A stretch of 64,000 nt of DNA from Romanomermis culicivorax (lineage: Eukaryota > Nematoda > Enoplea > Mermithida > Mermithidae). The notes beneath the pieces were generated by a model. It saw only the letters and a list, made by a program, of their open reading frames with translations. It made no database searches and was not told the origin of the DNA. The DNA lies in contig CAWUHX010000065.1 in NCBI GenBank assembly GCA_963922205.1, positions 868,001 through 932,000 on the forward strand. Reading direction: 5' to 3'. The first letter of the stretch is position 1. Each line of letters opens with the position of its first letter. Made by a program: the position numbers and the translations under genes. This document shows, in pieces, positions 1-64,000 of the stretch.

Positions 1-221
1 AGTCACGTCTGTTAAACATTATATTGTTTATTCTTCGACTCAGTAAACGGAATGCTGACAGCCCCAACATATTTACATATTATTATATTGTTAATATTAT
101 TATTAATAATAATTGCTATTCTTGCATACTTAGCGGAGGAGGGCGCCAATTTACCTGGACCAAGTATCAAGGTCTGATTGCTTTTCAATTGCAAGGGTTA
201 GATATTTCATTTACTTATTAG

Positions 222-396
222 CAAGTGCGGATTTAGGGGTGCGGGGGGACGGCTCCCCCCCCCCCACCGAAACTTCTGAAACACGATTTTTTTCTGTATA
301 CCTATAAGCAAATTTGAAAATTTTTTGAATTTTTTTGGAAAAATACATAATTTTGAGCACCGCCCCACCTGAAAAAAATTTCTGGATCCACCACTG
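222..396. mobile_element. Short hAT-like non-autonomous element
   Basis: The ends are inverted and similar: CAAGTGCGGATTTAG on the left and CAGTGGTGGATCCAG read inward from the right. The element is flanked by a perfect 8-bp direct repeat, CTTATTAG (214-221 and 397-404). An 8-bp duplication with CAG-type ends is the hallmark of hAT transposons. At 175 bp it has no coding capacity. It contains a G/C run near 252-265. Confidence 0.75.
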
Positions 397-404
397 CTTA
401 TTAG

Positions 405-1854
405 TGACTGAAGGTTGTGTTTAGTTCTGCTAGAGAACTGTTGCACTGTACTCAGCTGATCGAAATAAACGAAAATTTAGTGAAAATTCTCAATGCAACT
501 AAGACGTCTTTGTTAGTACCGCCTTTTCGGTCACGTGACCAGGCAAATTGCGCGCGTTTTCAAAAACTAACCAATCAAAATGCACGATTACAAAATCAAA
601 AATAACTGCTCGAGATGTGGTCGGATCCGCATGATTCATACCTCATTTTGAAGAGCGTCCTCTGCTGAACATTGGTACACTGAATTCATGTGAAAACTTT
701 AAACGGTTTGTCTGCAAATTAAAATTAAACTGTTAAGACGTAAAGGCATGTGCTTTTCGGACTCTGGTTCTCTGGTCAAGTTCAAAAGTGACTCATCAAT
801 CAAGCGTAACTTTGTAGAGTGGCCAAAGAGCAACATTTTAGTGTAAAGTTCGGCCTATCATAATATGGTTTACGCCAGTTATAAACGCCGAAATATAATT
901 TTTTTCAATTTTTCGTTTTTTACATTTATAAGACAAATATATGCATAAATAAATGCTGAAATTAATGTGAACTTCGAAAAAGCAGTAAAACATTCTGGAA
1001 ATCGACAAAAATCTGAGCAGGATATGTGCAGATTGAAAATCCAGAGGTTTCAGGGAACTGGCATACATGTGAGATCGTGTGTTGATGGGTTTGTGGACCC
1101 TTGATTTTTTTTGATGTGATAATTTTTTGAATTATAGGCGCAACAGGATGTCAGTTTTTGATTTATATAATCATGTTGAGCCTTTCAGAAAATGTTGATT
1201 AAACTTTAAAATCTTTATCAAACTTACTGTGGCTGGAGTTTTATGGAAATTGTAAGCCTCATTACCTCCTAAATTAACTGTATTTTACCCAAAGCTAAGT
1301 TGTGGTTTGGTCTTCCTATTATAAACTTCAATTAATTAGATATTTTTGTTGACAATATGAACATAATTCATTAAAAAGGTTCTTATCTAAAGTTATGACT
1401 CGTATGACCAAAAGGAAGATAATTGTCGAGAAATTCGGCACACTCAAAATTTCGAGGTTAAGAACAGCGTCATAGCTTGCTTTCTTTTGTATTAAAAAAA
1501 TACACATGTAATATATATGCAAAACAAAGATCGGCATCAAATTTGTTGCCACATTCGGAACAGGCACAGGTTTCCACGAATTTCCAGACGACTGTGGCAC
1601 TTGGGATCAATTCAAGGGAATTCGTTAGCATTGTCCGATCAGCCGACCAGTAATCATCACGAAGAACCATTACTAGATCAAATTGAAAGTAATGACATCC
1701 GAAAAATGAATATTTATGATGAAGAAACAAAAAAACATGCATGAATAATTGTAAACTCTGATATGAATAAAAAAAACCCTTGCGTACACGTGCGTATTTA
1801 CAGAAATACAGGGTTCCTAAATGTGAATCACTCAACCGTAACATAATGACATTA
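405..1854. other. Gene-less AT-rich stretch
   Basis: No convincing exon, RNA gene or repeat boundary was seen. The open frames here are short and lack splice or codon support. Confidence 0.4.
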
Positions 1855-2186
1855 CGAGAAGGGCCACTTGAAAAAAACGTTTACCACTTGAAAAACATTG
1901 TTACCTTCGAATGATGCACAACATTTTTTCCAGATGCTGCACAAAAATTTCAAGATGAATCACAAAAAAAATCAACATGTACGAGTTTTCTGATGTTTGA
2001 CCATCTTTTCATGTGCATAGCATTTTATAAAGATAATCTTGAAAAAAATCAATATGGCGTCTAAAGAAATCAATATCTCATCTTGAAAAAATCAAAATCC
2101 TATCTTGAAAAAATGAAGATGGGTGGCACACATCAAAGGATACAAATTTCTGAAATTAACCAATCAAAGGCGTTGCTCCACAGCTT
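1855..2186 (+). repeat. Dispersed repeat family S, copy 1
   Basis: Built from degenerate units of the type CTTGAAAAAAxCGTTACC, ending in a conserved GGTGGCACACATCAAAGGAT segment. Similar copies lie at 5925-6215 (same orientation) and 10890-11200 (opposite orientation). Confidence 0.6.
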
Positions 2187-2425
2187 CATATCGGGGAATC
2201 CTTAAAAGTGGATTTCTGAGGTCACGGCTTGCTGGCAGAGGGCACCCTTGAGTTTTAGGGGGATTGTAGAGGGGGGTTTATTTTGAACGGCGAATCCGAT
2301 GGACATATTGGTTTTTCATAAGTTTTGTTTGACATTTTTCAGAAAAACGTAAGTGCGTGGTTTAAAACCCAGGATGCCGTAATTATGAAAAATGATCACG
2401 TTTTTGGAGTCTGTCGGCTGTTCTA
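2187..2425 (+). repeat. Foldback family F, partial copy
   Basis: The segment GGATTTCTGAGGTCACGGC and the following AATCCGATGGACATAT match the left half of the foldback element at 10425-10857. The second arm is missing here, so this copy is truncated. As at the other site, it lies next to a family S copy. Confidence 0.5.
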
Positions 2426-4402
2426 AGGCCATTTCCTACCTGCTCAGGAGCGCCATGTTCGAAGGTAACAAATTTTTCCAAGAAGTAAAAAATTTTCAAG
2501 TATGAACGATTTTTTTTCAAGTTGTTCCTCATATATTCCATACTCAGGCGTATAAAAATGTGGACCTACTTTTTTGTGCACTTCTATGACTTGACTACAG
2601 GGACCTTTTTGCACAAAATTTTTTTCAAAATTTCTATGAAGCAGCTTCTCCAAAATTTAGCAGAAAAAGAAGGGAGAAAAAATAATATGCTATTTCAGAT
2701 CAATAATGTTAAAATCGTAATTAATTTCTTCGATATTCTGGCGATTTTGTGCGTAAAAAATGACATGCTTATTCTGCTATCTGCTGAAAAAATATAAACC
2801 CATATACACGGAAATGTACAAAGCTTTGAAGAACTAGGTTCTTTCTAGTATTTACAAGCTGTGTACGAGTACATATTAGTTCATTTTTTGTCCAAGTGCT
2901 TTAAACAGAAGTTTAGAAAGCAAGTTTTTGTTTTCATGCAAACGTGCTTCATGCCTACTGTATATTTTTACTCATTTTTTACGCAACATTTCGGCCATGT
3001 CGAACATTTTTGTTTAATAGAAATAATTGATTACTTTAGGCTCTGTTATTGTACTCATACTTGGAGTCTTCGAGGCAATCGTTAATTAAGTATGTGAAAA
3101 GCTGGAATTTTCATTGCCAGAATGCCTTCGGCTGGACTACAAAAACAGAAAATCGAAAAAAAGACTTCGGGAAAATGGGGGAAAAAGTTTCGACCCCTTT
3201 CCCCATTTGGAGAAAAAGCCCCGGGGAAAAACAAATGAATGGAACCAGTTGGGTCCCAAAATTCCGAAAATTCAAAAAGTCGAGAAAACGGGACACGCTG
3301 TATATTAGTCTAGAAAAAAGTGCGCAACTAAATTTTTGAGGAATGCAATCGTCGTTCAAACGGACCTGTTCGGTCTAAAAATTCCAAAAATTGGTGAAGT
3401 TGGAAAATAGGATATCCGGTTTTTTGTGTTGTGTCCGGACCGGGATACATACAGTCAGGAAAGTGGAACAACCTAGTTTGCCATAAAGTAAAACGGAATC
3501 ATGGATGGGTAAGCCCGCTGGGAGAGAAGAGAGCGATTTTAAAAGAGAAACTAGGCATATCGTTAGAGTACAGTAATCTTGCCGGTTAGATTGAAATGAA
3601 ATGGAATGAAAAATATTTATTGCTGTTACACAAAACAAAACGAAAGAAAAATGCAAAGTGAAATACATAATACAATGTCATATAAAGAATAAGATTAGTG
3701 AATCGACTCGCAAGAAATGCTAATATTTTAAGAAATAGAAAAATCATGCAGCAATAGGGTGCAAAGGTTACTTGAAAAGTAACAACTTACATGCACCGCC
3801 CAATTCGATTATCAAAGTCTAGAAGTTTAATTTTTTCTTTGAGACTGTGCAAACTGGGAGAATTAACGATATCAAAAAATAAAGAGTTCGCATGAAAGGA
3901 AGCTCACTACAAAGTATGCGATGGGCGGAGCTAACTGTTATAACACAGGGGCGTAGCTAGCCGGAGTTGCAGCTGTAAATTGACGTGTGAGGTAAAAGCG
4001 GACCTAGTAAGCGCGCATACTTGTACTTGGGGGGAGGGTTGAGGAGGGTGCAAAAAAGTGTGTGTTTTTTGGCCTTTTTTGGGAAAAATTTCGGCTTTTT
4101 TCTACCCCCCCCCCCAACTGATCGGAGGTCTTACAGGTATGTAAGTGTGCCATGCCCAATCCTGCAGCGCCTATAATGGCCAATAATAATAATATCAATA
4201 ATATGGCCGCAGCAAACGTACTATTTACTGCCAATGATAGAGATGCACAGAATAATGCACGGCTAATTTTAACAATACGGTAAGTAACCAAAATTGCCTG
4301 AAGTTGTGTTTTCCTTGTTGGTGGTTGCTCAAAGTACAGAATTAGTTTGGTTTTTAGGGAGTGGAATGGTGAATGGCGAGGTCAAAAAGAACTTGGAGGG
4401 GG
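2426..4402. other. Gene-less stretch with one hAT-like end
   Basis: No gene seen. At 3946-3960 the sequence CAGGGGCGTAGCTAG resembles a hAT terminal repeat, but no matching right end was found nearby, so it is probably a fragment. A C-rich run lies at about 4105. Confidence 0.3.
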
Positions 4403-4434
4403 GCTTAGGCTTAGGCTTAGGGCTTAGGCTTAGG
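4403..4434 (+). repeat. Interstitial telomeric repeat, TTAGGC type
   Basis: About five consecutive GGCTTA units (TTAGGC phase) with one extra G. TTAGGC is the telomere repeat of most nematodes studied. No terminal repeats were found around it, unlike the longer array at 49665-49775. Confidence 0.75.
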
Positions 4435-4805
4435 ATTTTGGTAGAAAGGTATGATTACTGTAATTTCCATGAAAAATTTTCACATTTTTTTTTTAAGTTT
4501 TTGGCAGGAATTTACAATACGGTAAGTTCGACTTTTTACCAAAAACCCCCATTTTTCAATGTTTCAAATCAAAAACTTTAAAAAAATTTCGGAAAAAAGG
4601 GCGGAAAACAGTAATTTCCAAAAAAACTTAAAAAAAAATTTGCATTTTCGGCCCCTAAATCGTCCGAAAATCGTGGAACTTTAATGATTGAACAGCCAAA
4701 AATTTTGTACCAATTGGCACAAACGCTCAAATTTTCTAGTGCCATTCCAAATTTTTTTGTGCCGAAAATCATGTTTTGGCACACAAAAACTAAAGCTGCA
4801 CTGCA

Positions 4806-5648
4806 CTCAGGGTTTTTTTTGCACAGGCCAGGTTATAATTGTGCAACTTGGGGGAAAATTTTGGTTGCACAGATAACTTTTTAGTTGCTCACTCTAAAAT
4901 CGATAAATTTGCTTAAATTTATCGGAAAAACCATCGCAAACTAGTTTTCTTGACATTCCATTCGATCCGCGTCGGTTTTAGGCATTTAAAACCCAATTTT
5001 TTGAGTTTTGGAGACCAAATGAAAAAGTTAATATGATTAGACGAAAGTATTTAATTTTCTGGAACGATATTTTGGAACGCTGGAAAATGAATCTTTTCAC
5101 CTTTTATTCCCCAGACAGAAGATTTGATTTCTCGGTGAATTTAATGAATTTTCAGTGGGACAAACTGGAATCTAAAAACTAGGCAAGCGGCTTTCACCCG
5201 CCAAAAATTTCTAGCATTTTCTTACACTCAAAATGTTTTGATCACATGAAAGTCAAAATTCAAATTTTTTGTGAAGATCGCAAAAAATTTTGGGAAAATT
5301 ATCGAGAAAAATGTTGGTTTTCATCAACTTCGTCAAAAAACAATACAGGATCAAGCATTTAACCATTATATGATGATAATTAGAACCTTTAAGCACTAAC
5401 TAGAATGACCTTTTCTAACCGCGCACCAGGATAATATAGAAAATTCTAAATGAATTGAAACCCGGCGCGAAGCGCCGGAAAATTTTCACTTTTTTTCTAT
5501 TGAACGCATAAAAATGCATCTCCGGACAGAAAACCCAATAACCTTATCAAAAGAGCATTCAGGCCTCAAGTTGAACTGTGCAACTTGGCAGGAAAAATTT
5601 GGTTGCACAGCCCGAAATTTGGTTGCTGTGTGCAAAAAAACCCTGAGC
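4806..5648. mobile_element. Candidate DNA transposon with CTCAGGG ends
   Basis: The left end CTCAGGGTTTTTTTTGCACA is mirrored by TGTGCAAAAAAACCCTGAG at the right end (about 5628-5646). A short GCACT is found just outside both ends. Both subterminal regions also carry GTGCAACTTGG in the same orientation. No transposase frame is visible. A perfect 7-bp hairpin, CCGGCGC-GAA-GCGCCGG, lies at 5462-5478. Confidence 0.45.
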
Positions 5649-5924
5649 ACTGGTTTCATCATCACAAACAGCCGTCGTCGTCGTGGAACAGTTACTTTTC
5701 GAAGAATCGTATAATTACTACAGAAAGAATAACTTGCTTCTCAAATTAATACAGTACGTCAAAATGAATCACGAAGCAAGATTAACAGCACCAAATAGAA
5801 TGCAGGGCTAAAGAGTTTTCTAAATTTTCGGATCAAATGAGAAAAATCCACATTAGTTTCAGAGGTGATTTCATTTTCGAAATGGTTATCAAAACTTTAT
5901 TTCGTAAATAACTGAATACAAGAA

Positions 5925-6215
5925 GAGTCACTTGAAAAAATCGTTACCGCTTGAAAAAATTTGTTGCCACTTTAAAAAATTGTTACCATTTGAAAAAAAT
6001 CATTACATCCGAATATTTTTTCAAGATACATCGCAAACATTTTGATGCTTCGCAAAAAAATCAAGATTTACTCTCTTATAAAGTATTTCCTTCAATCGCA
6101 TAGCATTTTTTCAAAGATAACCTCCAAAAAAATTAAGATCCCATCTTGAAAAAAATCATGATGGGTGGCACATCAAAGGATAAAAATTTCTGAAACTAAC
6201 CTATAATATACTTGG
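5925..6215 (+). repeat. Dispersed repeat family S, copy 2
   Basis: Repeated CTTGAAAAAAxCGTTACC-like units followed by GATGGGTGGCACATCAAAGG, matching the copies at 1855-2186 and 10890-11200. Confidence 0.6.
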
Positions 6216-7025
6216 CCCCCAAATTACATGCCCCCCCGCCTCTAGAGCAAAAACGGTGAGAGCTAGAACCTTCCAGTTTTTTCCGTAATTTCGGGCATAG
6301 GTTCAAACTATGGGGTGCCTTTTGTCATTTCGCCTCTATCTGCAAGGGGTGCTCGGCGGGGCGACAAAAACATGCAAAAAACGCAGTTTTTGAGGCACCC
6401 CAGTTCCACCATGCCCAGCAATGGGTGTGCCATATCCAAGCTCCATACTTCGGCCTAAGCATCTTGGGGTTGCAATCTCAAATGCGATTTTTTATTTTTT
6501 TAAAATATGGTTTCAATTCAATTTGTCACGTGCCGACGAATTTCGTTGAATGTCACGTGATTCACATCACATTTTTTCGTTATGTTTTTCGCCACGTTTT
6601 GTTTTACAGTAATTTGCATCAATTTTACGTTTCGTTTTTATAATTTTTACATGCAATTTATGTGTGTACTTTTCATGTTTCGTTTCTGTTTCATTTGCCC
6701 ACATTTTATTTCTGTTTCGACTTATTATTTTTCATCACACACGTAGACTACAGTATGTACCCGCTAGTCAAGAATTTCCATTAGAGATAAGCTCTCCGAG
6801 CTCATCGCTGTAATTGGAGCACAATGTGCACCTCTTATCAGTAAAAACTAGCGACGTTTCGCAACGTGAAACAACTAGTTTGAAATTCTCACTAGTTGAT
6901 GTTCCTATATTAAGCATGGAGAGTGAAAACTCGCCCCAATGCTTAACATTGTGAACTGGAAAATGTCTATGTGACCATAGGCATCTTCTGCAGTGATTTC
7001 CGCTGCAGAAGTTTGCTTGGGGGAG
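6216..7025. other. Gene-less stretch
   Basis: No gene seen. Short inverted segments (for example ACTAGTTTGAAATTC and its surroundings near 6880) and several ACTAG repeats occur before the LTR-like block. Confidence 0.3.
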
Positions 7026-7618
7026 TGTTAACTCCGCCTAAGGCATACTGTAGTTTATGGAGCCCTTTAAAAGGGCATGTTTCGTTAGTTTTTCACTCAT
7101 TTTTGGGCCTAATCGTCTTGTTGCGTTTTACAGCCTTGAGTCACGCATTTGCCGTTCGTCGCCTTTATTATTATATTTTATATTACATCTGCATTCGCCA
7201 CTCGTCAAATAAATTTGCATATTCTCGCCTCCAGCCTCCTTTTACATTGCCAGTTACAGTAACCCAATCGTTGGAGCTCACCCCTGTCGCTGTTGATCAA
7301 GAACCCCGTCGCCCTTCCCCGAGGAAATGTTTGATACCGCCACCTGCTGAGCCCAAGCCGCATTACCTTTACGCCGAATTGCTCCGGATTCCTGTACCCG
7401 CTCACCGCCGTCCGTAGGACCCACGCTTTGACCCCAGAACCCGTCCCCCAGTGGCGAGTACTTTGAGAAGAGGATTTAGTGAGTCTTCTCAGGGGTTATT
7501 ATTGTTGAGGGTATATTTGTGGGAATCCTCCTTAAGCTAGTTTCCCTTGGAAGTACCCACAGTTGAGAAAGCCCTCAGACCCTTAAGGTCACGGCCAATA
7601 AGGGGATTTAGGTTAACA
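7026..7618 (+). mobile_element. Solo-LTR-like block
   Basis: This 593-bp, more GC-rich block begins TGTTAAC and ends GTTAACA, the inverted ends typical of long terminal repeats. It contains a TATA-like CTTTAAAAGG (about 7065) and an AATAAA at 7208-7213, in promoter-then-polyA order. No second LTR, primer-binding site or pol frame was found, and no clear target duplication. A proline-rich open frame across it is not supported as a gene. Confidence 0.35.
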
Positions 7619-8154
7619 ATCGGGTCCCCTACAGTATGCCATTCTGTGAATGGCACCGTTCCTCATTCTCAGTGAATGAGGACTAGGGATTGGCACCCCT
7701 GACCCGGCCGCATTGTCCATTATTCTACAGCAGAACCCAAGGACAAGGCCGAGGTACATCATAGGTTTACCTGTGGTAGTACCAGCTGGGTTCGGTTCCC
7801 GAAGTAGATAACCTCACGGAGCCACCCAACGGGGTCACAGCATGCCACTTCCAGTGACATGACCATATTTCCTATGGGATATGGTATGGGTTTCCCATCA
7901 ATGTGACTGATCACCAATTCAGTTAATGTGACATGGCTCCCAATTTCTACTTAATGTGACAAATTATATGGTGGCACAAAGTCCCGGAAACTGCGAAATT
8001 TAGCAATTTTGTTATATAAATCTATAAATACGGGTTCAAAAATATACGGCTTCAAAAAAAATAAGTTTTTGCAGCATATGCACTATGGTGGCAGAATTTT
8101 TTGCTGTTTCAATTGAACTGGTAGCCTTATTGGCATTTTTGGGGTACTTGGGTT
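7619..8154. other. Gene-less GC-balanced stretch after the LTR-like block
   Basis: No coding frame is supported. The base composition continues that of 7026-7618, so it may be internal sequence of the same degraded element. Confidence 0.3.
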
Positions 8155-8975
8155 TTCGATCATGGGGAATTCAATGGACGTGGTCACTATACACGAAAAT
8201 TTATTCCCGGTGTAAATAAGCGCATTTTCATGATTATTTGGGGCAAGGGGTTTTGGACCACGGTCAATTCAATGGATGCGGTCATTTTGCACAAAAAAAA
8301 ATCCTGGTGTAAACAAGCGCATTTCTGTAATTTTTTCCTGGAAAGAGTTTTTGACTGCGGAGAATTCAATGGATGCGTGGCTTCACACAAAAAATAATCT
8401 GGAGTGTAAACAAGCGTATTTTCGTAATTTTTTTGTCGAACAGGTTTTCGACCGTGGAGAATTCGATGAATGCGATCACTTTACACAAAAAATTATCCCG
8501 AGTGTAACCGAGCGTATTTTCGTGATTGTTTTGGGGTAGGGGTTTTCTACCACGGGGGATTCCATGTATGTGGTCACTTTACACAAGAAAAATCATTTAA
8601 GGTAAATGAAGGTACTCCCACAACTTTTGGAGGAAAGGGTTTTCGACCATTGCGAATTCGATAGACATGGTCACTTCACACAAAAAATTATCTCGGATGT
8701 AAGTAAGCGTATTTTTGTGATCTTTTTGACCAACGGGTTTTCAAACACGGGGAATTTAATGAATGTGATCACTTTACACACAAAATTATATTGAGTGTAA
8801 ACAAATGTATTTCTGCGATTTTTGGTGGAAGAAGTTTCTGACCATGGGGAATTCAATGGACACGGTCACTTCACACAAAAAATTGTTCCGTGTACAAAGG
8901 TATTTATGTGGTTTTTAGGACTGAGGGGTTCTTGATCGTGGGGAATTCAATGGAAATGTTCACTTTACACGATGC
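8155..8975 (+). repeat. Tandem array of a ~97-bp unit, about nine copies
   Basis: GGAATTCAATGGA-type cores recur near 8166, 8263, 8360, 8458, 8555, 8653, 8749, 8847 and 8943, a period of about 97 bp. Each unit continues with GGTCACTTTACACAAAAAAT and TGTAAACAAGCGTATTT. The units are diverged from one another. The open frames within it are repeat artefacts. Confidence 0.85.
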
Positions 8976-9150
8976 TTACACCGTGTTTCAAGTTCTTTGC
9001 GGTTTACACAACTTTTACTTTTACTGAAAGTGAGAATTCGTTGCTTCAAGATTGTTTTTATTTCTTCTTTGGTGTTGAGATTACCAAATTCAAAACTTCA
9101 ATGTGCTTCTACGAACGTTTTCATGTATGGCTGAGGCCCAATAAAAAGAG

Positions 9151-10424
9151 GTGGACTAGTTTATCAGAAAATACCCCAATGGAGCAGAAAAACGAAGAAT
9201 ATACTTGCTTGGATAGTTGCCAAGCTAGAAAAAGGAGTGAACTAGATTTTTGAGAACTTTGGTTAAAGTTGGAAAAAATTCACTTTCGTTATATCGGATT
9301 TTCATTCTTTCTCAAAAGAAAATTTCCGTGTCTGTGAAAAAGTATATTCTGCAGCTGAGTGCATCAATACACTTTCCAATCAAACATGTGCATTTCCGAA
9401 ATTTTGAGGGGGGTACAGCGGTGGACCGTGGTTCTTGGCGTTTTCTGAGAAAAAAATTCAAAAAAAGCTGACCAAAAAATTTTTTCATAACAAACTTTCC
9501 CGTTTCAAAACCCTTGGGGTAGGTTGTACCCCCATGTTCTCCCTCATTCAACAAAATAGCATCATTGACAGTTTTTGATTTAAACTGAAATTTACAGAAA
9601 GAGCGGTTTTTGCAGGGTTGTAGACGGGAAGCAATTTCACCAATCCCTGTCGCTCCTGTCCTGCTTACAAAAAAGTCGTACTGTTGCCGTGGGACTACGA
9701 GTATAGTAGGGGAGAACCGGGTACCCGATTTGGCGCACACCCCTAATATAGGCATGGCTGAATCAGGAGCATATTTGTAGGCTTTACCTTGTTCTCCCAT
9801 TTGCAGATCGGTGCCCAATTACTGTAATCAAGGCCCAGTTATACTGAAGGGGCCTAAGCCCGAGCTCAACATAATATCGAACAAAAAGGCTACTCCGTTT
9901 GATCTCAAATGTCGAGATTATCCCCAGCTTGAGTTTTCGGGTGTCACTTACATTTTCGCATAATTTTCTTATCTAAGCAAATAAATATAAAAATGTCTGC
10001 AGTTCCCAAACTCGAATTTAAACTTCAGTATTAGTTAATCCTAAACTGAGTACTGTTTGTGCCCTGAAAGAAAATAATTTGGACATTGCGATTCGCTCAA
10101 ACTCAGGATCATCAATTTAATACCGATGTTGACATTATCCTCACGTTGGGTTAGTAGTGCAATCAATGTGCATATAATTTCCATATAGAAAAATGTTACT
10201 GTAGTTGATGCGAGGATGCTGTAGAATATACTTTTTCACAGACACGGAAATTTTTTTTGAGAAAGAATGAGAATCCAATATAACTAAAGTGAATTTTTTC
10301 CAACTTTAACCCAAATTCTCAAAAATCTAGTTCATTCCTTTTTCTGGCTTGGTGACTATCGAAGAAAGTATATTCTTCGTTTTTCTGCCCCATTGGGGCA
10401 TTTTCTAATAAACTAGTGTTTATA
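9151..10424. mobile_element. Foldback element with ~200-bp inverted arms
   Basis: The left arm (9151-9352) starts ACTAGTTTATCAGAAAAT and runs through GAAGAATATACTT to AAAAAGTATATTCT. Its inverted copy is at 10222-10424 with only scattered differences. The arms flank about 870 bp without a supported gene. No target duplication is obvious. Confidence 0.75.
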
Positions 10425-10857
10425 TATGCGGACACCCTTTAGAATTGATTTCTGAGGTCACGGCTTGCTGGCGCAGGGCGCCGTTGGTTTTTACGGGTAA
10501 TAACGGGCAGGTTATTTTGTGTGGGAAATCCGATGGACATATCGATTTTTCATAAAAATTTTTATTTTTCGAGCTTTTCCATAAAAACATCAAAAATGCT
10601 TGTTTTTCACGCAAAATGCAGTAATTTCGGAAACGGATCCAAATCTTCGTTTCTTTGTCGGATTCTTGAGTGGGTTGGGAATGGCCTTAGAACAGCCGAT
10701 AAAGTTCAAAATTTTAATTATTTTCCAGTTTTACTGCATTTTGAATGAAAAACAACTCTTCTACCCTGCCACCCCCGTAAAAACCGGGGACGCCCTCTGC
10801 CAACAACCCGTGACTTCAGAAATCCACTTTGAAAGGCTCCCGCGTATAATTTAAACA
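10425..10857. mobile_element. Foldback family F, two-armed copy
   Basis: The left arm (about 10428-10515) contains GATTTCTGAGGTCACGGC and GGTTTTTACGGG. The right arm (about 10765-10852) is its inverted, diverged copy (CCCGTAAAAACC ... GTGACTTCAGAAATC). A one-armed relative lies at 2187-2425. It directly abuts the larger foldback at 9151-10424. Confidence 0.6.
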
Positions 10858-10889
10858 TAGGAGACTTTTAATTGGATAGTTTCAGAAGA

Positions 10890-11200
10890 TTTCCTCCTTT
10901 GTGCCGCCTACCTGGTTTTTTCAAGATGACATTTTATTTTTCTTCAAGGAGATCTTGATTTTTTTCAAAATGAGATCTTGATTTTTTTCAATATGCCATT
11001 TTGAATTTTTTTTAAAATGCCGTCCTGCACTTGAATAGCGATGCACTTGAAAATTGTGCACTTGAAAAGAGAGTCGAACATCGAAAAACTCCTATATCTT
11101 TATTTTTTGCGATGCATCTTGAAAAAATGTTACGCATCATGTTCGAAGGTGACGATTTTTTCCAAGTGGTAACAAAGTTTGTCAAGTGGTATCAAAATTT
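10890..11200 (-). repeat. Dispersed repeat family S, copy 3 (inverted)
   Basis: Reading the minus strand gives the family order: CTTGAAAAA-type units, then a GGCGGCACAAAGGAGGAAAT segment matching the end of the copies at 1855 and 5925. Confidence 0.5.
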
Positions 11201-11809
11201 TTTGTATTCCGTACATAAATGTTTGAGCAAGAAGATTTAAAATCTTCAAGTTCTGATGTGAATTCAATAATCTCGGCCTGACGGCGTTGACTATCATTCA
11301 TAAACCTTAAATGATTGTTTCCAAATGAGCTTCAGGATATAAGGCGTTCATGCAAAGAATAAACAATCAACCTGTGCACGCGGCTGCCTTTTTTCTCAGG
11401 ACTACGAAGGGAAAAAGAAAATTTTGGTTTACGATTCACAGCCATCACCTGTTCACGAATTTCTTTATTTTTTGGTATTTACACGCTCATTTGAAACTGA
11501 ACGAAGTATGAACATCTTCTTTGGTTCCGATTCAAAACTCTTAACAATGGCCTATAGATAAGACATTTTTAGAGTTTTTCTCGCGCGAGAAATTCATGTT
11601 GTTGAAAGAAGTGTTCTCATGTTTAAAGTTTACGTGCAAGGACTTCCGTTGATGCAAGATTTGATGACATTTTATCAAAAAATTAGCGATGTCCGGGTGA
11701 TCACTCGGAATATAATCAATTTTTTAGTGATGCGATTATGTATTAATTATGGTAAGCAAGCACATACCATTTCACATTTTCACGATTTCCTGCTGAACTA
11801 CAAGTCGCA
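11201..11809. other. Gene-less stretch
   Basis: Nothing coding is supported. The last ~70 bp before 11810 resemble the inside of the 249-bp MITE family and may be an older fragment. Confidence 0.3.
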
Positions 11810-12058
11810 TATAGTCTGTTTTTTATAAAATGCTTCCAAATAGAAACGTGACACAAATCAACACTGTCGTTAAAATCGTTTACATATGGTTCTTACAGTG
11901 GAATTATTCAATCGAAAAATTGTTGAAGATTATGTCAGTATGCTCACAAATTTCCAGTCTTATACGACATGCTGTTTATCAGAAAATCATGAAGATTTCA
12001 AATACCACTCGCTTTCTACTTTCATTATTTAGAAGCATTTCAAGAAAAACAGACTATA
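11810..12058 (-). mobile_element. MITE family M1, full-length copy
   Basis: This 249-bp element starts TATAGTCTGTTTTTTATAAA and ends with the inverted version AAAAACAGACTATA. TA at both edges fits the TA target duplication of Tc1/mariner-type transposons. Other near-complete copies of the same length are at 12386, 28991, 40831 and 45102. Copies at 11810 and 28991 have one orientation; those at 12386, 40831 and 45102 the other. Confidence 0.85.
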
Positions 12059-12385
12059 GAATTAGAAATTGTAAGTCTCCTTAAGTAGACCTTGCCGACT
12101 TTTTTTAGTAAAAAATAATTCATTAAAAACATTGCCTAAACGGCTTCGAGAGCGATTTTTTTGTCATTTTTCAATTTATTTTATTAAAAACAGACCATAG
12201 TATTCTGCGGGACCGTTCATCACATAGTTCAAGTTGCTGAAAATTTGAGAGCATACTCATCAGATTTTCCGCCGGCCACATTCAGACCAGTAATTATTTG
12301 TTAGCATCGCAAATTTTTTCGATCACAACTTTCTAGAACACTTCTGATGAGCATGTCAAGTCAAATGTGACTTTTGCTTCTCGGT

Positions 12386-12633
12386 TCTATCTATTTTTTC
12401 TGAAATGCTTCCAAATAATGAAAGTGGAAAGTAGGTAGTATTTCAGATTTTCACGATTTTCTGATAAACAATATATCACAGAGGAATGGAAATTTGTGAG
12501 CATACTAATCTAATCTTTAACAATCTTTTGGGTGAAAAATTTTACAGTAAGAGCTCTATGTAAACGATTTTGACGACGATACGGATTTGTGTCAATTTTC
12601 TATTTGTAAGCATTTTATAAAAAACAGACTATA
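12386..12633 (+). mobile_element. MITE family M1, copy with eroded left end
   Basis: The internal sequence (TGCTTCCAAATAATGAAAGT, then ATTTTCACGATTTTCTGAT) and right end TAAAAAACAGACTATA match family M1. The left terminal repeat has several changes. Confidence 0.8.
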
Positions 12634-14568
12634 TAAAACGCACAGCAGAAAGACGATGGAAGCTCCAAGTGGTCATGAAAAATGTGTCAGCTAACCGAAA
12701 AACACTATCTCCTGCCTAATGCCGTATCAGTTATCATAAAGTCTAATTCACGATTTTAAAAAATTCTATACATTTGGGCACTGAAAAAAAGATAGATTTC
12801 GTCTATAGTAATTAAAACACGAAAACTTGATAACTTTCTGAAATAGCCAAGACGATTTCAATAAATGTACCGAAACTTTAATAAATTCAGAAGGTTTCGT
12901 GGATTTTTGAATACAATTGCGTTATGTGACACTTGTGGAAGGATTCTCATGAATAATCCACTTCTTTTGCTACCCAACTTTACATATCAAATGCTGAATA
13001 ATGAAATAACCTCCAGGTTTTAGAAGACTATGCTCATACTTGAGATCAGAATCAAAATAAAAAATAAGCATAGAAACGCATGCCTGACATGAAATTTCTG
13101 AATAAATTGACAGAAGGCAAGAAAGCAAGTGCTCCAGTGTTCAGAAGACTGCTATTGAATCAGACACAACCTCAAACCAAAAATTTGCTCATTCGAAATG
13201 AACTGAAATAGATATGCACACTGAGCTATTAAACTCATTAAACTCAGTTTGCATGATTTCAATGTATTTAATGAGTGAAAAGCATACTGATCAATTCATA
13301 GCCGTACACTTGTCGCATGATCAATGATGAATTTAGAATTTCGTCCTAAGGACGCCAAAGAATGAAATCAATATTATGAGTTTTACCGCCAGATGAATAA
13401 GATTTTAGATTATATTCTACTTTATTTTTCTTCTAAATTGGGGTGGCGAAATCGGAGTTATGATGAAAAAACACTAGATCTGCCTTGAACTTAACTAACA
13501 TTGTATTACATATTCATGTGCAAACATAGTTGGTGGGTGTGTGATACCGATTTCATGGAGGATGAAATTGATTTCCAGCCACTGACTATGAATTGGAAGA
13601 TAATAGATATTATCGAGCGAACTATTGGTGAAACCAGACAAAAATACGTTTGATCATTAGACTATGCAGGCATTTAAGTGCAGCTTGGTTCTAAATTTTT
13701 AGCTGATGCATTGGAGTTAAGAGAGTATGAAGTGCTTCCACGTAAAAAAAATTAGTTCCGACAAAGGCAAGCACTTTAAAAACGTATATCTAAAACTAGT
13801 TTTCATAATTGAAACAGAACGCACGCAGAGGGAGGGGATGACACCGACCATATCCATCGAACTGTTTGAGCATATTCCTGATATTTCCCCATCAATCAAT
13901 GACCTCAATGGAAGATTTTTGCTATTGTCGATGTGTTTCTTGTTGAATTTCACTCCAACTCAGAGCAAAAATGTAATGACTGCACAAAAATCAGTGTCAT
14001 ATGTGGTTATTTCTCAAAAACATGGGACTAGTAAAGCTGATTTTGTGTAGAAAACAGCATGAAGTAAAGTAAAATACCACGCTAGGACGAGATTTGAGGA
14101 AATTTAATGCCAAAAATTGAAAAACTAAAATTGTAGCAGAATTGATGATACCGTGAAGAAATCGAGTAAAAAATGGATATTTATGGCGGAGAATGTCTTA
14201 TTGTTGTGGAAAAAATAGTAGGATAGTAAATCTGAAAAATTATGTAAACCATAAAAAATTGTACAAAATTAGTATATTGTCAACATTTTCTTCACAACCA
14301 ACGGATTCAGTATTCGAATTTTTGTAGAGAATTAACTGCTCAATTTAGTTCTTTATTTAGAGAAATACAGCAATTAGTTCTGACAGTTTTTCTGACCAAT
14401 TTTAAACATCCAATGCAGTTTTTTGTGTTCTATCAAGTGGTGCAAACCAATCAAATGTACCATTTCTGATCAGGTAGTTATTTGATACCAGCTTTTATCA
14501 CTTTTGCCAAGTTGAATACTAGCTGTTTTTGACGCAAAGTTCTTGATTTTCTTACCACTCCGGTTAAA
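12634..14568. other. Gene-less stretch with possible coding relics
   Basis: No intact gene. Two nearby frames have somewhat protein-like composition: about 13539-13650 (peptide containing DTDFMEDEIDFQPL) and 13727-14050 (containing SIELFEHIPDISPSINDLNG). They are in different frames with stops between. I recognise neither; they may be remnants of a decayed gene or transposon. Confidence 0.2.
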
Positions 14569-14697
14569 ATGATGTTTCGTGATTTTTATGGGCTGTTGGT
14601 GATTTTCGTGGTTTCGTGTATTCCTGTGCTGCCAACGCTCGTCCGCCCGCCCATATTGGCCATCAGACCTGCTCACCCGTGCTTGTGGGAAAGTATA
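14569..14697 (+). CDS. Possible signal-peptide exon of an unrecognised secreted protein
   Basis: An ATG opens a frame with a strongly hydrophobic start (DFYGLLVIFVVSCIPVLP) followed by a Pro-rich stretch and a CLWE end. It reaches a possible donor, A|GTATATG, in phase 1, the phase used by the secreted cluster further right. The frame stays open to 15096, but beyond about 14815 it runs into a dispersed repeat (family P), so the rest is probably intron. No partner exon was identified. It could also be chance. Confidence 0.3.
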
Positions 14698-14814
14698 TGT
14701 GAAATAGAGAGCGGGAAAAACAATGATTTTCATTCTCGATTAAATAGATATGGTGTAAAATTTTACAATGATCAGTGCAGCGATCTCGTGGATGTACATT
14801 CGAACACAGAAAAA

Positions 14815-14900
14815 TTGATAAAGCTTATTACTGTAATGAAGGAAAAAAATTTCTCATGCATGAGAAGTGAAAAGAACAAAAGGAAATTTCTCCCCGTGAC
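14815..14900 (+). repeat. Dispersed repeat family P
   Basis: Carries AAGCTTATTACTGTAATGAA followed by a diverged tail shared with copies at 15990, 25843, 37830 and 43262. Confidence 0.45.
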
Positions 14901-15096
14901 CTCAATAAACCTTCAAAATTTCGCTAGTACACGTTTCATGCACAGTTTTATCCACATCAAACGTGGAAAAACATTTCTGACCTCCTTATTCGTGGAGAAA
15001 CTTTTACAATATAAAGTATTTAACTCGATGAAAATTTTGTATCATATTGGACCTACTCTTTTGGTTTTTGCTGCGTCTGTCATTTCAAAGAAATAA

Positions 15097-15989
15097 ACCG
15101 TAGTAGAAAGGTAGATATGGTATATAGTTTTATGGGATGGAAACATACATTTAGCCTGTCCAAATGCTCAGTACAGACCCTGGCCCGCCATACAGTGGGA
15201 ATTTGACTTTTATTCAATAATATTCATAGCAAGGACAATAGGACATGAATTGTATCACTAACTGTAGCGACAGTTCAGAAGCTGCACAGCAGATTCCAGT
15301 AAGTTTTTATCAAAAGAAAATAAAGTTAATACAATTGAAAGTTCTCAGGAAAGGGGTTGGTCTACGGTGTAAATTCTGAAATCATCGCGACAGCAGCCAT
15401 GTCGACTGACGAGTGGCTACTCTGAAATCACAGTGCATTCAATAGATTAAAGAAAGCTGGGTGATAGTCATATTCTAAAAAGTTTACTTTTTGTTTCACA
15501 TGAATGCATTCAAAAATTGTGAATCTGACATGCCTGATCTCAGCAACTATAGTTCATTTTTCCAAATGAGTTTCGGAAAAAATAAGTTCTTGCAAATAAT
15601 AAACAACCAGCGTAGACGAGCACCTTTTTTCTTAGATTAATTCTGCAAAAAAAGAAAAGATTGTTTGTCATGCATGGTCATCCTCTGTTCCCGGATTTTT
15701 TTTTTGTTTTTTGTATTCCGAGGAAAAATGAATGGGGTAAGACAAGTTTCTAGTTTCTAATCTAATCGACAACAGTAATATACCATGAGATATGAGGCTG
15801 AATTTCGTTCCTAGGAACATAAGATTGGTTCATGGGCATCTGAAGTGTTATTTTCAAAATTTCAGTGTGCTCTGTCTTTAATGCAATTTTCCTCATGTCT
15901 GCAAATAATGAGTTGCATAGATTAGTTGGGAGCGAAGTTCCAAAAATTTTTCAGTCTACTTATTCTGTCACAGATGCAGAGATCTCATG
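15097..15989. other. Gene-less stretch
   Basis: No supported gene. A donor-like CCA|GTAAGT follows a short open frame starting near 15246, but no further exon was found. Confidence 0.3.
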
Positions 15990-16200
15990 GCCAAGATAGA
16001 AAAACTAGGAAGCTTATTACTGTAATAAATGAACACTTTTTGCCGTCCATGAGCGGATAGCAGAATACTTGAAACTTTCTTCAGTAACCTGGTTGAATAG
16101 TCAAAACTTCTGGAGTGGTGCTCAAATGTCGGCAAGCATCTATCTTATTCAAAACTGGATTGTAATTTTTGGCCCCGTCGTCGTCATGAAAAAACAAGTT
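15990..16200 (+). repeat. Dispersed repeat family P, longest copy
   Basis: AAGCTTATTACTGTAATAAA is followed by CCATGAGCGG and CAGTAACCTGGTTGAATAGT. The copy at 37830 shares all these landmarks, so the family is at least about 110 bp long. Confidence 0.55.
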
Positions 16201-16330
16201 TTTTGTACAGTACACATTTTTCATTACATATGAATATTGCGTGTCGAATTGAATCTTCTATTTACACACATGAAACGGTCCATTCATGAGAATCTTGTTT
16301 TGAATATCTTGGAAAAAAGCTTCTAGGACT

Positions 16331-18759
16331 CTATTTGCGGCCCAGCATATAAGTTTGATCATTGGGTATAGGGCTCATGGCGTTTTGCAAGAACGGCAAA
16401 TGCGAAGTGTCCACGCCCCAATTGCCGGTAATGACGCCCACGCCGGCGGCGTCGTAAGCCTTATTGCCCGAATATTTACCTTTGGCGACGTCGATGTTTT
16501 GATTGCTGCTGCCTGAATAGTACGGGGCACTGTTCTGATTGGTGATGGTCGGATCGCCGGCGGCTTGTTGCGCGGCGAACGGGTTGAAAGGCGACGGGGT
16601 GGCAGCGGCGGATAAGACGGCGTCGTAGGCGCGCAGTTTCCCATCGCCTCCCAACCAGGTGAGCAGCAGGTTGTTGTTCAAACGGTCTCGAACATCCGGG
16701 CGCAGGGTTTCGGCCTGCAAATCGGGTGCCTGGGTGGCCGCAGCGACGGAGCGTTCGACCGTTGTCGAATTTACATTGGCCCCACTGGCGTTAACCGCAG
16801 TTTCTGCTGCCGGTGCCAGTTTGGCACTTTCGGCTCCCGATATTGATCCTTGTCGGCAGATGCCCAATTCGTAGTTAAAACGCTGACACAACGTTGCACG
16901 AACTCTGTCTTCGACTAAAGCGTTAAAAACGTTATATCCCTTTACTCCAAGTGTCCCGTTACCCCAAGAATGCTATAAATATATTTTTAAATTTCCCATT
17001 ATTCCATGTGTCACGTTACCTCAAGTGATATTCTTGGTTCTCAATTTTCATCATATCACAACGATTACCCCAAAGACAGACTAATGTAAAGGCCATGCAG
17101 AGTACCGAAAGGTACATTTCGGCGCCGCTGTTTGGACACCAGCCAGTTCGGCGCTGCGTTATTAGGGCGCTGGCGCTGGCCCTGGCGGCTGCGGTTTCGG
17201 CGCCAAAATAATTTTCTTTTCGTTTTATTTTTTCAGTTTTTTTATTTCCTTTATTTCTTATCCTTTTCTTTTTTAACTATTATTTTTCTCTTGTTTTCTG
17301 TGTCTTTGTTTTTGTTTTGGTTTATGTTCATGCTGTATTTCTTCGTATTATTTTTTCTTTGTATTTCTTTTTCTTTTGTTTTCTGTGTTTTGCTTAAGTG
17401 TTTGTCTAAGTTGTTACGTTAAAGTGTTCAAGTATCCAAGGAAAATTGTAGAAGATTCATGTTGCATTGTTGGAGTAATGGAACACCCTGTTTTGCAAAA
17501 AAATACACTTGGAGTAAAGGAATTTATAACATTACTTCGAGTAAAGGGACACTCGAGGTAACGGGACACTTGAAGTAAGGGGACACAATCGTTGAACATG
17601 AAAACTACAAGATGGTCAAAACTATATTACTAAATCAGCAGGGCTAATCACTCTTCGGGTTTGGTTCTTCAGAAAGCATAATTATCTTGATACTTCACTT
17701 CAAATCTTCATATATATTCCTACAGTATGTCATCATTCGTGACAGAATACTGCTTTTCACTCCATAAAAATTACTGTAAATCTTCTATGAATAAGAACTG
17801 AACAGATTAAACCTACAATTGTTATTTTTCGTAATGATACGAATCAGTTTTTTAAGTTTTAGAGATTTCCATAAAAGCTGCAAAACGATGCGAACTTTGT
17901 TTCAAATTTGATAAAATCAGTAAATAATATTAGAAGTTTTCTCTTAACTCTTTTAAAGCGATAAATCAATTGACTTTATACCATGAATCTGTCAAAAAAA
18001 TGTCCACGAGAAAGCAAAAAAATCGTGGGAATAGTTCATGCCTATATCTACAGTACATCTTGGACTCGAATCATTCACAGTGAACCACTAATTTTTGATT
18101 TTTTTCATTTAATTTTAGAAATTGCATTAGAAGTATTTGGCAATTAGAATGTAAACCTACTATGAAAGTACTTTGCAACGCCATTAAAAACTATTTGGGC
18201 GACGCCTTGAATGTCTGTTTTCTGTCCATAACTGGTAATCTTATGGTAAGCACTTTCAAAATTTCTGTTTTTATTACCTCACTTTGAAGCATAAATCAAG
18301 TTTTCACAGATATTTCGTATCAGCGTTTTTCCTCTTCCCCCAGATTCTACTGCTGATTTTTCTGAAATAATTACAAAAAATCAATGCATAAAAACCCACA
18401 GAACAGAGTGGTGTTAAAAGCTGTACCAAAAAATCTATGATCTTTGAGCATGCATAAAAATTCTGAAAGCCAAGAATGTCATATTGTAACATCAGGAATT
18501 CAATTCTTTTCATATAAAGTCTTTTGCTGTATGCATTATCTATTCACAAGTCCTACCGTTTGTGTAATGAATGAATATGGAGTTGAACAATGCCGCCTTT
18601 TAGGACCATGTTCTAAGCGTTCAGTGAAAGTGGCTATTCAACGCAATTTCGATGCTAAAGCTCAAATTCCAAGTCTTAGAATGTCATTTACTTACCAAAG
18701 GATTCGACGCTGTTGAGTAATAAATTTATAATCACCGAAATACAGATCAAAAGTTGCAT
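16331..18759 (-). CDS. Secreted modular protein, cluster gene 1 (modules A and D)
   Basis: Two exons: 18759-18696 and 16914-16331, 215 aa. Exon 1 is a signal peptide (MQLLICISVIINLLLNSVES) ending in phase 1 at a consensus GTAAGT donor. Exon 2 follows TTTTTAACGCTTTAG and completes a Val codon. Just after the signal peptide comes a C-x9-C motif (LCQRFNYELGIC, Cys31 and Cys41), matching the C-x8-C of the sibling genes. Then come an Ala/Thr/Asn-rich linker and a divergent module D (AAGVGVITGNWGVDTSHLPF). The end, LGRK, is a Gly-basic tail. The function is unknown and I do not recognise the family. The two exons and phase match the other nine members, which is the strongest support. The 1.8-kb intron contains no mapped repeat. 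Confidence 0.85.
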
Positions 18760-18904
18760 AATTTATTGACAACGCATAGGTTCACAAATCGCCGTTGTTG
18801 AAACTGTTGCCGTTTGAAGTTCATATCAACGAAGCAACACTGATTATTAATGTTTCACTTGATTGAACGTTGAAAAAAACCTGATCCGGTTTTTTTGAGT
18901 GTGA

Positions 18905-19111
18905 TTAATTGAACACTTCGTCACGCGTATTTTTCTTCTTGACATGCCCTTTGTGAGAACATAATGCTGCAAGCTTTTCGCATGCCATCTTAACCAAGTT
19001 TTCTGGAACATATACCGGAGAATCGAGAAGTCTGGTAATTTTTCTTTTTTCGTGCTTTTGTAGCTCCACGGTAAAAGCTGCCTCGACAGGCATTTGCATA
19101 TTATGCAACAC
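18905..19111 (-). CDS. Small unrecognised open frame
   Basis: A 68-codon frame with protein-like composition (contains PVYVPENLVKMACEKLAALC and a Lys-rich end). The real start may be one of two internal ATGs. No good splice acceptor or signal peptide is visible, and a longer frame overlaps it in another phase (18847-19146). It may be a last exon or chance. Confidence 0.2.
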   Translation of the reverse strand: MLHNMQMPVEAAFTVELQKHEKRKITRLLDSPVYVPENLVKMACEKLAALCSHKGHVKKKNTRDEVFN

Positions 19112-19252
19112 GTCGTGACTTCACTACGCAGATCCTGGCTTTGCACATTATTTACGTCATAGCAGTTACGTGATCGCTATGTCATGCATAATGCATTATT
19201 TGATGTTGCAAAAAATTGATGAAAGAATGATAGGTGAAAAAAATTAACTAAA

Positions 19253-19477
19253 TTAAACAAAAGCAGAGATATATTCTGAAGCAAGCTCCTGTTCAGATGG
19301 ATGAATTGATAAGCCTTGAACAGATACTCGGCTTAGAAATCGCTTTAGAGAGTGCAAAGTGTTATGAACTCCCCTAGCCCAGAGTATACACGTCGTTCCG
19401 ACAGATATTAGCCAAAAGTATACCAAAATTAAGGCAGCTGTTACATTTGTCTGAACAAAATCAAGAGATAATGTCAA
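19253..19477 (-). CDS. Small frame with signal-like start
   Basis: A 74-codon frame starts with a hydrophobic segment (AALILVYFWLISVG) and then meets a possible donor, T|GTATAC, in phase 1, as in the signal exons of the secreted cluster. Without a donor it would end at 19253 after a Glu/Ser-rich tail. No partner exon is convincing. Confidence 0.2.
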   Translation of the reverse strand: MTLSLDFVQTNVTAALILVYFWLISVGTTCILWARGVHNTLHSLKRFLSRVSVQGLSIHPSEQELASEYISAFV

Positions 19478-19572
19478 TATTTTTAGATTTAAAAATATTC
19501 AAGTCAGGAATCACATCATAAAAGTATCTCCATGTTTTTTTTGTCTGAAGTTCACAGTAGTTGCAGGGGCAC

Positions 19573-20214
19573 TATAGTCTGTTTTTTATAGATGCTTGTA
19601 AATATTAAAGGCCCTGTCATACTTCGTCGGATAGTGTCGGCCGGCGTCAGCCAACACCGGATACGGATAGCGCCGGCCGACACCCATCGAATCGGCTTAT
19701 GTCGGCCGACGCAACCCATATCCGGTGTCGGCTGACACTGGCCAACGCTGTCCGACGAAGTATAGTAGGCCATCTGACACTATCCGGCTTCATTGGTATG
19801 TGTTGAACAACGAGGCGGGGCTTAAAAGTAGAAAACTGAAGGATTTTCTTGTGTCGGACAGCGTTGGACAACAAATTTCAACTCGATCGAAATTGCAACC
19901 CAGTGTCGGCCGGCGTCGGATTGCAGAAGTATAGCAGCTCTGTCCGACTGTTGGACGACACCAGCCTGAGTCGGCCGACACCGGTCGATGCAATCCGACG
20001 AAGTATGGCAAGGCCTTAAGATTGGAAGTAGTATTTCATATTTTGGTTATGGTAAATCACAAGTCGCGTAGGACTAAAACTTTGTGAGCCTAATTAACTA
20101 AATTTTATCATTTTTCGATTAAAAATTTTTACAGTAAAAGTTTATGTAGCCGATTTCGAGGGCGGTACTTATTTTATCTCATTTTTCAATCTACATGCAT
20201 TTTATAAAATTGTA
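19573..20214 (-). mobile_element. MITE family M1, copy split by another transposon
   Basis: The left end TATAGTCTGTTTTTTATA is at 19573. The rest of the element (ATTGGAAGTAGTATTTCATA to GCATTTTATAAAAT) resumes at 20017. Removing 19609-20016 and one TAA gives a normal family M1 element of about 230 bp. Confidence 0.75.
19609..20016. mobile_element. PIF/Harbinger-like MITE nested in MITE M1
   Basis: This 408-bp element starts AGGCCCTGTCATACTTCGTC and ends with the inverted copy (reading inward AGGCCTTGCCATACTTCGTC). It is flanked by TAA on both sides (19606-19608 and 20017-20019). A 3-bp TWA duplication with GGCC-type ends is typical of PIF/Harbinger. Inside are many GTCGGCCGACACC-like direct and inverted repeats, making it strongly self-complementary and locally GC-rich. 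Confidence 0.8.
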
Positions 20215-21500
20215 TTTTTCGTGTTTCTCATCCTGAACATCTTTGCGATGTTGCGATGTATGCGTGTAGAAAAAATGTTGAAAAACTGAGTCGTATTGGG
20301 CATCCCGAACCATTTATCAATTTCAGCTTGACCGTTGGGCTTTTTCTACTTGCTCTGAACTCTACGTTTTAATTTTTAAGGCTACACCAGATTCGGGTGT
20401 CGCATTATCAACTGATTTCCATACTCAAATTTTTCAATAAGCTATATTTCCTATGATGACTGACTGACAACGTATCTTGCACATAATTAAACCATATATA
20501 CTCGAAAAATTTTCCAACGCATGGCCCAAAGTTGTTCGAAAAGTCCAACTCTACAGAGGCTGATTTCAATATCTAAACTTGAGGTCTCCAAACCCCAGGT
20601 TTAGCTAAACTGAGCAGTTGTTTCGACTTTTATTGCTTGCAGTAAAAATTTCGAGCTCGGTTTCAGCTAAACCTTAGGCTTAAGTCGCAGCTTGTTTTTT
20701 ATGGAGAACAAACGGAGAAAACGCATTCGTTGGCGAAATTTTGATATCAGTTGTGGCTTTACTCTTTCGCTCTCGAAGTCAAATAAAAACATGTGGAAGT
20801 CCTATTGTAACCAACTTCTGCATGAAATAATGACAAGAATCGGTTGTATAAAGCATACAAAAGCTCGGACTTAAACCTCCTGTCCCCTAATTCAACTTTT
20901 CGATTGCCTTAAAATCGATTTGTTGCAACTGGAAGTGACTACACTCCATTCATTTTGGATCAATGTAGCGAGGTTGCAGTCATAATTTTGTTTAAAGTCT
21001 TTAAAATAATTGGAGTATAACATGGGTTTAACTCGAGCACGAGATGAACCTCGTGACACGAGTTCATTCTTTTTTTATCGAAAGTGCCTGACCTTCTTGT
21101 TAAGAAGCTCTCTAGCCAAACCGAACTTGAGTTTAACTAGCGATACTGGAACGTGCCCAGGGATCCAAGCTACCGTTACTGGACCGCCGCCCTATTCTAT
21201 TTTCAAATAAAAAATACAAACAAATTCAAAAACTGGGATCATGCATTGCAAGCTTCTATTTTTTCTCAAATATTGTCAATCTGAGGTACACAATATTTGC
21301 ATGACAATCTTTTTTCTTTCCGAATCTTTTCGGAAAAATGGAATCTTTGATTCTATGCTTTTGTGTAGCATGAAATGACTGTTCTGTAAGAATTTTACTT
21401 GTGATAGACATTTCAAATAAACTAAATTGCGAGGCAAAGTCCTATCCCTGATGGGCTCGCCGTTTGCCTCTGCATCCTGCATGGAGCATTATTACGAGTT
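20215..21500. other. Gene-less stretch
   Basis: No supported gene. Short GGTTTAGCTAAAC-type inverted segments occur at 20590-20680, with related sequence near 44060. At 21437-21470 is a segment (CCTGATGGGCTC...GTTTGCCTC) that also occurs downstream of cluster gene 3, near 40168-40198. Confidence 0.3.
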
Positions 21501-23271
21501 TCAAGACGGTTTTGGCAGCCCTAAGCCTGGCCACGCTGGCGCCACATTTGATTGAGCTGCTTGCTGCACGGGAGCTGCAACCGCGGGTGGCGGATTGTTG
21601 CTGAGGCCGGGTGGCGGCTCAAGTACGGATGGTCCCGGTTGCAACGGCGGCGCCGCGGGGTTCACTTGAGCCTTGGGAATGCTGATCAGTGGATTAAACG
21701 GTCCACCGAAGTTTGGGTTGATCGGGGCGGCGGCCGACTGCTGTCGCGCAACTAGCATGCATAATTTGTAGTAGAACTTGCAAAAGTAGAGGTAATCGTC
21801 GCGGATGGCCTTGCCCGTATTGCATTGCGTCTGCCATTGGCGCTGGTATTTAGCGCAATATTGGTCCGAGCCGGCTGGCAAGGCTGGCGGAGCAGTCGCC
21901 CGTGGTGGGAACTCGCGTCCGGCGCAGAATTGTTTGTACTGCATACAAGACTTGTGTGTTTGGGCGTTCTCCGTACCGTCGCAGAACGTTTCGTACGACG
22001 ATTTGTAAGCCAAACAGATCTCGGCGATTTCGGGCGACATCATGGGTTTTTTGACCACAACGCCGGACTGCGCGCCGCCGAGGCATACTCGTTCGTACTT
22101 TGAACATAGATCGTCGAGCCGCGTATCGCTCCGCCGCATGTCGACCGACTTGCAATTCGATGTGTCGTAATCGTTTTTGTATTGCGAACAAAACGCGTCG
22201 ACGTCGTTCAGACCGCTGACTAAGTCTTTGCCGCCGTTGGATGACGCGGGCTGGACTACTGGATTCACAATTGGAACCGGTGCTGGAGCGATGGGTGGCT
22301 GAGGAGCTAATTTAGTGGTGGCCGCACTACTAGTGCATAAGATGTTGTTAGGAAAGCGTGAACATAGATCGACCAAGGCAGGTACTGGAAAAGATGTTAT
22401 CGACTCTGAGTTTAGAATAAAAAACGAAATCGTAAATGGCATTTTTGGATAGCCCAACTCACGTGTTTTGTAGCAGAACACCCCGCCCCCTTGAAGATTA
22501 TTATTTGGGTGGAGTCAATCGCTCACACTGCATGAGGTCAAACACTTTTGATGCGAAGACCAAACCACCCTGAACCCCCTCCGCCCATGTATGGTTCTAA
22601 TGTAATTAGTTACTCCCATTCACTCTCAACAACAAAACTAATAACAGACATCATGCACGGGGGTGTTCGGTAGTATTGACCTCTAACAGTTCTTGATTGA
22701 CCCTCGGCAGACTCTTGCTGACCCAGAGCAGATTTGACCCCCATAATCGAGAAGATCATGAAGGAAAATGAGCAAAAGAGAATAAATAGTCGTTTCAAGA
22801 ATGAGAATGATGCTGTAGTTTAACGATTTCTCTAAACTAAGCGTACTTGATTCCGAAGAAGTCTGATTAAATCAAATAAAAAAATCAAATAAAATGATCA
22901 AATTAAGGCGTTAGAAATGGTGAGACGAAGCAAGTAGTTTCCAATATTTGCCTATATAGATTGAAAAAATATGTAACTTAGATGTTAGAAGACCATTTTT
23001 TCGTTATCAAGAAAGAGGGAATAAATTTCTACCCCACCCCTGCCTAGCTGATGGGTTCCTACGGTGTCAACTACTATTTTTCAGGGTTTCTTTTTTCATT
23101 CAACACAAACAACATCTAATACTGCAGATTATGAAAATTTTGTCATTATCAATCAAATTCGACGCAGTAATTTCACATACTTGATTTAGTAGTTTCTAGA
23201 AAATACTTACCCGATCGGTCACTGTTACACGGTGCCAAAATATGAATTAAGAATAGAGTAATGAAAAACAT
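21501..23271 (-). CDS. Secreted cysteine-rich protein, cluster gene 2 (three four-Cys units)
   Basis: Two exons: 23271-23211 and 22384-21501, 314 aa. Exon 1 (MFFITLFLIHILAPCNSDRS) is a signal peptide ending in phase 1 at GTAAGT; exon 2 follows TTTTCCAG and completes Val21. Module A is LCSRFPNNILC (C-x8-C). Then come a Pro/Ala-rich linker and three four-Cys units, each a long pair (FCSQYKNDYDTSNC; ICLAYKSSYETFC; YCAKYQRQWQTQC) plus a short C-x6-C pair (LCSKYERVC; SCMQYKQFC; FCKFYYKLC). The C-terminal ~80 residues are Pro-rich without module C or D. The cysteines are evenly paired, as expected for an extracellular disulfide-rich protein. The role is unknown. The ATG sits just after TTTTGAAG, a weak possible trans-splice site. 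The intron contains a family Q repeat. Confidence 0.88.
22610..23060 (+). repeat. Dispersed repeat family Q, copy 1 (intronic)
   Basis: Shares GAGCAGATTTGACCCCC, AAGGAAAATGAGCAA, AATGATGCTGTAGTTTAACG and GATGTTAGAAGACC with copies at 26190-26540 and 47160-47470. It lies in the intron of cluster gene 2. Confidence 0.6.
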
Positions 23272-24114
23272 TCTTCAAAACTTTGATGCGTCTTATTCGT
23301 TATGTATCTAAAACATTCCGTTTGTGCGTGGAAAAGTGTATAACTTATATGGATTATAAAACAAAACCAAATCCTGTTTCAATGGGATTTATTGACGAAA
23401 AAAGTCGTTCTGAAAAATCAGCTGAGCCGTTCGAATAATGATTTGAAAATTTTATATTGACATTGATCTTTAGATCATACAAAAAAATTGATTTGATCAA
23501 GTTCAGTTATCTGGATGACAGCATTTTGATTGCGCATTAAAATAAATGAATTTTGTAATGTTCAATGCCATACGTGCTGAAAATACTGTGACTGCTGGAA
23601 TGGATCGTTCTGTCAACTGTTCAACAATTGAGAATTCAGTGATTCGGAAAAGTGGGATTGTCAACAATATCCCCTAAAAAATCGTGCTTTATTACCAAAG
23701 CTTTGGCCATGCACTCGAAAATTTTCCATGTGGAGAGTTTTTGCTGTAATTCCACTCCGATGGCAATTTGCACATTTTCAGAAAGAGCTTTGTAAGAGAA
23801 TTTGAAATAATATGTATGTTGTAGGTTATGTAACGACTGAATAAGCTACAATGAAGATGATATGACTGTTCAAAAATTTTGAATAAGGTGTGAACAACAC
23901 GATTGGGGCAGCAGTGAGGAACATGCAGTTGAATGAGTTTGATATTAAAGAATGGTGTGACGAAAACAACTGTCCTTATGCAATACATCAACCACAATTC
24001 TCGAAAGCGTTTTGGGATATCTTGTTCCACATCTCAGCCTTCTGGAAATATCTTGAGATCTAATGACTGTGAAGTGTTGAAATGTGAGACGAAGAGGATT
24101 TTAGAACTCGGGAT
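23272..24114. other. Gene-less stretch upstream of cluster gene 2
   Basis: No supported gene. A 112-codon minus-strand frame at 23692-24030 has no signal peptide, clear splice sites or recognisable motif. The first few hundred bases are the likely promoter region of cluster gene 2. Confidence 0.3.
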
Positions 24115-24265
24115 ACGGACAATTCGTCCCCAGTAATTCGCCCCCAGCAATTCGTCCCCCACAATTCACCCCTGGTATTTCGCCCCCACTGCAGTTTGCT
24201 CCCGGACAATTCGCCCCTGAGCAATTCACATCCCCACAATTCTCCGCCAGTAATTGGCCCCCAAT
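24115..24265 (+). repeat. Minisatellite, ~15-bp unit
   Basis: About ten degenerate repeats of CAATTCGCCCCCAG. On the minus strand it reads as a GGELWG-like peptide repeat, probably an artefact. Confidence 0.75.
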
Positions 24266-25254
24266 TCACTGTCTTTTAATTTTGAAAAATTCAGATTTAA
24301 AAATAATTCCACTAGGTTGATAGCAGTTATGTGATAGCGTTTCTACACATCCATACACAATACCTAGGGATTTTTCCCAGCCGAAATAGCATGTTCATTT
24401 ATGAATTCTGCATGCAGAGTACAAGTATTATGTACAAGAAGAAAAAGATCTACAGCAATGTTCCAAATAAAGATCCACAAATATTTTTTTTTATTTTCTT
24501 CGAATATAAGATTTTTTACTGGTGCGGTTAGTACTAAGTCAGTATAAGCATTTTTTACTCGTACAGTCAGCAATACGGGCGTTTGAGCAGTAGTTCCCTA
24601 GAATTGAAGTGGCCGGTTGTTTTTCCACTTGACACAAAATGTGTGGCCGAGTTCAAAATGAAAGCTCGCAGCTGAAGTTTATCTGACTGAAAATAATTAA
24701 TTTGGACCAAAAATTTGTGAAAAATCTCAACACTGGCAATTTACAAATTCATATTTTTCCAGGTTTGTAATGATGGTGTCCTAATCCCCAGAAACCATGC
24801 CAAATTTTAGTCCGATGGCGTGAATACCTGGGAGAATTTATGCAGAACTTTAATTTGTAACACGGATATCATAGGCAGAATTGCGATCTGCATTTGTTTT
24901 TCATGCTTTTTGTTCCTTTTTCGTTTAATTTTTTTCTTGTATTACTCTTTTTGTGTCTTTCATCTTTCTTGTTTAGTTTCTTCTTCTATATTTTTTTGAT
25001 TACTTTTTACTCATCCTCCTTTCTGATTTTTTTCCTTTATATTTTCATCTGTTTTTTCTATTTTTATTCTTTTTTGTTTTTGGTACACCGAAAAGTTGTC
25101 ACAAAAAGATAGTGAAGGACACGATAGAGTCGCACGTAAAATAATTGTGATACTTTGTCATCATCTTAACTGCTCTCCATAGATCCCGATAAAAAGTTAC
25201 AAGAAATGAAACTGGAAAAAGAAAATCTGGGGATATATTACATAACATATCAAT
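24266..25254. other. Gene-less stretch with T-rich tract
   Basis: No gene seen. 24894-25080 is a long pyrimidine-rich TTTTTC/TCTT tract on the plus strand that gives a meaningless Phe/Leu-rich frame. A similar tract is at 17218-17390. Confidence 0.35.
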
Positions 25255-25336
25255 TCAAAATTTCATCCAGTTATAGAAGGTCGGCTGAACTAAATATAAA
25301 GTTCAGCCGACCTTCTATAACTGGATGAAATTTTGA
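25255..25336. repeat. Perfect 37-bp inverted repeat with 8-base loop
   Basis: Arms 25255-25291 and 25300-25336 are exactly complementary (TCAAAATTTCATCCAGTTAT at the outer side, GGTCGGCTGAACT at the inner side) around AAATATAA. A perfect arm of this length implies recent origin. It could be a foldback remnant or an RNA hairpin. No promoter was identified. Confidence 0.9.
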
Positions 25337-26189
25337 AACCGGCGAAAACATGCTGCAGTTTTATTTCTAAAAAGAATCATTTTTTCTACGTTATTGGGTG
25401 AATTTTGTGCAAAGCTTTTCTGCATGATCCTGTACTTCCACGCTACTCTGATTACTGAGTAAAATTTTTTCGTAGAATATATGAAACCTTTTCCCGTATT
25501 TCGCGGTATATAGCAAGTGACTTTAATTATTTCAAATTATAGGTCACGGTACTGCAAGTAATGAAATATTCCCCTTTCTCTATATATGCCTGACTTTCTA
25601 TCATATTCCTAAGGCTTCAGCATTCTCTTTCATTTCTCGCCAACTATTGCAATCAATTTTCTGATTAATTTATGCATGGAACTTTCACTGCCAGGTATAG
25701 AAAAGGTGAAAAATTTTCCTTTTCTTCACTCCGCTACGTTATGCACAACGTGCCGGGTTTCCATAACCCACTGTAATGTATTTATTTTGAAGTGGCCGAT
25801 GCAGTGAACCGACGAAAGTAGGTTCAGCACGGAAAAAATACAGGAAGCTTATTACTGTAATAAATGAGGGAAATAATTTTGTCCATTACCGGCAAAGAAA
25901 CAAACTGTCAATGTTCTCCAGTAGGATTTCCATTTGGATTGCACGATGCCATCAAGAAATTTAACGTTTTTACAACAGTTTTGAGGTTTTCTACTTCGCG
26001 AATGTCGCCTGTGAAATGAAATCTGTCAATGCTTCTGTCGTTATTAATTAAATGGGTACAGAACTGAAGGGTGATTAGCTGCCTGCCTGTCGCTCATGAT
26101 GATGAACTGCGCACAACTCATAAATTTGTCTTGAATGACAATGTTAATTTAGACAATGCAAAGTTATTTTAAGCGAAAGTCACAGCACG
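25337..26189. other. Gene-less stretch with a family P copy
   Basis: A family P repeat (AAGCTTATTACTGTAATAAA) is at about 25850-25985. No gene seen. Confidence 0.4.
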
Positions 26190-26540
26190 TGGGGGGTTGG
26201 GGGCTTTTGATCCTCAGCTGACTTTGATTGGCTCCCAGCAGATTCTTGCTGACTCCCAGCAGATTTGACTTCCCCAGCAATTATTGTGAAGATGGCGAAG
26301 GAAAATGAGCAAGAGAGAAGAAAAAGTCGTCATAAAAGTGGGGATAATGCTGTAGTTTAACAATTTTTCTAAACAGATCATACTTGATTCCAAAAAAGTA
26401 ACATTGCAGTCTAAGAAAATAATTTTACATATCTGACTAATATAAGTTGTAGAATATGCTGCTTGGATGTTAGAATACCTTTCTTTTCGTTATCAAGAAT
26501 GAAAAAAATTTGTATTCCACCCCCTGTCCTGGCTGACCCC
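26190..26540 (+). repeat. Dispersed repeat family Q, copy 2
   Basis: Matches the copies at 22610 and 47160 through AGCAGATTTGACTTCCCC, GAAGGAAAATGAGCAAGAGA, ATGCTGTAGTTTAAC and GATGTTAGAATACC. Confidence 0.6.
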
Positions 26541-26789
26541 TTGCAGAATTTCTATGATATGCATGTATGGTCACAGCCCATGCACGTTCTGTCATACGTT
26601 TTTATTGTTCATGACATTTATGCAAATTTCAACGTAAAATACGCATTGGGCTATCTAATGGACTATAAAGTGTATTTTTCCGACTTTCCCTGATAAGAAG
26701 TGCAACATTGTTAATGTCATCGCTTTTACGCCTGTAATATTTTGTCACGATTAAAAGTTTGCAAGTGCAAATTGTAAAATTACAAATGC

Positions 26790-27275
26790 TATTGTGCATT
26801 CGATAGCCAACAGCAAATGGAGTAATGCTACACTAACTGTTTTCCCTTATGGACTTACTTTCACAGAAATTTGCACAAGACAATAGAGAGTTGACTTATA
26901 CCTTATCTAAGGAACCGCGAAAGGTGTAAATATGTAACTAATCGCATCTGTAAGACTAGTTAATACCAAAAAAGTACCATATTTGACGAAAGACTTATAT
27001 ACATTTCTATGCAGTTGTAATTTTTCAATCTTCGTAGAAATTCAGAACTGCGTACTTTAGAAACTATTCGAGGCCGTTGATCAGTTAGAAGAGGATTATT
27101 TCAGTTTTTAAGATGATCTATCGAACGCATGCTTTATCATTATATATGCTGTAGTAGTTTTTATGAAATCAAACACAAGCAAATTTTCCATTTTCTTTGT
27201 GTAAATTTTATTTTAACGGTTAGTGTAGCATTACTTCATTTGTTGCCTGATATCGAACCCACTATAACATGTGCA
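26790..27275. mobile_element. Foldback family W, copy 1
   Basis: The left arm (ATTCGATAGCC...GGAGTAATGCTACACTAAC) and right arm (GTTAGTGTAGCATTACTTCA...TATCGAACCCAC) are inverted copies about 400 bp apart. Related elements are at 31500, 32715 and 53715. Internal landmarks such as CAAAAAAGTACC and GATGATCTATCGAACGCAT are shared with the copy at 32715. Confidence 0.55.
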
Positions 27276-28423
27276 GTTTCAGAATTTACTCTTGGAAACG
27301 TTCCGCCGTCAGATACATGACAGTAAAGTTTAAAAATTGGCACCGGAATGAAATCCGACTATGACATATGAAGTAATTTTTACATTTCAGAGGCTCAATC
27401 GTATCAGTTTTCCACACGTTTGTAACAATAGCAGTTACTAATATGTAAATAGTTACTTTTATGCAAATTCTGGTGTAATTAAGGTTCAATAGAGAACTGG
27501 TCATGTAACACTACTCAGTTCGACTTAGCATGTTGATTTCATTTTTTACTGTAGCCGTAAGATCGCTTAACGTTGTATTGTCACGATATTCTTGTGTACT
27601 CAGCAAGGAGGTGAAAGCTTGGATATGCCCTTTTAAGCTTTCACTCTCCATCATTTCTCAGTTTCGAGAGAAAAATTGCGCACGCGTCTCCTTGGTGATG
27701 AAAAAAGCGTAGTCGTCGTCATTGTTGCTCGCTAATTTTTCCCCTCCAAGGTTAAATTAGCCCATAGTGAGAGAGAGGAGAGAGAGAGAGAGGCATACCA
27801 ACAGTAACAATGGTGAGGAAAGAGTTAGCTAACGGAGGAATAGCCTATGATAATGCGTATATGACGTCGATCTTTTCGTTTTTTTTTGAGCGGGAGGGTT
27901 CTACAGTGAACTAATTGAGCACCTGAGCAGCAGCAGCAGCATCAACTGTAGATAAAAAGAAAACCTGATCGGCCAACGCATTCCACGTACACGCACTGTA
28001 GAGAAATTGGAGTCGATCGATCGGGCAGCTACAGTGTGTGTGTCAGTCAGTGAGAGGGAGAGAGGGAGCACAATCCGGCAACTGTGTACAGTATAGTCAT
28101 TTTGTACGAGCTCAATCCCTGTTGCGGTTCAATAGCAACTGAGTGAATTATTGTTTGGCGAAATACGCTAATTATCTCGCAATTAGCACATATTTCAATT
28201 AATCTTCCTCATCTCCTGCCGGCAGGTTTGTTGTATTTTTCGCCGCACACAATTCTTAATTCAGACGTTTCTTTGATATGTGATTATTGGAGCGGCACCT
28301 CGTATCGGGTGAATATCGATCAACAATATTTTTTGACGTCATTATCGAGCGATCAGATTCATAGTTTTTTTCGCACCGCAGTCCGTTGTAGGACATAATT
28401 AAACCGCAAATATTGGTTCCGGA
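27276..28423 (+). promoter_or_regulatory. Upstream region and possible 5' leader of the RGS gene
   Basis: No exon of another gene was found. It contains a GA-repeat tract (about 27770-27793), a CAGCAGCAGCAGCA run (about 27929) and a GTGTGTGTCAGTCAGTGAGA stretch (about 28035), features common in promoters and 5' leaders. The RGS start codon is at 28424. No TATA box or trans-splice site could be assigned with confidence. Confidence 0.35.
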
Positions 28424-31400
28424 ATGTCGTTCGGTTGCTGCAGCTTCGCCGAAAATAGCGTCGAAAACACCAATTATTATAATCAAGGTGGAGATGGAAG
28501 CGATGATAAGTAAGATGCTCGTCAAAAAATTGCCAATGATTCTCGAATTGGAGAAAAAACCTTTTTTTTGTATAGAGTAAACTATAATGAATTGATACAA
28601 TGGGGAACGTCGTTCGAACGTTTGATGAAGAACAAAAGTAAGATTCCGCAAAATGTATTTATAGTGTCACAAGTGAGTCGGTTTCAGAGCAGGAAAAAAT
28701 ACTAGGGTGATCGTGGCTACTCCCTTACCCTAGCGGATTGTAAAGGCCTGACAAATAGTCCTACTGTAGACGCTTAACCTCGCACAGCTAATTCAGCCAA
28801 GTCCGTCAAAAGCAAGTCCATCCTGTAGGTTAATTACATATATGTAGGAGAAAAAGATAAGTAAACAATATAAACATTTTAATGTACACTTCATGATTCT
28901 TTATTCAAGTGTTCATAATTTATATTTTTAGGATGACCATATCTTGACAATAGTCAAATTTATTGATTGGAAAAGCATGTTTCAATATTATATACTCTGT
29001 TTTGTGTAAAATGCTCCCAAGTAGAAAAGTGACACAAATCAGTACTGTCGTAAAAATAGTCTACATAGAACTCTTACTGTAAAATTTTTCGCTCGAAAAA
29101 TTGTTAAGGGCTAGGTCAGTATATTCACAAATTTCCATTCCTATATGATATACTGTTTATTAGAGAATAGCGAAAATCTGAAACACTACTTGCATTCCAC
29201 TTTCATTATTCAGAAACATTTCAAGAAAAACAGACTATAGCTGCTTGTAAAATTAGCACTGCATTTCTGTTTATGGCATATTCTAAATTAAAAAATTACA
29301 AAAATCACGAATCCCTTGGAAATCTCTTACACAAATCTTTCACAGTGATTTTTAATTTAAAAGATAATGTTCCCCACGTAGAAGTATGAAATTGAAATTG
29401 CTTTTCATTTTTATCAAGTGTAGACTATAAATTATTCACATGTAGTCTGGGGGATTGTGTGTTGATTCAGCCACTGTGTTGTTTCAGTCAATTATATGAT
29501 TTGAATCACTGAATCGATTCAGCCACCCAAACATCATGCAATCAGAATGTGTATAATCAGGAGCAGAAATTGATTTTTAACAAGCTCAAATGAAAGAATG
29601 AAAGAAATGCTACGAAGATGCACGTCAAAAATTTATCAGAATGATTAAGGAATGGTTGACGAACTCAAAACATGGAAGGAGGGGGCATGAACTTTTGGAG
29701 GATGTGGATGACCACCTTTGAAATTTCAGGTAGATCAAGTTCCTATGACTCAGCTTGATTTTTAGCATCCAGATTTCCACAGCTCGTTTATTCGACGTTT
29801 TTGCTAACTGTTCCGTTATTACCTATACTGCGACAACATTAATACAGAAAAACGATATGTCTTCGGTAACGTTATGAAACAACATTTTGTTTTCATAAAC
29901 TTTTTTTGTGGAGTGAGTAGAAAACACATGTATTGTATTTTCTACTTTATTAACTCAATTAGCATGCCAAATTTTGAGACAATTCGTGAAAATTAAATAA
30001 AAATAGTTTATTAAATAAAAAAAGGAAAGAGGCTGAATTAAGACAGTAGCTGAAAAGGCCCACTGGCTGAATCGATACTCTATATAAAAACTGATTGCTG
30101 AATCAACACATATGACTGCATCGATACGGCGTCTAAATCAAACGGTGGCTGAATCATTACAGAGCCGTCAGAACTTGAGTTGTGTGGTCATGACCGGGCA
30201 TATCTGATTCCATTTGAGATGTCCAGAAAGTATTTCAGCATCTGTTTCTCGTTTTTCATCGACTGTTGCACACAACATAACACGAAAAATTTTTCTTGAT
30301 CTCTAGTTTTTACAGCTCTAAAAATGTTGAAGCATATCAAGAATGTCGCCTGAATTTCAAGCTTGAAGCAGCAAACAAGCAACAATAAACTTTCTGCCTG
30401 TTTTTTATATAATACTTGTATAATAGAAAATGAACGACGTGAAAATCGTTTTAAAGCTTCCAATCCATATTGTTTTACCCAAAAAATCCCGAATGTATGC
30501 GATGTACGGTTTGGCGGAAAATAGCAAAAAAACAAAATGACAAAAAAATTGATTTTGTTAATTTGTGCTTAACATTCTTCTTGACTATAGAACTTGTTTT
30601 TGGTGGAAATTTCCGCATCAATATGACTTGTAGCTTCAATTAGTTGAAAAGTATACTTTGGTAATTCCTTTAATTATTCAACAGACAACAATTATTGCTC
30701 AATTTTTCCATGTTTTGGGCCGAGATTAAAAAATGTCTCAATTTTTGATAACTATCATGTTTATCAAAGAATTTTTGTATCGTTTAGCCGAAATCTTCAC
30801 TTAAAACATAAGAAATACTGAGGAATTTAGGTTCTATAGTCTATTTTTCTATAATAGAACTGAAAAGTAAGGTACTATTTCCACATTTTCATGATTTTCT
30901 GCGGAAAAAATAAGATTAAAGCTTTGTGGGCGTACTCAACTGATGCCTAACAAATTTTTAAATGTAATGTCGTACAGTAAAAAAGCCTTGCTTAAAGGAT
31001 TTTGGCTACACCACTAGCTTTTGTCGTTTTTCGGTAAACATTTCATTCGTGAAAAACGAAAAACAACTCAACACTGAACTTGAGTATCAATTGCAAAATT
31101 TTTCGTTTTATATGCAGTTAGAGATGAATTTATTTTTATTGTAACTTGTTTTGAAATCAATTAATGTAATTTAGACAATCAAATAGGCCTATTTTTGACG
31201 TGCTTCTTATAAAACTGGAAAGCAAGTACTATTAAAATATTTTGGAATTTTCTGATGAACCAGGTTTGTTACATATGATTGGATGTTTCGCGGGAATTAC
31301 TCAGCTATATTTTAAACAACTTTTGAGTTTTTTAAAAATTTTCGTAAATAGAACAGACTTTATATTTGTCATTTTTTAATTTGCAAGCAATATTGAGAAA

Positions 31401-33891
31401 TTGACACTTATCCAGATTTTCAAACGTACGTACTTTGAGTATCAAAATTTGGCTCAATAAACTCATCCGAGGTTCTTCAGTTATAAATTCCAAATATCTA
31501 CATGTTATAGAGCATTCGATAGACGATAGGCATGCGAGTAATAGTACACCAATGTTTTGCCCATAAGCCACACTTACACTGAAAGTTGCATAAATTTATT
31601 TTTGGTAAGTTCGTCTATCCGATATCAGCAACGGGGAATGGCTTAGACATGCTAGATAAATAATCGTCTAAATTACAATAATGTTCATAAACAAAAACGT
31701 TTAATGAAGTTTAATGAAGCTCAGATGAAAAATGGTGAGATATCAGATTTTTTTCCTTTGAAAAACTATTTTTATGTCATCAGCAAGATTCGTCGAATTT
31801 GATTTCTCTCTTTTCCATATCTGTTGTAGTTTCTGGGATCAGGTAAATAAACTTTCGATTGTTTAGCACATTTGTGCAAATTTCATTTTTTTAAAAAGCC
31901 TGTGGGCAATAATGATCAGTGTAGCATTACTCATGTTGCTCCGGAGCTATCGAATACACTATAAACTCACATGTTAGAAGATCTGTCAATTTATTTGACT
32001 CTAAGACTTGCGACTACTGTGTAAATTCTTTTTCTATTCACATAATCAAGGATAATGATTTTCAGTTGGTCAAAAAATGTTCGCCGACTTCTTGAAAGGC
32101 GAATTCAGCGACGAGAACATCTTATTCTGGATGGCCTGCGAAGAACTCAAAAAAGAACGTAATCGCGAAAAAATCGAAGAAAAAGCTAGAATCATCTACG
32201 AAGATTTCGTATCGATACTATCGCCTAAAGAAGTAACGATGCTAATTTCACTTGGATTCATTTTGAAACAGAAAAAACCATGAGACCCTAAGAGTTTGCA
32301 GATTTAAAAACCGGCAGTGCACGTGAGCGTATTTTTTTTATAAGTAAGTCGATGACTAATCTTTACAGTAAATTTGCGAAAAGAAGAATTTTCTTCCAAT
32401 GCTTCTAAATTGTAAAACTGGATTGCCAATACCATTTCATGGTTTCAATATATTCTGCTTGACCGTATGTCAAGTAGGATTAAGAATTTTTAGCAAACTC
32501 GACTAACTTTTAACAATTTTTCCAATGAAAACCCTCACTGTAATAGCACCATGGAAACTGTATTAACACCACCATGCGTTTCAATCGCAGAAAAGTAGAG
32601 TACAATTGATAGATATGTAAATCAAATTTTCGTAAGACCCGATGATTTATTGCCTTAGTTCATGCTCAGTTTTCATTTATCATTCGCTGACATGGCAGTG
32701 ATGCTGACTGTTTTCTGCATTTACCTTACGAGAGAACGCTTCCGAGTGTACATTATTGCACATGTTCTAGTAGTGCGCTGGATAGCCCATAACATTTTAG
32801 ATATTGGTGCAGTAACTTTTTTTCGTTGACCTATTTTACACCGGAATTTGTGTAAAAGTGTAAAAGGAAAGAAACTTCATTAATACTTGATTTACGCAAC
32901 AATAAAATATATGAATGTGTAAGCAACCACATTTTATAAATTGATCAAGTATCAAAAAAGTACCTCATGTGATGAAAGAGTGATTTTACAGTGCTAAGGA
33001 GTTATTGACTTTTAAAATTCACATTCAAAGTTCAAACTTTCAAATTCAGAATTGCATATTGCATAAACTATTTGATTTAGATGATAAGTCATATGAGCAT
33101 TATTGTTGTTTTTGAGATGATCTATCGAATGCATTTGAATCGAATCGCACAGAATGTATCGGTTGTTGAGATTGTGTATAAGGCAACTTTCTATTGTTTT
33201 ACGCATTTATGCAAATTTCGGTGTAAAGAAGATCGATGGAGAAAGCGGTTGTGTAACATTGCTATTTATATAGTTATTGACTATCGAACGGACGATAGAA
33301 TATTCAATTCCAAAATATACACTTGCAAAATGAAAACGGTCCCTCATTAGTTTAATCCGAAAACACATAACAATATAACTAATAAGACCTATTTGAAAAA
33401 TCATTTTCTCCACAGTTCACTATTTTTGTAAATAACTTATAGAAAATAGAATGGTTCAAAATTCATGTGTCCTCATGAAGTATGGTGAGATCCTTGGTGT
33501 CATAAAGGACAAGCAATATTTAATTTTTTGATATCTATCGACATGTATTGAACCGAAATAATTTTTCAATACATTATTCTATTCTAAAAGACTCGTTTAG
33601 TCTTTTTAAACTATCTTTTCGATCTATAAGCTCCTAAATGGGACTACAGTAAGCTCAAGGAATAGGTTAGTTACAGTAATCGAATTGGTGTTACATTTAT
33701 TTCAGGTGAGTCTAGATTCGAGGGTACGCGAAATTGTCAACAACAAAATGGTGCACCCGGACGCCCATACATTCGACGAAGCTCAAGAACAAATATTTCA
33801 ACTTATGCAACGAGATTCGTTCCCCCGCTTCATTTCATCGCAGATATATAAAGATTTACTGGCGTCACATCTCCGATGCGAAGAACTGTGA
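28424..33891 (+). CDS. Small RGS-domain protein (RGS17/19/20-like)
   Basis: Four exons: 28424-28509, 28576-28637, 32066-32232 and 33706-33891, 166 aa. RGS proteins speed GTP hydrolysis by G-alpha subunits and so shorten G-protein signals at the membrane. Residues 1-29 start MSFGCCSF, a Cys pair that could be palmitoylated. The RGS box runs from about residue 38 (WGTSFERLM) through FSDENILFWMACEEL, IYEDFVSILSPKEVSLDSR and FDEAQEQIFQLMQRDSFPRF to near the C-terminus. Splice sites GTAAGA/GTATAG, GTAAGA/TTTTCAG and GTAACG/TTTCAG keep the frame. Size and the SPKEVSLDSRVRE segment fit the RZ group (vertebrate RGS17/19/20, nematode small RGS). Oddity: at the position of the Asn that touches G-alpha (N128 in RGS4) this protein has Lys (NNKM). 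Introns 2 and 3 hold MITEs and foldback elements. An AATAAA lies near 33985. Confidence 0.93.
28991..29239 (-). mobile_element. MITE family M1 in RGS intron 2
   Basis: 249 bp, same orientation as the 11810 copy: starts TATACTCTGTTTTGTGTAAA, contains GACACAAATCAGTACTGTCG, ends AAAAACAGACTATA. Confidence 0.85.
30835..31035 (+). mobile_element. MITE family M1, degraded copy
   Basis: Left end TATAGTCTATTTTTCTATAA followed by AAGTAAGGTACTATTTCCAC and ATTTTCATGATTTTCTG. The right end is not recognisable. Confidence 0.5.
31180..31370 (+). mobile_element. MITE family M1, very diverged relic
   Basis: Only GGAAAGCAAGTACTATTAAA, a following GGAATTTTCTGATGAAC and a late AACAGACTTTATA recall the family. 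Confidence 0.35.
31500..31985. mobile_element. Foldback family W, copy 2
   Basis: The left arm has ATTCGATAGACGATAGGCAT and GCGAGTAATAGTACACCAA. The right arm (about 31890-31975) is inverted: GTGTAGCATTACTCATG and AGCTATCGAATACACTATA. The interior shares TTAGACATGC and ACAATAATGTTCAT with the copy at 53715. Confidence 0.6.
32715..33310. mobile_element. Foldback family W, copy 3
   Basis: Internal landmarks ATCAAAAAAGTACCTCATG and GATGATCTATCGAATGCAT match copy 1 (26790). The arms (near 32745-32820 and 33240-33305) are more diverged. It lies in RGS intron 3. Confidence 0.45.
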
Positions 33892-34761
33892 TTATTTTGG
33901 TGGTCTGCTTTATTAATGTAAACTCTGAAACATGTCGGTCAGCTATAGCCCGAATGAGCATACAGCAGAAAAATGTTCATGCCAAATAAAAAAGCTGCAT
34001 CGTAGGTCGTCATTTCGTCACTATAAATTTCAACTTCACTATATTTTTTGATATTTGCGTTTTGCATCATTGTGGACTATAGCTCATGGAGTGATAAGAA
34101 TTTCTATGTGAATGGTTCAAAGACCCCGGTGGAGTGTTATAGTAATAATTGAATATTCGTACTTTTTTCTGTATACCAACTTTTTTTCATTATGGGTACA
34201 TATCTCTTTTTCCGATTGTTGTCCTCGCGCGTGCTATATATACAATTCTTTTTTTTGTTTCAAATTTCACTCACGTTTACTGTATTGTGTATAGTTAAGG
34301 GCCAAAGTAAAGGAAATTTTCCGATTATACCGTAACTTTCTATTCAGATTATCGATTTTCGTCGAGTGTTCATTTCCTCTTCTACCTCCTACTACGGTAC
34401 AAAGCTCGCATCAAAATCCTGTAATATATAAAAAACCGAGTCTGAGCTATAATTCAAAATCGATATCAGATAAGCGTTTATATGGCTATTTCCACATGGT
34501 TGAAAGGGATAGAGAGGATGAACAACGTGTTTTCAATATGTAGATTTTAGATTCAGATCTCCTCCTACTGCTGCTTAGTTCTCTCTTGCTCTTTTTTTCC
34601 TAGAAACCTTTTCCAAAGAGCAAAGTGTGTGCTCTCGTCAGCGATTGTTCTCTCGTCACCCTTTCTCGGAAAAATAGTGTTTCCAAAAGGCCAAGAGGCG
34701 GCTGAATTGACATATTTTTGAGGGTTTTGACGTACAACTACATACTTCTATTTTCATCAGA
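33892..34761. other. Intergenic region between RGS and carbonic anhydrase genes
   Basis: The RGS polyA signal (AATAAA near 33985) is followed by about 780 bp without exons. Immediately before the next start codon is TTTTCATCAG, a good splice acceptor one base before the ATG. In a nematode this suggests a trans-spliced leader. Confidence 0.45.
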
Positions 34762-37700
34762 ATGGCTTTCTTGGAAGGTAAATTAACATTATTGTGAAGT
34801 GTGAGTACGAATAATTCATATCATTATTACATGTTCCTACTGTAGGCATTAAAAATTCATTGAAATTGGATCAAGTGGGCAACGAAGTGGCCTCGAAATT
34901 AAATTCGGCCAGGACGTTCATACACCAGCAGCAGGAAAGTTTGGGCGATCATTTGATGAAAAGCGGCGCCGGACCGGCCGTCAAAATGGTCAAAGAAAAG
35001 GTTTTTAATCTGATGCCCCACAATTTGACGTCCTATTTTGGTGAGAGAGAGAGAGAGAGATGAGAAATAAAATCTCCCGTTAAGAACAGTGAGAGAGGCG
35101 TTCTTATCATTAATGCACATCCTGCTTTTATACCCGTATGCTAATGATTGGAAGAATAGACAATTTTAGAATCCCTGCGAGGTGCTAATTAAACACGCTT
35201 TGTTGTGGGCTTAATTAGGCCAAGATGAAGACAAAAACTGGGAATTCTTCCCTCGGGTAAAACTTGACTTTTCGAGATAATTAATCTCATTTTAGACGAA
35301 GGCCCGTGTCTCTTATGCTCATTTTTGTTTACCATCATACCTCTATTGTCACCATGTATCGAAAATATTCCGCCCGTACCACAGGTATCTCATTAGCCTT
35401 TATTTAGAAAATGCTTTTAAATTGAAAATTGACCAAAATTTAGTACTGTCGTTTTGTTACTGTAGAATTTTTTCATAGTCAATTTCTGTACAAAGCAAAT
35501 ATCCTTAGTTCAGTTTTTCACGCTAAAGGCATCTGCGTATATTTAATTCGTCCCACTTTGCTCGGAAAGAATTTCTGGCGATTTTTGGGAGACCCTGCTT
35601 CAGGCGAAAAATTTATCTGATATAAATGCAACCGATATAGCACCAAACTATAGATATTTTTGATGGCTCATCAAGAAACGCTAATAGAAACCATGGATGC
35701 TCATTTTTTTCATTTTACTTGGGGGTGTGAAAAAAGTCACATAGAATGTTGTTTCACGAAAAATAAACCGTGAAGTTCGAATGACAGTCCATTATGGTTC
35801 GAAAGATCATCAATTTTTTTTCAAGCTATAGTATCTCAAGCTTGGAGATTTCGTTGGGATAGGGTTCCTGCTGAAATGGAATACATTATTTATCCTTATA
35901 TATCCACAATTATCATCTTTTACTTTTTATTTTTCTACAGTAAGTATATAAATGGTGGAAATCCTATGATAAAAACGGTGAACTCTCATGAAAATCCGAG
36001 CAAAGACTGTTAAAAAATATTTATCGTATTAAAAACGATGATCATTTGACTATTTACTGTTCACCCAATATACGACTACAGTCATTCAAGCAGATATCAC
36101 TGTAAGATAAGGCACCATGTTTCCTAACTTCACTCATGAAATTGGGTATGACAAGCAAGTATTTGACTAACTATAGTAAAAATGGTACACACACCTAAAA
36201 GTCTCTATTAGGGCAGAATTTTGTGACCAACACTAACACAATCAAGCCAAAGGTTCATTCAGTGCAAAATAATTTACAGAGATGTTTTCAGTATGTAAGG
36301 GTGAAAAAGGTGGATGTTTTTGAATGATAAAAAGGTGAAACATGCTTTCCAATTTCATTATGTAAAAGCATTTGAAGAAAAAAAGTAATCTTACAAAATT
36401 TATTTTTTAATTTTCTGCACTACTCAGGCGGTCTGGTCAAATTCGCCCCAGGCGCCAGCGGCAAGCAACAATCGCCCGTGGACATAGTATCGTCGTTATG
36501 TATTTTCGACGAATCGTTGGTCGACAGCCAATTTACGTTGAGCTATTTTAGCGAAGACGCCGTCGAATTGGTCAATACCGGTCATTCGTGGCAGATCAAT
36601 ATGAAAGTCGATTCGAGGTCGGGTAAGTATAAAATGTACAGTAAACGGCTCCCTTGTTTTTACAATATTTGTATTTAGTATTGGAAGCGACGCACTTGAA
36701 CTCCACATATAAATTGCGACAAATTCATTGCCACTGGGGTACTGAGCCTATGAATGGGTCGGAGCATATTGTTGGTGGAGTTGGATATGCTGGAGAAGTG
36801 CATTTTTTGTCATATCATCATATCCTTCAACTTATTTATTGTTTTTTTGCAGTTACATTATGTGCACTGGAATTTGAAATATGGAACTATAGAAGAAGCA
36901 CTCAAGTTTCCGGATGGTATCGCCGTTCTAGGAATATTCTTAAACGTAAAAGCACAGATTTTCTAGGATTATAAATATAACCCAACTTTAAATACCAATG
37001 TCTTAGTCAAAAGTAGAGCTAGGCCATGTTGAATCATTTTTTGACTAAATCACAACGAGATATATCGATTTCAGCCATTTGTTGTTCTTTGGAATAAAAA
37101 TTGCTATTCACCTGGAAAAGTGGGTTTGAACATATTCTTCGTGTTCAGGAAACACACGACGACAATCCGAATTTTGAAAGCCTTGTTAAGATGATGAGCA
37201 AAATACCGTACAAGAACGAAACTCTAGCGTTGAACAATGGCTTTAATTTTATGTCTTTTATACCTGGTAAGCAATGTTTGATCCGTCGTATTATCGTGTC
37301 TGTGTTTTTTTCAGACGATAGAGAATTTGAGAAAACAACATTATTCTGAAGTCTTTTGGGGGCTAATAATCCTTGACTTTTATTAGCACAAATGTTTTTT
37401 AATCAAAAATAAACACGTAGGGAAATGGATTAATTTATGCATAGTATGGATCAGCTGTTATAAAATTTCTCTGTCGAACTGCACGTACAGAGTAAGCATT
37501 TTTACTACAGTGTATAGTTTTCCAATCTGTGAAAATTTTGTATGTGTTGAACCTGATTTTTTGGCTGTCACTTTTGGTGCCAATTCACATTAAATAGGTT
37601 TATCAAATTTTATGCGTATCGTGTGTTTTTGATCCGCTACATTTCAGCCAAGCTGGAATATTGGACTTACGAAGGGTCACTAACCACGCCTCCTTACACC

Positions 37701-38291
37701 GAATGCGTCGTTTGGACAGTATTCCGAGCAGCGATTCCAATTTCTAGCCGTCAAGTAAGATCTACATTCCATTTATTCCGAAATGACACATATACGAATA
37801 AAAAGTAAGTAGGTTCATCGCAAAAAAATTATTAAGCTTATTACTGTAGTCAATTAGGAAAATTCTGTCGTTTACGAGCGGCGAACTAATGAATATTTTT
37901 CAATAACCTGGTCATATGGTCAAAATTTCTCGAGTTGGTACATCTTAACCTGACGCGCAATCCTATCCAAATGATAAGTGGAAGAGCATTAAATATGTCG
38001 TTTCTATGATATCCCGTTGTCACGAAGAAATTCAGCATTTTCGATTGCTTTTCACCCTGAAAATTTCGTGGCATTTTTTAGCGATCCTTATCGTGAAATT
38101 TTTCTAGAAACTAATCAATGATCCTTATATACATTTTTTAGCTCGACGCATTTCGATCTTTGTACACCGTCGCTATAGAAAACGCCGAAACCACATCCGA
38201 GTGCCGCATGCTAGAAAACGTGCGGCCAGTGCAGGCGCTCAACGGGCGAATAGTGCGATCGTCGTTCAAAGCAGGTGGCGTTGCGCAATAA
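34762..38291 (+). CDS. Alpha-carbonic anhydrase with a novel N-terminus
   Basis: Eight exons: 34762-34777, 34846-35040, 36428-36622, 36679-36797, 36853-36945, 37149-37266, 37648-37754, 38142-38291; 330 aa. The enzyme interconverts CO2 and bicarbonate. Catalytic parts are intact: the zinc ligands His152 and His154 (QIHCHWG) and His177 (ELHYVHWN), the proton shuttle His123 (NTGHSW), Glu164 (GSEH) and Thr258 (SLTTPP). Other family signatures are [22 protein letters not shown] and RPVQALNGR. No signal peptide or membrane anchor is seen, so it is probably cytosolic. The first 70 residues (exons 1-2), predicted helical and Gln/Lys-rich, do not resemble the usual HWGY...W start of the family. Exon 2 reads on into a stop at 35061-35063 followed by AATAAA (about 35067), so a short product is possible. 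Introns carry a MITE fragment and a family P repeat. Confidence 0.94.
35396..35500 (-). mobile_element. MITE family M1, fragment in carbonic anhydrase intron 2
   Basis: Partial match: AAATGCTTTTAAATTGAAAA, then AATTTAGTACTGTCG and ACTGTAGAATTTTTTC, without the outer ends. Confidence 0.4.
37826..37960 (+). repeat. Dispersed repeat family P in carbonic anhydrase intron 7
   Basis: AAGCTTATTACTGTAGTCAA, ACGAGCGGCG and CAATAACCTGGTCATATGGT match the copy at 15990. Confidence 0.55.
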
Positions 38292-40143
38292 TAACTGCCC
38301 GATTGGTAGTGGCCGAAATTATCAAGAAAAGATCTCATTATGTACAGAAAACAGAGTCGTACCGTACAGGCTGGTCCAAGAAATGGCTTGCCTAAAGAGA
38401 CTGTTCTACTTTAGATTTGGCATTCAAAAAAAATTACGTCTATAGTTGCAGTATACAATGTCGTGTATTCATTCGTAGTAAGAACCCGATTTTCAAATTA
38501 TAAAGTGTGGTTTTTGAGCTGCAGTATTCAATTACAGTCATGCGCAGATTACTGTTTCTAGGAACATTTGAAATTTTCCAAAATTTTCAATAATTTTTTT
38601 CTGATTTTCCCCAATCCAACTGTAAAATTTCGACATAACAGTAGACTAATATAGCTAACGAACGTCTGGTCACTGTAGGTATGGTAGGCCGATTTTTTTC
38701 GGCCATCCTGTACATGGTCGTCATTCCTTCGATTGGTGCAATGTAGAATTGTAGATATTTATAACCTCTTTTAATTTATATTTTAGAAATCATACTTATA
38801 CGGAATAATGTAGCTAATATAATTCATCGCAAAGGCCTCAAAATAAAACCCTGGTAATGAAAAGCCTGTAAGATTACTTTTTGCCCTCATATTTTTTTGT
38901 CTGTTGCTAATAGAGGACGAAAAGAAAGGAAATGTCGGGACCAGGTGCCATAGATATGACTATTGTAGGTGAAATAGGCAGCGACATAATTCAAATTTGG
39001 AAGGTTGCGCGGTGACATTGACGCCAATACATTTCGCCTAATTTCATCCGTCAATCAACAAGAGTCACGCATGAAAAGTAATTGAGTTACAGTACTGGCT
39101 GTTGAAACAATTCAAAAATACGTGAGCATCAAAGACATTGTACAACCTAGACTATAATCAATAGGTACGACAAGAAGTTTTTCCAAATGACTTAATTAAA
39201 CATGCAGATTATTGCCAATATTTGGAATGATAGACTCAACAAAAACCAAAAATGTAGGCTCTGTTTGGTTCTCAATTTTCACTCGGTGAAAAGCATTATA
39301 CTGTAAAACGACTCTAAATTTCTTCATGAGAATGTAAAAAAATTGAAATCATCGAAAAACCATCATGCTTTCTACTGTCAATTTTAACAGAATAGCGTCG
39401 AGGAATGCTACTCTTGAAATTTTGATCACTCAACCAGGCTATTGAAGGAAATTTTCGGCTGTTCGGATGAAAAAATTCTTTCATTATTACAATAATGAGC
39501 ATTCTAGTTTTTCTGTATTGAATTTACTTTTATGTGATCGCTACAGCAATAATTTAAACATAATGGAATATAGTACCCAAAGCACAACATATTGTGTGTG
39601 GATCACGCATGGATTTCACAAAGCTTGTACTTTGGTACAGGCGATATTCATGATCACATTGTGGGGAAGTTATAATTTGAAATTTGACTTCGGAAAAGTC
39701 GCGATTGCTTCCAACCCTACTGAACTGAGCAGTTATTTTTCAATTTTGATTCCATTGATTTTTACACACTGACTAAACTGATTATCATCTTTGGGTGATA
39801 GTCACAGTTCGATCTTTTGAAATGTACGATTCAATTCAGTTTCCTCTGCATACGGTTTCAGTATCCCGAATACAACTTCTATTTTTGACATTGTCGAAGT
39901 TTCGATTGTGCATGAGTCGCTTGTTAACATTATTGCCTAGTTTTTGGGTGATCAAGTCTAACTACAAATAGAAGGCATTGAAAATCAGTGAAATATATGG
40001 AAAATGAACCAGAAATATTTAATATCAAAACTATTGTACAAGAAAATTTTTTTGTCATTTTTAAATATTTATTTTTAGAATATTCATCAGGAAAGTAGTT
40101 GTATAGATGTAGCAAACTTGATTCTGAAAACAAGATTTTCGAA
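38292..40143. other. Gene-less stretch between carbonic anhydrase and cluster gene 3
   Basis: No supported gene on either strand. An AATAAA at about 38841 could serve the carbonic anhydrase. On the minus strand, AATAAA (40149-40144) lies about 120 bases past the stop of cluster gene 3. Confidence 0.4.
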
Positions 40144-40267
40144 TTTATTCAGTCACAAAACAGTATGCCTGATGGACTCCTCGGCTGCGTTTGCCTCCAA
40201 ATTTTTCGACTCCTATGATATCTGTCACCAATACGATCGATGAAAAACGACAAAAGGAATGATTAAT

Positions 40268-41985
40268 TTACACACAAATGTCTGTAAATATCGATGATGT
40301 ATAGAATTGGAAAGCCTTGTCATCGAAAAAAACCGGAACGTCAAATCTACTGCGGTTATTGCAAGATAGCACTTTTAGAAGGACCGTTTTCTGAACCACC
40401 CTTTTGAGAATGTATCGGATTATTTTTATCGAATTGTCAGCAGCCGATGGAAATTTTTTTCCCTTCCGAAAATAATATCGGCATCTTTTAATCAATCTAA
40501 CTGATCGAAAAAATTCATCACATCTCTCAAATTTTGACCATTTATCGAAACCTTCGATTTCAAACTTTTCGCGGCTAAATTTTGTTCATTTTCGCGAGGC
40601 AATTTCTCTGAGCCGAAGCGATTTCTCCACCAATTGCTCAACGTGTGGCATAATATGTAAAAATTTCGACAGAATGGTTTATTATCCAATAGAGTGGCGC
40701 ATTGGGCGTGGTATTGAGCGGAATTTTTGACACAAAAAATTAAATCTGCAAAATTATATAGTGCTGAACCTCAAAAATTTTCATTTCTTTCAGTGGACGT
40801 TACAATTCTGCGAATCATAACTCAGATGTCTACAGTCTGTTTTTAATAAAATGCTTCCAAATAATGAATCTGGAAAGCAAGTACTATTTTATATTTTCAG
40901 CATTCTCTACCGAATCGTACGTCATATGGAGCTTAAATTTAGTGACGACACTCAACTAACACTTGAAAAATTTTTGAGTGAAAAAATTTAGAGAAAAAGC
41001 TTCATTTGCAGGATTTTCAAGTCATCTAATACTTGTGTCATTTTCATTTTAGTAGCATTTTATAAAAAGCAGACTATATGTCTAGAAAAATGATGCTTAT
41101 ATTATTGATTGACCTACTGGAATGGTCGACTTGCTCTGATCGTCGAACTACTAGAATGATACCCTCATTTTAAGGTATGATCAATTTTTAACTTGCCATA
41201 TGTCAGTGTGATGCAATCTAAGGTCGAATTTTTCAGAAAGCATGTCTTAAAAAACTCTACAGTTTTTCATGGATTAAAAAACTCACTTGGGTATGACCTG
41301 AATCTTTTGCTTCTTTCGATCACTGCCTTAGCAGGACTTTCGTAAATCCTGCTTCCTTGATCGTTGCTCACCGGAAAAGTCGGCGCCAAGATTTTAAACA
41401 ATGGTCGACCGTCAGTTCCCTGTATAATTTGGCGATCGCGATCGCATCGCCATCGAAATTTGGCGCAAAAATATTCGTCGTTCCGCATTTGATCGCTCTT
41501 ATCGGGCAATAGGAGGCGAAATCGCGTTATACCGTCGAAACAATATTGGAAATATTTGCCAAGATTATCGTCGCAAAAGTCTCTGATCCGTAAATAAAAC
41601 TGGTCGTTAGCGTACGAAGAACTATTCCGTTTTGGAGTAAAAATTTCGATTCTGTACAATTTTTTCCCCAAACTATGAACAACGTATTCGAGTTGATTAT
41701 TGGAGAAAACCAAACGATTTATTGGGCCTTGTTGAAAACGCAGCCCGCTGCCTGAAGGGAAAGGTCGCCTAAAGTCAGATGGGTAAAAAAAGTTTTTGCC
41801 ATTACCGGTTACACATGACGGATCGTTGGGATTGTATCTGCAAAACCGATTTTCATTGAGGTCTAAAAATTTGACCATTTGTTCATTTTCTCATTTCGGA
41901 AACTGCGGTCCTTACTTTTCGAAACCACCAATTTACTAATCAAAATTAAATTGAATAATAAAGAAGAAAAAGTCAACAGGCTCAT
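40268..41985 (-). CDS. Secreted cysteine-rich protein, cluster gene 3
   Basis: Proposed exons: 41985-41916, 41862-41287, 40745-40631 and 40574-40268, 355 aa. Exon 1 (MSLLTFSSLLFNLILISK...) is a signal peptide ending in phase 1; its intron is 53 bp. Module A is FCRYNPNDPSC (C-x8-C). Four-Cys units follow: FCDDNLGKYFQYC with FCAKFRWRC, and FCVKNSAQYHAQC with FCRNFYILC. A later RCDEFFRSVRLIKRC may be a degenerate pair. Intron 2 contains a complete MITE. The last intron (56 bp, phase 2) is the least certain; without it the frame ends at 40492 (299 aa). I prefer the spliced form because the downstream frame continues the Cys spacing. Modules C and D are absent. A minus-strand AATAAA lies at 40149-40144. 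It is probably co-transcribed with gene 4, whose stop is 133 bp upstream. Function unknown. Confidence 0.72.
40831..41078 (+). mobile_element. MITE family M1 in cluster gene 3 intron 2
   Basis: Starts TACAGTCTGTTTTTAATAAA, contains ATGCTTCCAAATAATGAAT, ends ATAAAAAGCAGACTATA; 248 bp. Confidence 0.85.
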
Positions 41986-42118
41986 CTCTACATCAAACTT
42001 TCTAAATGACAAAACTACCATGTCATACCGGATACTTTACTAAAAATAAACTTCGAAATATACAGAACAATACAGGTGCGTTTATAAGTAAGTAAGAAAA
42101 GTTCATCGATCCTGTATA

Positions 42119-45100
42119 TCATCGGCCAGTGCCACCTGATATTAAGTTCGCCAGACCACCCAGACCGACATTACTCGACGAGCCCACGTTGACAGGACCC
42201 GCCTGCGTATTTGACGTGCTCCCGACAATCGAGTTGGCAGCGTTCGTTTGGGGTGGTGCAATGGCAGCGGAACTGACTGATGGCGGCGCTTCAGCGGCTA
42301 CAGCCGACGCTTTAGGAGGTGGCGGCTGCGGTGGCGGCTGCGGTTGCTGCTGCCCTGCACCGGGAACATTACTTAGCGGTAAAGTGCCGCCACGAGTGTC
42401 CGCACCGATTAATTGCGGATTGTTCACTATGCCGCCCGGTCGGGCCAAAAATGGGTTGACCCAGGAGGAGCCACCACCCGGCGATGGAGTCGAAGCATTC
42501 GAAAGCGGTAAATCTTGAACTTTCGGAGGGACGGCCAATGGTGCGGCTCCCGGGCAAGAATCGTGATAATAGACGCAAAACTGTTTAGCAAAGTCTGGGG
42601 GAGGACTTGGACCGTTGGCGCAATTGGCGTAGTCGGCTTTGTATTGGGAGCAAAATTGGTTGATGGCAGATAATGAGCCGTTCGCTGGTGAAAGTTTTGC
42701 TGACGTTGACGCGTTTTTGCCAGCAATAATGGGCACGTTGTTTGGTACGGCGTCATTTGGGCAGAATGAAAAACGGGAATCGCGAGAGCAAACTACATTT
42801 CTGAAATCTGAGAAAAGAAAATGAAGGAAAATAAACCGCGAGCTGAATCACAACAGTTTCAATGCAATCCTATATCAAATGAAAATTTGTGAATTTGACG
42901 AAAAAAATCCGATAAAAACTTGCCAAATTGAGACTTAATCTTTTCCAATTACTCGAGAACGAAATCTTTTAAAATTTTCTAAAAAACACAACGCTACGAC
43001 AAAGCTTGGATCGGTTTTTTGAAATTCAAGCCTCTGTTTAGCCCCTAAAGAATCAAAGAAGGTGAGTGGAAAAACTATTTGCGGTTCAGAAAACTTCAAC
43101 TAAAGCGTGTAAAACACAATTCTTCACAGCACAGCATGCTCAATGGATCAAATTGGAAAATTCTCTAACCAGAACTGAATGTGTATTGACATCATGCACC
43201 ATTGATTTTAAAATGATCGATGTAGAGATTCAATGAAAGCAAGTTCAACAAGGAAAGTCTAGTGAAGCTCATTACTGTAATGAATAAAGAAAATTTCTCG
43301 TGAATGAGGGGTAAACAGAACAGCCGAAGATTTTCATCATAACTTCGTCAAATGGTCAACATATTTCCTGACAAAAATATGTCAAATACATATCAAAAAT
43401 GTATATCAGATGTGGATGAGCAGTGTAGTCCTTTTACGACTTTGGCGTTCCTATTGTCTTGACGTTTTTCTACTGTATAAAGTTTTCTACTCCACGATCG
43501 AACCTACTTTTCTGCTGTGATAGTTTCCACGGGATAGCGTTTTTGTTTTTTTTTTGCATTTAGATAATGTATGTAGTCCACCACGGTCCTCTGATAAAAA
43601 TACTTTTATTCACTGATTATATCAAAATTCGTAACACAGTTGAAAACTGCTATGACATTTAAAAGTTTCTTGAATCGATTGTCGCCTGGTTTAAGGAATC
43701 TCAACTAAATAGTCTTTCGGATTCAAAAAATAGAGATTTAAGAACAAAAACCATGAGTATACAAAATAAGCAACAACAATGTGCATGACAATGAAGTCTC
43801 TTTTAAAGATCCCGGCATACCGATGTAATGTAATTTTAAACTCAATGAACATAATGAATATGTTGCGGTTGCCTCACTCAAAAAAGGATATCAAAGTGAG
43901 TAAGAAAGTTAAAAAAATGCTCCACTAATAATATTTTCTTGCTGCCAACTCGATATGTTATATCATTACATTTTGTTGACATATTTTGTGTGTATGAGTT
44001 AAGCTGCAGCTGAACTGCAGCACCTTAACGGGAACGGTATAATATACAGAGTTAAACTACAGGTTTAGCTGTGGCTCAGCTAGAGCTTAAAAGTCACTTT
44101 GATGAAACAAGCAACTAATGTTTCCTATTATAATCGATGGGTTGACCACGTTAAAACTAAAGACACTGGAAAAAAGATTGAGCAATGCTGTATAAAATAG
44201 TAAAATAAAGAATTTACACAAAACACGAAGATTTTACACATTTTCAGACGCGATATGGTCACATTTTGAAGTTAAAATCTGATATTTCAAGGACTCGTAT
44301 TATGAAATACATCTTCACTAATAGTGTCATGTGGAATAAACTTCCCGAGTCAATTAAAGAGATAAGATAAAATAGATAAAATGGGTTTTGGTCAATATTG
44401 TAAAAACAATATGCCAATGCCTTTTTTACCATGCACAGCTTGTCAAGGGCATCCTGTTAATGTATAGGACAATTATCTTTTGTAATAGTCTTTCATGTAG
44501 ACCCCAGAGGCCACGAATTCGGATTAAATAGGAGTGCCGATACTTCTGCAGTTTAGGTGTTACCGAAATTTTTTTAAATTTTTTCGTGTCATAAATGTAA
44601 TTCGATGCTGCTGATCACGAATATGTTATTCTTTTCACCCAAATCGTGAAACTACTCAAGATATCGCGATTTTATAATTTTCGTTTTTTCATCAATTTTT
44701 TGTTTTTACATTTCAGACCCTTAATACTATTTTAACTAACAACTTCGTTTGGGCGTGAAAATTTTAAAGGAAAAATAAATGTCTAATCACTAATCACAGA
44801 AATCCATGCTCAAAATTAACAAACAACTCATATGCAGTGATTAGGCTGAAGGCCGGGAACCTACTTATAAAATTCGGCCGAAAAGAATAACGTATTCGTG
44901 ATCAGCAGCATCGAATTACCCTTATGACACGGAAAAATATTTAAAAAAATTTTGGAGAAAAAAAATTTTTTTCTGTATCACCTAAACTGCAGAAGTGCCG
45001 GAGTGACCATCCTAGAATACGGAGGCCAGTTAAGACTGAACCATTTGGAATGATGTCTTGGCTTTAAGTATGATTTCGGTACAAGAGTGATTCAAGTGTT

Positions 45101-45864
45101 CTATAGTATGTTTTTCTTGAAAAGCTTCCAAAGGATGAAAGTGGAAAGCAAGTAATATTACAGATTTTCGCGATTTTCCAATAAAAAATATATCATGTAG
45201 GACTGAAAATTTGTGAGCATGCTGACCAAACCTTTACCAATTTTTCGAGGGAAAATTTTTACAGCAAGAAGTTTATGTAAATGATTTTGACGACAGTACT
45301 GATTTGTGTCATTTTTCTATTTGGAAGCATTTTATAAAAAACAGACTATAAGTACGAGAGATTCATCGGCCGCTTTTATTATAAACCGAACTTAGCAGAT
45401 GGCCACTGTGTCTCTGGTCTGGTGTTTGAAGCTGACCCTTAGTTTCAGGAACTGGGTTCCGGAGCAGTTCCTCGAGTTTGTTTTTGTAGTTGTAGCCTGG
45501 ATCTTCGGGACTATGCTGGGTTGTGTCTTAATCGAATTCCTGTTGACGGGACTTTGGAATTGGTTGGAGCTGGCTTACTGTCGTGACTTAGCTATATTTA
45601 TTTAACAATGGTGCATTTTTATTGTATTCTTTTAAACTAATTTTGCAGTTTCAAATAAAACCATTATAATAGAATTGACAAAATGACACTGTTTTAAAGT
45701 TTGTCTATTTTTGGACATGAGTGTAGAAATTAGCGGTTTACGGGTTAGAAGAGTTACGTTATACAGAAAACTAACTATCACGTTGATATTTCGAAAGTAC
45801 ACTTACCGCCTTCACAAAAATATGGGCACCAAAACAGTAGGATCAATGGTTGAAGCGACGTCAT
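42119..45864 (-). CDS. Secreted Cys/Pro-rich protein, cluster gene 4
   Basis: Two exons: 45864-45807 and 42807-42119, 248 aa. Exon 1 (MTSLQPLILLFWCPYFCEG) is a signal peptide ending in phase 1 at GTAAGT. Exon 2 follows CTTTTCTCAG and completes Asp20. Module A is VCSRDSRFSFC (C-x8-C). One four-Cys unit follows: FCSQYKADYANC with FCVYYHDSC. The second half is a long Pro/Ala/Ser/Gly linker with an uninterrupted Pro/Gln stretch, ending LGGLANLISGGTGR, which may be a vestige of the Gly-rich module. The pairing of these exons over a 3-kb intron rests on strand, phase and module order. The intron holds a foldback, a MITE and an unexplained island. A minus-strand AATAAA (45927-45922) lies between gene 5 and this start, consistent with an operon. 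Function unknown. Confidence 0.75.
43255..43445 (+). repeat. Dispersed repeat family P in cluster gene 4 intron
   Basis: AAGCTCATTACTGTAATGAA, GTGAATGAGGGGTAAAC and AACTTCGTCAAATGGTCAAC match the other copies. Confidence 0.5.
44525..45012. mobile_element. Foldback element with ~100-130-bp arms
   Basis: The left arm (about 44540-44640: ACTTCTGCAGTTTAGGTG ... AATTCGATGCTGCTGATCAC) is repeated inverted at about 44880-45000. The arms enclose about 240 bp with no open frame. It is in the intron of cluster gene 4. Confidence 0.75.
45102..45350 (+). mobile_element. MITE family M1 in cluster gene 4 intron
   Basis: 249 bp; starts TATAGTATGTTTTTCTTGAA and ends TTTATAAAAAACAGACTATA. One of the best-preserved copies. 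Confidence 0.88.
45399..45605 (+). other. Unexplained GC-richer island with a 68-codon frame
   Basis: This ~200-bp block differs from the surrounding AT-rich intron. The plus strand has a 68-codon frame starting at an ATG with two hydrophobic stretches (FVFVVVAWIFGTMLGCVLIE), followed by AATAAA near 45654. It contains the palindrome-like GGAACTGGGTTCC. The minus strand is not open throughout. It could be a tiny nested membrane-protein gene, a gene fragment or inserted sequence. Confidence 0.25.
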
Positions 45865-46069
45865 TACTTTTGATAGACGTAGTAAACAAAAGCGATTTGT
45901 TGAACTGTTCAAAAACTCAACTTTATTAAATGCAAGTGTTTATAATATAACGACCACGATGAAAAATCCGGATCAACACTGAGATACCCTAGGGCATATT
46001 TCTACCATATGGAATCACACCTTATGTTGTATACCACTTCAACAAGAAATTCAAGGAAACGTTTCTGCT

Positions 46070-47650
46070 CTATCTGTTGGGCGCACGTAAAAAATTAAAA
46101 GGACTCGATTCTAAACCGGCGTTCGGTTCTAGGCCCATTTTCCGATTCAAATCGGCCAGCATGGGCAAATTTCCGAAACTGACACCACTGGCGTGCGAAA
46201 AATTCAAGCCGGCTGCGTTAAATTTTTCGCCAGTGGAGAAGCTCCTCGTCGGCGACAAGTGCAAGCCCCGTTCGTAGTTGAAAAATGGGAAGCCGAAACT
46301 GGTGCCCAAGTTTAAGCCGTCGTCGCCCAACGTTTTCACCGGGTCAGGCAAGTTGTATTCGACATTTTGAGGAAAAGCGGTCGTCGGTCGGGGCGTCGTG
46401 GCCGAAGATGGCGGGACTGCTGCCGCGTCGGGTGCCACTTCTTCTTTCTTGGGTGGTGGTGTCGTTATGCCCAAAAACGGCAAGTTAATGTGCGTATTTT
46501 GCGGCACCAATTGGGAGGCGTTAACCAAAGACGTGTTGACTTCTATGGGAGTTAAGACCGGTTCCGGCGTTGGAGGTGCCGTGACCACCACCCGATGTTC
46601 AACGCGGCAGGCGGTTTCGTAACCGTCGCAGAAGATGGTCACGAAAGTTGGCAATGGAACACTGACCAAGCACATGTCTTTATAGTCGAGTATATGCTTC
46701 TCACAATATGCGTGATTGGATTGGGCGACTGCAGGTTGCGCATCCTTCTGGATTGCACTTTCTTCTTCACTGCATCGGGATTTTGCTATAAAAAGGAAAT
46801 TGGCAAAACACTATAGACAGACTCTCAAGGACATATGCTAATCCAAGGAAAAGTATCTGAGTACACCTATTATTTACTGACAGTTCATGAGACAGATGAG
46901 CTATGCTTTTGAAATTTGTAGTAGTGGTACACAGAGACTGTTCAGCACACTCTGCCACCACTACAACCACGAAGTCTTCAGTCAGCTGCTTCAAGACACG
47001 CCAGTCGAGTATTCTAGCAAATTTTTAGTTCCAAATGATAAGCGATATAGCAGAAGACCGTAAATAGATAAAACAGTGCTTGCTTCCCATGCTAAGATTT
47101 ACAAGTTGTTAAGAAAACCAGCCTGTGAGAAAAAGTTTACTTATTCAAACAACATCTATAGAAGCATGCACGAGGGGGCTTTGAAGGGTATTGACCCCAG
47201 CAGATTTTGATTGACCATCAGCACATTCGCCCCCCTCAGCAATGAACGATGAAGAAAAATGGGCAAGAGAGAAGAGAAAGTTGTCATAAGAATGAAAATG
47301 ATACTGTATTTTAACGATTTTTCTAAACAAACCATATTTGATTCCAAACAAGTAACATCAAAACTTTGAAAAGTGCTGACCAAGCAAATAGTTTCACATA
47401 TCTGACAAATATAGGCTAAATAATAAGCTGCTCAGATGTTAGAAGAATGTTTTTTCATTATCTCCATCCCTCTAATGAGCATAAAGTATGGCTAGGTTTC
47501 ATGACAAAAAATTATTCTGCGCAACTGCAAGGTTCAGAAGAATTTTCAAAACTTTGCAAATTTGGCAAGTATACCTGGTGCGCAATCCAGGCTAGACAAC
47601 TGCGTTAACAGTAATATAAAAAATACAAACAAAATAGGAAATAACGACAT
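46070..47650 (-). CDS. Secreted modular protein, cluster gene 5 (four-Cys unit plus divergent modules C and D)
   Basis: Two exons: 47650-47575 and 46785-46070, 263 aa. Exon 1 is a signal peptide (ILFVFFILLLTQLSSLDCA) ending in phase 1 at GTATAC. Exon 2 follows CCTTTTTATAG. One four-Cys unit is present: YCEKHILDYKDMC with FCDGYETAC, after an earlier lone Cys (SRCSEEE). A Pro/Thr-rich linker leads to a divergent module C (GLNLGTSFGFPFF...PTRSFSTGEK) and module D (FNAAGLNFSHASGVSFGNLP...LNRKMGLEPNAGL). Here C and D sit in one exon, whereas in the plus-strand genes an intron separates them. It is the first gene of the apparent minus-strand set 5-4-3 and diverges from gene 6 across 750 bp. The intron contains a family Q repeat. 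Function unknown. Confidence 0.86.
47160..47470 (+). repeat. Dispersed repeat family Q, copy 3 (intronic)
   Basis: AGCAGATTTTGATTGACC, GGGCAAGAGAGAAGAGAAAG, TAACGATTTTTCTAAACAAA and CAGATGTTAGAAGAATG match the other two copies. It lies in the intron of cluster gene 5. Confidence 0.6.
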
Positions 47651-48400
47651 TTCGCGAAAAAAATGAACCGTGACAAACAATCTATCAATTTTAGGTCTTT
47701 GGCCTTTTTCTATTCCATTCGTGATGTTCCATTTTTTCGTAGAAAAAGAAGAATTCGGTAAATGTTGCAATATGGAGATGGAAATGTTTCTCTACGCACT
47801 ACCAGAATTAAGCTATGGGGTCATCATCTGTGAAGGAACACTCTCGACTTTGAGATCATTGATAAAAAATTGTGTTGGTTCATATTCAGCCGATTCAATT
47901 AATAAGCGATGATGATCTTATTGTTGCTAGAACTTGTAGATTCAGTCAGACTCAAACTTCATGTGAAATCGGCAATTAATGGAGTGATAATAAAAGTTCT
48001 CGAGTATTGCTCACGGCAAGATCAAGCCGCCTACAGAAAATTTTTACTGCATTTCAGTCAGCTATTTTCAAGTACATCAGCCTTCATTTGGCTTGAAATC
48101 AAGGGTCAAGCGGGTTTTTAGGCAGACTGATCCGTTGGCAAATGAGCGAAATGTGAATCACATGTCGCAAATAGAACAAGTTTTTTTTGACCTTGAAGCA
48201 CAAAAATGAATATTGGGGCGCCAATGGCGTCCCCCGAAATTTCATTCAGCACAATGAACAATCGAATGTGCGTGGTGGTATTTTCGGAAATTAAAGAACG
48301 TCGACCCCATGAATTTTCCTAAAATGTCACCACATTATAAAATGGCAAATTTGATGACAGGGAGACATTGTCAACTGTTTGTTCACAATCCACATTAATA
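47651..48400. promoter_or_regulatory. Divergent intergenic region between cluster genes 5 and 6
   Basis: The 750 bp between the two start codons is the likely bidirectional promoter region of the cluster. Two adjacent plus-strand frames (47670-47912 and 47909-48121) overlap in different phases and have protein-like parts (for example LLELVDSVRLKLHVKSAING). They may be relics of a decayed gene. No core promoter motif could be assigned. Confidence 0.35.
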
Positions 48401-50961
48401 ATGGCTTTAGTAAATATTAGTGCTTTGATCATTTGGTTTCTCATAGACACGATCGACTTGGGTCGTTGTGCTCCTATGATTCCTGGAATTTTCAACTCAT
48501 TAAGTCCGGGCTTCGGTCCAGCGGCTAGTACTGATACACTGCAAAGTACAGGTGAGAAAATATGGCCACTGAATGGTTGTAGGCTTTTTAAACACCGCTA
48601 ACAAACAGTCTCACTATGCGGATAAGAAAATATTCGAGAAAATAATAAGAATATAAAATATGAGAAACAAACAAAATATAGAAAATATTCGAGTCTGTTA
48701 AATGCTTCCAAAAGTACTTGCATTTCACGTCTATTATTTTGGGTCACATCACAATAGGCAAGGCGAAATAAGAGCGAAGTAGAATCTGAGTAGGAATGAA
48801 AGCAGGACCAAACTTTGAGTATCTGCTGCACTTCTGCTCCTGTATGGATTTTTTTCACTTTTTGTTATATGTCACAACAATGTGAGACAGGATCAATTTT
48901 CGGATAGGTTTTTTGGTATCATAGAAGCTGGAGCCAGTACGTTCGGAGGATCAAAAATGGAGTGAAATTTCAGAAATTTACATCAAAATTTTACATCTGA
49001 TCGGGCAGAACTAGATTTGGAGCAAAAAAAGGCAAATGTACGCGGCATGTGAATCTTACACAATTTTTGTCGCAGTTTGGCCGACACATTATTTTGTGGT
49101 CGACCGTTTCTGGACACTGTTTCACCAATGAACAACCCGCGAAAACACGTGCAGAACTGCAATCACGAAAAATTTACCAATTTTACTTCAATTTTACATA
49201 GGATCACTCGCTGCACACTTGCTCCATATGAAGATAGAGTAAGGTTCGTCGCTCTAAGAAATAAATTTCGACGACATTTTTGCCGTCTCGCTCCGATAAT
49301 GCTCTGAACTTACTTTCTTCCCCTTCTGTGGTACCAAAAAGCTTAGGTCGCACTCATTTTGCTTTAGATTTTCAGTTACTCCAGCATTTCTCCAAAACTG
49401 CTCATATTTATTGGGACCTTTTGTAGTAGTTCACCACCACTATTTTTTTCATATTTTTTTCATTTTTTTAGTTTTTCGGCGATTTTTTTTGTCATCAGGT
49501 AGGTTGCGAACCTGCAACCTTTTGATTCAAAAACTCCAGTGCGTTACCACTGAGCCAAACACTCACTTAAAAATTAACCTTTTAATTCCCATTTATTATT
49601 TTCATTATTTCAAACAACTTTGCATTATGGACACGGCCAAAAAGCTGCAATATTATTCAATAAAGCCTAAGCCTAAGCCTAAGCCTAAGCCTAAGGCTAA
49701 GCCTAAGCCTAAGCCTAAGGCTAAGCCTAAGGCTAAGCCTAAGCCTAAGCCTAAGCCTAAGCCTAAGCCTAAGCCAAAAAAAATAGTGGTGGTGAACTAC
49801 TACAAAAGGTCCATTTATTGTTTGCACACTTAAACATTTGGACCAGAAGAATTTCACCGAAAAACAGATTCTATATAAGTGAACAAATAGAAAACATGGA
49901 TTTATATAGACGTACTTACAGCGTGTTTTTTTCCGAAATTCTTCTAAATAAGAAAAGTGGCCGGCAAGTACTATTCTATATTCTTACGATTTTCTGCCTT
50001 GAGAATATGTCGTGTGGGACTGAAATTTATGAATATATGTAGTCAACTAACCTTGAACAATTTTCTTGAGGAGAAATTTTACATCTAAAAGCTTGTAATA
50101 AACAGTTTTGACGGTAGTCTTGATTTTTGTCATTTCTTAAATTTGGAGGCATTTTATGAAAAATGGTTTTGATAAGTATCTCAAAGGCATTTTTAAAATC
50201 TGGATAAATTTATCCATCTTGTGAACTTTGGCTTTTGTCCAAATTACAGTAAGGAACTTTTTCAACTTTTTTCCATCTAAAAATGGGCATTAAATTATAT
50301 AGGTAATCAACAGCAGAGGCCGTTTACAAACCCCAATATACCACCCGCGCTTCAGACTGCTTACCCACTGGCCGGCATCGGCGGCAGCGATCCGTACAAT
50401 CTGCCGCGTTTTGGGGGCCCCATTCAGGGCGGTCTGGGTCTGGGTAAACAGCTCCAGTTACCATTTTTCGATTGGTCGAAAGGGACTAACGTGGTGCCGA
50501 CGCAAGGATTCGAATCAGGAAATGGTAACTATTGAATATGAGACAGAAATCATTGCTACAGTAAGCCAGAAAGATATCGCAATCGTTATTTTCATCGATT
50601 TGATCTTGCATTCAAAAGATTGATATGTAAATGATATTGCATTACATTCAATTGATCACAGAATATTGAAAAATGTGTGCTGCTGGCTTAAAATTTGAAG
50701 ACTAGAAAAAGTTTTTAAACTCATTGAAAAGGCAATGTTGATAAATCTTATATGAGCTGTAAAACTAAGCACTTTTGAGCCCATTTCCTTGTTTTTTGTG
50801 GATTGCAACATTAGGCTAGTATTTTCTTCTTAGGTTTCAACGTTGCCGGCTTAGGCATCCAATCAACCAGAGGAGTCAATTGGTCGGGACTTCCTTTCCT
50901 AAGTGGCTTGAATAGAGCAATGGGTCTGCCATCGAACGCTGTTCAAGGATCGAATGGTTAA
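48401..50961 (+). CDS. Secreted Gly-rich protein, cluster gene 6 (modules C and D)
   Basis: Three exons: 48401-48551, 50303-50524 and 50834-50961, 166 aa. Exon 1 encodes a signal peptide (ISALIIWFLIDTIDLGRCA) plus about 25 residues; all junctions are phase 1. Exon 2 is module C: LAGIGGSDPYN, FGGPIQGGLGLGKQLQLPFF, GTNVVPTQGF. Exon 3 is module D: FNVAGLGIQSTRGVNWSGLP, LNRAMGLPSNAVQ. There is no cysteine module, and the end (GSNG) lacks the basic tail of its siblings. The 1.75-kb first intron contains a probable nested gene, a hAT-like MITE with telomeric repeats and an M1 MITE. Function unknown. Confidence 0.87.
48844..49307 (+). CDS. Probable small secreted Cys-containing protein nested in cluster gene 6
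   Basis: Two exons: 48844-48881 and 49076-49307, 89 aa. Exon 1 is a short hydrophobic leader (MDFFHFLLYVTT) ending in phase 2 at GTGAGA. Exon 2 follows ACAATTTTTGTCGCAG, a strong acceptor, and completes an Ile codon. The mature part has cysteines in the contexts LFCGRP, QNCNHE, TRCTLA and HFCRLA, plus a basic C-terminal half. The phase-2 junction and Cys spacing differ from the surrounding family, so this is not an exon of gene 6 (whose first exon ends in phase 1). It lies in the same orientation inside gene 6 intron 1. I do not recognise it. Confidence 0.5.
49496..49565 (-). other. tRNA-like sequence inside the MITE
   Basis: On the minus strand an A-box-like TGGCTCAGTGG and a B-box-like GGTTCGCAACC are spaced as in a tRNA. 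The acceptor stem does not pair and the anticodon arm folds poorly, so it is not a working tRNA gene. It may be a tRNA-derived fragment that still contains RNA polymerase III promoter boxes. Confidence 0.45.
49665..49775 (-). repeat. Interstitial telomeric array (TTAGGC)n
   Basis: About 18 uninterrupted GCCTAA units (TTAGGC on the minus strand) with three GGCTAA variants. The array lies wholly inside the hAT-like MITE at 49414-49812. Confidence 0.95.
49925..50170 (+). mobile_element. MITE family M1, degraded copy in cluster gene 6 intron 1
   Basis: GCAAGTACTATTCTATATTC, TTACGATTTTCTGCC, TTGACGGTAGTCTTGATTTT and GGAGGCATTTTATGAAAAA follow the family order, with both ends eroded. Confidence 0.6.
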
Positions 50962-51615
50962 AATTGTTTGCCCGTTATTCGCATGTACATCTTGTAATTT
51001 ATTTTTCCTGTTGATCTTTGTTAAAATCATCGAAAGAAATCAGTGATTGAAGTGATCAATGGAGTGATTCAAACTGCATTGTTTAATAATTCGTACCAGT
51101 GGCATCTGATATTCCTCAGCTATTTTTTGAAGGGTTCGTGTAAAATTTGCTCTTGATATTCTGTTGGTTTAATTTACTTGTTTCATTTTATATTTTCTAG
51201 TATAATCTTTGTTGATTCTCACTCATAATATTTCCGAGAGATAAGCCTTGCAGTACAAAACTTGTTCACACTGCAAAATTACACAGGTTCATTTCGCAAA
51301 TCGTCCAAACAATAGTTAAAGATTTCTATCCGCTTAAAGCACACTAGTTGCGTTGAATGTTATTCACATTTCTAGATCTAAATAAATGTATTAAAAAAGG
51401 CTATCAAAATTAGTTTGAAATGTCAGTAACGTGATAGGAAATTTTCATCTTCTTATACTAAAAAATTGTTTTCTCCAAATCCAAGGACATTTCCGCAAAA
51501 ATGGTGGCTAATAAACAAGACTTATGGATTTAACACGTAAAACTGTGTCTCGTCCTTGATATCACGAGCACTATAAATATTTTTTTTAAAAACGCTCTCA
51601 TTTTCCCCCGGAAAA
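50962..51615. other. Intergenic region between cluster genes 6 and 7
   Basis: 654 bp without exons. An AATAAA lies at 51381. The distal part is the probable promoter of gene 7. Confidence 0.4.
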
Positions 51616-52852
51616 ATGAACTACCAATATCTTATCGTATTAATTTTATTTTCTGTATACGAATGCAGTAGTCAAGGTAAATTCAACAAAAAGCGCACAA
51701 AATCTTTTTACTGCTAAATACAAAATTTAGACTTAACCTCATTATTGACCAATAGCAGTCCGTTTTCCGGCCTGGGCGGCGTTAATTCTTCGTCGTTGCC
51801 CGTTTTCGGCGGTAGCGTGCCCGGAGGCTTGGGATTAGGCTCCAGTTTGAGCGTGCCTTTTTTTTCGTCCAGCAAAGGTACAAACATCGTTCCGACGGAA
51901 GGATTTGCGACTGGCAAATGTATGTGACATTTTTACGTTGAACTAATCACTTGTTGCCTGATTTTCAAAAATTTGCCGAAAAATAGCTTATGTTCATAAA
52001 TAATGTATTACTCAAAACCGATGTTTAAGTTTACTGTTTTCAATATGGAAATTACTAGAGATTTCGCGAGTTTACAGACAAATGGAAAAGTACACTATGG
52101 TTTTTTAAATTGACTTGCAAATCTTTGGGCTAGATTTTCAGGTACTGCATTTTCTAGACCTATAATTCACGGACGTAAAACTTTATTATGACTAGTTTAT
52201 GTTGCATTGTTTACTGATTTTCGAACATTTATCGAAAAAAGCTCAGGTTCAAAAACATGTATCAACTTGGAGATCAAAAGCATTCTGTATTCAATACTAT
52301 ATTTTGATGCATCAGAGTTTACAGATTGATGGAATAAGTTTGAATCGAATCTCAGGTTTCTAGTCTCTGAACACAACTGATTTCAATTTGACTTTGAATT
52401 TCAGGATGCTAATGTTCGAATTTGAAATTCTACTGACGGGAATTACAAAAATTGTTGAATCAATATACTCTATTTTTAGTCTTTACAACCTACGACTTTC
52501 ATCCGGACGATAATTTTAGAATTTCAAAGAGTGCTAGAAAATTAGTTTTGTTGTTGATAAAAAAACTCCTTTCAAATATTTCAGGTCTTAGTCAGATGCA
52601 CAATGAATAAAAAAGCTTAACACATAACATAATTTTCACAGCATCCTAACTATTTATATTTTCTTTTTTTAAACTAATTCAGCCTTTAACGTCGCCGGCA
52701 TCGGGATAACGTCGTCCAAAGGAGCCACTTGGGGCATGTTGCCCTTGGTCAGTAACCTCAATCAGGCTTTGGGCTTGACGCCTAACGCAATTTTCGGCGG
52801 CCGGAGAAAACGACGACATTTGGAAGATTTTTTGAAACTTTCGCAAATATGA
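51616..52852 (+). CDS. Secreted Gly-rich protein, cluster gene 7 (minimal form, modules C and D)
   Basis: Three exons: 51616-51676, 51731-51919 and 52683-52852, 139 aa, all junctions phase 1. This is the smallest member: signal peptide (MNYQYLIVLILFSVYECSSQ), module C (GLGGVNSSSLPVFGG, GGLGLGSSLSVPF, GTNIVPTEGF) and module D (FNVAGIGITSSKGATWGMLP, SNLNQALGLTPNAIF). It ends GGRRKRRHLEDFLKL..., that is, a Gly followed by a five-residue basic run where a furin-like or prohormone convertase could cut. AATAAA at 52871-52876, 19 bp past the stop. Gene 8 starts 256 bp downstream. Function unknown. Confidence 0.9.
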
Positions 52853-53108
52853 AAAGTCTGCATAATGTTGAATAAACGCCGAATTTGATCTTCAAACGAC
52901 TGACGTCATTTTCATTGTTACTGCGCCCTAATTGGCACTGACATCACGCAAAGCGGGGCGGTGGTAGATCCGCCATAGTGAAAAAGTGATCTATTGATTA
53001 GAAGTGGGCGGTAGCTGGTTCTGAGCGAAGGGGTATGGTTCAAACTTTTGTGATTAGTATATACACATTAAATTTGATGCTTTGAGCCCGGAGAAAACTT
53101 TGTCAGCC

Positions 53109-56100
53109 ATGACCCAGTTATATACTATTTTGATAGCTGTTCTTGTAAATGATATGATTCACTTCTCGATTCAAGGTAAGTTTGATTAATCTAAAAATGA
53201 CCTACCTAAAAGTGAAGCTCAGAGTGTTCAAAAAATGACCGTCTAAAAGTTTGAAGTACTCTAGCTAGAGTGTTAAAACTCTGTTCAACCTATTTTTCCG
53301 AAAAAATTATCATGTAAATAAAAAACAACCTTTTTATATCGACTTGTTTTTTTCGAGTTGAGTGTAGTTTGACAAACAAATTGAGGAAAAAAGTTTTCGG
53401 CGACGATGCAGGTTCATTGTCTGCTCGCTGATTTCTATGGATTATTTTGCTTTCTGAGGCTCAATCAAAAATAAATAAGTGTATCAACTTAAAATTTGAT
53501 TTCTAAATCTATAATACACAATGAGCTGTGTTCATTCATAGTAAACCCCTACTATATCAATTTCTACCCCAAAAATTAGTGTTCCGTTATTCCTATGTCA
53601 ACATACTATGGAATGCTTCATCGATATAACGCCCGAGCTGACTTAAACGCTGGACTTCTGATTTCTGAAGAGGGAAGTTCATCGGATGTAAATTACAAAA
53701 AGTCACGTGTTCTTGTGGATTCGGTAGCTTACAGGCATGCGAGTAATCTTACACTAACATTTTTTCCCAAAGGCCATATTTAGAGTAAATTTCTATGAAT
53801 GTGGTATAAACTGGTATATTTGCCAATACGCGATCTCAGCAGCCGGAAAAAATAAACAATAAATAAAAGAAAATAGAATATGCTCAGACATGCACTAGAC
53901 AGATAATTAAACACTACAATAATGTCCATTTGAAAAAGCATTTATCTTTAATACGCTATGAAATACACAGAATCCTCTGGACAACAGCTCTCAGGTCGAT
54001 AATAGTACGATATCAGATTGCCTTTCTGTCAGAAACATTTCTGAATCCAGCGGTCATTAATTTTCCAATTTTCCATTTATGATATAGTTCCTGTGAGGTA
54101 CAGGTAAACTTTCGATAGTCTATCATGTCTATGCGCATTGTTGCCCATGGGCAAAAATAGCGAGTGTAACAATACTCAGGTAGCTGTCGATTAATATAAC
54201 ACGTATGATTGCAGAATGAGGATATTCTCTCGTGAGCGGCAACAGTCAATTTTGATAACATTGTGTCTCACGAGAGTTTCATTCGGATTGGGCCGGTTAC
54301 GTCAACATTAGTTCAGTAATTTTATATTTTTTGCTTTAACAAATACTAGAAAAAAGCTGTTTTTTTATTATTACACTTCCAGAAATACCATTTTATTTCG
54401 CAAATTTATCTTTTCATAATATTAAAAAAATTTCCGCGAGATAATGTAAATTAAATTCTATTGAAGGGTTTACTTTGACATCTACTGAATCTTACAGTAG
54501 GGACGACTGAGCCAATAAGCAACTGAACTTTTCGTCAATGCACGAAATTTTTCGCATCTGATATTATTGTAATTTTGCTTGAATTACCCTGATTCCATCA
54601 AGGTAGCGCCTTTAGGCGGATCGTTTTTCTCGGCCACTGATTTGAAACCACGGCTTTTACGGCCAAACATGCAAAAATTACACATTCGTTTCAAAAGTTT
54701 TTTAGACGCGCTTGTCGACAAAATTTGCAGCCGCTTTCCGTCTCAAAGCATATGTCAAAGCAGCTCGTCTCCCTCGTCAGTCGGAAACACCGCCACTCCA
54801 CCTCCTCCGCCGCCTCCCACCAGTCAATCGACCGCAGCTCCGGCGACGCCGCCCCCTCCTGCACCACCCGCGAGCAATCAAACGGCTCCGGTCAACTCTT
54901 CCTCCAATTTTCCGCCCAATCAAGCAAATTTTTGCACCCAAAATAACGACTACTTTGTGGGATATTGTTCGCCTAAGAGCGGAAAATATCAAGTGGAACA
55001 GGCTGTCTATAATTTCTGTTACGATTATTCAAAGAGGTGTAATAGACCTTTGCCTTTTGGATTGACGCCTGTTCAGCCAGGATCTACTCAGACAAGTATG
55101 CATTGATGGAAAGAAAAGAAAAGAAAAGAAAAGAAAAGAAAAGAAAAGAAAAGAAAAGAAAAGAAAAGAAAAGAAAAGAAAAGAAAAGAAAAGAAAAGAA
55201 AAGAAAAGAAAAGAAAAGAAAAGAAAAGAAAAGAAAAGAAAAGAAAAGAAAAGAAAAGAAAAGAAAAGAAAAGAAAAGAAAAGAAAAGAAAAGAAAAGAA
55301 AAGAAAAGAAAAGAAAAGAAAAGAAAAGAAAAGAAAAGAAAAGAAAAGAAAAGAAAAGAAAAGAAAAGAAAAGAAAAGAAAAGAAAAGAAAAGAAAAGAA
55401 AAGAAAAGAAAAGAAAAGAAAAGAAAAGAAAAGAAAAGAAAAGAAAAAAAAGAAAAGAAAAGAAAAGAAAAGAAAAGAAAAGAAAAGAAAAGAAAAGAAA
55501 AGAAAAGAAAAGAAAAGAAAAGAAAAGAAAAGAAAAGAAAAGAAAAGAAAAGAAAAGAAAAGAAAAGAAAAGAAAAGAAAAGAAAAGAAAAGAAAAGAAA
55601 AGAAAAGAAAAGAAAAGAAAAGAAAAACTTAACAAATTAAACAAAAAAGCTCTTCCTTTTTCAGATACACAGCCTTTAAATCCAAATTTGCCCGCCGTTC
55701 TCCAAAGTCAATCGCCGTTGGGCGGCCTGGGAGGCGTCAATTCGGGAAATTTCGCCCAATATGGCGGCCCGGTGCAAGGCGGTCTGGGTATAGGCAAAAG
55801 TTTCCAAGTTCCTTTCGTCGGCGCCAGCTCGGGTACCAACGTCGTTCCGACCGAGGGCTTCCAATCAGGCAAAGGTGAGATTATTGCGTATGATTGAAAT
55901 TGCACGATGTCAGAAATTGGCGCAAAATTAAAAAAAACAGCGTTTACTGTAGCTCAATTTTTTTAAACTTTTTTGATGTCGAATGCTTATTTAATTTTCT
56001 AGGTTTGAACGTAGCCGGTATCGGCATTCAATCTTCGAGTGGCGTCAACTGGGGCGGCATTCCAGGCGTCAGTAATTTAAATCAAGCGTTGGGTCTGTCG

Positions 56101-56193
56101 CCTAATGCTGTGCTCGGCAATCAACAACCGTCTTCGGTGTTTAGCGGTCGTCGAAAAAGGCACACATTTTTGACTCGACTCTTCTTTAGATGA
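53109..56193 (+). CDS. Secreted modular protein, cluster gene 8 (all modules)
   Basis: Four exons: 53109-53175, 54706-55095, 55665-55874 and 56003-56193, 285 aa, all junctions phase 1. Exon 1 is a signal peptide; TTTGTCAG two bases before the ATG could be a trans-splice acceptor. Exon 2 has module A (ICSRFPSQSIC, C-x8-C), a Pro/Ser/Thr-rich linker and one four-Cys unit (FCTQNNDYFVGYC with FCYDYSKRC). Exon 3 is module C (LGGLGGVNSGNFAQYGG, GGLGIGKSFQVPF, GTNVVPTEGF). Exon 4 is module D (LNVAGIGIQSSSGVNWGGIP, SNLNQALGLSPNAVL), then FSGRRKRH. It joins the Cys-rich type (genes 1-5) to the Gly-rich type (6, 7, 9, 10). Intron 2 is almost entirely a 520-bp GAAAA repeat. AATAAA at 56375. Function unknown. 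Confidence 0.9.
53715..54200. mobile_element. Foldback family W, copy 4, in cluster gene 8 intron 1
   Basis: The left arm GGATTCGGTAGCTTACAGGC, ATGCGAGTAATCTTACACTA is paired with an inverted right arm near 54110-54190 (GCCCATGGGCAAAAATAG, GTGTAACAATACTCAGG, AGCTGTCGATTAA). The interior matches the 31500 copy. Confidence 0.6.
55105..55626 (+). repeat. Pentanucleotide microsatellite (GAAAA)n
   Basis: About 520 bp of nearly perfect GAAAA repeat with one interruption (extra A run at about 55446). It starts about ten bases after the donor of exon 2 of cluster gene 8 and ends 38 bp before the next exon. The long open frames on both strands are artefacts of the repeat. Confidence 0.97.
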
Positions 56194-56935
56194 TCGTTTT
56201 GTATATTGGCTTTGTTTTGTCTCACTTTTGTAACATAGTCATTCTTGCGGAGTTTTTAATTTTTAAGTCAGAACAAAACCATAAGCTTTTACAATAACCG
56301 AGGAAGGATTTTCGAGCTTGCTATCGTGATTGTTTTCAGTTTCCATTCCGACAGTAAACCTTTCTCCACGACCCAATAAATTCTGCGCCTGCCAAAACCA
56401 GTTATAAGAAATTCAAAATGGACATAGCAGTAAATGTTTTCCGAAAATCTGAATTTCGCCAAACTTAAACGACATCATTATCCTTTTAAGGAGCTATTAT
56501 ACAAGCAGAGAATGCATGGGTTATACAAGCTCGGTCTCATATTTTACGGCTCTTCACGCAGGCTGAGCTACATATGAACCCTACACAAAGCTGTTGCGGA
56601 ACTGAACTATACCGCTAAGACCTCACGTTAATCATGGCATATGGTATTTTGGAATTCATTTAATTTCACATGACATTTTAACAGCGATTAAAACTATTTA
56701 ATTCATGATCATAGTCACTTGAGGCCAAAACAGTAAACTTTATGATGGCTAAAATGGTACGCGTCAAGTTGACAATACTTGTCGTAGGGGCAAGTTATAT
56801 AAAAAATATTTACAATTTTCCTTTTACTATAACTTGAGGTGGTAGTTTCTACTTATTTCCGATTTCATTTATGTAATTCGAAGCAAAATAATTTGCACAG
56901 TTCTTTCCTGTCTTATATTTTGCAAATTGAAACTG

Positions 56936-57268
56936 ATGTTTGGTAGAAAATTCTGCGCTGCGTCTTTTGTCATCAGCTGCTTCACTTTTGTGACACTTTT
57001 ATTTGTGACTTTTTGGCTACCCGTCATCAATATATTATTATTCAAATTATTCATTGTCCCCTCTAACCGAAAACCATTACAATTCCTCTTTCGACCTTTG
57101 TCGATGGGTCATTTCCGTTCTCGTTTTAATGGCCAACGATTGCCAACGGACGAACCGGTGATTCAAGAACAAGAGGAAGGTTTCTCCATGAATAAATTTG
57201 ACCAACAGGAGCGCTTTTTGACTGTCAGGGAGCGAGTTTGCCAGCAGAGATTAAGAATCGCAATGTAG
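56936..57268 (+). CDS. Possible small membrane protein, unrecognised
   Basis: A single 110-codon frame from an ATG. Residues about 10-45 form a long hydrophobic stretch (FVISCFTFVTLLFVTFWLPV), followed by a charged half with Glu/Gln and Arg runs (PVIQEQEEGFSMNKFDQQER). No intron is needed. It is not related to the secreted family. The upstream frame is open through a TTG but the first ATG is preferred. It may be a real orphan gene or a chance frame. Confidence 0.3.
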   Translation: MFGRKFCAASFVISCFTFVTLLFVTFWLPVINILLFKLFIVPSNRKPLQFLFRPLSMGHFRSRFNGQRLPTDEPVIQEQEEGFSMNKFDQQERFLTVRERVCQQRLRIAM

Positions 57269-57539
57269 CCGTAAACTCCACAGCTTAGTCATGAAATACG
57301 TGAATGCTACATTGGTCACCCTACCATTTCTGACTGTATCATAAAAGTAAAAACCATGAATTTTTAGGTACCGGTAGGCTCTGATCAGTACATTTTCCCT
57401 AAGGTGGTTCATCAGGTTTAGTACCATAAAGTGCAATCGTATGAGAGCCTGGTGACACACATTGCGGAACTTGAATTTTTGATGATCCTATCATAGGGCT
57501 TAGCCAATGTTATTATACTGGATTCCGTATTCCAGGCAC

Positions 57540-57870
57540 TGTCAGCCTACCCTGTTTTGATACAGGTTCCTAACGCCGGTCGTACTAATCAGATTCTAGC
57601 ACCAAGCAGCCATGTGGCTTGCTCGGTTATTTTAAGCCGTGATCAGCCCAAGATGATGGTACCTATAAATGTTGAAAGAAGTAGGATTTGGCTCTGTGAC
57701 CACGTTCCACAATCACATCCTCACTTTTGCCCAAAGATTCGGTTGAGTAGATCAAAGCACTGCCATAAAAAGCTTGGAGACTTCTCACACACAAGAGCAC
57801 ACCTGAGGAAATTCGAACTGGTACTACCGGTGTGCTACCCGGAGTTGACTAGCTAAATGACTTTAGTCAA
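57540..57870 (-). repeat. Possible SINE-like sequence
   Basis: On the minus strand the block starts with TAGCTAGTCAACTCCGGGTA and has a B-box-like CCAGTTCGAATTTCC about 35 bases further, followed by about 270 bp of more GC-balanced sequence. This resembles a tRNA-headed SINE, but no second copy is present in the window. A 99-codon plus-strand frame through it is not supported. Confidence 0.25.
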
Positions 57871-58240
57871 CTTTCTAGAGTGGTCATATAACTGAGAAAG
57901 TGCCTTATGCGAGTATTCAAGATTTTATCACGAAGCTTGAACCCCGCAACCAGAAACTTTACAGTAATTTCATTATCAAGCAAACGTAAAGTTTCTCATT
58001 ATTGTAGTCTAGGCAAGTCTTTTGAAGTAGCTGAATTTATCAAAGTGATTAATGAATAATAAACAGAAATCAACTCGAAAATTATCCACACAGTTTTTTG
58101 ACACCCAATTCATCAAACTCAGTTTGTGAAATGATTTATTACAGTCCGTATATTTTCGGGAAATTCGGCCAATGACATTGATCATCAAAATGTAAGAAAA
58201 AGATTTATTTGAGTAAATTCTAGTTTGTGGATCAAGCGAA

Positions 58241-59592
58241 ATGATTTTTTGGTACGAATATGGTATCATCTTGCATTTCCTCATGATAAGCTACAGTATC
58301 CAACAAGGTGCTTTTGAAATCCGAAGAATATTGTAGAAGAATGTTTTTGATGATTCTATATTACATTTCAGATGAATTAGGGATCCCGGATTTCGGCAGT
58401 TTAGTACAAGCAACCGGCGACACCTTCAGCATGCCCAGCAGTCTACCGCTTCCGCAAGGGACTTCGCAAGGTGAGAAAGCGGAATGAAGCATGAATGTCT
58501 TCACTCCCACAAAAACTATTGAGGTTTGATTTAGCAGAAAATTACAAGAATATGAAACAGTACTTACTTTCCGAATTAATTTGCTAGAATTATAAGAAAA
58601 ACAGACAATTTGTTTTGGCCGGCATTCATACTTATGGAGTGATACTGTAGCTTTGAAGCATCAAATGAATATTCTGAAGCCTTCACTGTAGTTTCACAAC
58701 AAAAGATGCTTTTTCTGAAGCGCATAATGTAGTTCCACAACAGCAGATGCACTTTTTGGAATGCATACTGTAATTTCACAACAGCAGGTAAAATATCTCA
58801 AGTCCATATGATAATTTCACAACTGTAGATGCACTTCCTGAAGTGCATACCATAGTTTCACAGCCGCAGATGCACATAAGCTATGACCTCCGAAAAATTT
58901 TAGGGCCCGCGTTGGCCGCCATAAACAGTCTCGGATCTCTACCAAACATACTTCTAAACGCCAGTCCATTGGCCGGCATAGGCGGTTCGACAAATCCCGC
59001 CAATTTTCCGACATTCGGCGGCAACGTACCCGGCGGATTGGGTTTCGGCAATCAACTACAAGTGCCCTTCTATTCGCAGAGCAAAGGCACCAATGTAGTG
59101 CCCACCGAAGGCTTTGCTTCTGGTCTTGGTGAGCCGACGAGTGTTTCTACAGCAATGAAAATCTGGGAGTGCAACCAAATTATAACCAGGCTTTGACCAT
59201 GCCTAACTCCATCAGATCAGAAAAATAAAACCACTCTAAATCACGTTTCTGGATAGATCTTAACGAGAAAGCTAATATCTGAAACTGTGTCAATTTGCTC
59301 CAAAACCCCTAACCCCACGTGATGAAAAAGGGTAGAATTAAGTAGCATTAAAACAACACATTCGAATACATCATTTTTGCGTCTGCAAATCTAAAAAATT
59401 TGCTTGTCATGAGCGGATAATTTTTTTTCACGCTGGACATTTTCCATTTCGCAGCAACATTCTTCAGGTATGAATATTGCCGGTTTGGGTATACATTCGT
59501 CGAAAACGGCCACCTGGGGGATGTTACCTTACCTGGGCAACTTGAACAAAGGACTCGGTTTGACGCCTAACGCCATTTATGGTGGAAAGTGA
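58241..59592 (+). CDS. Secreted Gly-rich protein, cluster gene 9 (modules C and D)
   Basis: Four exons: 58241-58307, 58372-58470, 58904-59128 and 59468-59592, 171 aa, all junctions phase 1. Exon 1 is a hydrophobic leader (MIFWYEYGIILHFLMISYSI) resembling that of gene 10; its donor GTGCTT is weak. Exon 2 (DELGIPDFGSLVQATG, LPLPQGTSQ) is a short acidic/Pro spacer shared only with gene 10. Exon 3 is module C (LAGIGGSTNPANF, GGLGFGNQLQVPF, GTNVVPTEGF). Exon 4 is module D (MNIAGLGIHSSKTATWGMLP, GNLNKGLGLTPNAIYGGK, then stop). The C-terminal GGK is a Gly-basic end. There are no cysteine pairs. Function unknown. Confidence 0.87.
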
Positions 59593-61115
59593 CGAATTGA
59601 AATTTCGTGCAGAGTTTAGACTGATCAGCGATTAAATATGTTTGCGTTTTATGTGATGATATTAGATACTTTGTGAATGATAACAAACGTTTGTTCAACT
59701 GTCACAATCAGATGAAAAGTGCTTGTGAGTGCTCATTCTGTAATAATTATAGTTTCCGTCATTAGCTTATTCATGAAAAACTATTTCACAGACTAAAGAT
59801 CTGATTCCACATTGAGATTTAACGGGGATTTTACCTTAATACCCGTCGTGAATTATCATGTGCTGCATTGGACCAAACAACTCTAAATTTTGTTATCGAA
59901 TATTTCTTGAATTTTCTCCAATTGATCCAAAGCTTCACACTCAATTTCAGGTTCTACTTGAGGATATAAATTTACTGCTGAAAGATTGCAAAATAAAAAG
60001 GTCTACTGTTGCCTTAGAAAGTCCTACAAGTGACTTTACGCCTTAGAAGGCAAAGTCTCGATGATCTTCCCTTAAGAATTTGTGAATATTTTTTCAGGAC
60101 CGCATGATAAGTTTTTCCATGTTTCTGCATCGTTAAAAAATGGTTAAAAAATAAAATTTTATGCATTTTTTACGTTCTATGCTCGATACCACAACAAAGT
60201 GGGCTTTCTTGTATTAAATGAAGGCTTTTCATATTTGTTATGTTAAATGGAATTATAGAATCATTTCGATTATAGAATCATTTCTCTAATTCATCTTAAA
60301 GTCTGCAATTCACTGAATAAACTACATAAATTTCAATCTATCAGGAAAGTTGAATGTGCGCTCAGTTAGATAACTGTCATAAAGAACTTCCATCGAATCA
60401 TTCTCCGTACAGGATCCTCGAATTACGAATCCCAAGTCACTATAAGTTCGACAGTTTCCTTTCATCATTTAGTCTTTTACGAAAATGTTTATCGCAGAGT
60501 AATCAAGTTTGTAAGTATGATGGTATCATGAATTATAATAAACAAAGCTAATAAAATATAAAGACAAGTTTTCGCATATGATGAACCAGATATTTGTCCA
60601 AAAAATTATTAGTGACAATTAACGCAATACAGAAATTTGGGTTCTTTATTTCTAAAAAATAAACTCACACTTTTTTTTAGAGTTGTTCATATTGTTATTC
60701 GAATCAATAATCACGAGGATCAAATTTCTTCAATTCCGGAACTCAGAATAAGTAGAATGATGATGAGATAAGGATTTCTAATTTTTTTTGTGAACAACGT
60801 ACGAAATTGTACTATTGCGGAATGAACATGATGACTTCCTTTTGAATCTAGTTTTCCCTAGATTGGTCCTTGGCTTACATTTACCTATTTTCCAGGATTT
60901 TTTCCTTTGTCATTTCATCACGAACCCACTCCGAAATGCCGCTTCGAACTCCAACATAATGAGTGTCATCGTCGTTTGATTCTTTCGGTCAAAAATTGAT
61001 TTTCAAGGTCATTGGTGGGTACATTCGGTGGTAAGATAAAAATATGATGAATTACTAGTCAAAATCAAACTAAACAATTCGCTTTGCCCGCATCATTCCA
61101 TCTAGTCGTTTGATA
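59593..61115 (+). other. Intergenic region with two small candidate frames
   Basis: Two plus-strand frames have protein-like composition but no complete gene model. 59858-60046 encodes 62 residues starting MCCIGPNNSKFCYRIFLEF. 60354-60551 encodes 65 residues with four Cys (LDNCHKEL ... RKCLSQSNQVC) and has a GTAAGT donor at about 60511, preceded by an acceptor-like CAATCTATCAG. The next good acceptor would give an immediate stop. They could be small secreted genes or relics. Confidence 0.25.
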
Positions 61116-63028
61116 ATGAGCTACATAAATTACCATATTTTCTCAATTTGCATGCTATGCATAAGTTACAGTGTAGAAGGTGACGAGTTTTTTTATTTTA
61201 TTTTGATCATATGTTTCGATTTCATCCACCTGATCCTCGCATAAATTTCAGATGAGCTTCCAATACCCGATGCGACGAAATTATATGTAAAAACTTCGGC
61301 TCTGAATTTGCCAAGCGGCATTCCTATGCCCGAGGGATCACTAGCACAAGGGACAAGTGGAGGTTAGACGACTTATCGTATATGAACTTTTCCTTTAGCC
61401 AGTGTTTGTTTTGTTGTGAAATAATAGCTGTTATGAGGCAGGCGTTGAGAAACTCGCCTCATTAGTTACTTAGAATTACTGTAGCTGCATAGTGGCATGC
61501 CTCGAAGATTTTCACAGGTAACTGTTTAATTGTATGAAGCTGATTTGCATAAATAATTGTAAACTTGTCTTCGTAATCAAAGTCATTGGAAAATCATAAA
61601 GGAGCCAACAATCCAGAGAGCATTGTGAAAAGTACATACTAATTAGCAAGTGTCCAGTATTTTTTGGCATGCATAATATTCCAGATTCTGCGAATTTCAA
61701 TGTTTCTTGCAGATTCAACTCCGAAATTATTTTGTCATGTAATTACCTTCTGCAAGTGAATTTTCTACGTGTGGGCACTTTGAGTACTCCGATCAGGGTA
61801 ACATTATTGCGAGACCGGTGTGGTCTATCAAATACACTATAAACATTGCTTTGGGTGGAGACTACACTCAGAAAGTGTTTGACCTGACTTCAGGTGTCTA
61901 AGCCTACCTAGACACTGAGTTTCAAGGTGAAGCGGGAAGTTTATTGATTCAAACAAGATTTAAAACAATTTATTTTCATTTTTCATCGAATTAGGTAAGT
62001 AATGTTGAAATTTGTTTGAAATTTCCGATCTTCTGGTTATCTGAAACAGGTAACTGTTTTTTTATTTTTCAGAGTTGCTCAAAAAAGCTGATTTTGTTGC
62101 ACGTCTCACCCGAAAATCTAAAACTGAACAAAGTTCTACATCAAAAATCAAAATTTCAAACATTGTTCTATAGGGGATTGGTACAACGCCATGGCCAAGG
62201 TTTCCAGGTTGCCCGACGTCCTGATGAGCGACAACCCTTTCGTCGGTTTGTTTAACGGTTTCCAACCCGTCAACTATGCAAGTAGTCCCCAAAACCCCGA
62301 TTTGGGTGGACGTATCAAAGGTGGCGTGGGAGTCGGCAGTAATTTCAGAGTGCCTTTTTACGCCAAAAAAGTAGGAACGAACGTCGCCCCTACCGAAGGA
62401 TTCGTTACTGGAACACGTGAGCTGATCATGTTTTGTGTTAACTCCGGTTTATAGGACGTGATATTTGGGGGTTAGAATTCCCATAAAAGTGAGTTATCAT
62501 GGTCAGAGCATTTTTTCCGAAACAAATTCCACAAGTTGAATATCAACCGATAGGTCACATTGAGGTCTATTCAAAGACATGATTTTAAATAACGTACCTT
62601 CCTTTTTAACGGAGTTATAAGTGGTTAAAATTTGGCGTAAGTTTTATTGACCTCCACCAGATTTCATTGATGGCGATATAATCTAATTGTCCAAAGATAT
62701 TTCTTGACTTTAACTACTCCGTAAAGTGATTTTCATATAATGTTCCATCATCATTACCAGTGGCTCTGCCAGAAGCAAATTCTGAAAGGAGGAACTTTTT
62801 GAATACAGCCAGAACTAACCTCAAACCTTCGATTACCATATCCATCAATGCGCTACTTTGTTTACTTATTGACTGTACTTTTATGCAAATTATATTTCAG
62901 AGCAGAATATCGCCGGGGTACCAGTGCAAAATACGAAAGGCGCGGTATGGGGGATGCTGCCGTTGATCTCCAATGTGAACGATGCTATCGGTATGACGCC
63001 GAGTAACATCTATGGTCGAAAAAAGTGA
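61116..63028 (+). CDS. Secreted Gly-rich protein, cluster gene 10 (divergent modules C and D)
   Basis: Four exons: 61116-61179, 61252-61362, 62174-62416 and 62901-63028, 181 aa, all junctions phase 1. Exon 1 is a leader (MSYINYHIFSICMLCISYSV). Exon 2 (DELPIPDATKLYVKTSA, MPEGSLAQGTSG) matches exon 2 of gene 9. Exon 3 is a divergent module C: residues 59-82 replace the usual LAGIGG start; then come GGRIKGGVGVGSNFRVPFY and GTNVAPTEGF. Exon 4 is module D (QNIAGVPVQNTKGAVWGMLP, SNVNDAIGMTPSNIYGRKK, stop). YGRKK at the very end has the form of a Gly-dibasic amidation site. It is most similar to gene 9 and probably arose from it by tandem duplication. Function unknown. Confidence 0.87.
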
Positions 63029-64000
63029 AATTTCTTACCGTATAAGTTTTGGGTACCTTCAGTTATATTTTTGACTACAGATGTAGAAAAGGTAAACAAT
63101 CATTGTTAATTAATCCTTATTTGATGGGCAAAAGATGACACCGCAGGAGTTCAAAGCAGACATTATATTTCCATGACCTTTGTCTTCATCCATACCTACT
63201 GTATGTTTTTACAAAATTTTTGTAAATTAAAAATAACAAAAACAAATGATCTGCTAAAAATTCAACTACAGAATTCTTTGCTCCAAACTTTCAAAGGATT
63301 AGTTGAGGTGGCTCTAAATTTGAGCTCTAACGTGTTCTTTAACAGAGAATTACAAAAATATGAAGTACTACTTACGTTCCGGTTTCATAATTTAGACAAA
63401 AACAAACCAGAGGCAAAACTCTGTCCAAGCTAGCTCAAAAATTTGATTGGTTTCAAGTATGTCCCGTTATTCCAGAACGGAGTATAATTTACAGTAATTC
63501 TATCACATCTAAAATAGAAATATGATCGAACTTGATTTTCGAGCTAATTTCTTTTTTTACAAATTTTTTTTTGTTTTGAAATTTTGATTTGGTTGAATGA
63601 CCCTGGTAGGCAAGACGGTCATGAAAAACTGATAATGACAACTAATCAACTTGAATAAAATTTTTTAGCACGAATGAGACCAATGAAGAGCTTCACTCCG
63701 CCTGCTCGCTGGTGGAGTTGTTCATACTAGTTTTTGCGGAAGGTGTGACCGATTTTGCATGAGCAATCGGACAAGCATAATGGCATTATACAAAAAAATT
63801 TATTTCACAATATTTTTCAACAGCCAGATATGTTCACACAAAAACAGTATTTTCGGAAAAATTATGAAAATTTTTTTATCATCTTGCCATTCCATACTTG
63901 CTCAGAGTTCTTGACGGAGAGAGTAAAAATTTGAAAGATATCATCATCCAATTGGATTAGGAATCATCGGATACGAGGGCAGCATTGCTGCCATTTCATT
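63029..64000. other. Gene-less right end
   Basis: No further cluster exon seen up to the window edge. About 63340-63412 (AGAGAATTACAAAAATATGA ... TTAGACAAAAACAAACC) resembles one end of MITE M1, as does 58530-58613. Confidence 0.35.

Follow-up and report, generated by a model that had tools for sequence, protein, structure and literature searches.

Animal extracellular proteins that arose by phase-1 exon shuffling are encoded by leader and module exons with phase-1 introns at their borders, and combine repeated cysteine modules with low-complexity linkers. The same architecture is found in a protein family of Romanomermis culicivorax, a mermithid nematode that parasitises mosquito larvae, the modules of which, however, match no Pfam family above the cut-off. 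Twin-CX9C (CHCH) proteins possess four cysteines in two pairs and two helices, and one module of the R. culicivorax family (B) likewise has two cysteine pairs, apparently on two helices, but the spacing of its second pair is C-x6-C, an aromatic residue lying between the two cysteines, and the module is repeated inside proteins that are predicted to be secreted. The glycine-rich peptides and matrix proteins that nematodes secrete have a leader peptide and are encoded in gene arrays, which also holds for the glycine-rich R. culicivorax proteins, but in these the glycine-rich domain (CD) follows a fixed pattern of ~95 residues, and simple repeats occur only in one member (g12). Trichinella and R. 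culicivorax are nematodes of the same broad lineage, and the Trichinella stichosome proteins are comparable in being secreted by a broadly related nematode, but no Trichinella sequence was returned by the protein searches, which are limited in sensitivity. These stichosome secreted proteins are treated in the consulted passages of PMC11731790.

The window analysed here is a stretch of 64,000 nucleotides (contig C65:868001-932000), and coordinates are window positions unless a contig is given. The ten genes that the initial annotation had proposed in this window are real: assembled from the genomic sequence, g1-g10 have GT-AG borders at 19/19 introns and 0 internal stops, and nine of the 19 junctions recur in deposited R. 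culicivorax proteins, eight exactly and the ninth (junction 2 of g8) with one residue different. The other ten have no counterpart there; every junction of g2, g3, g4 and g10 is without outside support, and at junction 1 of g5, g7 and g8 a deposited protein shares the start of the downstream exon, though the junction itself is unmatched. All 19/19 introns, with splice sites chosen by hand, are in phase 1, and in each gene the leader exon ends in phase 1 and the module exons are flanked by phase-1 introns. Three module types are found, namely a two-cysteine loop (A), a four-cysteine unit (B), and the ~95-residue Gly-rich domain CD, and the linkers between them are rich in Pro, Ala and Gln. ARAGORN and Rfam at gathering scores gave 0 matches. 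A shared upstream element, TTGTCA, was considered, as it is present in 7/10 upstream stretches of 300 bp versus 1.2 expected, but by a rough reckoning over 4096 hexamers this is not significant.

The genes g1 to g5 are encoded on the minus strand. In g1 (16331..18759; exons 18696-18759, coding for a hydrophobic leader, and 16331-16914), an A module (16856-16891) is combined with a diverged CD (16334-16507) and the C-terminus is GRK; the protein is identical to the deposited A0A915JS28 (215/215 residues). The gene g2 (21501..23271; exons 23211-23271 and 21501-22384) encodes A (22335-22367), three B units (22083-22193, 21924-22019 and 21759-21860) and a Pro/Ala-rich tail. An A-like module (41813-41845) and two B units (41444-41578 and 40648-40737) are found in g3 (40492..41985; exons 41916-41985, 41287-41862 and 40492-40745), the only gene for which the left end had to be corrected: nine of the ten proposed left ends agree, but position 40268 belongs to an ORF in another frame, and g3 terminates at an in-frame stop at 40492. 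In g4 (42119..43272; exons 43200-43272 and 42119-42807), an A-like module (42761-42793) and one B unit (42554-42655) precede a C-terminal GR, and the leader is the weakest of the ten. Finally, g5 (46070..47650; exons 47575-47650 and 46070-46785) combines B (46607-46708) with an unsplit CD (46118-46330), and its exon 2 matches the deposited A0A915JS33, the first exon of which differs.

The genes g6 to g10 follow on the plus strand. The CD of g6 (48401..50961; exons 48401-48551, 50303-50524 and 50834-50961) extends over 50365-50949 and is split by a phase-1 intron, and residues 1-165 are identical to the deposited A0A915JSL4, in which exons 2-3 of g7 are joined onto g6, showing that this deposited model fuses two genes of the family. 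In g7 (51616..52852; exons 51616-51676, 51731-51919 and 52683-52852), CD (51760-52798) is accompanied by a basic site, GG-RRKRR, with a short tail after it. As had been claimed, g8 (53109..56193; exons 53109-53175, 54706-55095, 55665-55874 and 56003-56193) contains every module, with A at 54723-54755, B at 54930-55040 and CD at 55715-56118, and SG-RRKR close to the C-terminus; the deposited A0A915JSM3 is the same from exon 2 on save one residue and has a different start. That Cys-rich and Gly-rich members belong together, originally based on g8, is also borne out by g1 (A and CD) and g5 (B and CD). The remaining two genes have CD as their module, at 58966-59583 in g9 (58241..59592; exons 58241-58307, 58372-58470, 58904-59128 and 59468-59592; C-terminus GGK) and at 62305-63016 in g10 (61116..63028; exons 61116-61179, 61252-61362, 62174-62416 and 62901-63028; C-terminus GRKK). 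Only 1/171 residues differs between g9 and the deposited A0A915JS77, and across residues 11-180 g10 and g9 share 41% identity.

A strict B pattern, which is partly circular as it was derived from these very members, finds 8 units in 5/10 proteins and 0 in 200 shuffle rounds, and among 2868 six-frame ORFs it occurs in six, all of which are exons of the same five genes. When the profile was built with one gene left out, it was significant for g4 only (E 0.003), and g2 (E 2.9), g5 (1.5), g8 (1.8e3) and g3 (2.9e3) were not significant and scored below the best shuffle, so that the unity of B rests on cysteine and aromatic spacing, position, and intron phase. These scores, together with the ten junctions that have no outside support, would be in keeping with mis-assembled ORFs without biological unity, but this is highly improbable, as deposited models agree for g1, g9 and most of g5-g8, position 3 is the codon position with the most differences in 10/10 pairs of g6-g10 CD sequences, and all B units (8/8) share the C-x6-C spacing of the second cysteine pair, with Y or F at +3. 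This spacing also led to the rejection of a CHCH/twin-CX9C assignment for B, for which Pfam gave no CHCH match at E<=1. Structure prediction, which had been recommended as a check, placed two helices over each of the three B units when g2 was modelled alone with AF2, but the confidence was low (mean pLDDT 41.6), and neither this model nor that of g9 with four relatives (40.1) was strong enough for a fold comparison. The low pLDDT may merely reflect the scarcity of relatives.

The Gly-rich part had been described as two modules, C and D, and these do recur, but they behave as a single domain that is split by an intron in g6-g10 only and unsplit in g1 and g5. With E-values scaled to 2868 ORFs, a CD profile made from g6-g10 finds g5 (E 1.1e-16) and g1 (E 8.1e-4), both beating the best of 1000 shuffles. 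The CD copies are diverged yet constrained, and as dN (0.30-0.60, NG86) is well under dS (1.40-4.17) in 8/10 pairs of paralogues, dS being not computable in the other 2, they appear to have evolved under purifying selection and not to stem from a recent burst.

All proteins (10/10) have a hydrophobic N-terminus (10-residue hydropathy 1.4-3.7, lowest in g4), a simple (-3,-1) site rule is satisfied in 8/10, with g4 and g8 as exceptions, and after residue 30 there is no strongly hydrophobic segment (top 18-residue hydropathy 0.5-1.6). The proteins are probably secreted, and the initial view of one modular family is supported. A G[KR]+ pattern is found at the very end of g1, g4, g9 and g10, and G[KR]3+ within 14 residues (<=14) of the end of g7 and g8, whereas g2, g3, g5 and g6 have no Gly-basic pattern at or near the C-terminus. 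Such patterns occur in 9 and 16 of 746 six-frame ORFs, but they were picked after viewing the sequences, and the counts are not independent because the members are related. The Gly-Lys/Arg at or near the C-terminus of 6/10 proteins suggests an amidation-like signal, and amidation is putative. Gly-basic C-termini are equally compatible with secreted peptides or gland products.

It is possible, albeit on the unlikely side, that the family comprises host-directed secretions, i.e. pharyngeal (stichosome-type) or other gland products that would be released into the mosquito haemocoel and suppress encapsulation or condition the host. The proteins are predicted secreted, Cys-rich, encoded in an array, and were returned from one parasitic species only (in searches of limited sensitivity), and the C-termini of the six also fit, but this is opposed by the divergence of the CD copies and the purifying selection on them, by the structural look of both the Gly/Pro-rich composition and the g12 repeats (GIPGMGGG), and by the lack of a clear upstream element common to the genes. 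A role as Gly-rich, possibly amidated defence or antimicrobial proteins secreted from body wall or gut would agree with the Gly-rich CD, the Gly-Lys/Arg ends, and the basic sites that precede tails in g7 and g8, but is improbable for proteins that are large and modular and match no Pfam family above the cut-off.

That no named domain is present was confirmed, as 0/10 proteins and 0/7 further ORFs (from C19, C78 and g12) scored above the Pfam-A gathering cut-off. A calcitonin/CGRP/IAPP match (PF00214) of g5 was rejected, with 17.4 bits below the cut-off of 22.3 (E 0.0064) and covering residues 4-43, which are mostly leader. PDB matches were taken as chance, with best E-values of 0.81 for g2, 1.9 for a C19 ORF, and 0.011 for the CD profile (an aldolase, no single stretch passing). 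Searches covering 5.8 billion protein sequences yielded R. culicivorax members of the C65 cluster and nothing else, but each protein search missed some known members, and distant relatives may therefore have escaped as well. The titles and abstract beginnings among the literature matches listed contain no description of the family, nor is it mentioned in the examined passages of PMC3890508, PMC10879605, PMC10989877, PMC11731790 and PMC5035087. As far as they could be consulted, the matches listed also contain no molecular account of how mermithids live exposed in insect blood, and no literature was found on Romanomermis together with surface coat.

With something close to an even chance, these are exon-shuffled, tandem-duplicated, probably non-enzymatic multi-module proteins that are secreted and laid down together as an extracellular matrix or surface coat. 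A and B would contain disulphide bonds, with B folded into a two-helix hairpin, the Pro/Ala/Gln-rich linkers would serve as disordered spacers, CD may pack or self-associate, and the basic and Gly-basic ends could be trimmed, and perhaps amidated, in the secretory pathway, before the proteins are deposited in the cuticle, the eggshell, or on the surface of the parasitic juvenile. This assignment leans on the composition and on g12, the repeats of which are of a structural-protein type; Pfam revealed neither a collagen nor a chitin-binding nor any other matrix domain among the ten proteins, so homology does not point to a matrix role. Reproductive proteins are often lineage-specific, secreted, and encoded in low-complexity arrays, and on such general grounds the family might consist of seminal fluid or eggshell-associated secretions, which has a similarly low probability as a defence role. 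Beyond the matrix reading itself, a more doubtful extension would see a genome-wide mermithid construction kit: phase-1 introns would have allowed a two-Cys loop, a four-Cys hairpin that can be repeated, and a novel Gly-rich domain to be recombined into proteins of the parasite surface or matrix. The C-termini would be trimmed and amidated, and the family would be old in the lineage, would not occur in other nematodes, and would be a candidate for how mermithids build their interface with the mosquito haemocoel; the case for absence from other nematodes is weakened by the known members that the searches missed. Mermithids serve in mosquito biocontrol, and a compact, probably secreted family with clean gene models supplies defined candidates that can be localised, knocked down or sought by proteomics, and extends the range of extracellular modules by undescribed ones. 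According to PMC10879605, RNA was isolated from adult worms, and PMC5035087 reports knock-down by soaking in dsRNA for R. wuchangensis.

The number of ten genes is a lower bound. At least 11 genes make up the C65 cluster, and there are further copies elsewhere in the R. culicivorax genome. The eleventh, an A+B gene on the minus strand that was absent from the first list, straddles the right edge of the window, with its 3' end at 63944..64000 and the remainder at 64001-67168 in window coordinates (whole gene C65:931944-935168; both introns, 2/2, in phase 1). At a distance of 480 kb, g12 encodes A and CD fused to (GIPGMGGG)n repeats; for its exon 1, the scanned stretch gave a single weak candidate start, which was not accepted. 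Loci of the A/B type exist on contigs C19 and C78, with multi-B ORFs on C19, and as the end of one exon on C19 (L034) is in phase 2, judged by eye, phase 1 may not be universal across the wider family. The C19 genes have a candidate D-like end that compares with g1 at E 0.4-0.9 (whole ORF), and family members were found at six places on three contigs.

Romanomermis culicivorax is a mermithid nematode that parasitises mosquito larvae (PMC10879605), and the genome searches were run on its assembly of 359,112,060 bases in 595 contigs, the figures that Table 1 of the same paper gives for the v2 long-read assembly. Ten genes for probably secreted proteins (g1-g10) were modelled in the window (C65:868001-932000), an eleventh (g11) straddles its right edge, and a twelfth (g12) lies about 480 kb away on the same contig (C65); for the family, modular unity and a hydrophobic leader are well supported. 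The models of g1-g10 were built by hand from the genomic sequence with splice sites of our own choosing, and agreement with deposited proteins therefore matters. None has an internal stop, GT-AG borders are found at 19/19 introns, and all 19 are in phase 1, of which a known excess surrounds signal-peptide cleavage sites (PMC1626468). Several window genes are identical or near-identical to deposited R. culicivorax proteins, with exact agreement at 8 of the 19 junctions and at one more (g8 junction 2) with one differing residue, the database queries behind this count not including g2, g3 and g4. Deposited A0A915JSL4 continues g6 into g7, omitting the g6 stop codon and the g7 leader exon (48401-52852), which is likely an annotation error, and the deposited forms of g5 (A0A915JS33) and g8 (A0A915JSM3) start differently from the models, with the modelled leader exon whole in neither. 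A counterpart of g10 (one query row) was not returned from 5.8 billion proteins in a search that also missed the existing A0A915JSM3, so that this negative carries little weight.

Three modules are shared among these proteins. Module A, a two-Cys loop of the form [ILVF]C-x-[RY]-x5-7-C, is found near residue 30 in 6/11 genes (g1, g2, g3, g4, g8 and g11) and close to the start of the g12 exon, as compared with 0.02 matches per round of eleven proteins when residues 21-60 are shuffled; of 12,153 six-frame ORFs (274 kb), six fit the narrower pattern [ILV]C-x-R-F-x4-7-C, and five of these six are family genes. Module B is a four-Cys unit (hydrophobic-C-x2-[YFWNH]-x3-[YFW]-x2-4-C ... C-x2-[YF]-x3-C) with 8 units across five of the ten genes (0 of 200 shuffle rounds), and its leave-one-gene-out profile supports g4 (E 0.003) and leaves g2, g3, g5 and g8 unsupported. 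Its spacing would place a cysteine and both aromatics on one helix face, and a low-confidence AF2 model of g2 has two helices over each of three B units. The Gly-rich domain CD, of about 95 residues, is 50-63% identical among g6-g9, and a profile from g6-g10 recovers g5 (E 1.1e-16) and g1 (E 8.1e-4, both scaled to 2868 ORFs); a phase-1 intron marks its C/D boundary in g6-g10, and it is unsplit in g1 and g5. Most Cys modules lie in the minus-strand block g1-g5 and most CD domains in the plus-strand block g6-g10, the two blocks facing each other head to head, with the start codons of g5 and g6 750 bp apart, and g8 carries A, B and CD together, as the initial annotation had claimed.

Within the minus block, the stop of g4 and the start of g3, which share a strand, lie only 133 bp apart (41986-42118), a nematode-operon-like spacing, and an acceptor-like TTTGTCATTTAG stands immediately upstream of the g3 start. 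The hexamer TTGTCA is present in seven of the ten 300-bp stretches upstream of g1-g10 (1.2 expected), which is probably not significant across all hexamers. Between g2 and g3, exons of an RGS-domain gene (33610-33888) and of a eukaryotic-type carbonic anhydrase (36376-37805; three of four tested ORFs) lie on the plus strand.

With g7 as the genome query, 13 matches reached E<=1e-3; of these, 12 fall in the window and the remaining one lies at C65:387012-387230 (E 2.6e-5). This g12 ORF contains module A (LCERFPDAPMC), a linker and a CD domain (among 1374 ORFs, E 4.5e-13 by the g6-g10 profile) together with GIPGMGGG repeats, and it terminates in GLGR; its first exon was looked for and not found. 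For g11, three exons with two phase-1 introns encode a hydrophobic leader, A and B, the last ending inside the window, and a scan of 274 kb (C65:362001-422000 plus 808001-1022000, including the window) brought up no further B or CD members at E<0.1. Searching with g2 gave six matches, namely g2 itself, g5 (E 3.4) and four new places on two other contigs: C19:1816541 (E 9e-4), C19:1604257 (E 1.3e-3), C78:842482 (E 0.033) and C19:1383222 (E 0.22). Upstream of the B units an A motif is found at C19:1.82M (ICNRFPNMQLC), C19:1.38M (ICDRYPGFSALC) and C78 (LCKRFPKLDFC); the short locus at C19:1.60M showed no such motif. A B profile built solely from window genes matches two of the new exons (5e-5 and 1.2e-4) and, on C19, L034:676-774 minus (E 0.0016), opposite in strand to that locus's B-type ORF; it misses the more diverged units at C19:1.38M and 1.60M, which fit only a looser Cys pattern, and matches of the refined profile to the new units it included are by construction. 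The cluster of ten first described does build as ten models, but with g11, g12 and the C19 and C78 loci ten is not the full family, which occupies at least six places on three contigs (274 kb of C65 scanned). Two B-type ORFs on C19 (L037:3105-3485 and L032:1444-1707) end in a conserved FPNIDG..G.V...WGVGGIP segment resembling module D, its link to g1 not being significant.

As to function, shared modules, phase-1 borders, low-complexity linkers, constraint, the g12 repeats and the lack of a Pfam domain (0/10 proteins pass the cut-off, in line with the earlier failure to recognise a named one) together tentatively favour a role in extracellular matrix or at the surface. Position 3 is the most divergent in 10/10 pairs of g6-g10 CD codons, and by NG86 dN is 0.30-0.60 and dS 1.40-4.17 (8 pairs with computable dS), so that we read the CD array as old and constrained, which counts against a very recent arms-race expansion. 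Host-directed secretion is judged less likely than the matrix or surface role. Proteolytic trimming followed by amidation uses Gly-basic ends, and such ends fit putative processing of this kind in g1 (GRK), g4 (GR), g9 (GGK) and g10 (GRKK), where they are terminal, and in g7 (GGRRKRR) and g8 (SGRRKR), where a short tail follows; they are absent from g2, g3, g5 and g6, and the two patterns, noticed before testing, occur in 9 and 16 of 746 background six-frame ORFs. The pairing of cysteines in disulphides, the amidation of the ends, the assembly of the proteins and the tissue concerned are inferred. The five proteins returned from the 5.8 billion are all R. culicivorax proteins of the window cluster; a search scoring 8000 candidates recovered 2/5 of them, a length-limited one 1/5 (three of the others lie beyond its length range) and another 4/5, missing A0A915JSM3, and distant relatives in other nematodes can thus have been missed. 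Since absence from other nematodes is less well established than it first seemed, it is judged rather unlikely that A, B and CD were recombined via phase-1 introns into a mermithid surface or matrix with amidated ends, old in the lineage and absent elsewhere among nematodes.

Several repeats lie in the window. A tandem repeat at 8150-8970 has 8.5 copies of a 97-bp unit, and (AAAGA)n at 55110-55626 (103.6 copies, 99% matches) begins in g8 intron 2, 15 bp past exon 2. One dispersed repeat occurs at 22693-22862, 26224-26399 and 47190-47353, two copies falling in intron 1 of g2 and of g5, and a second family of about 250 bp near 11808, 12384, 28990, 40829, 45099 and 49924. TTAGGC, the usual nematode telomere unit, forms arrays near the left end (4402-4434, 5.3 copies) and inside g6 intron 1 (49663-49775, 18.8 copies).
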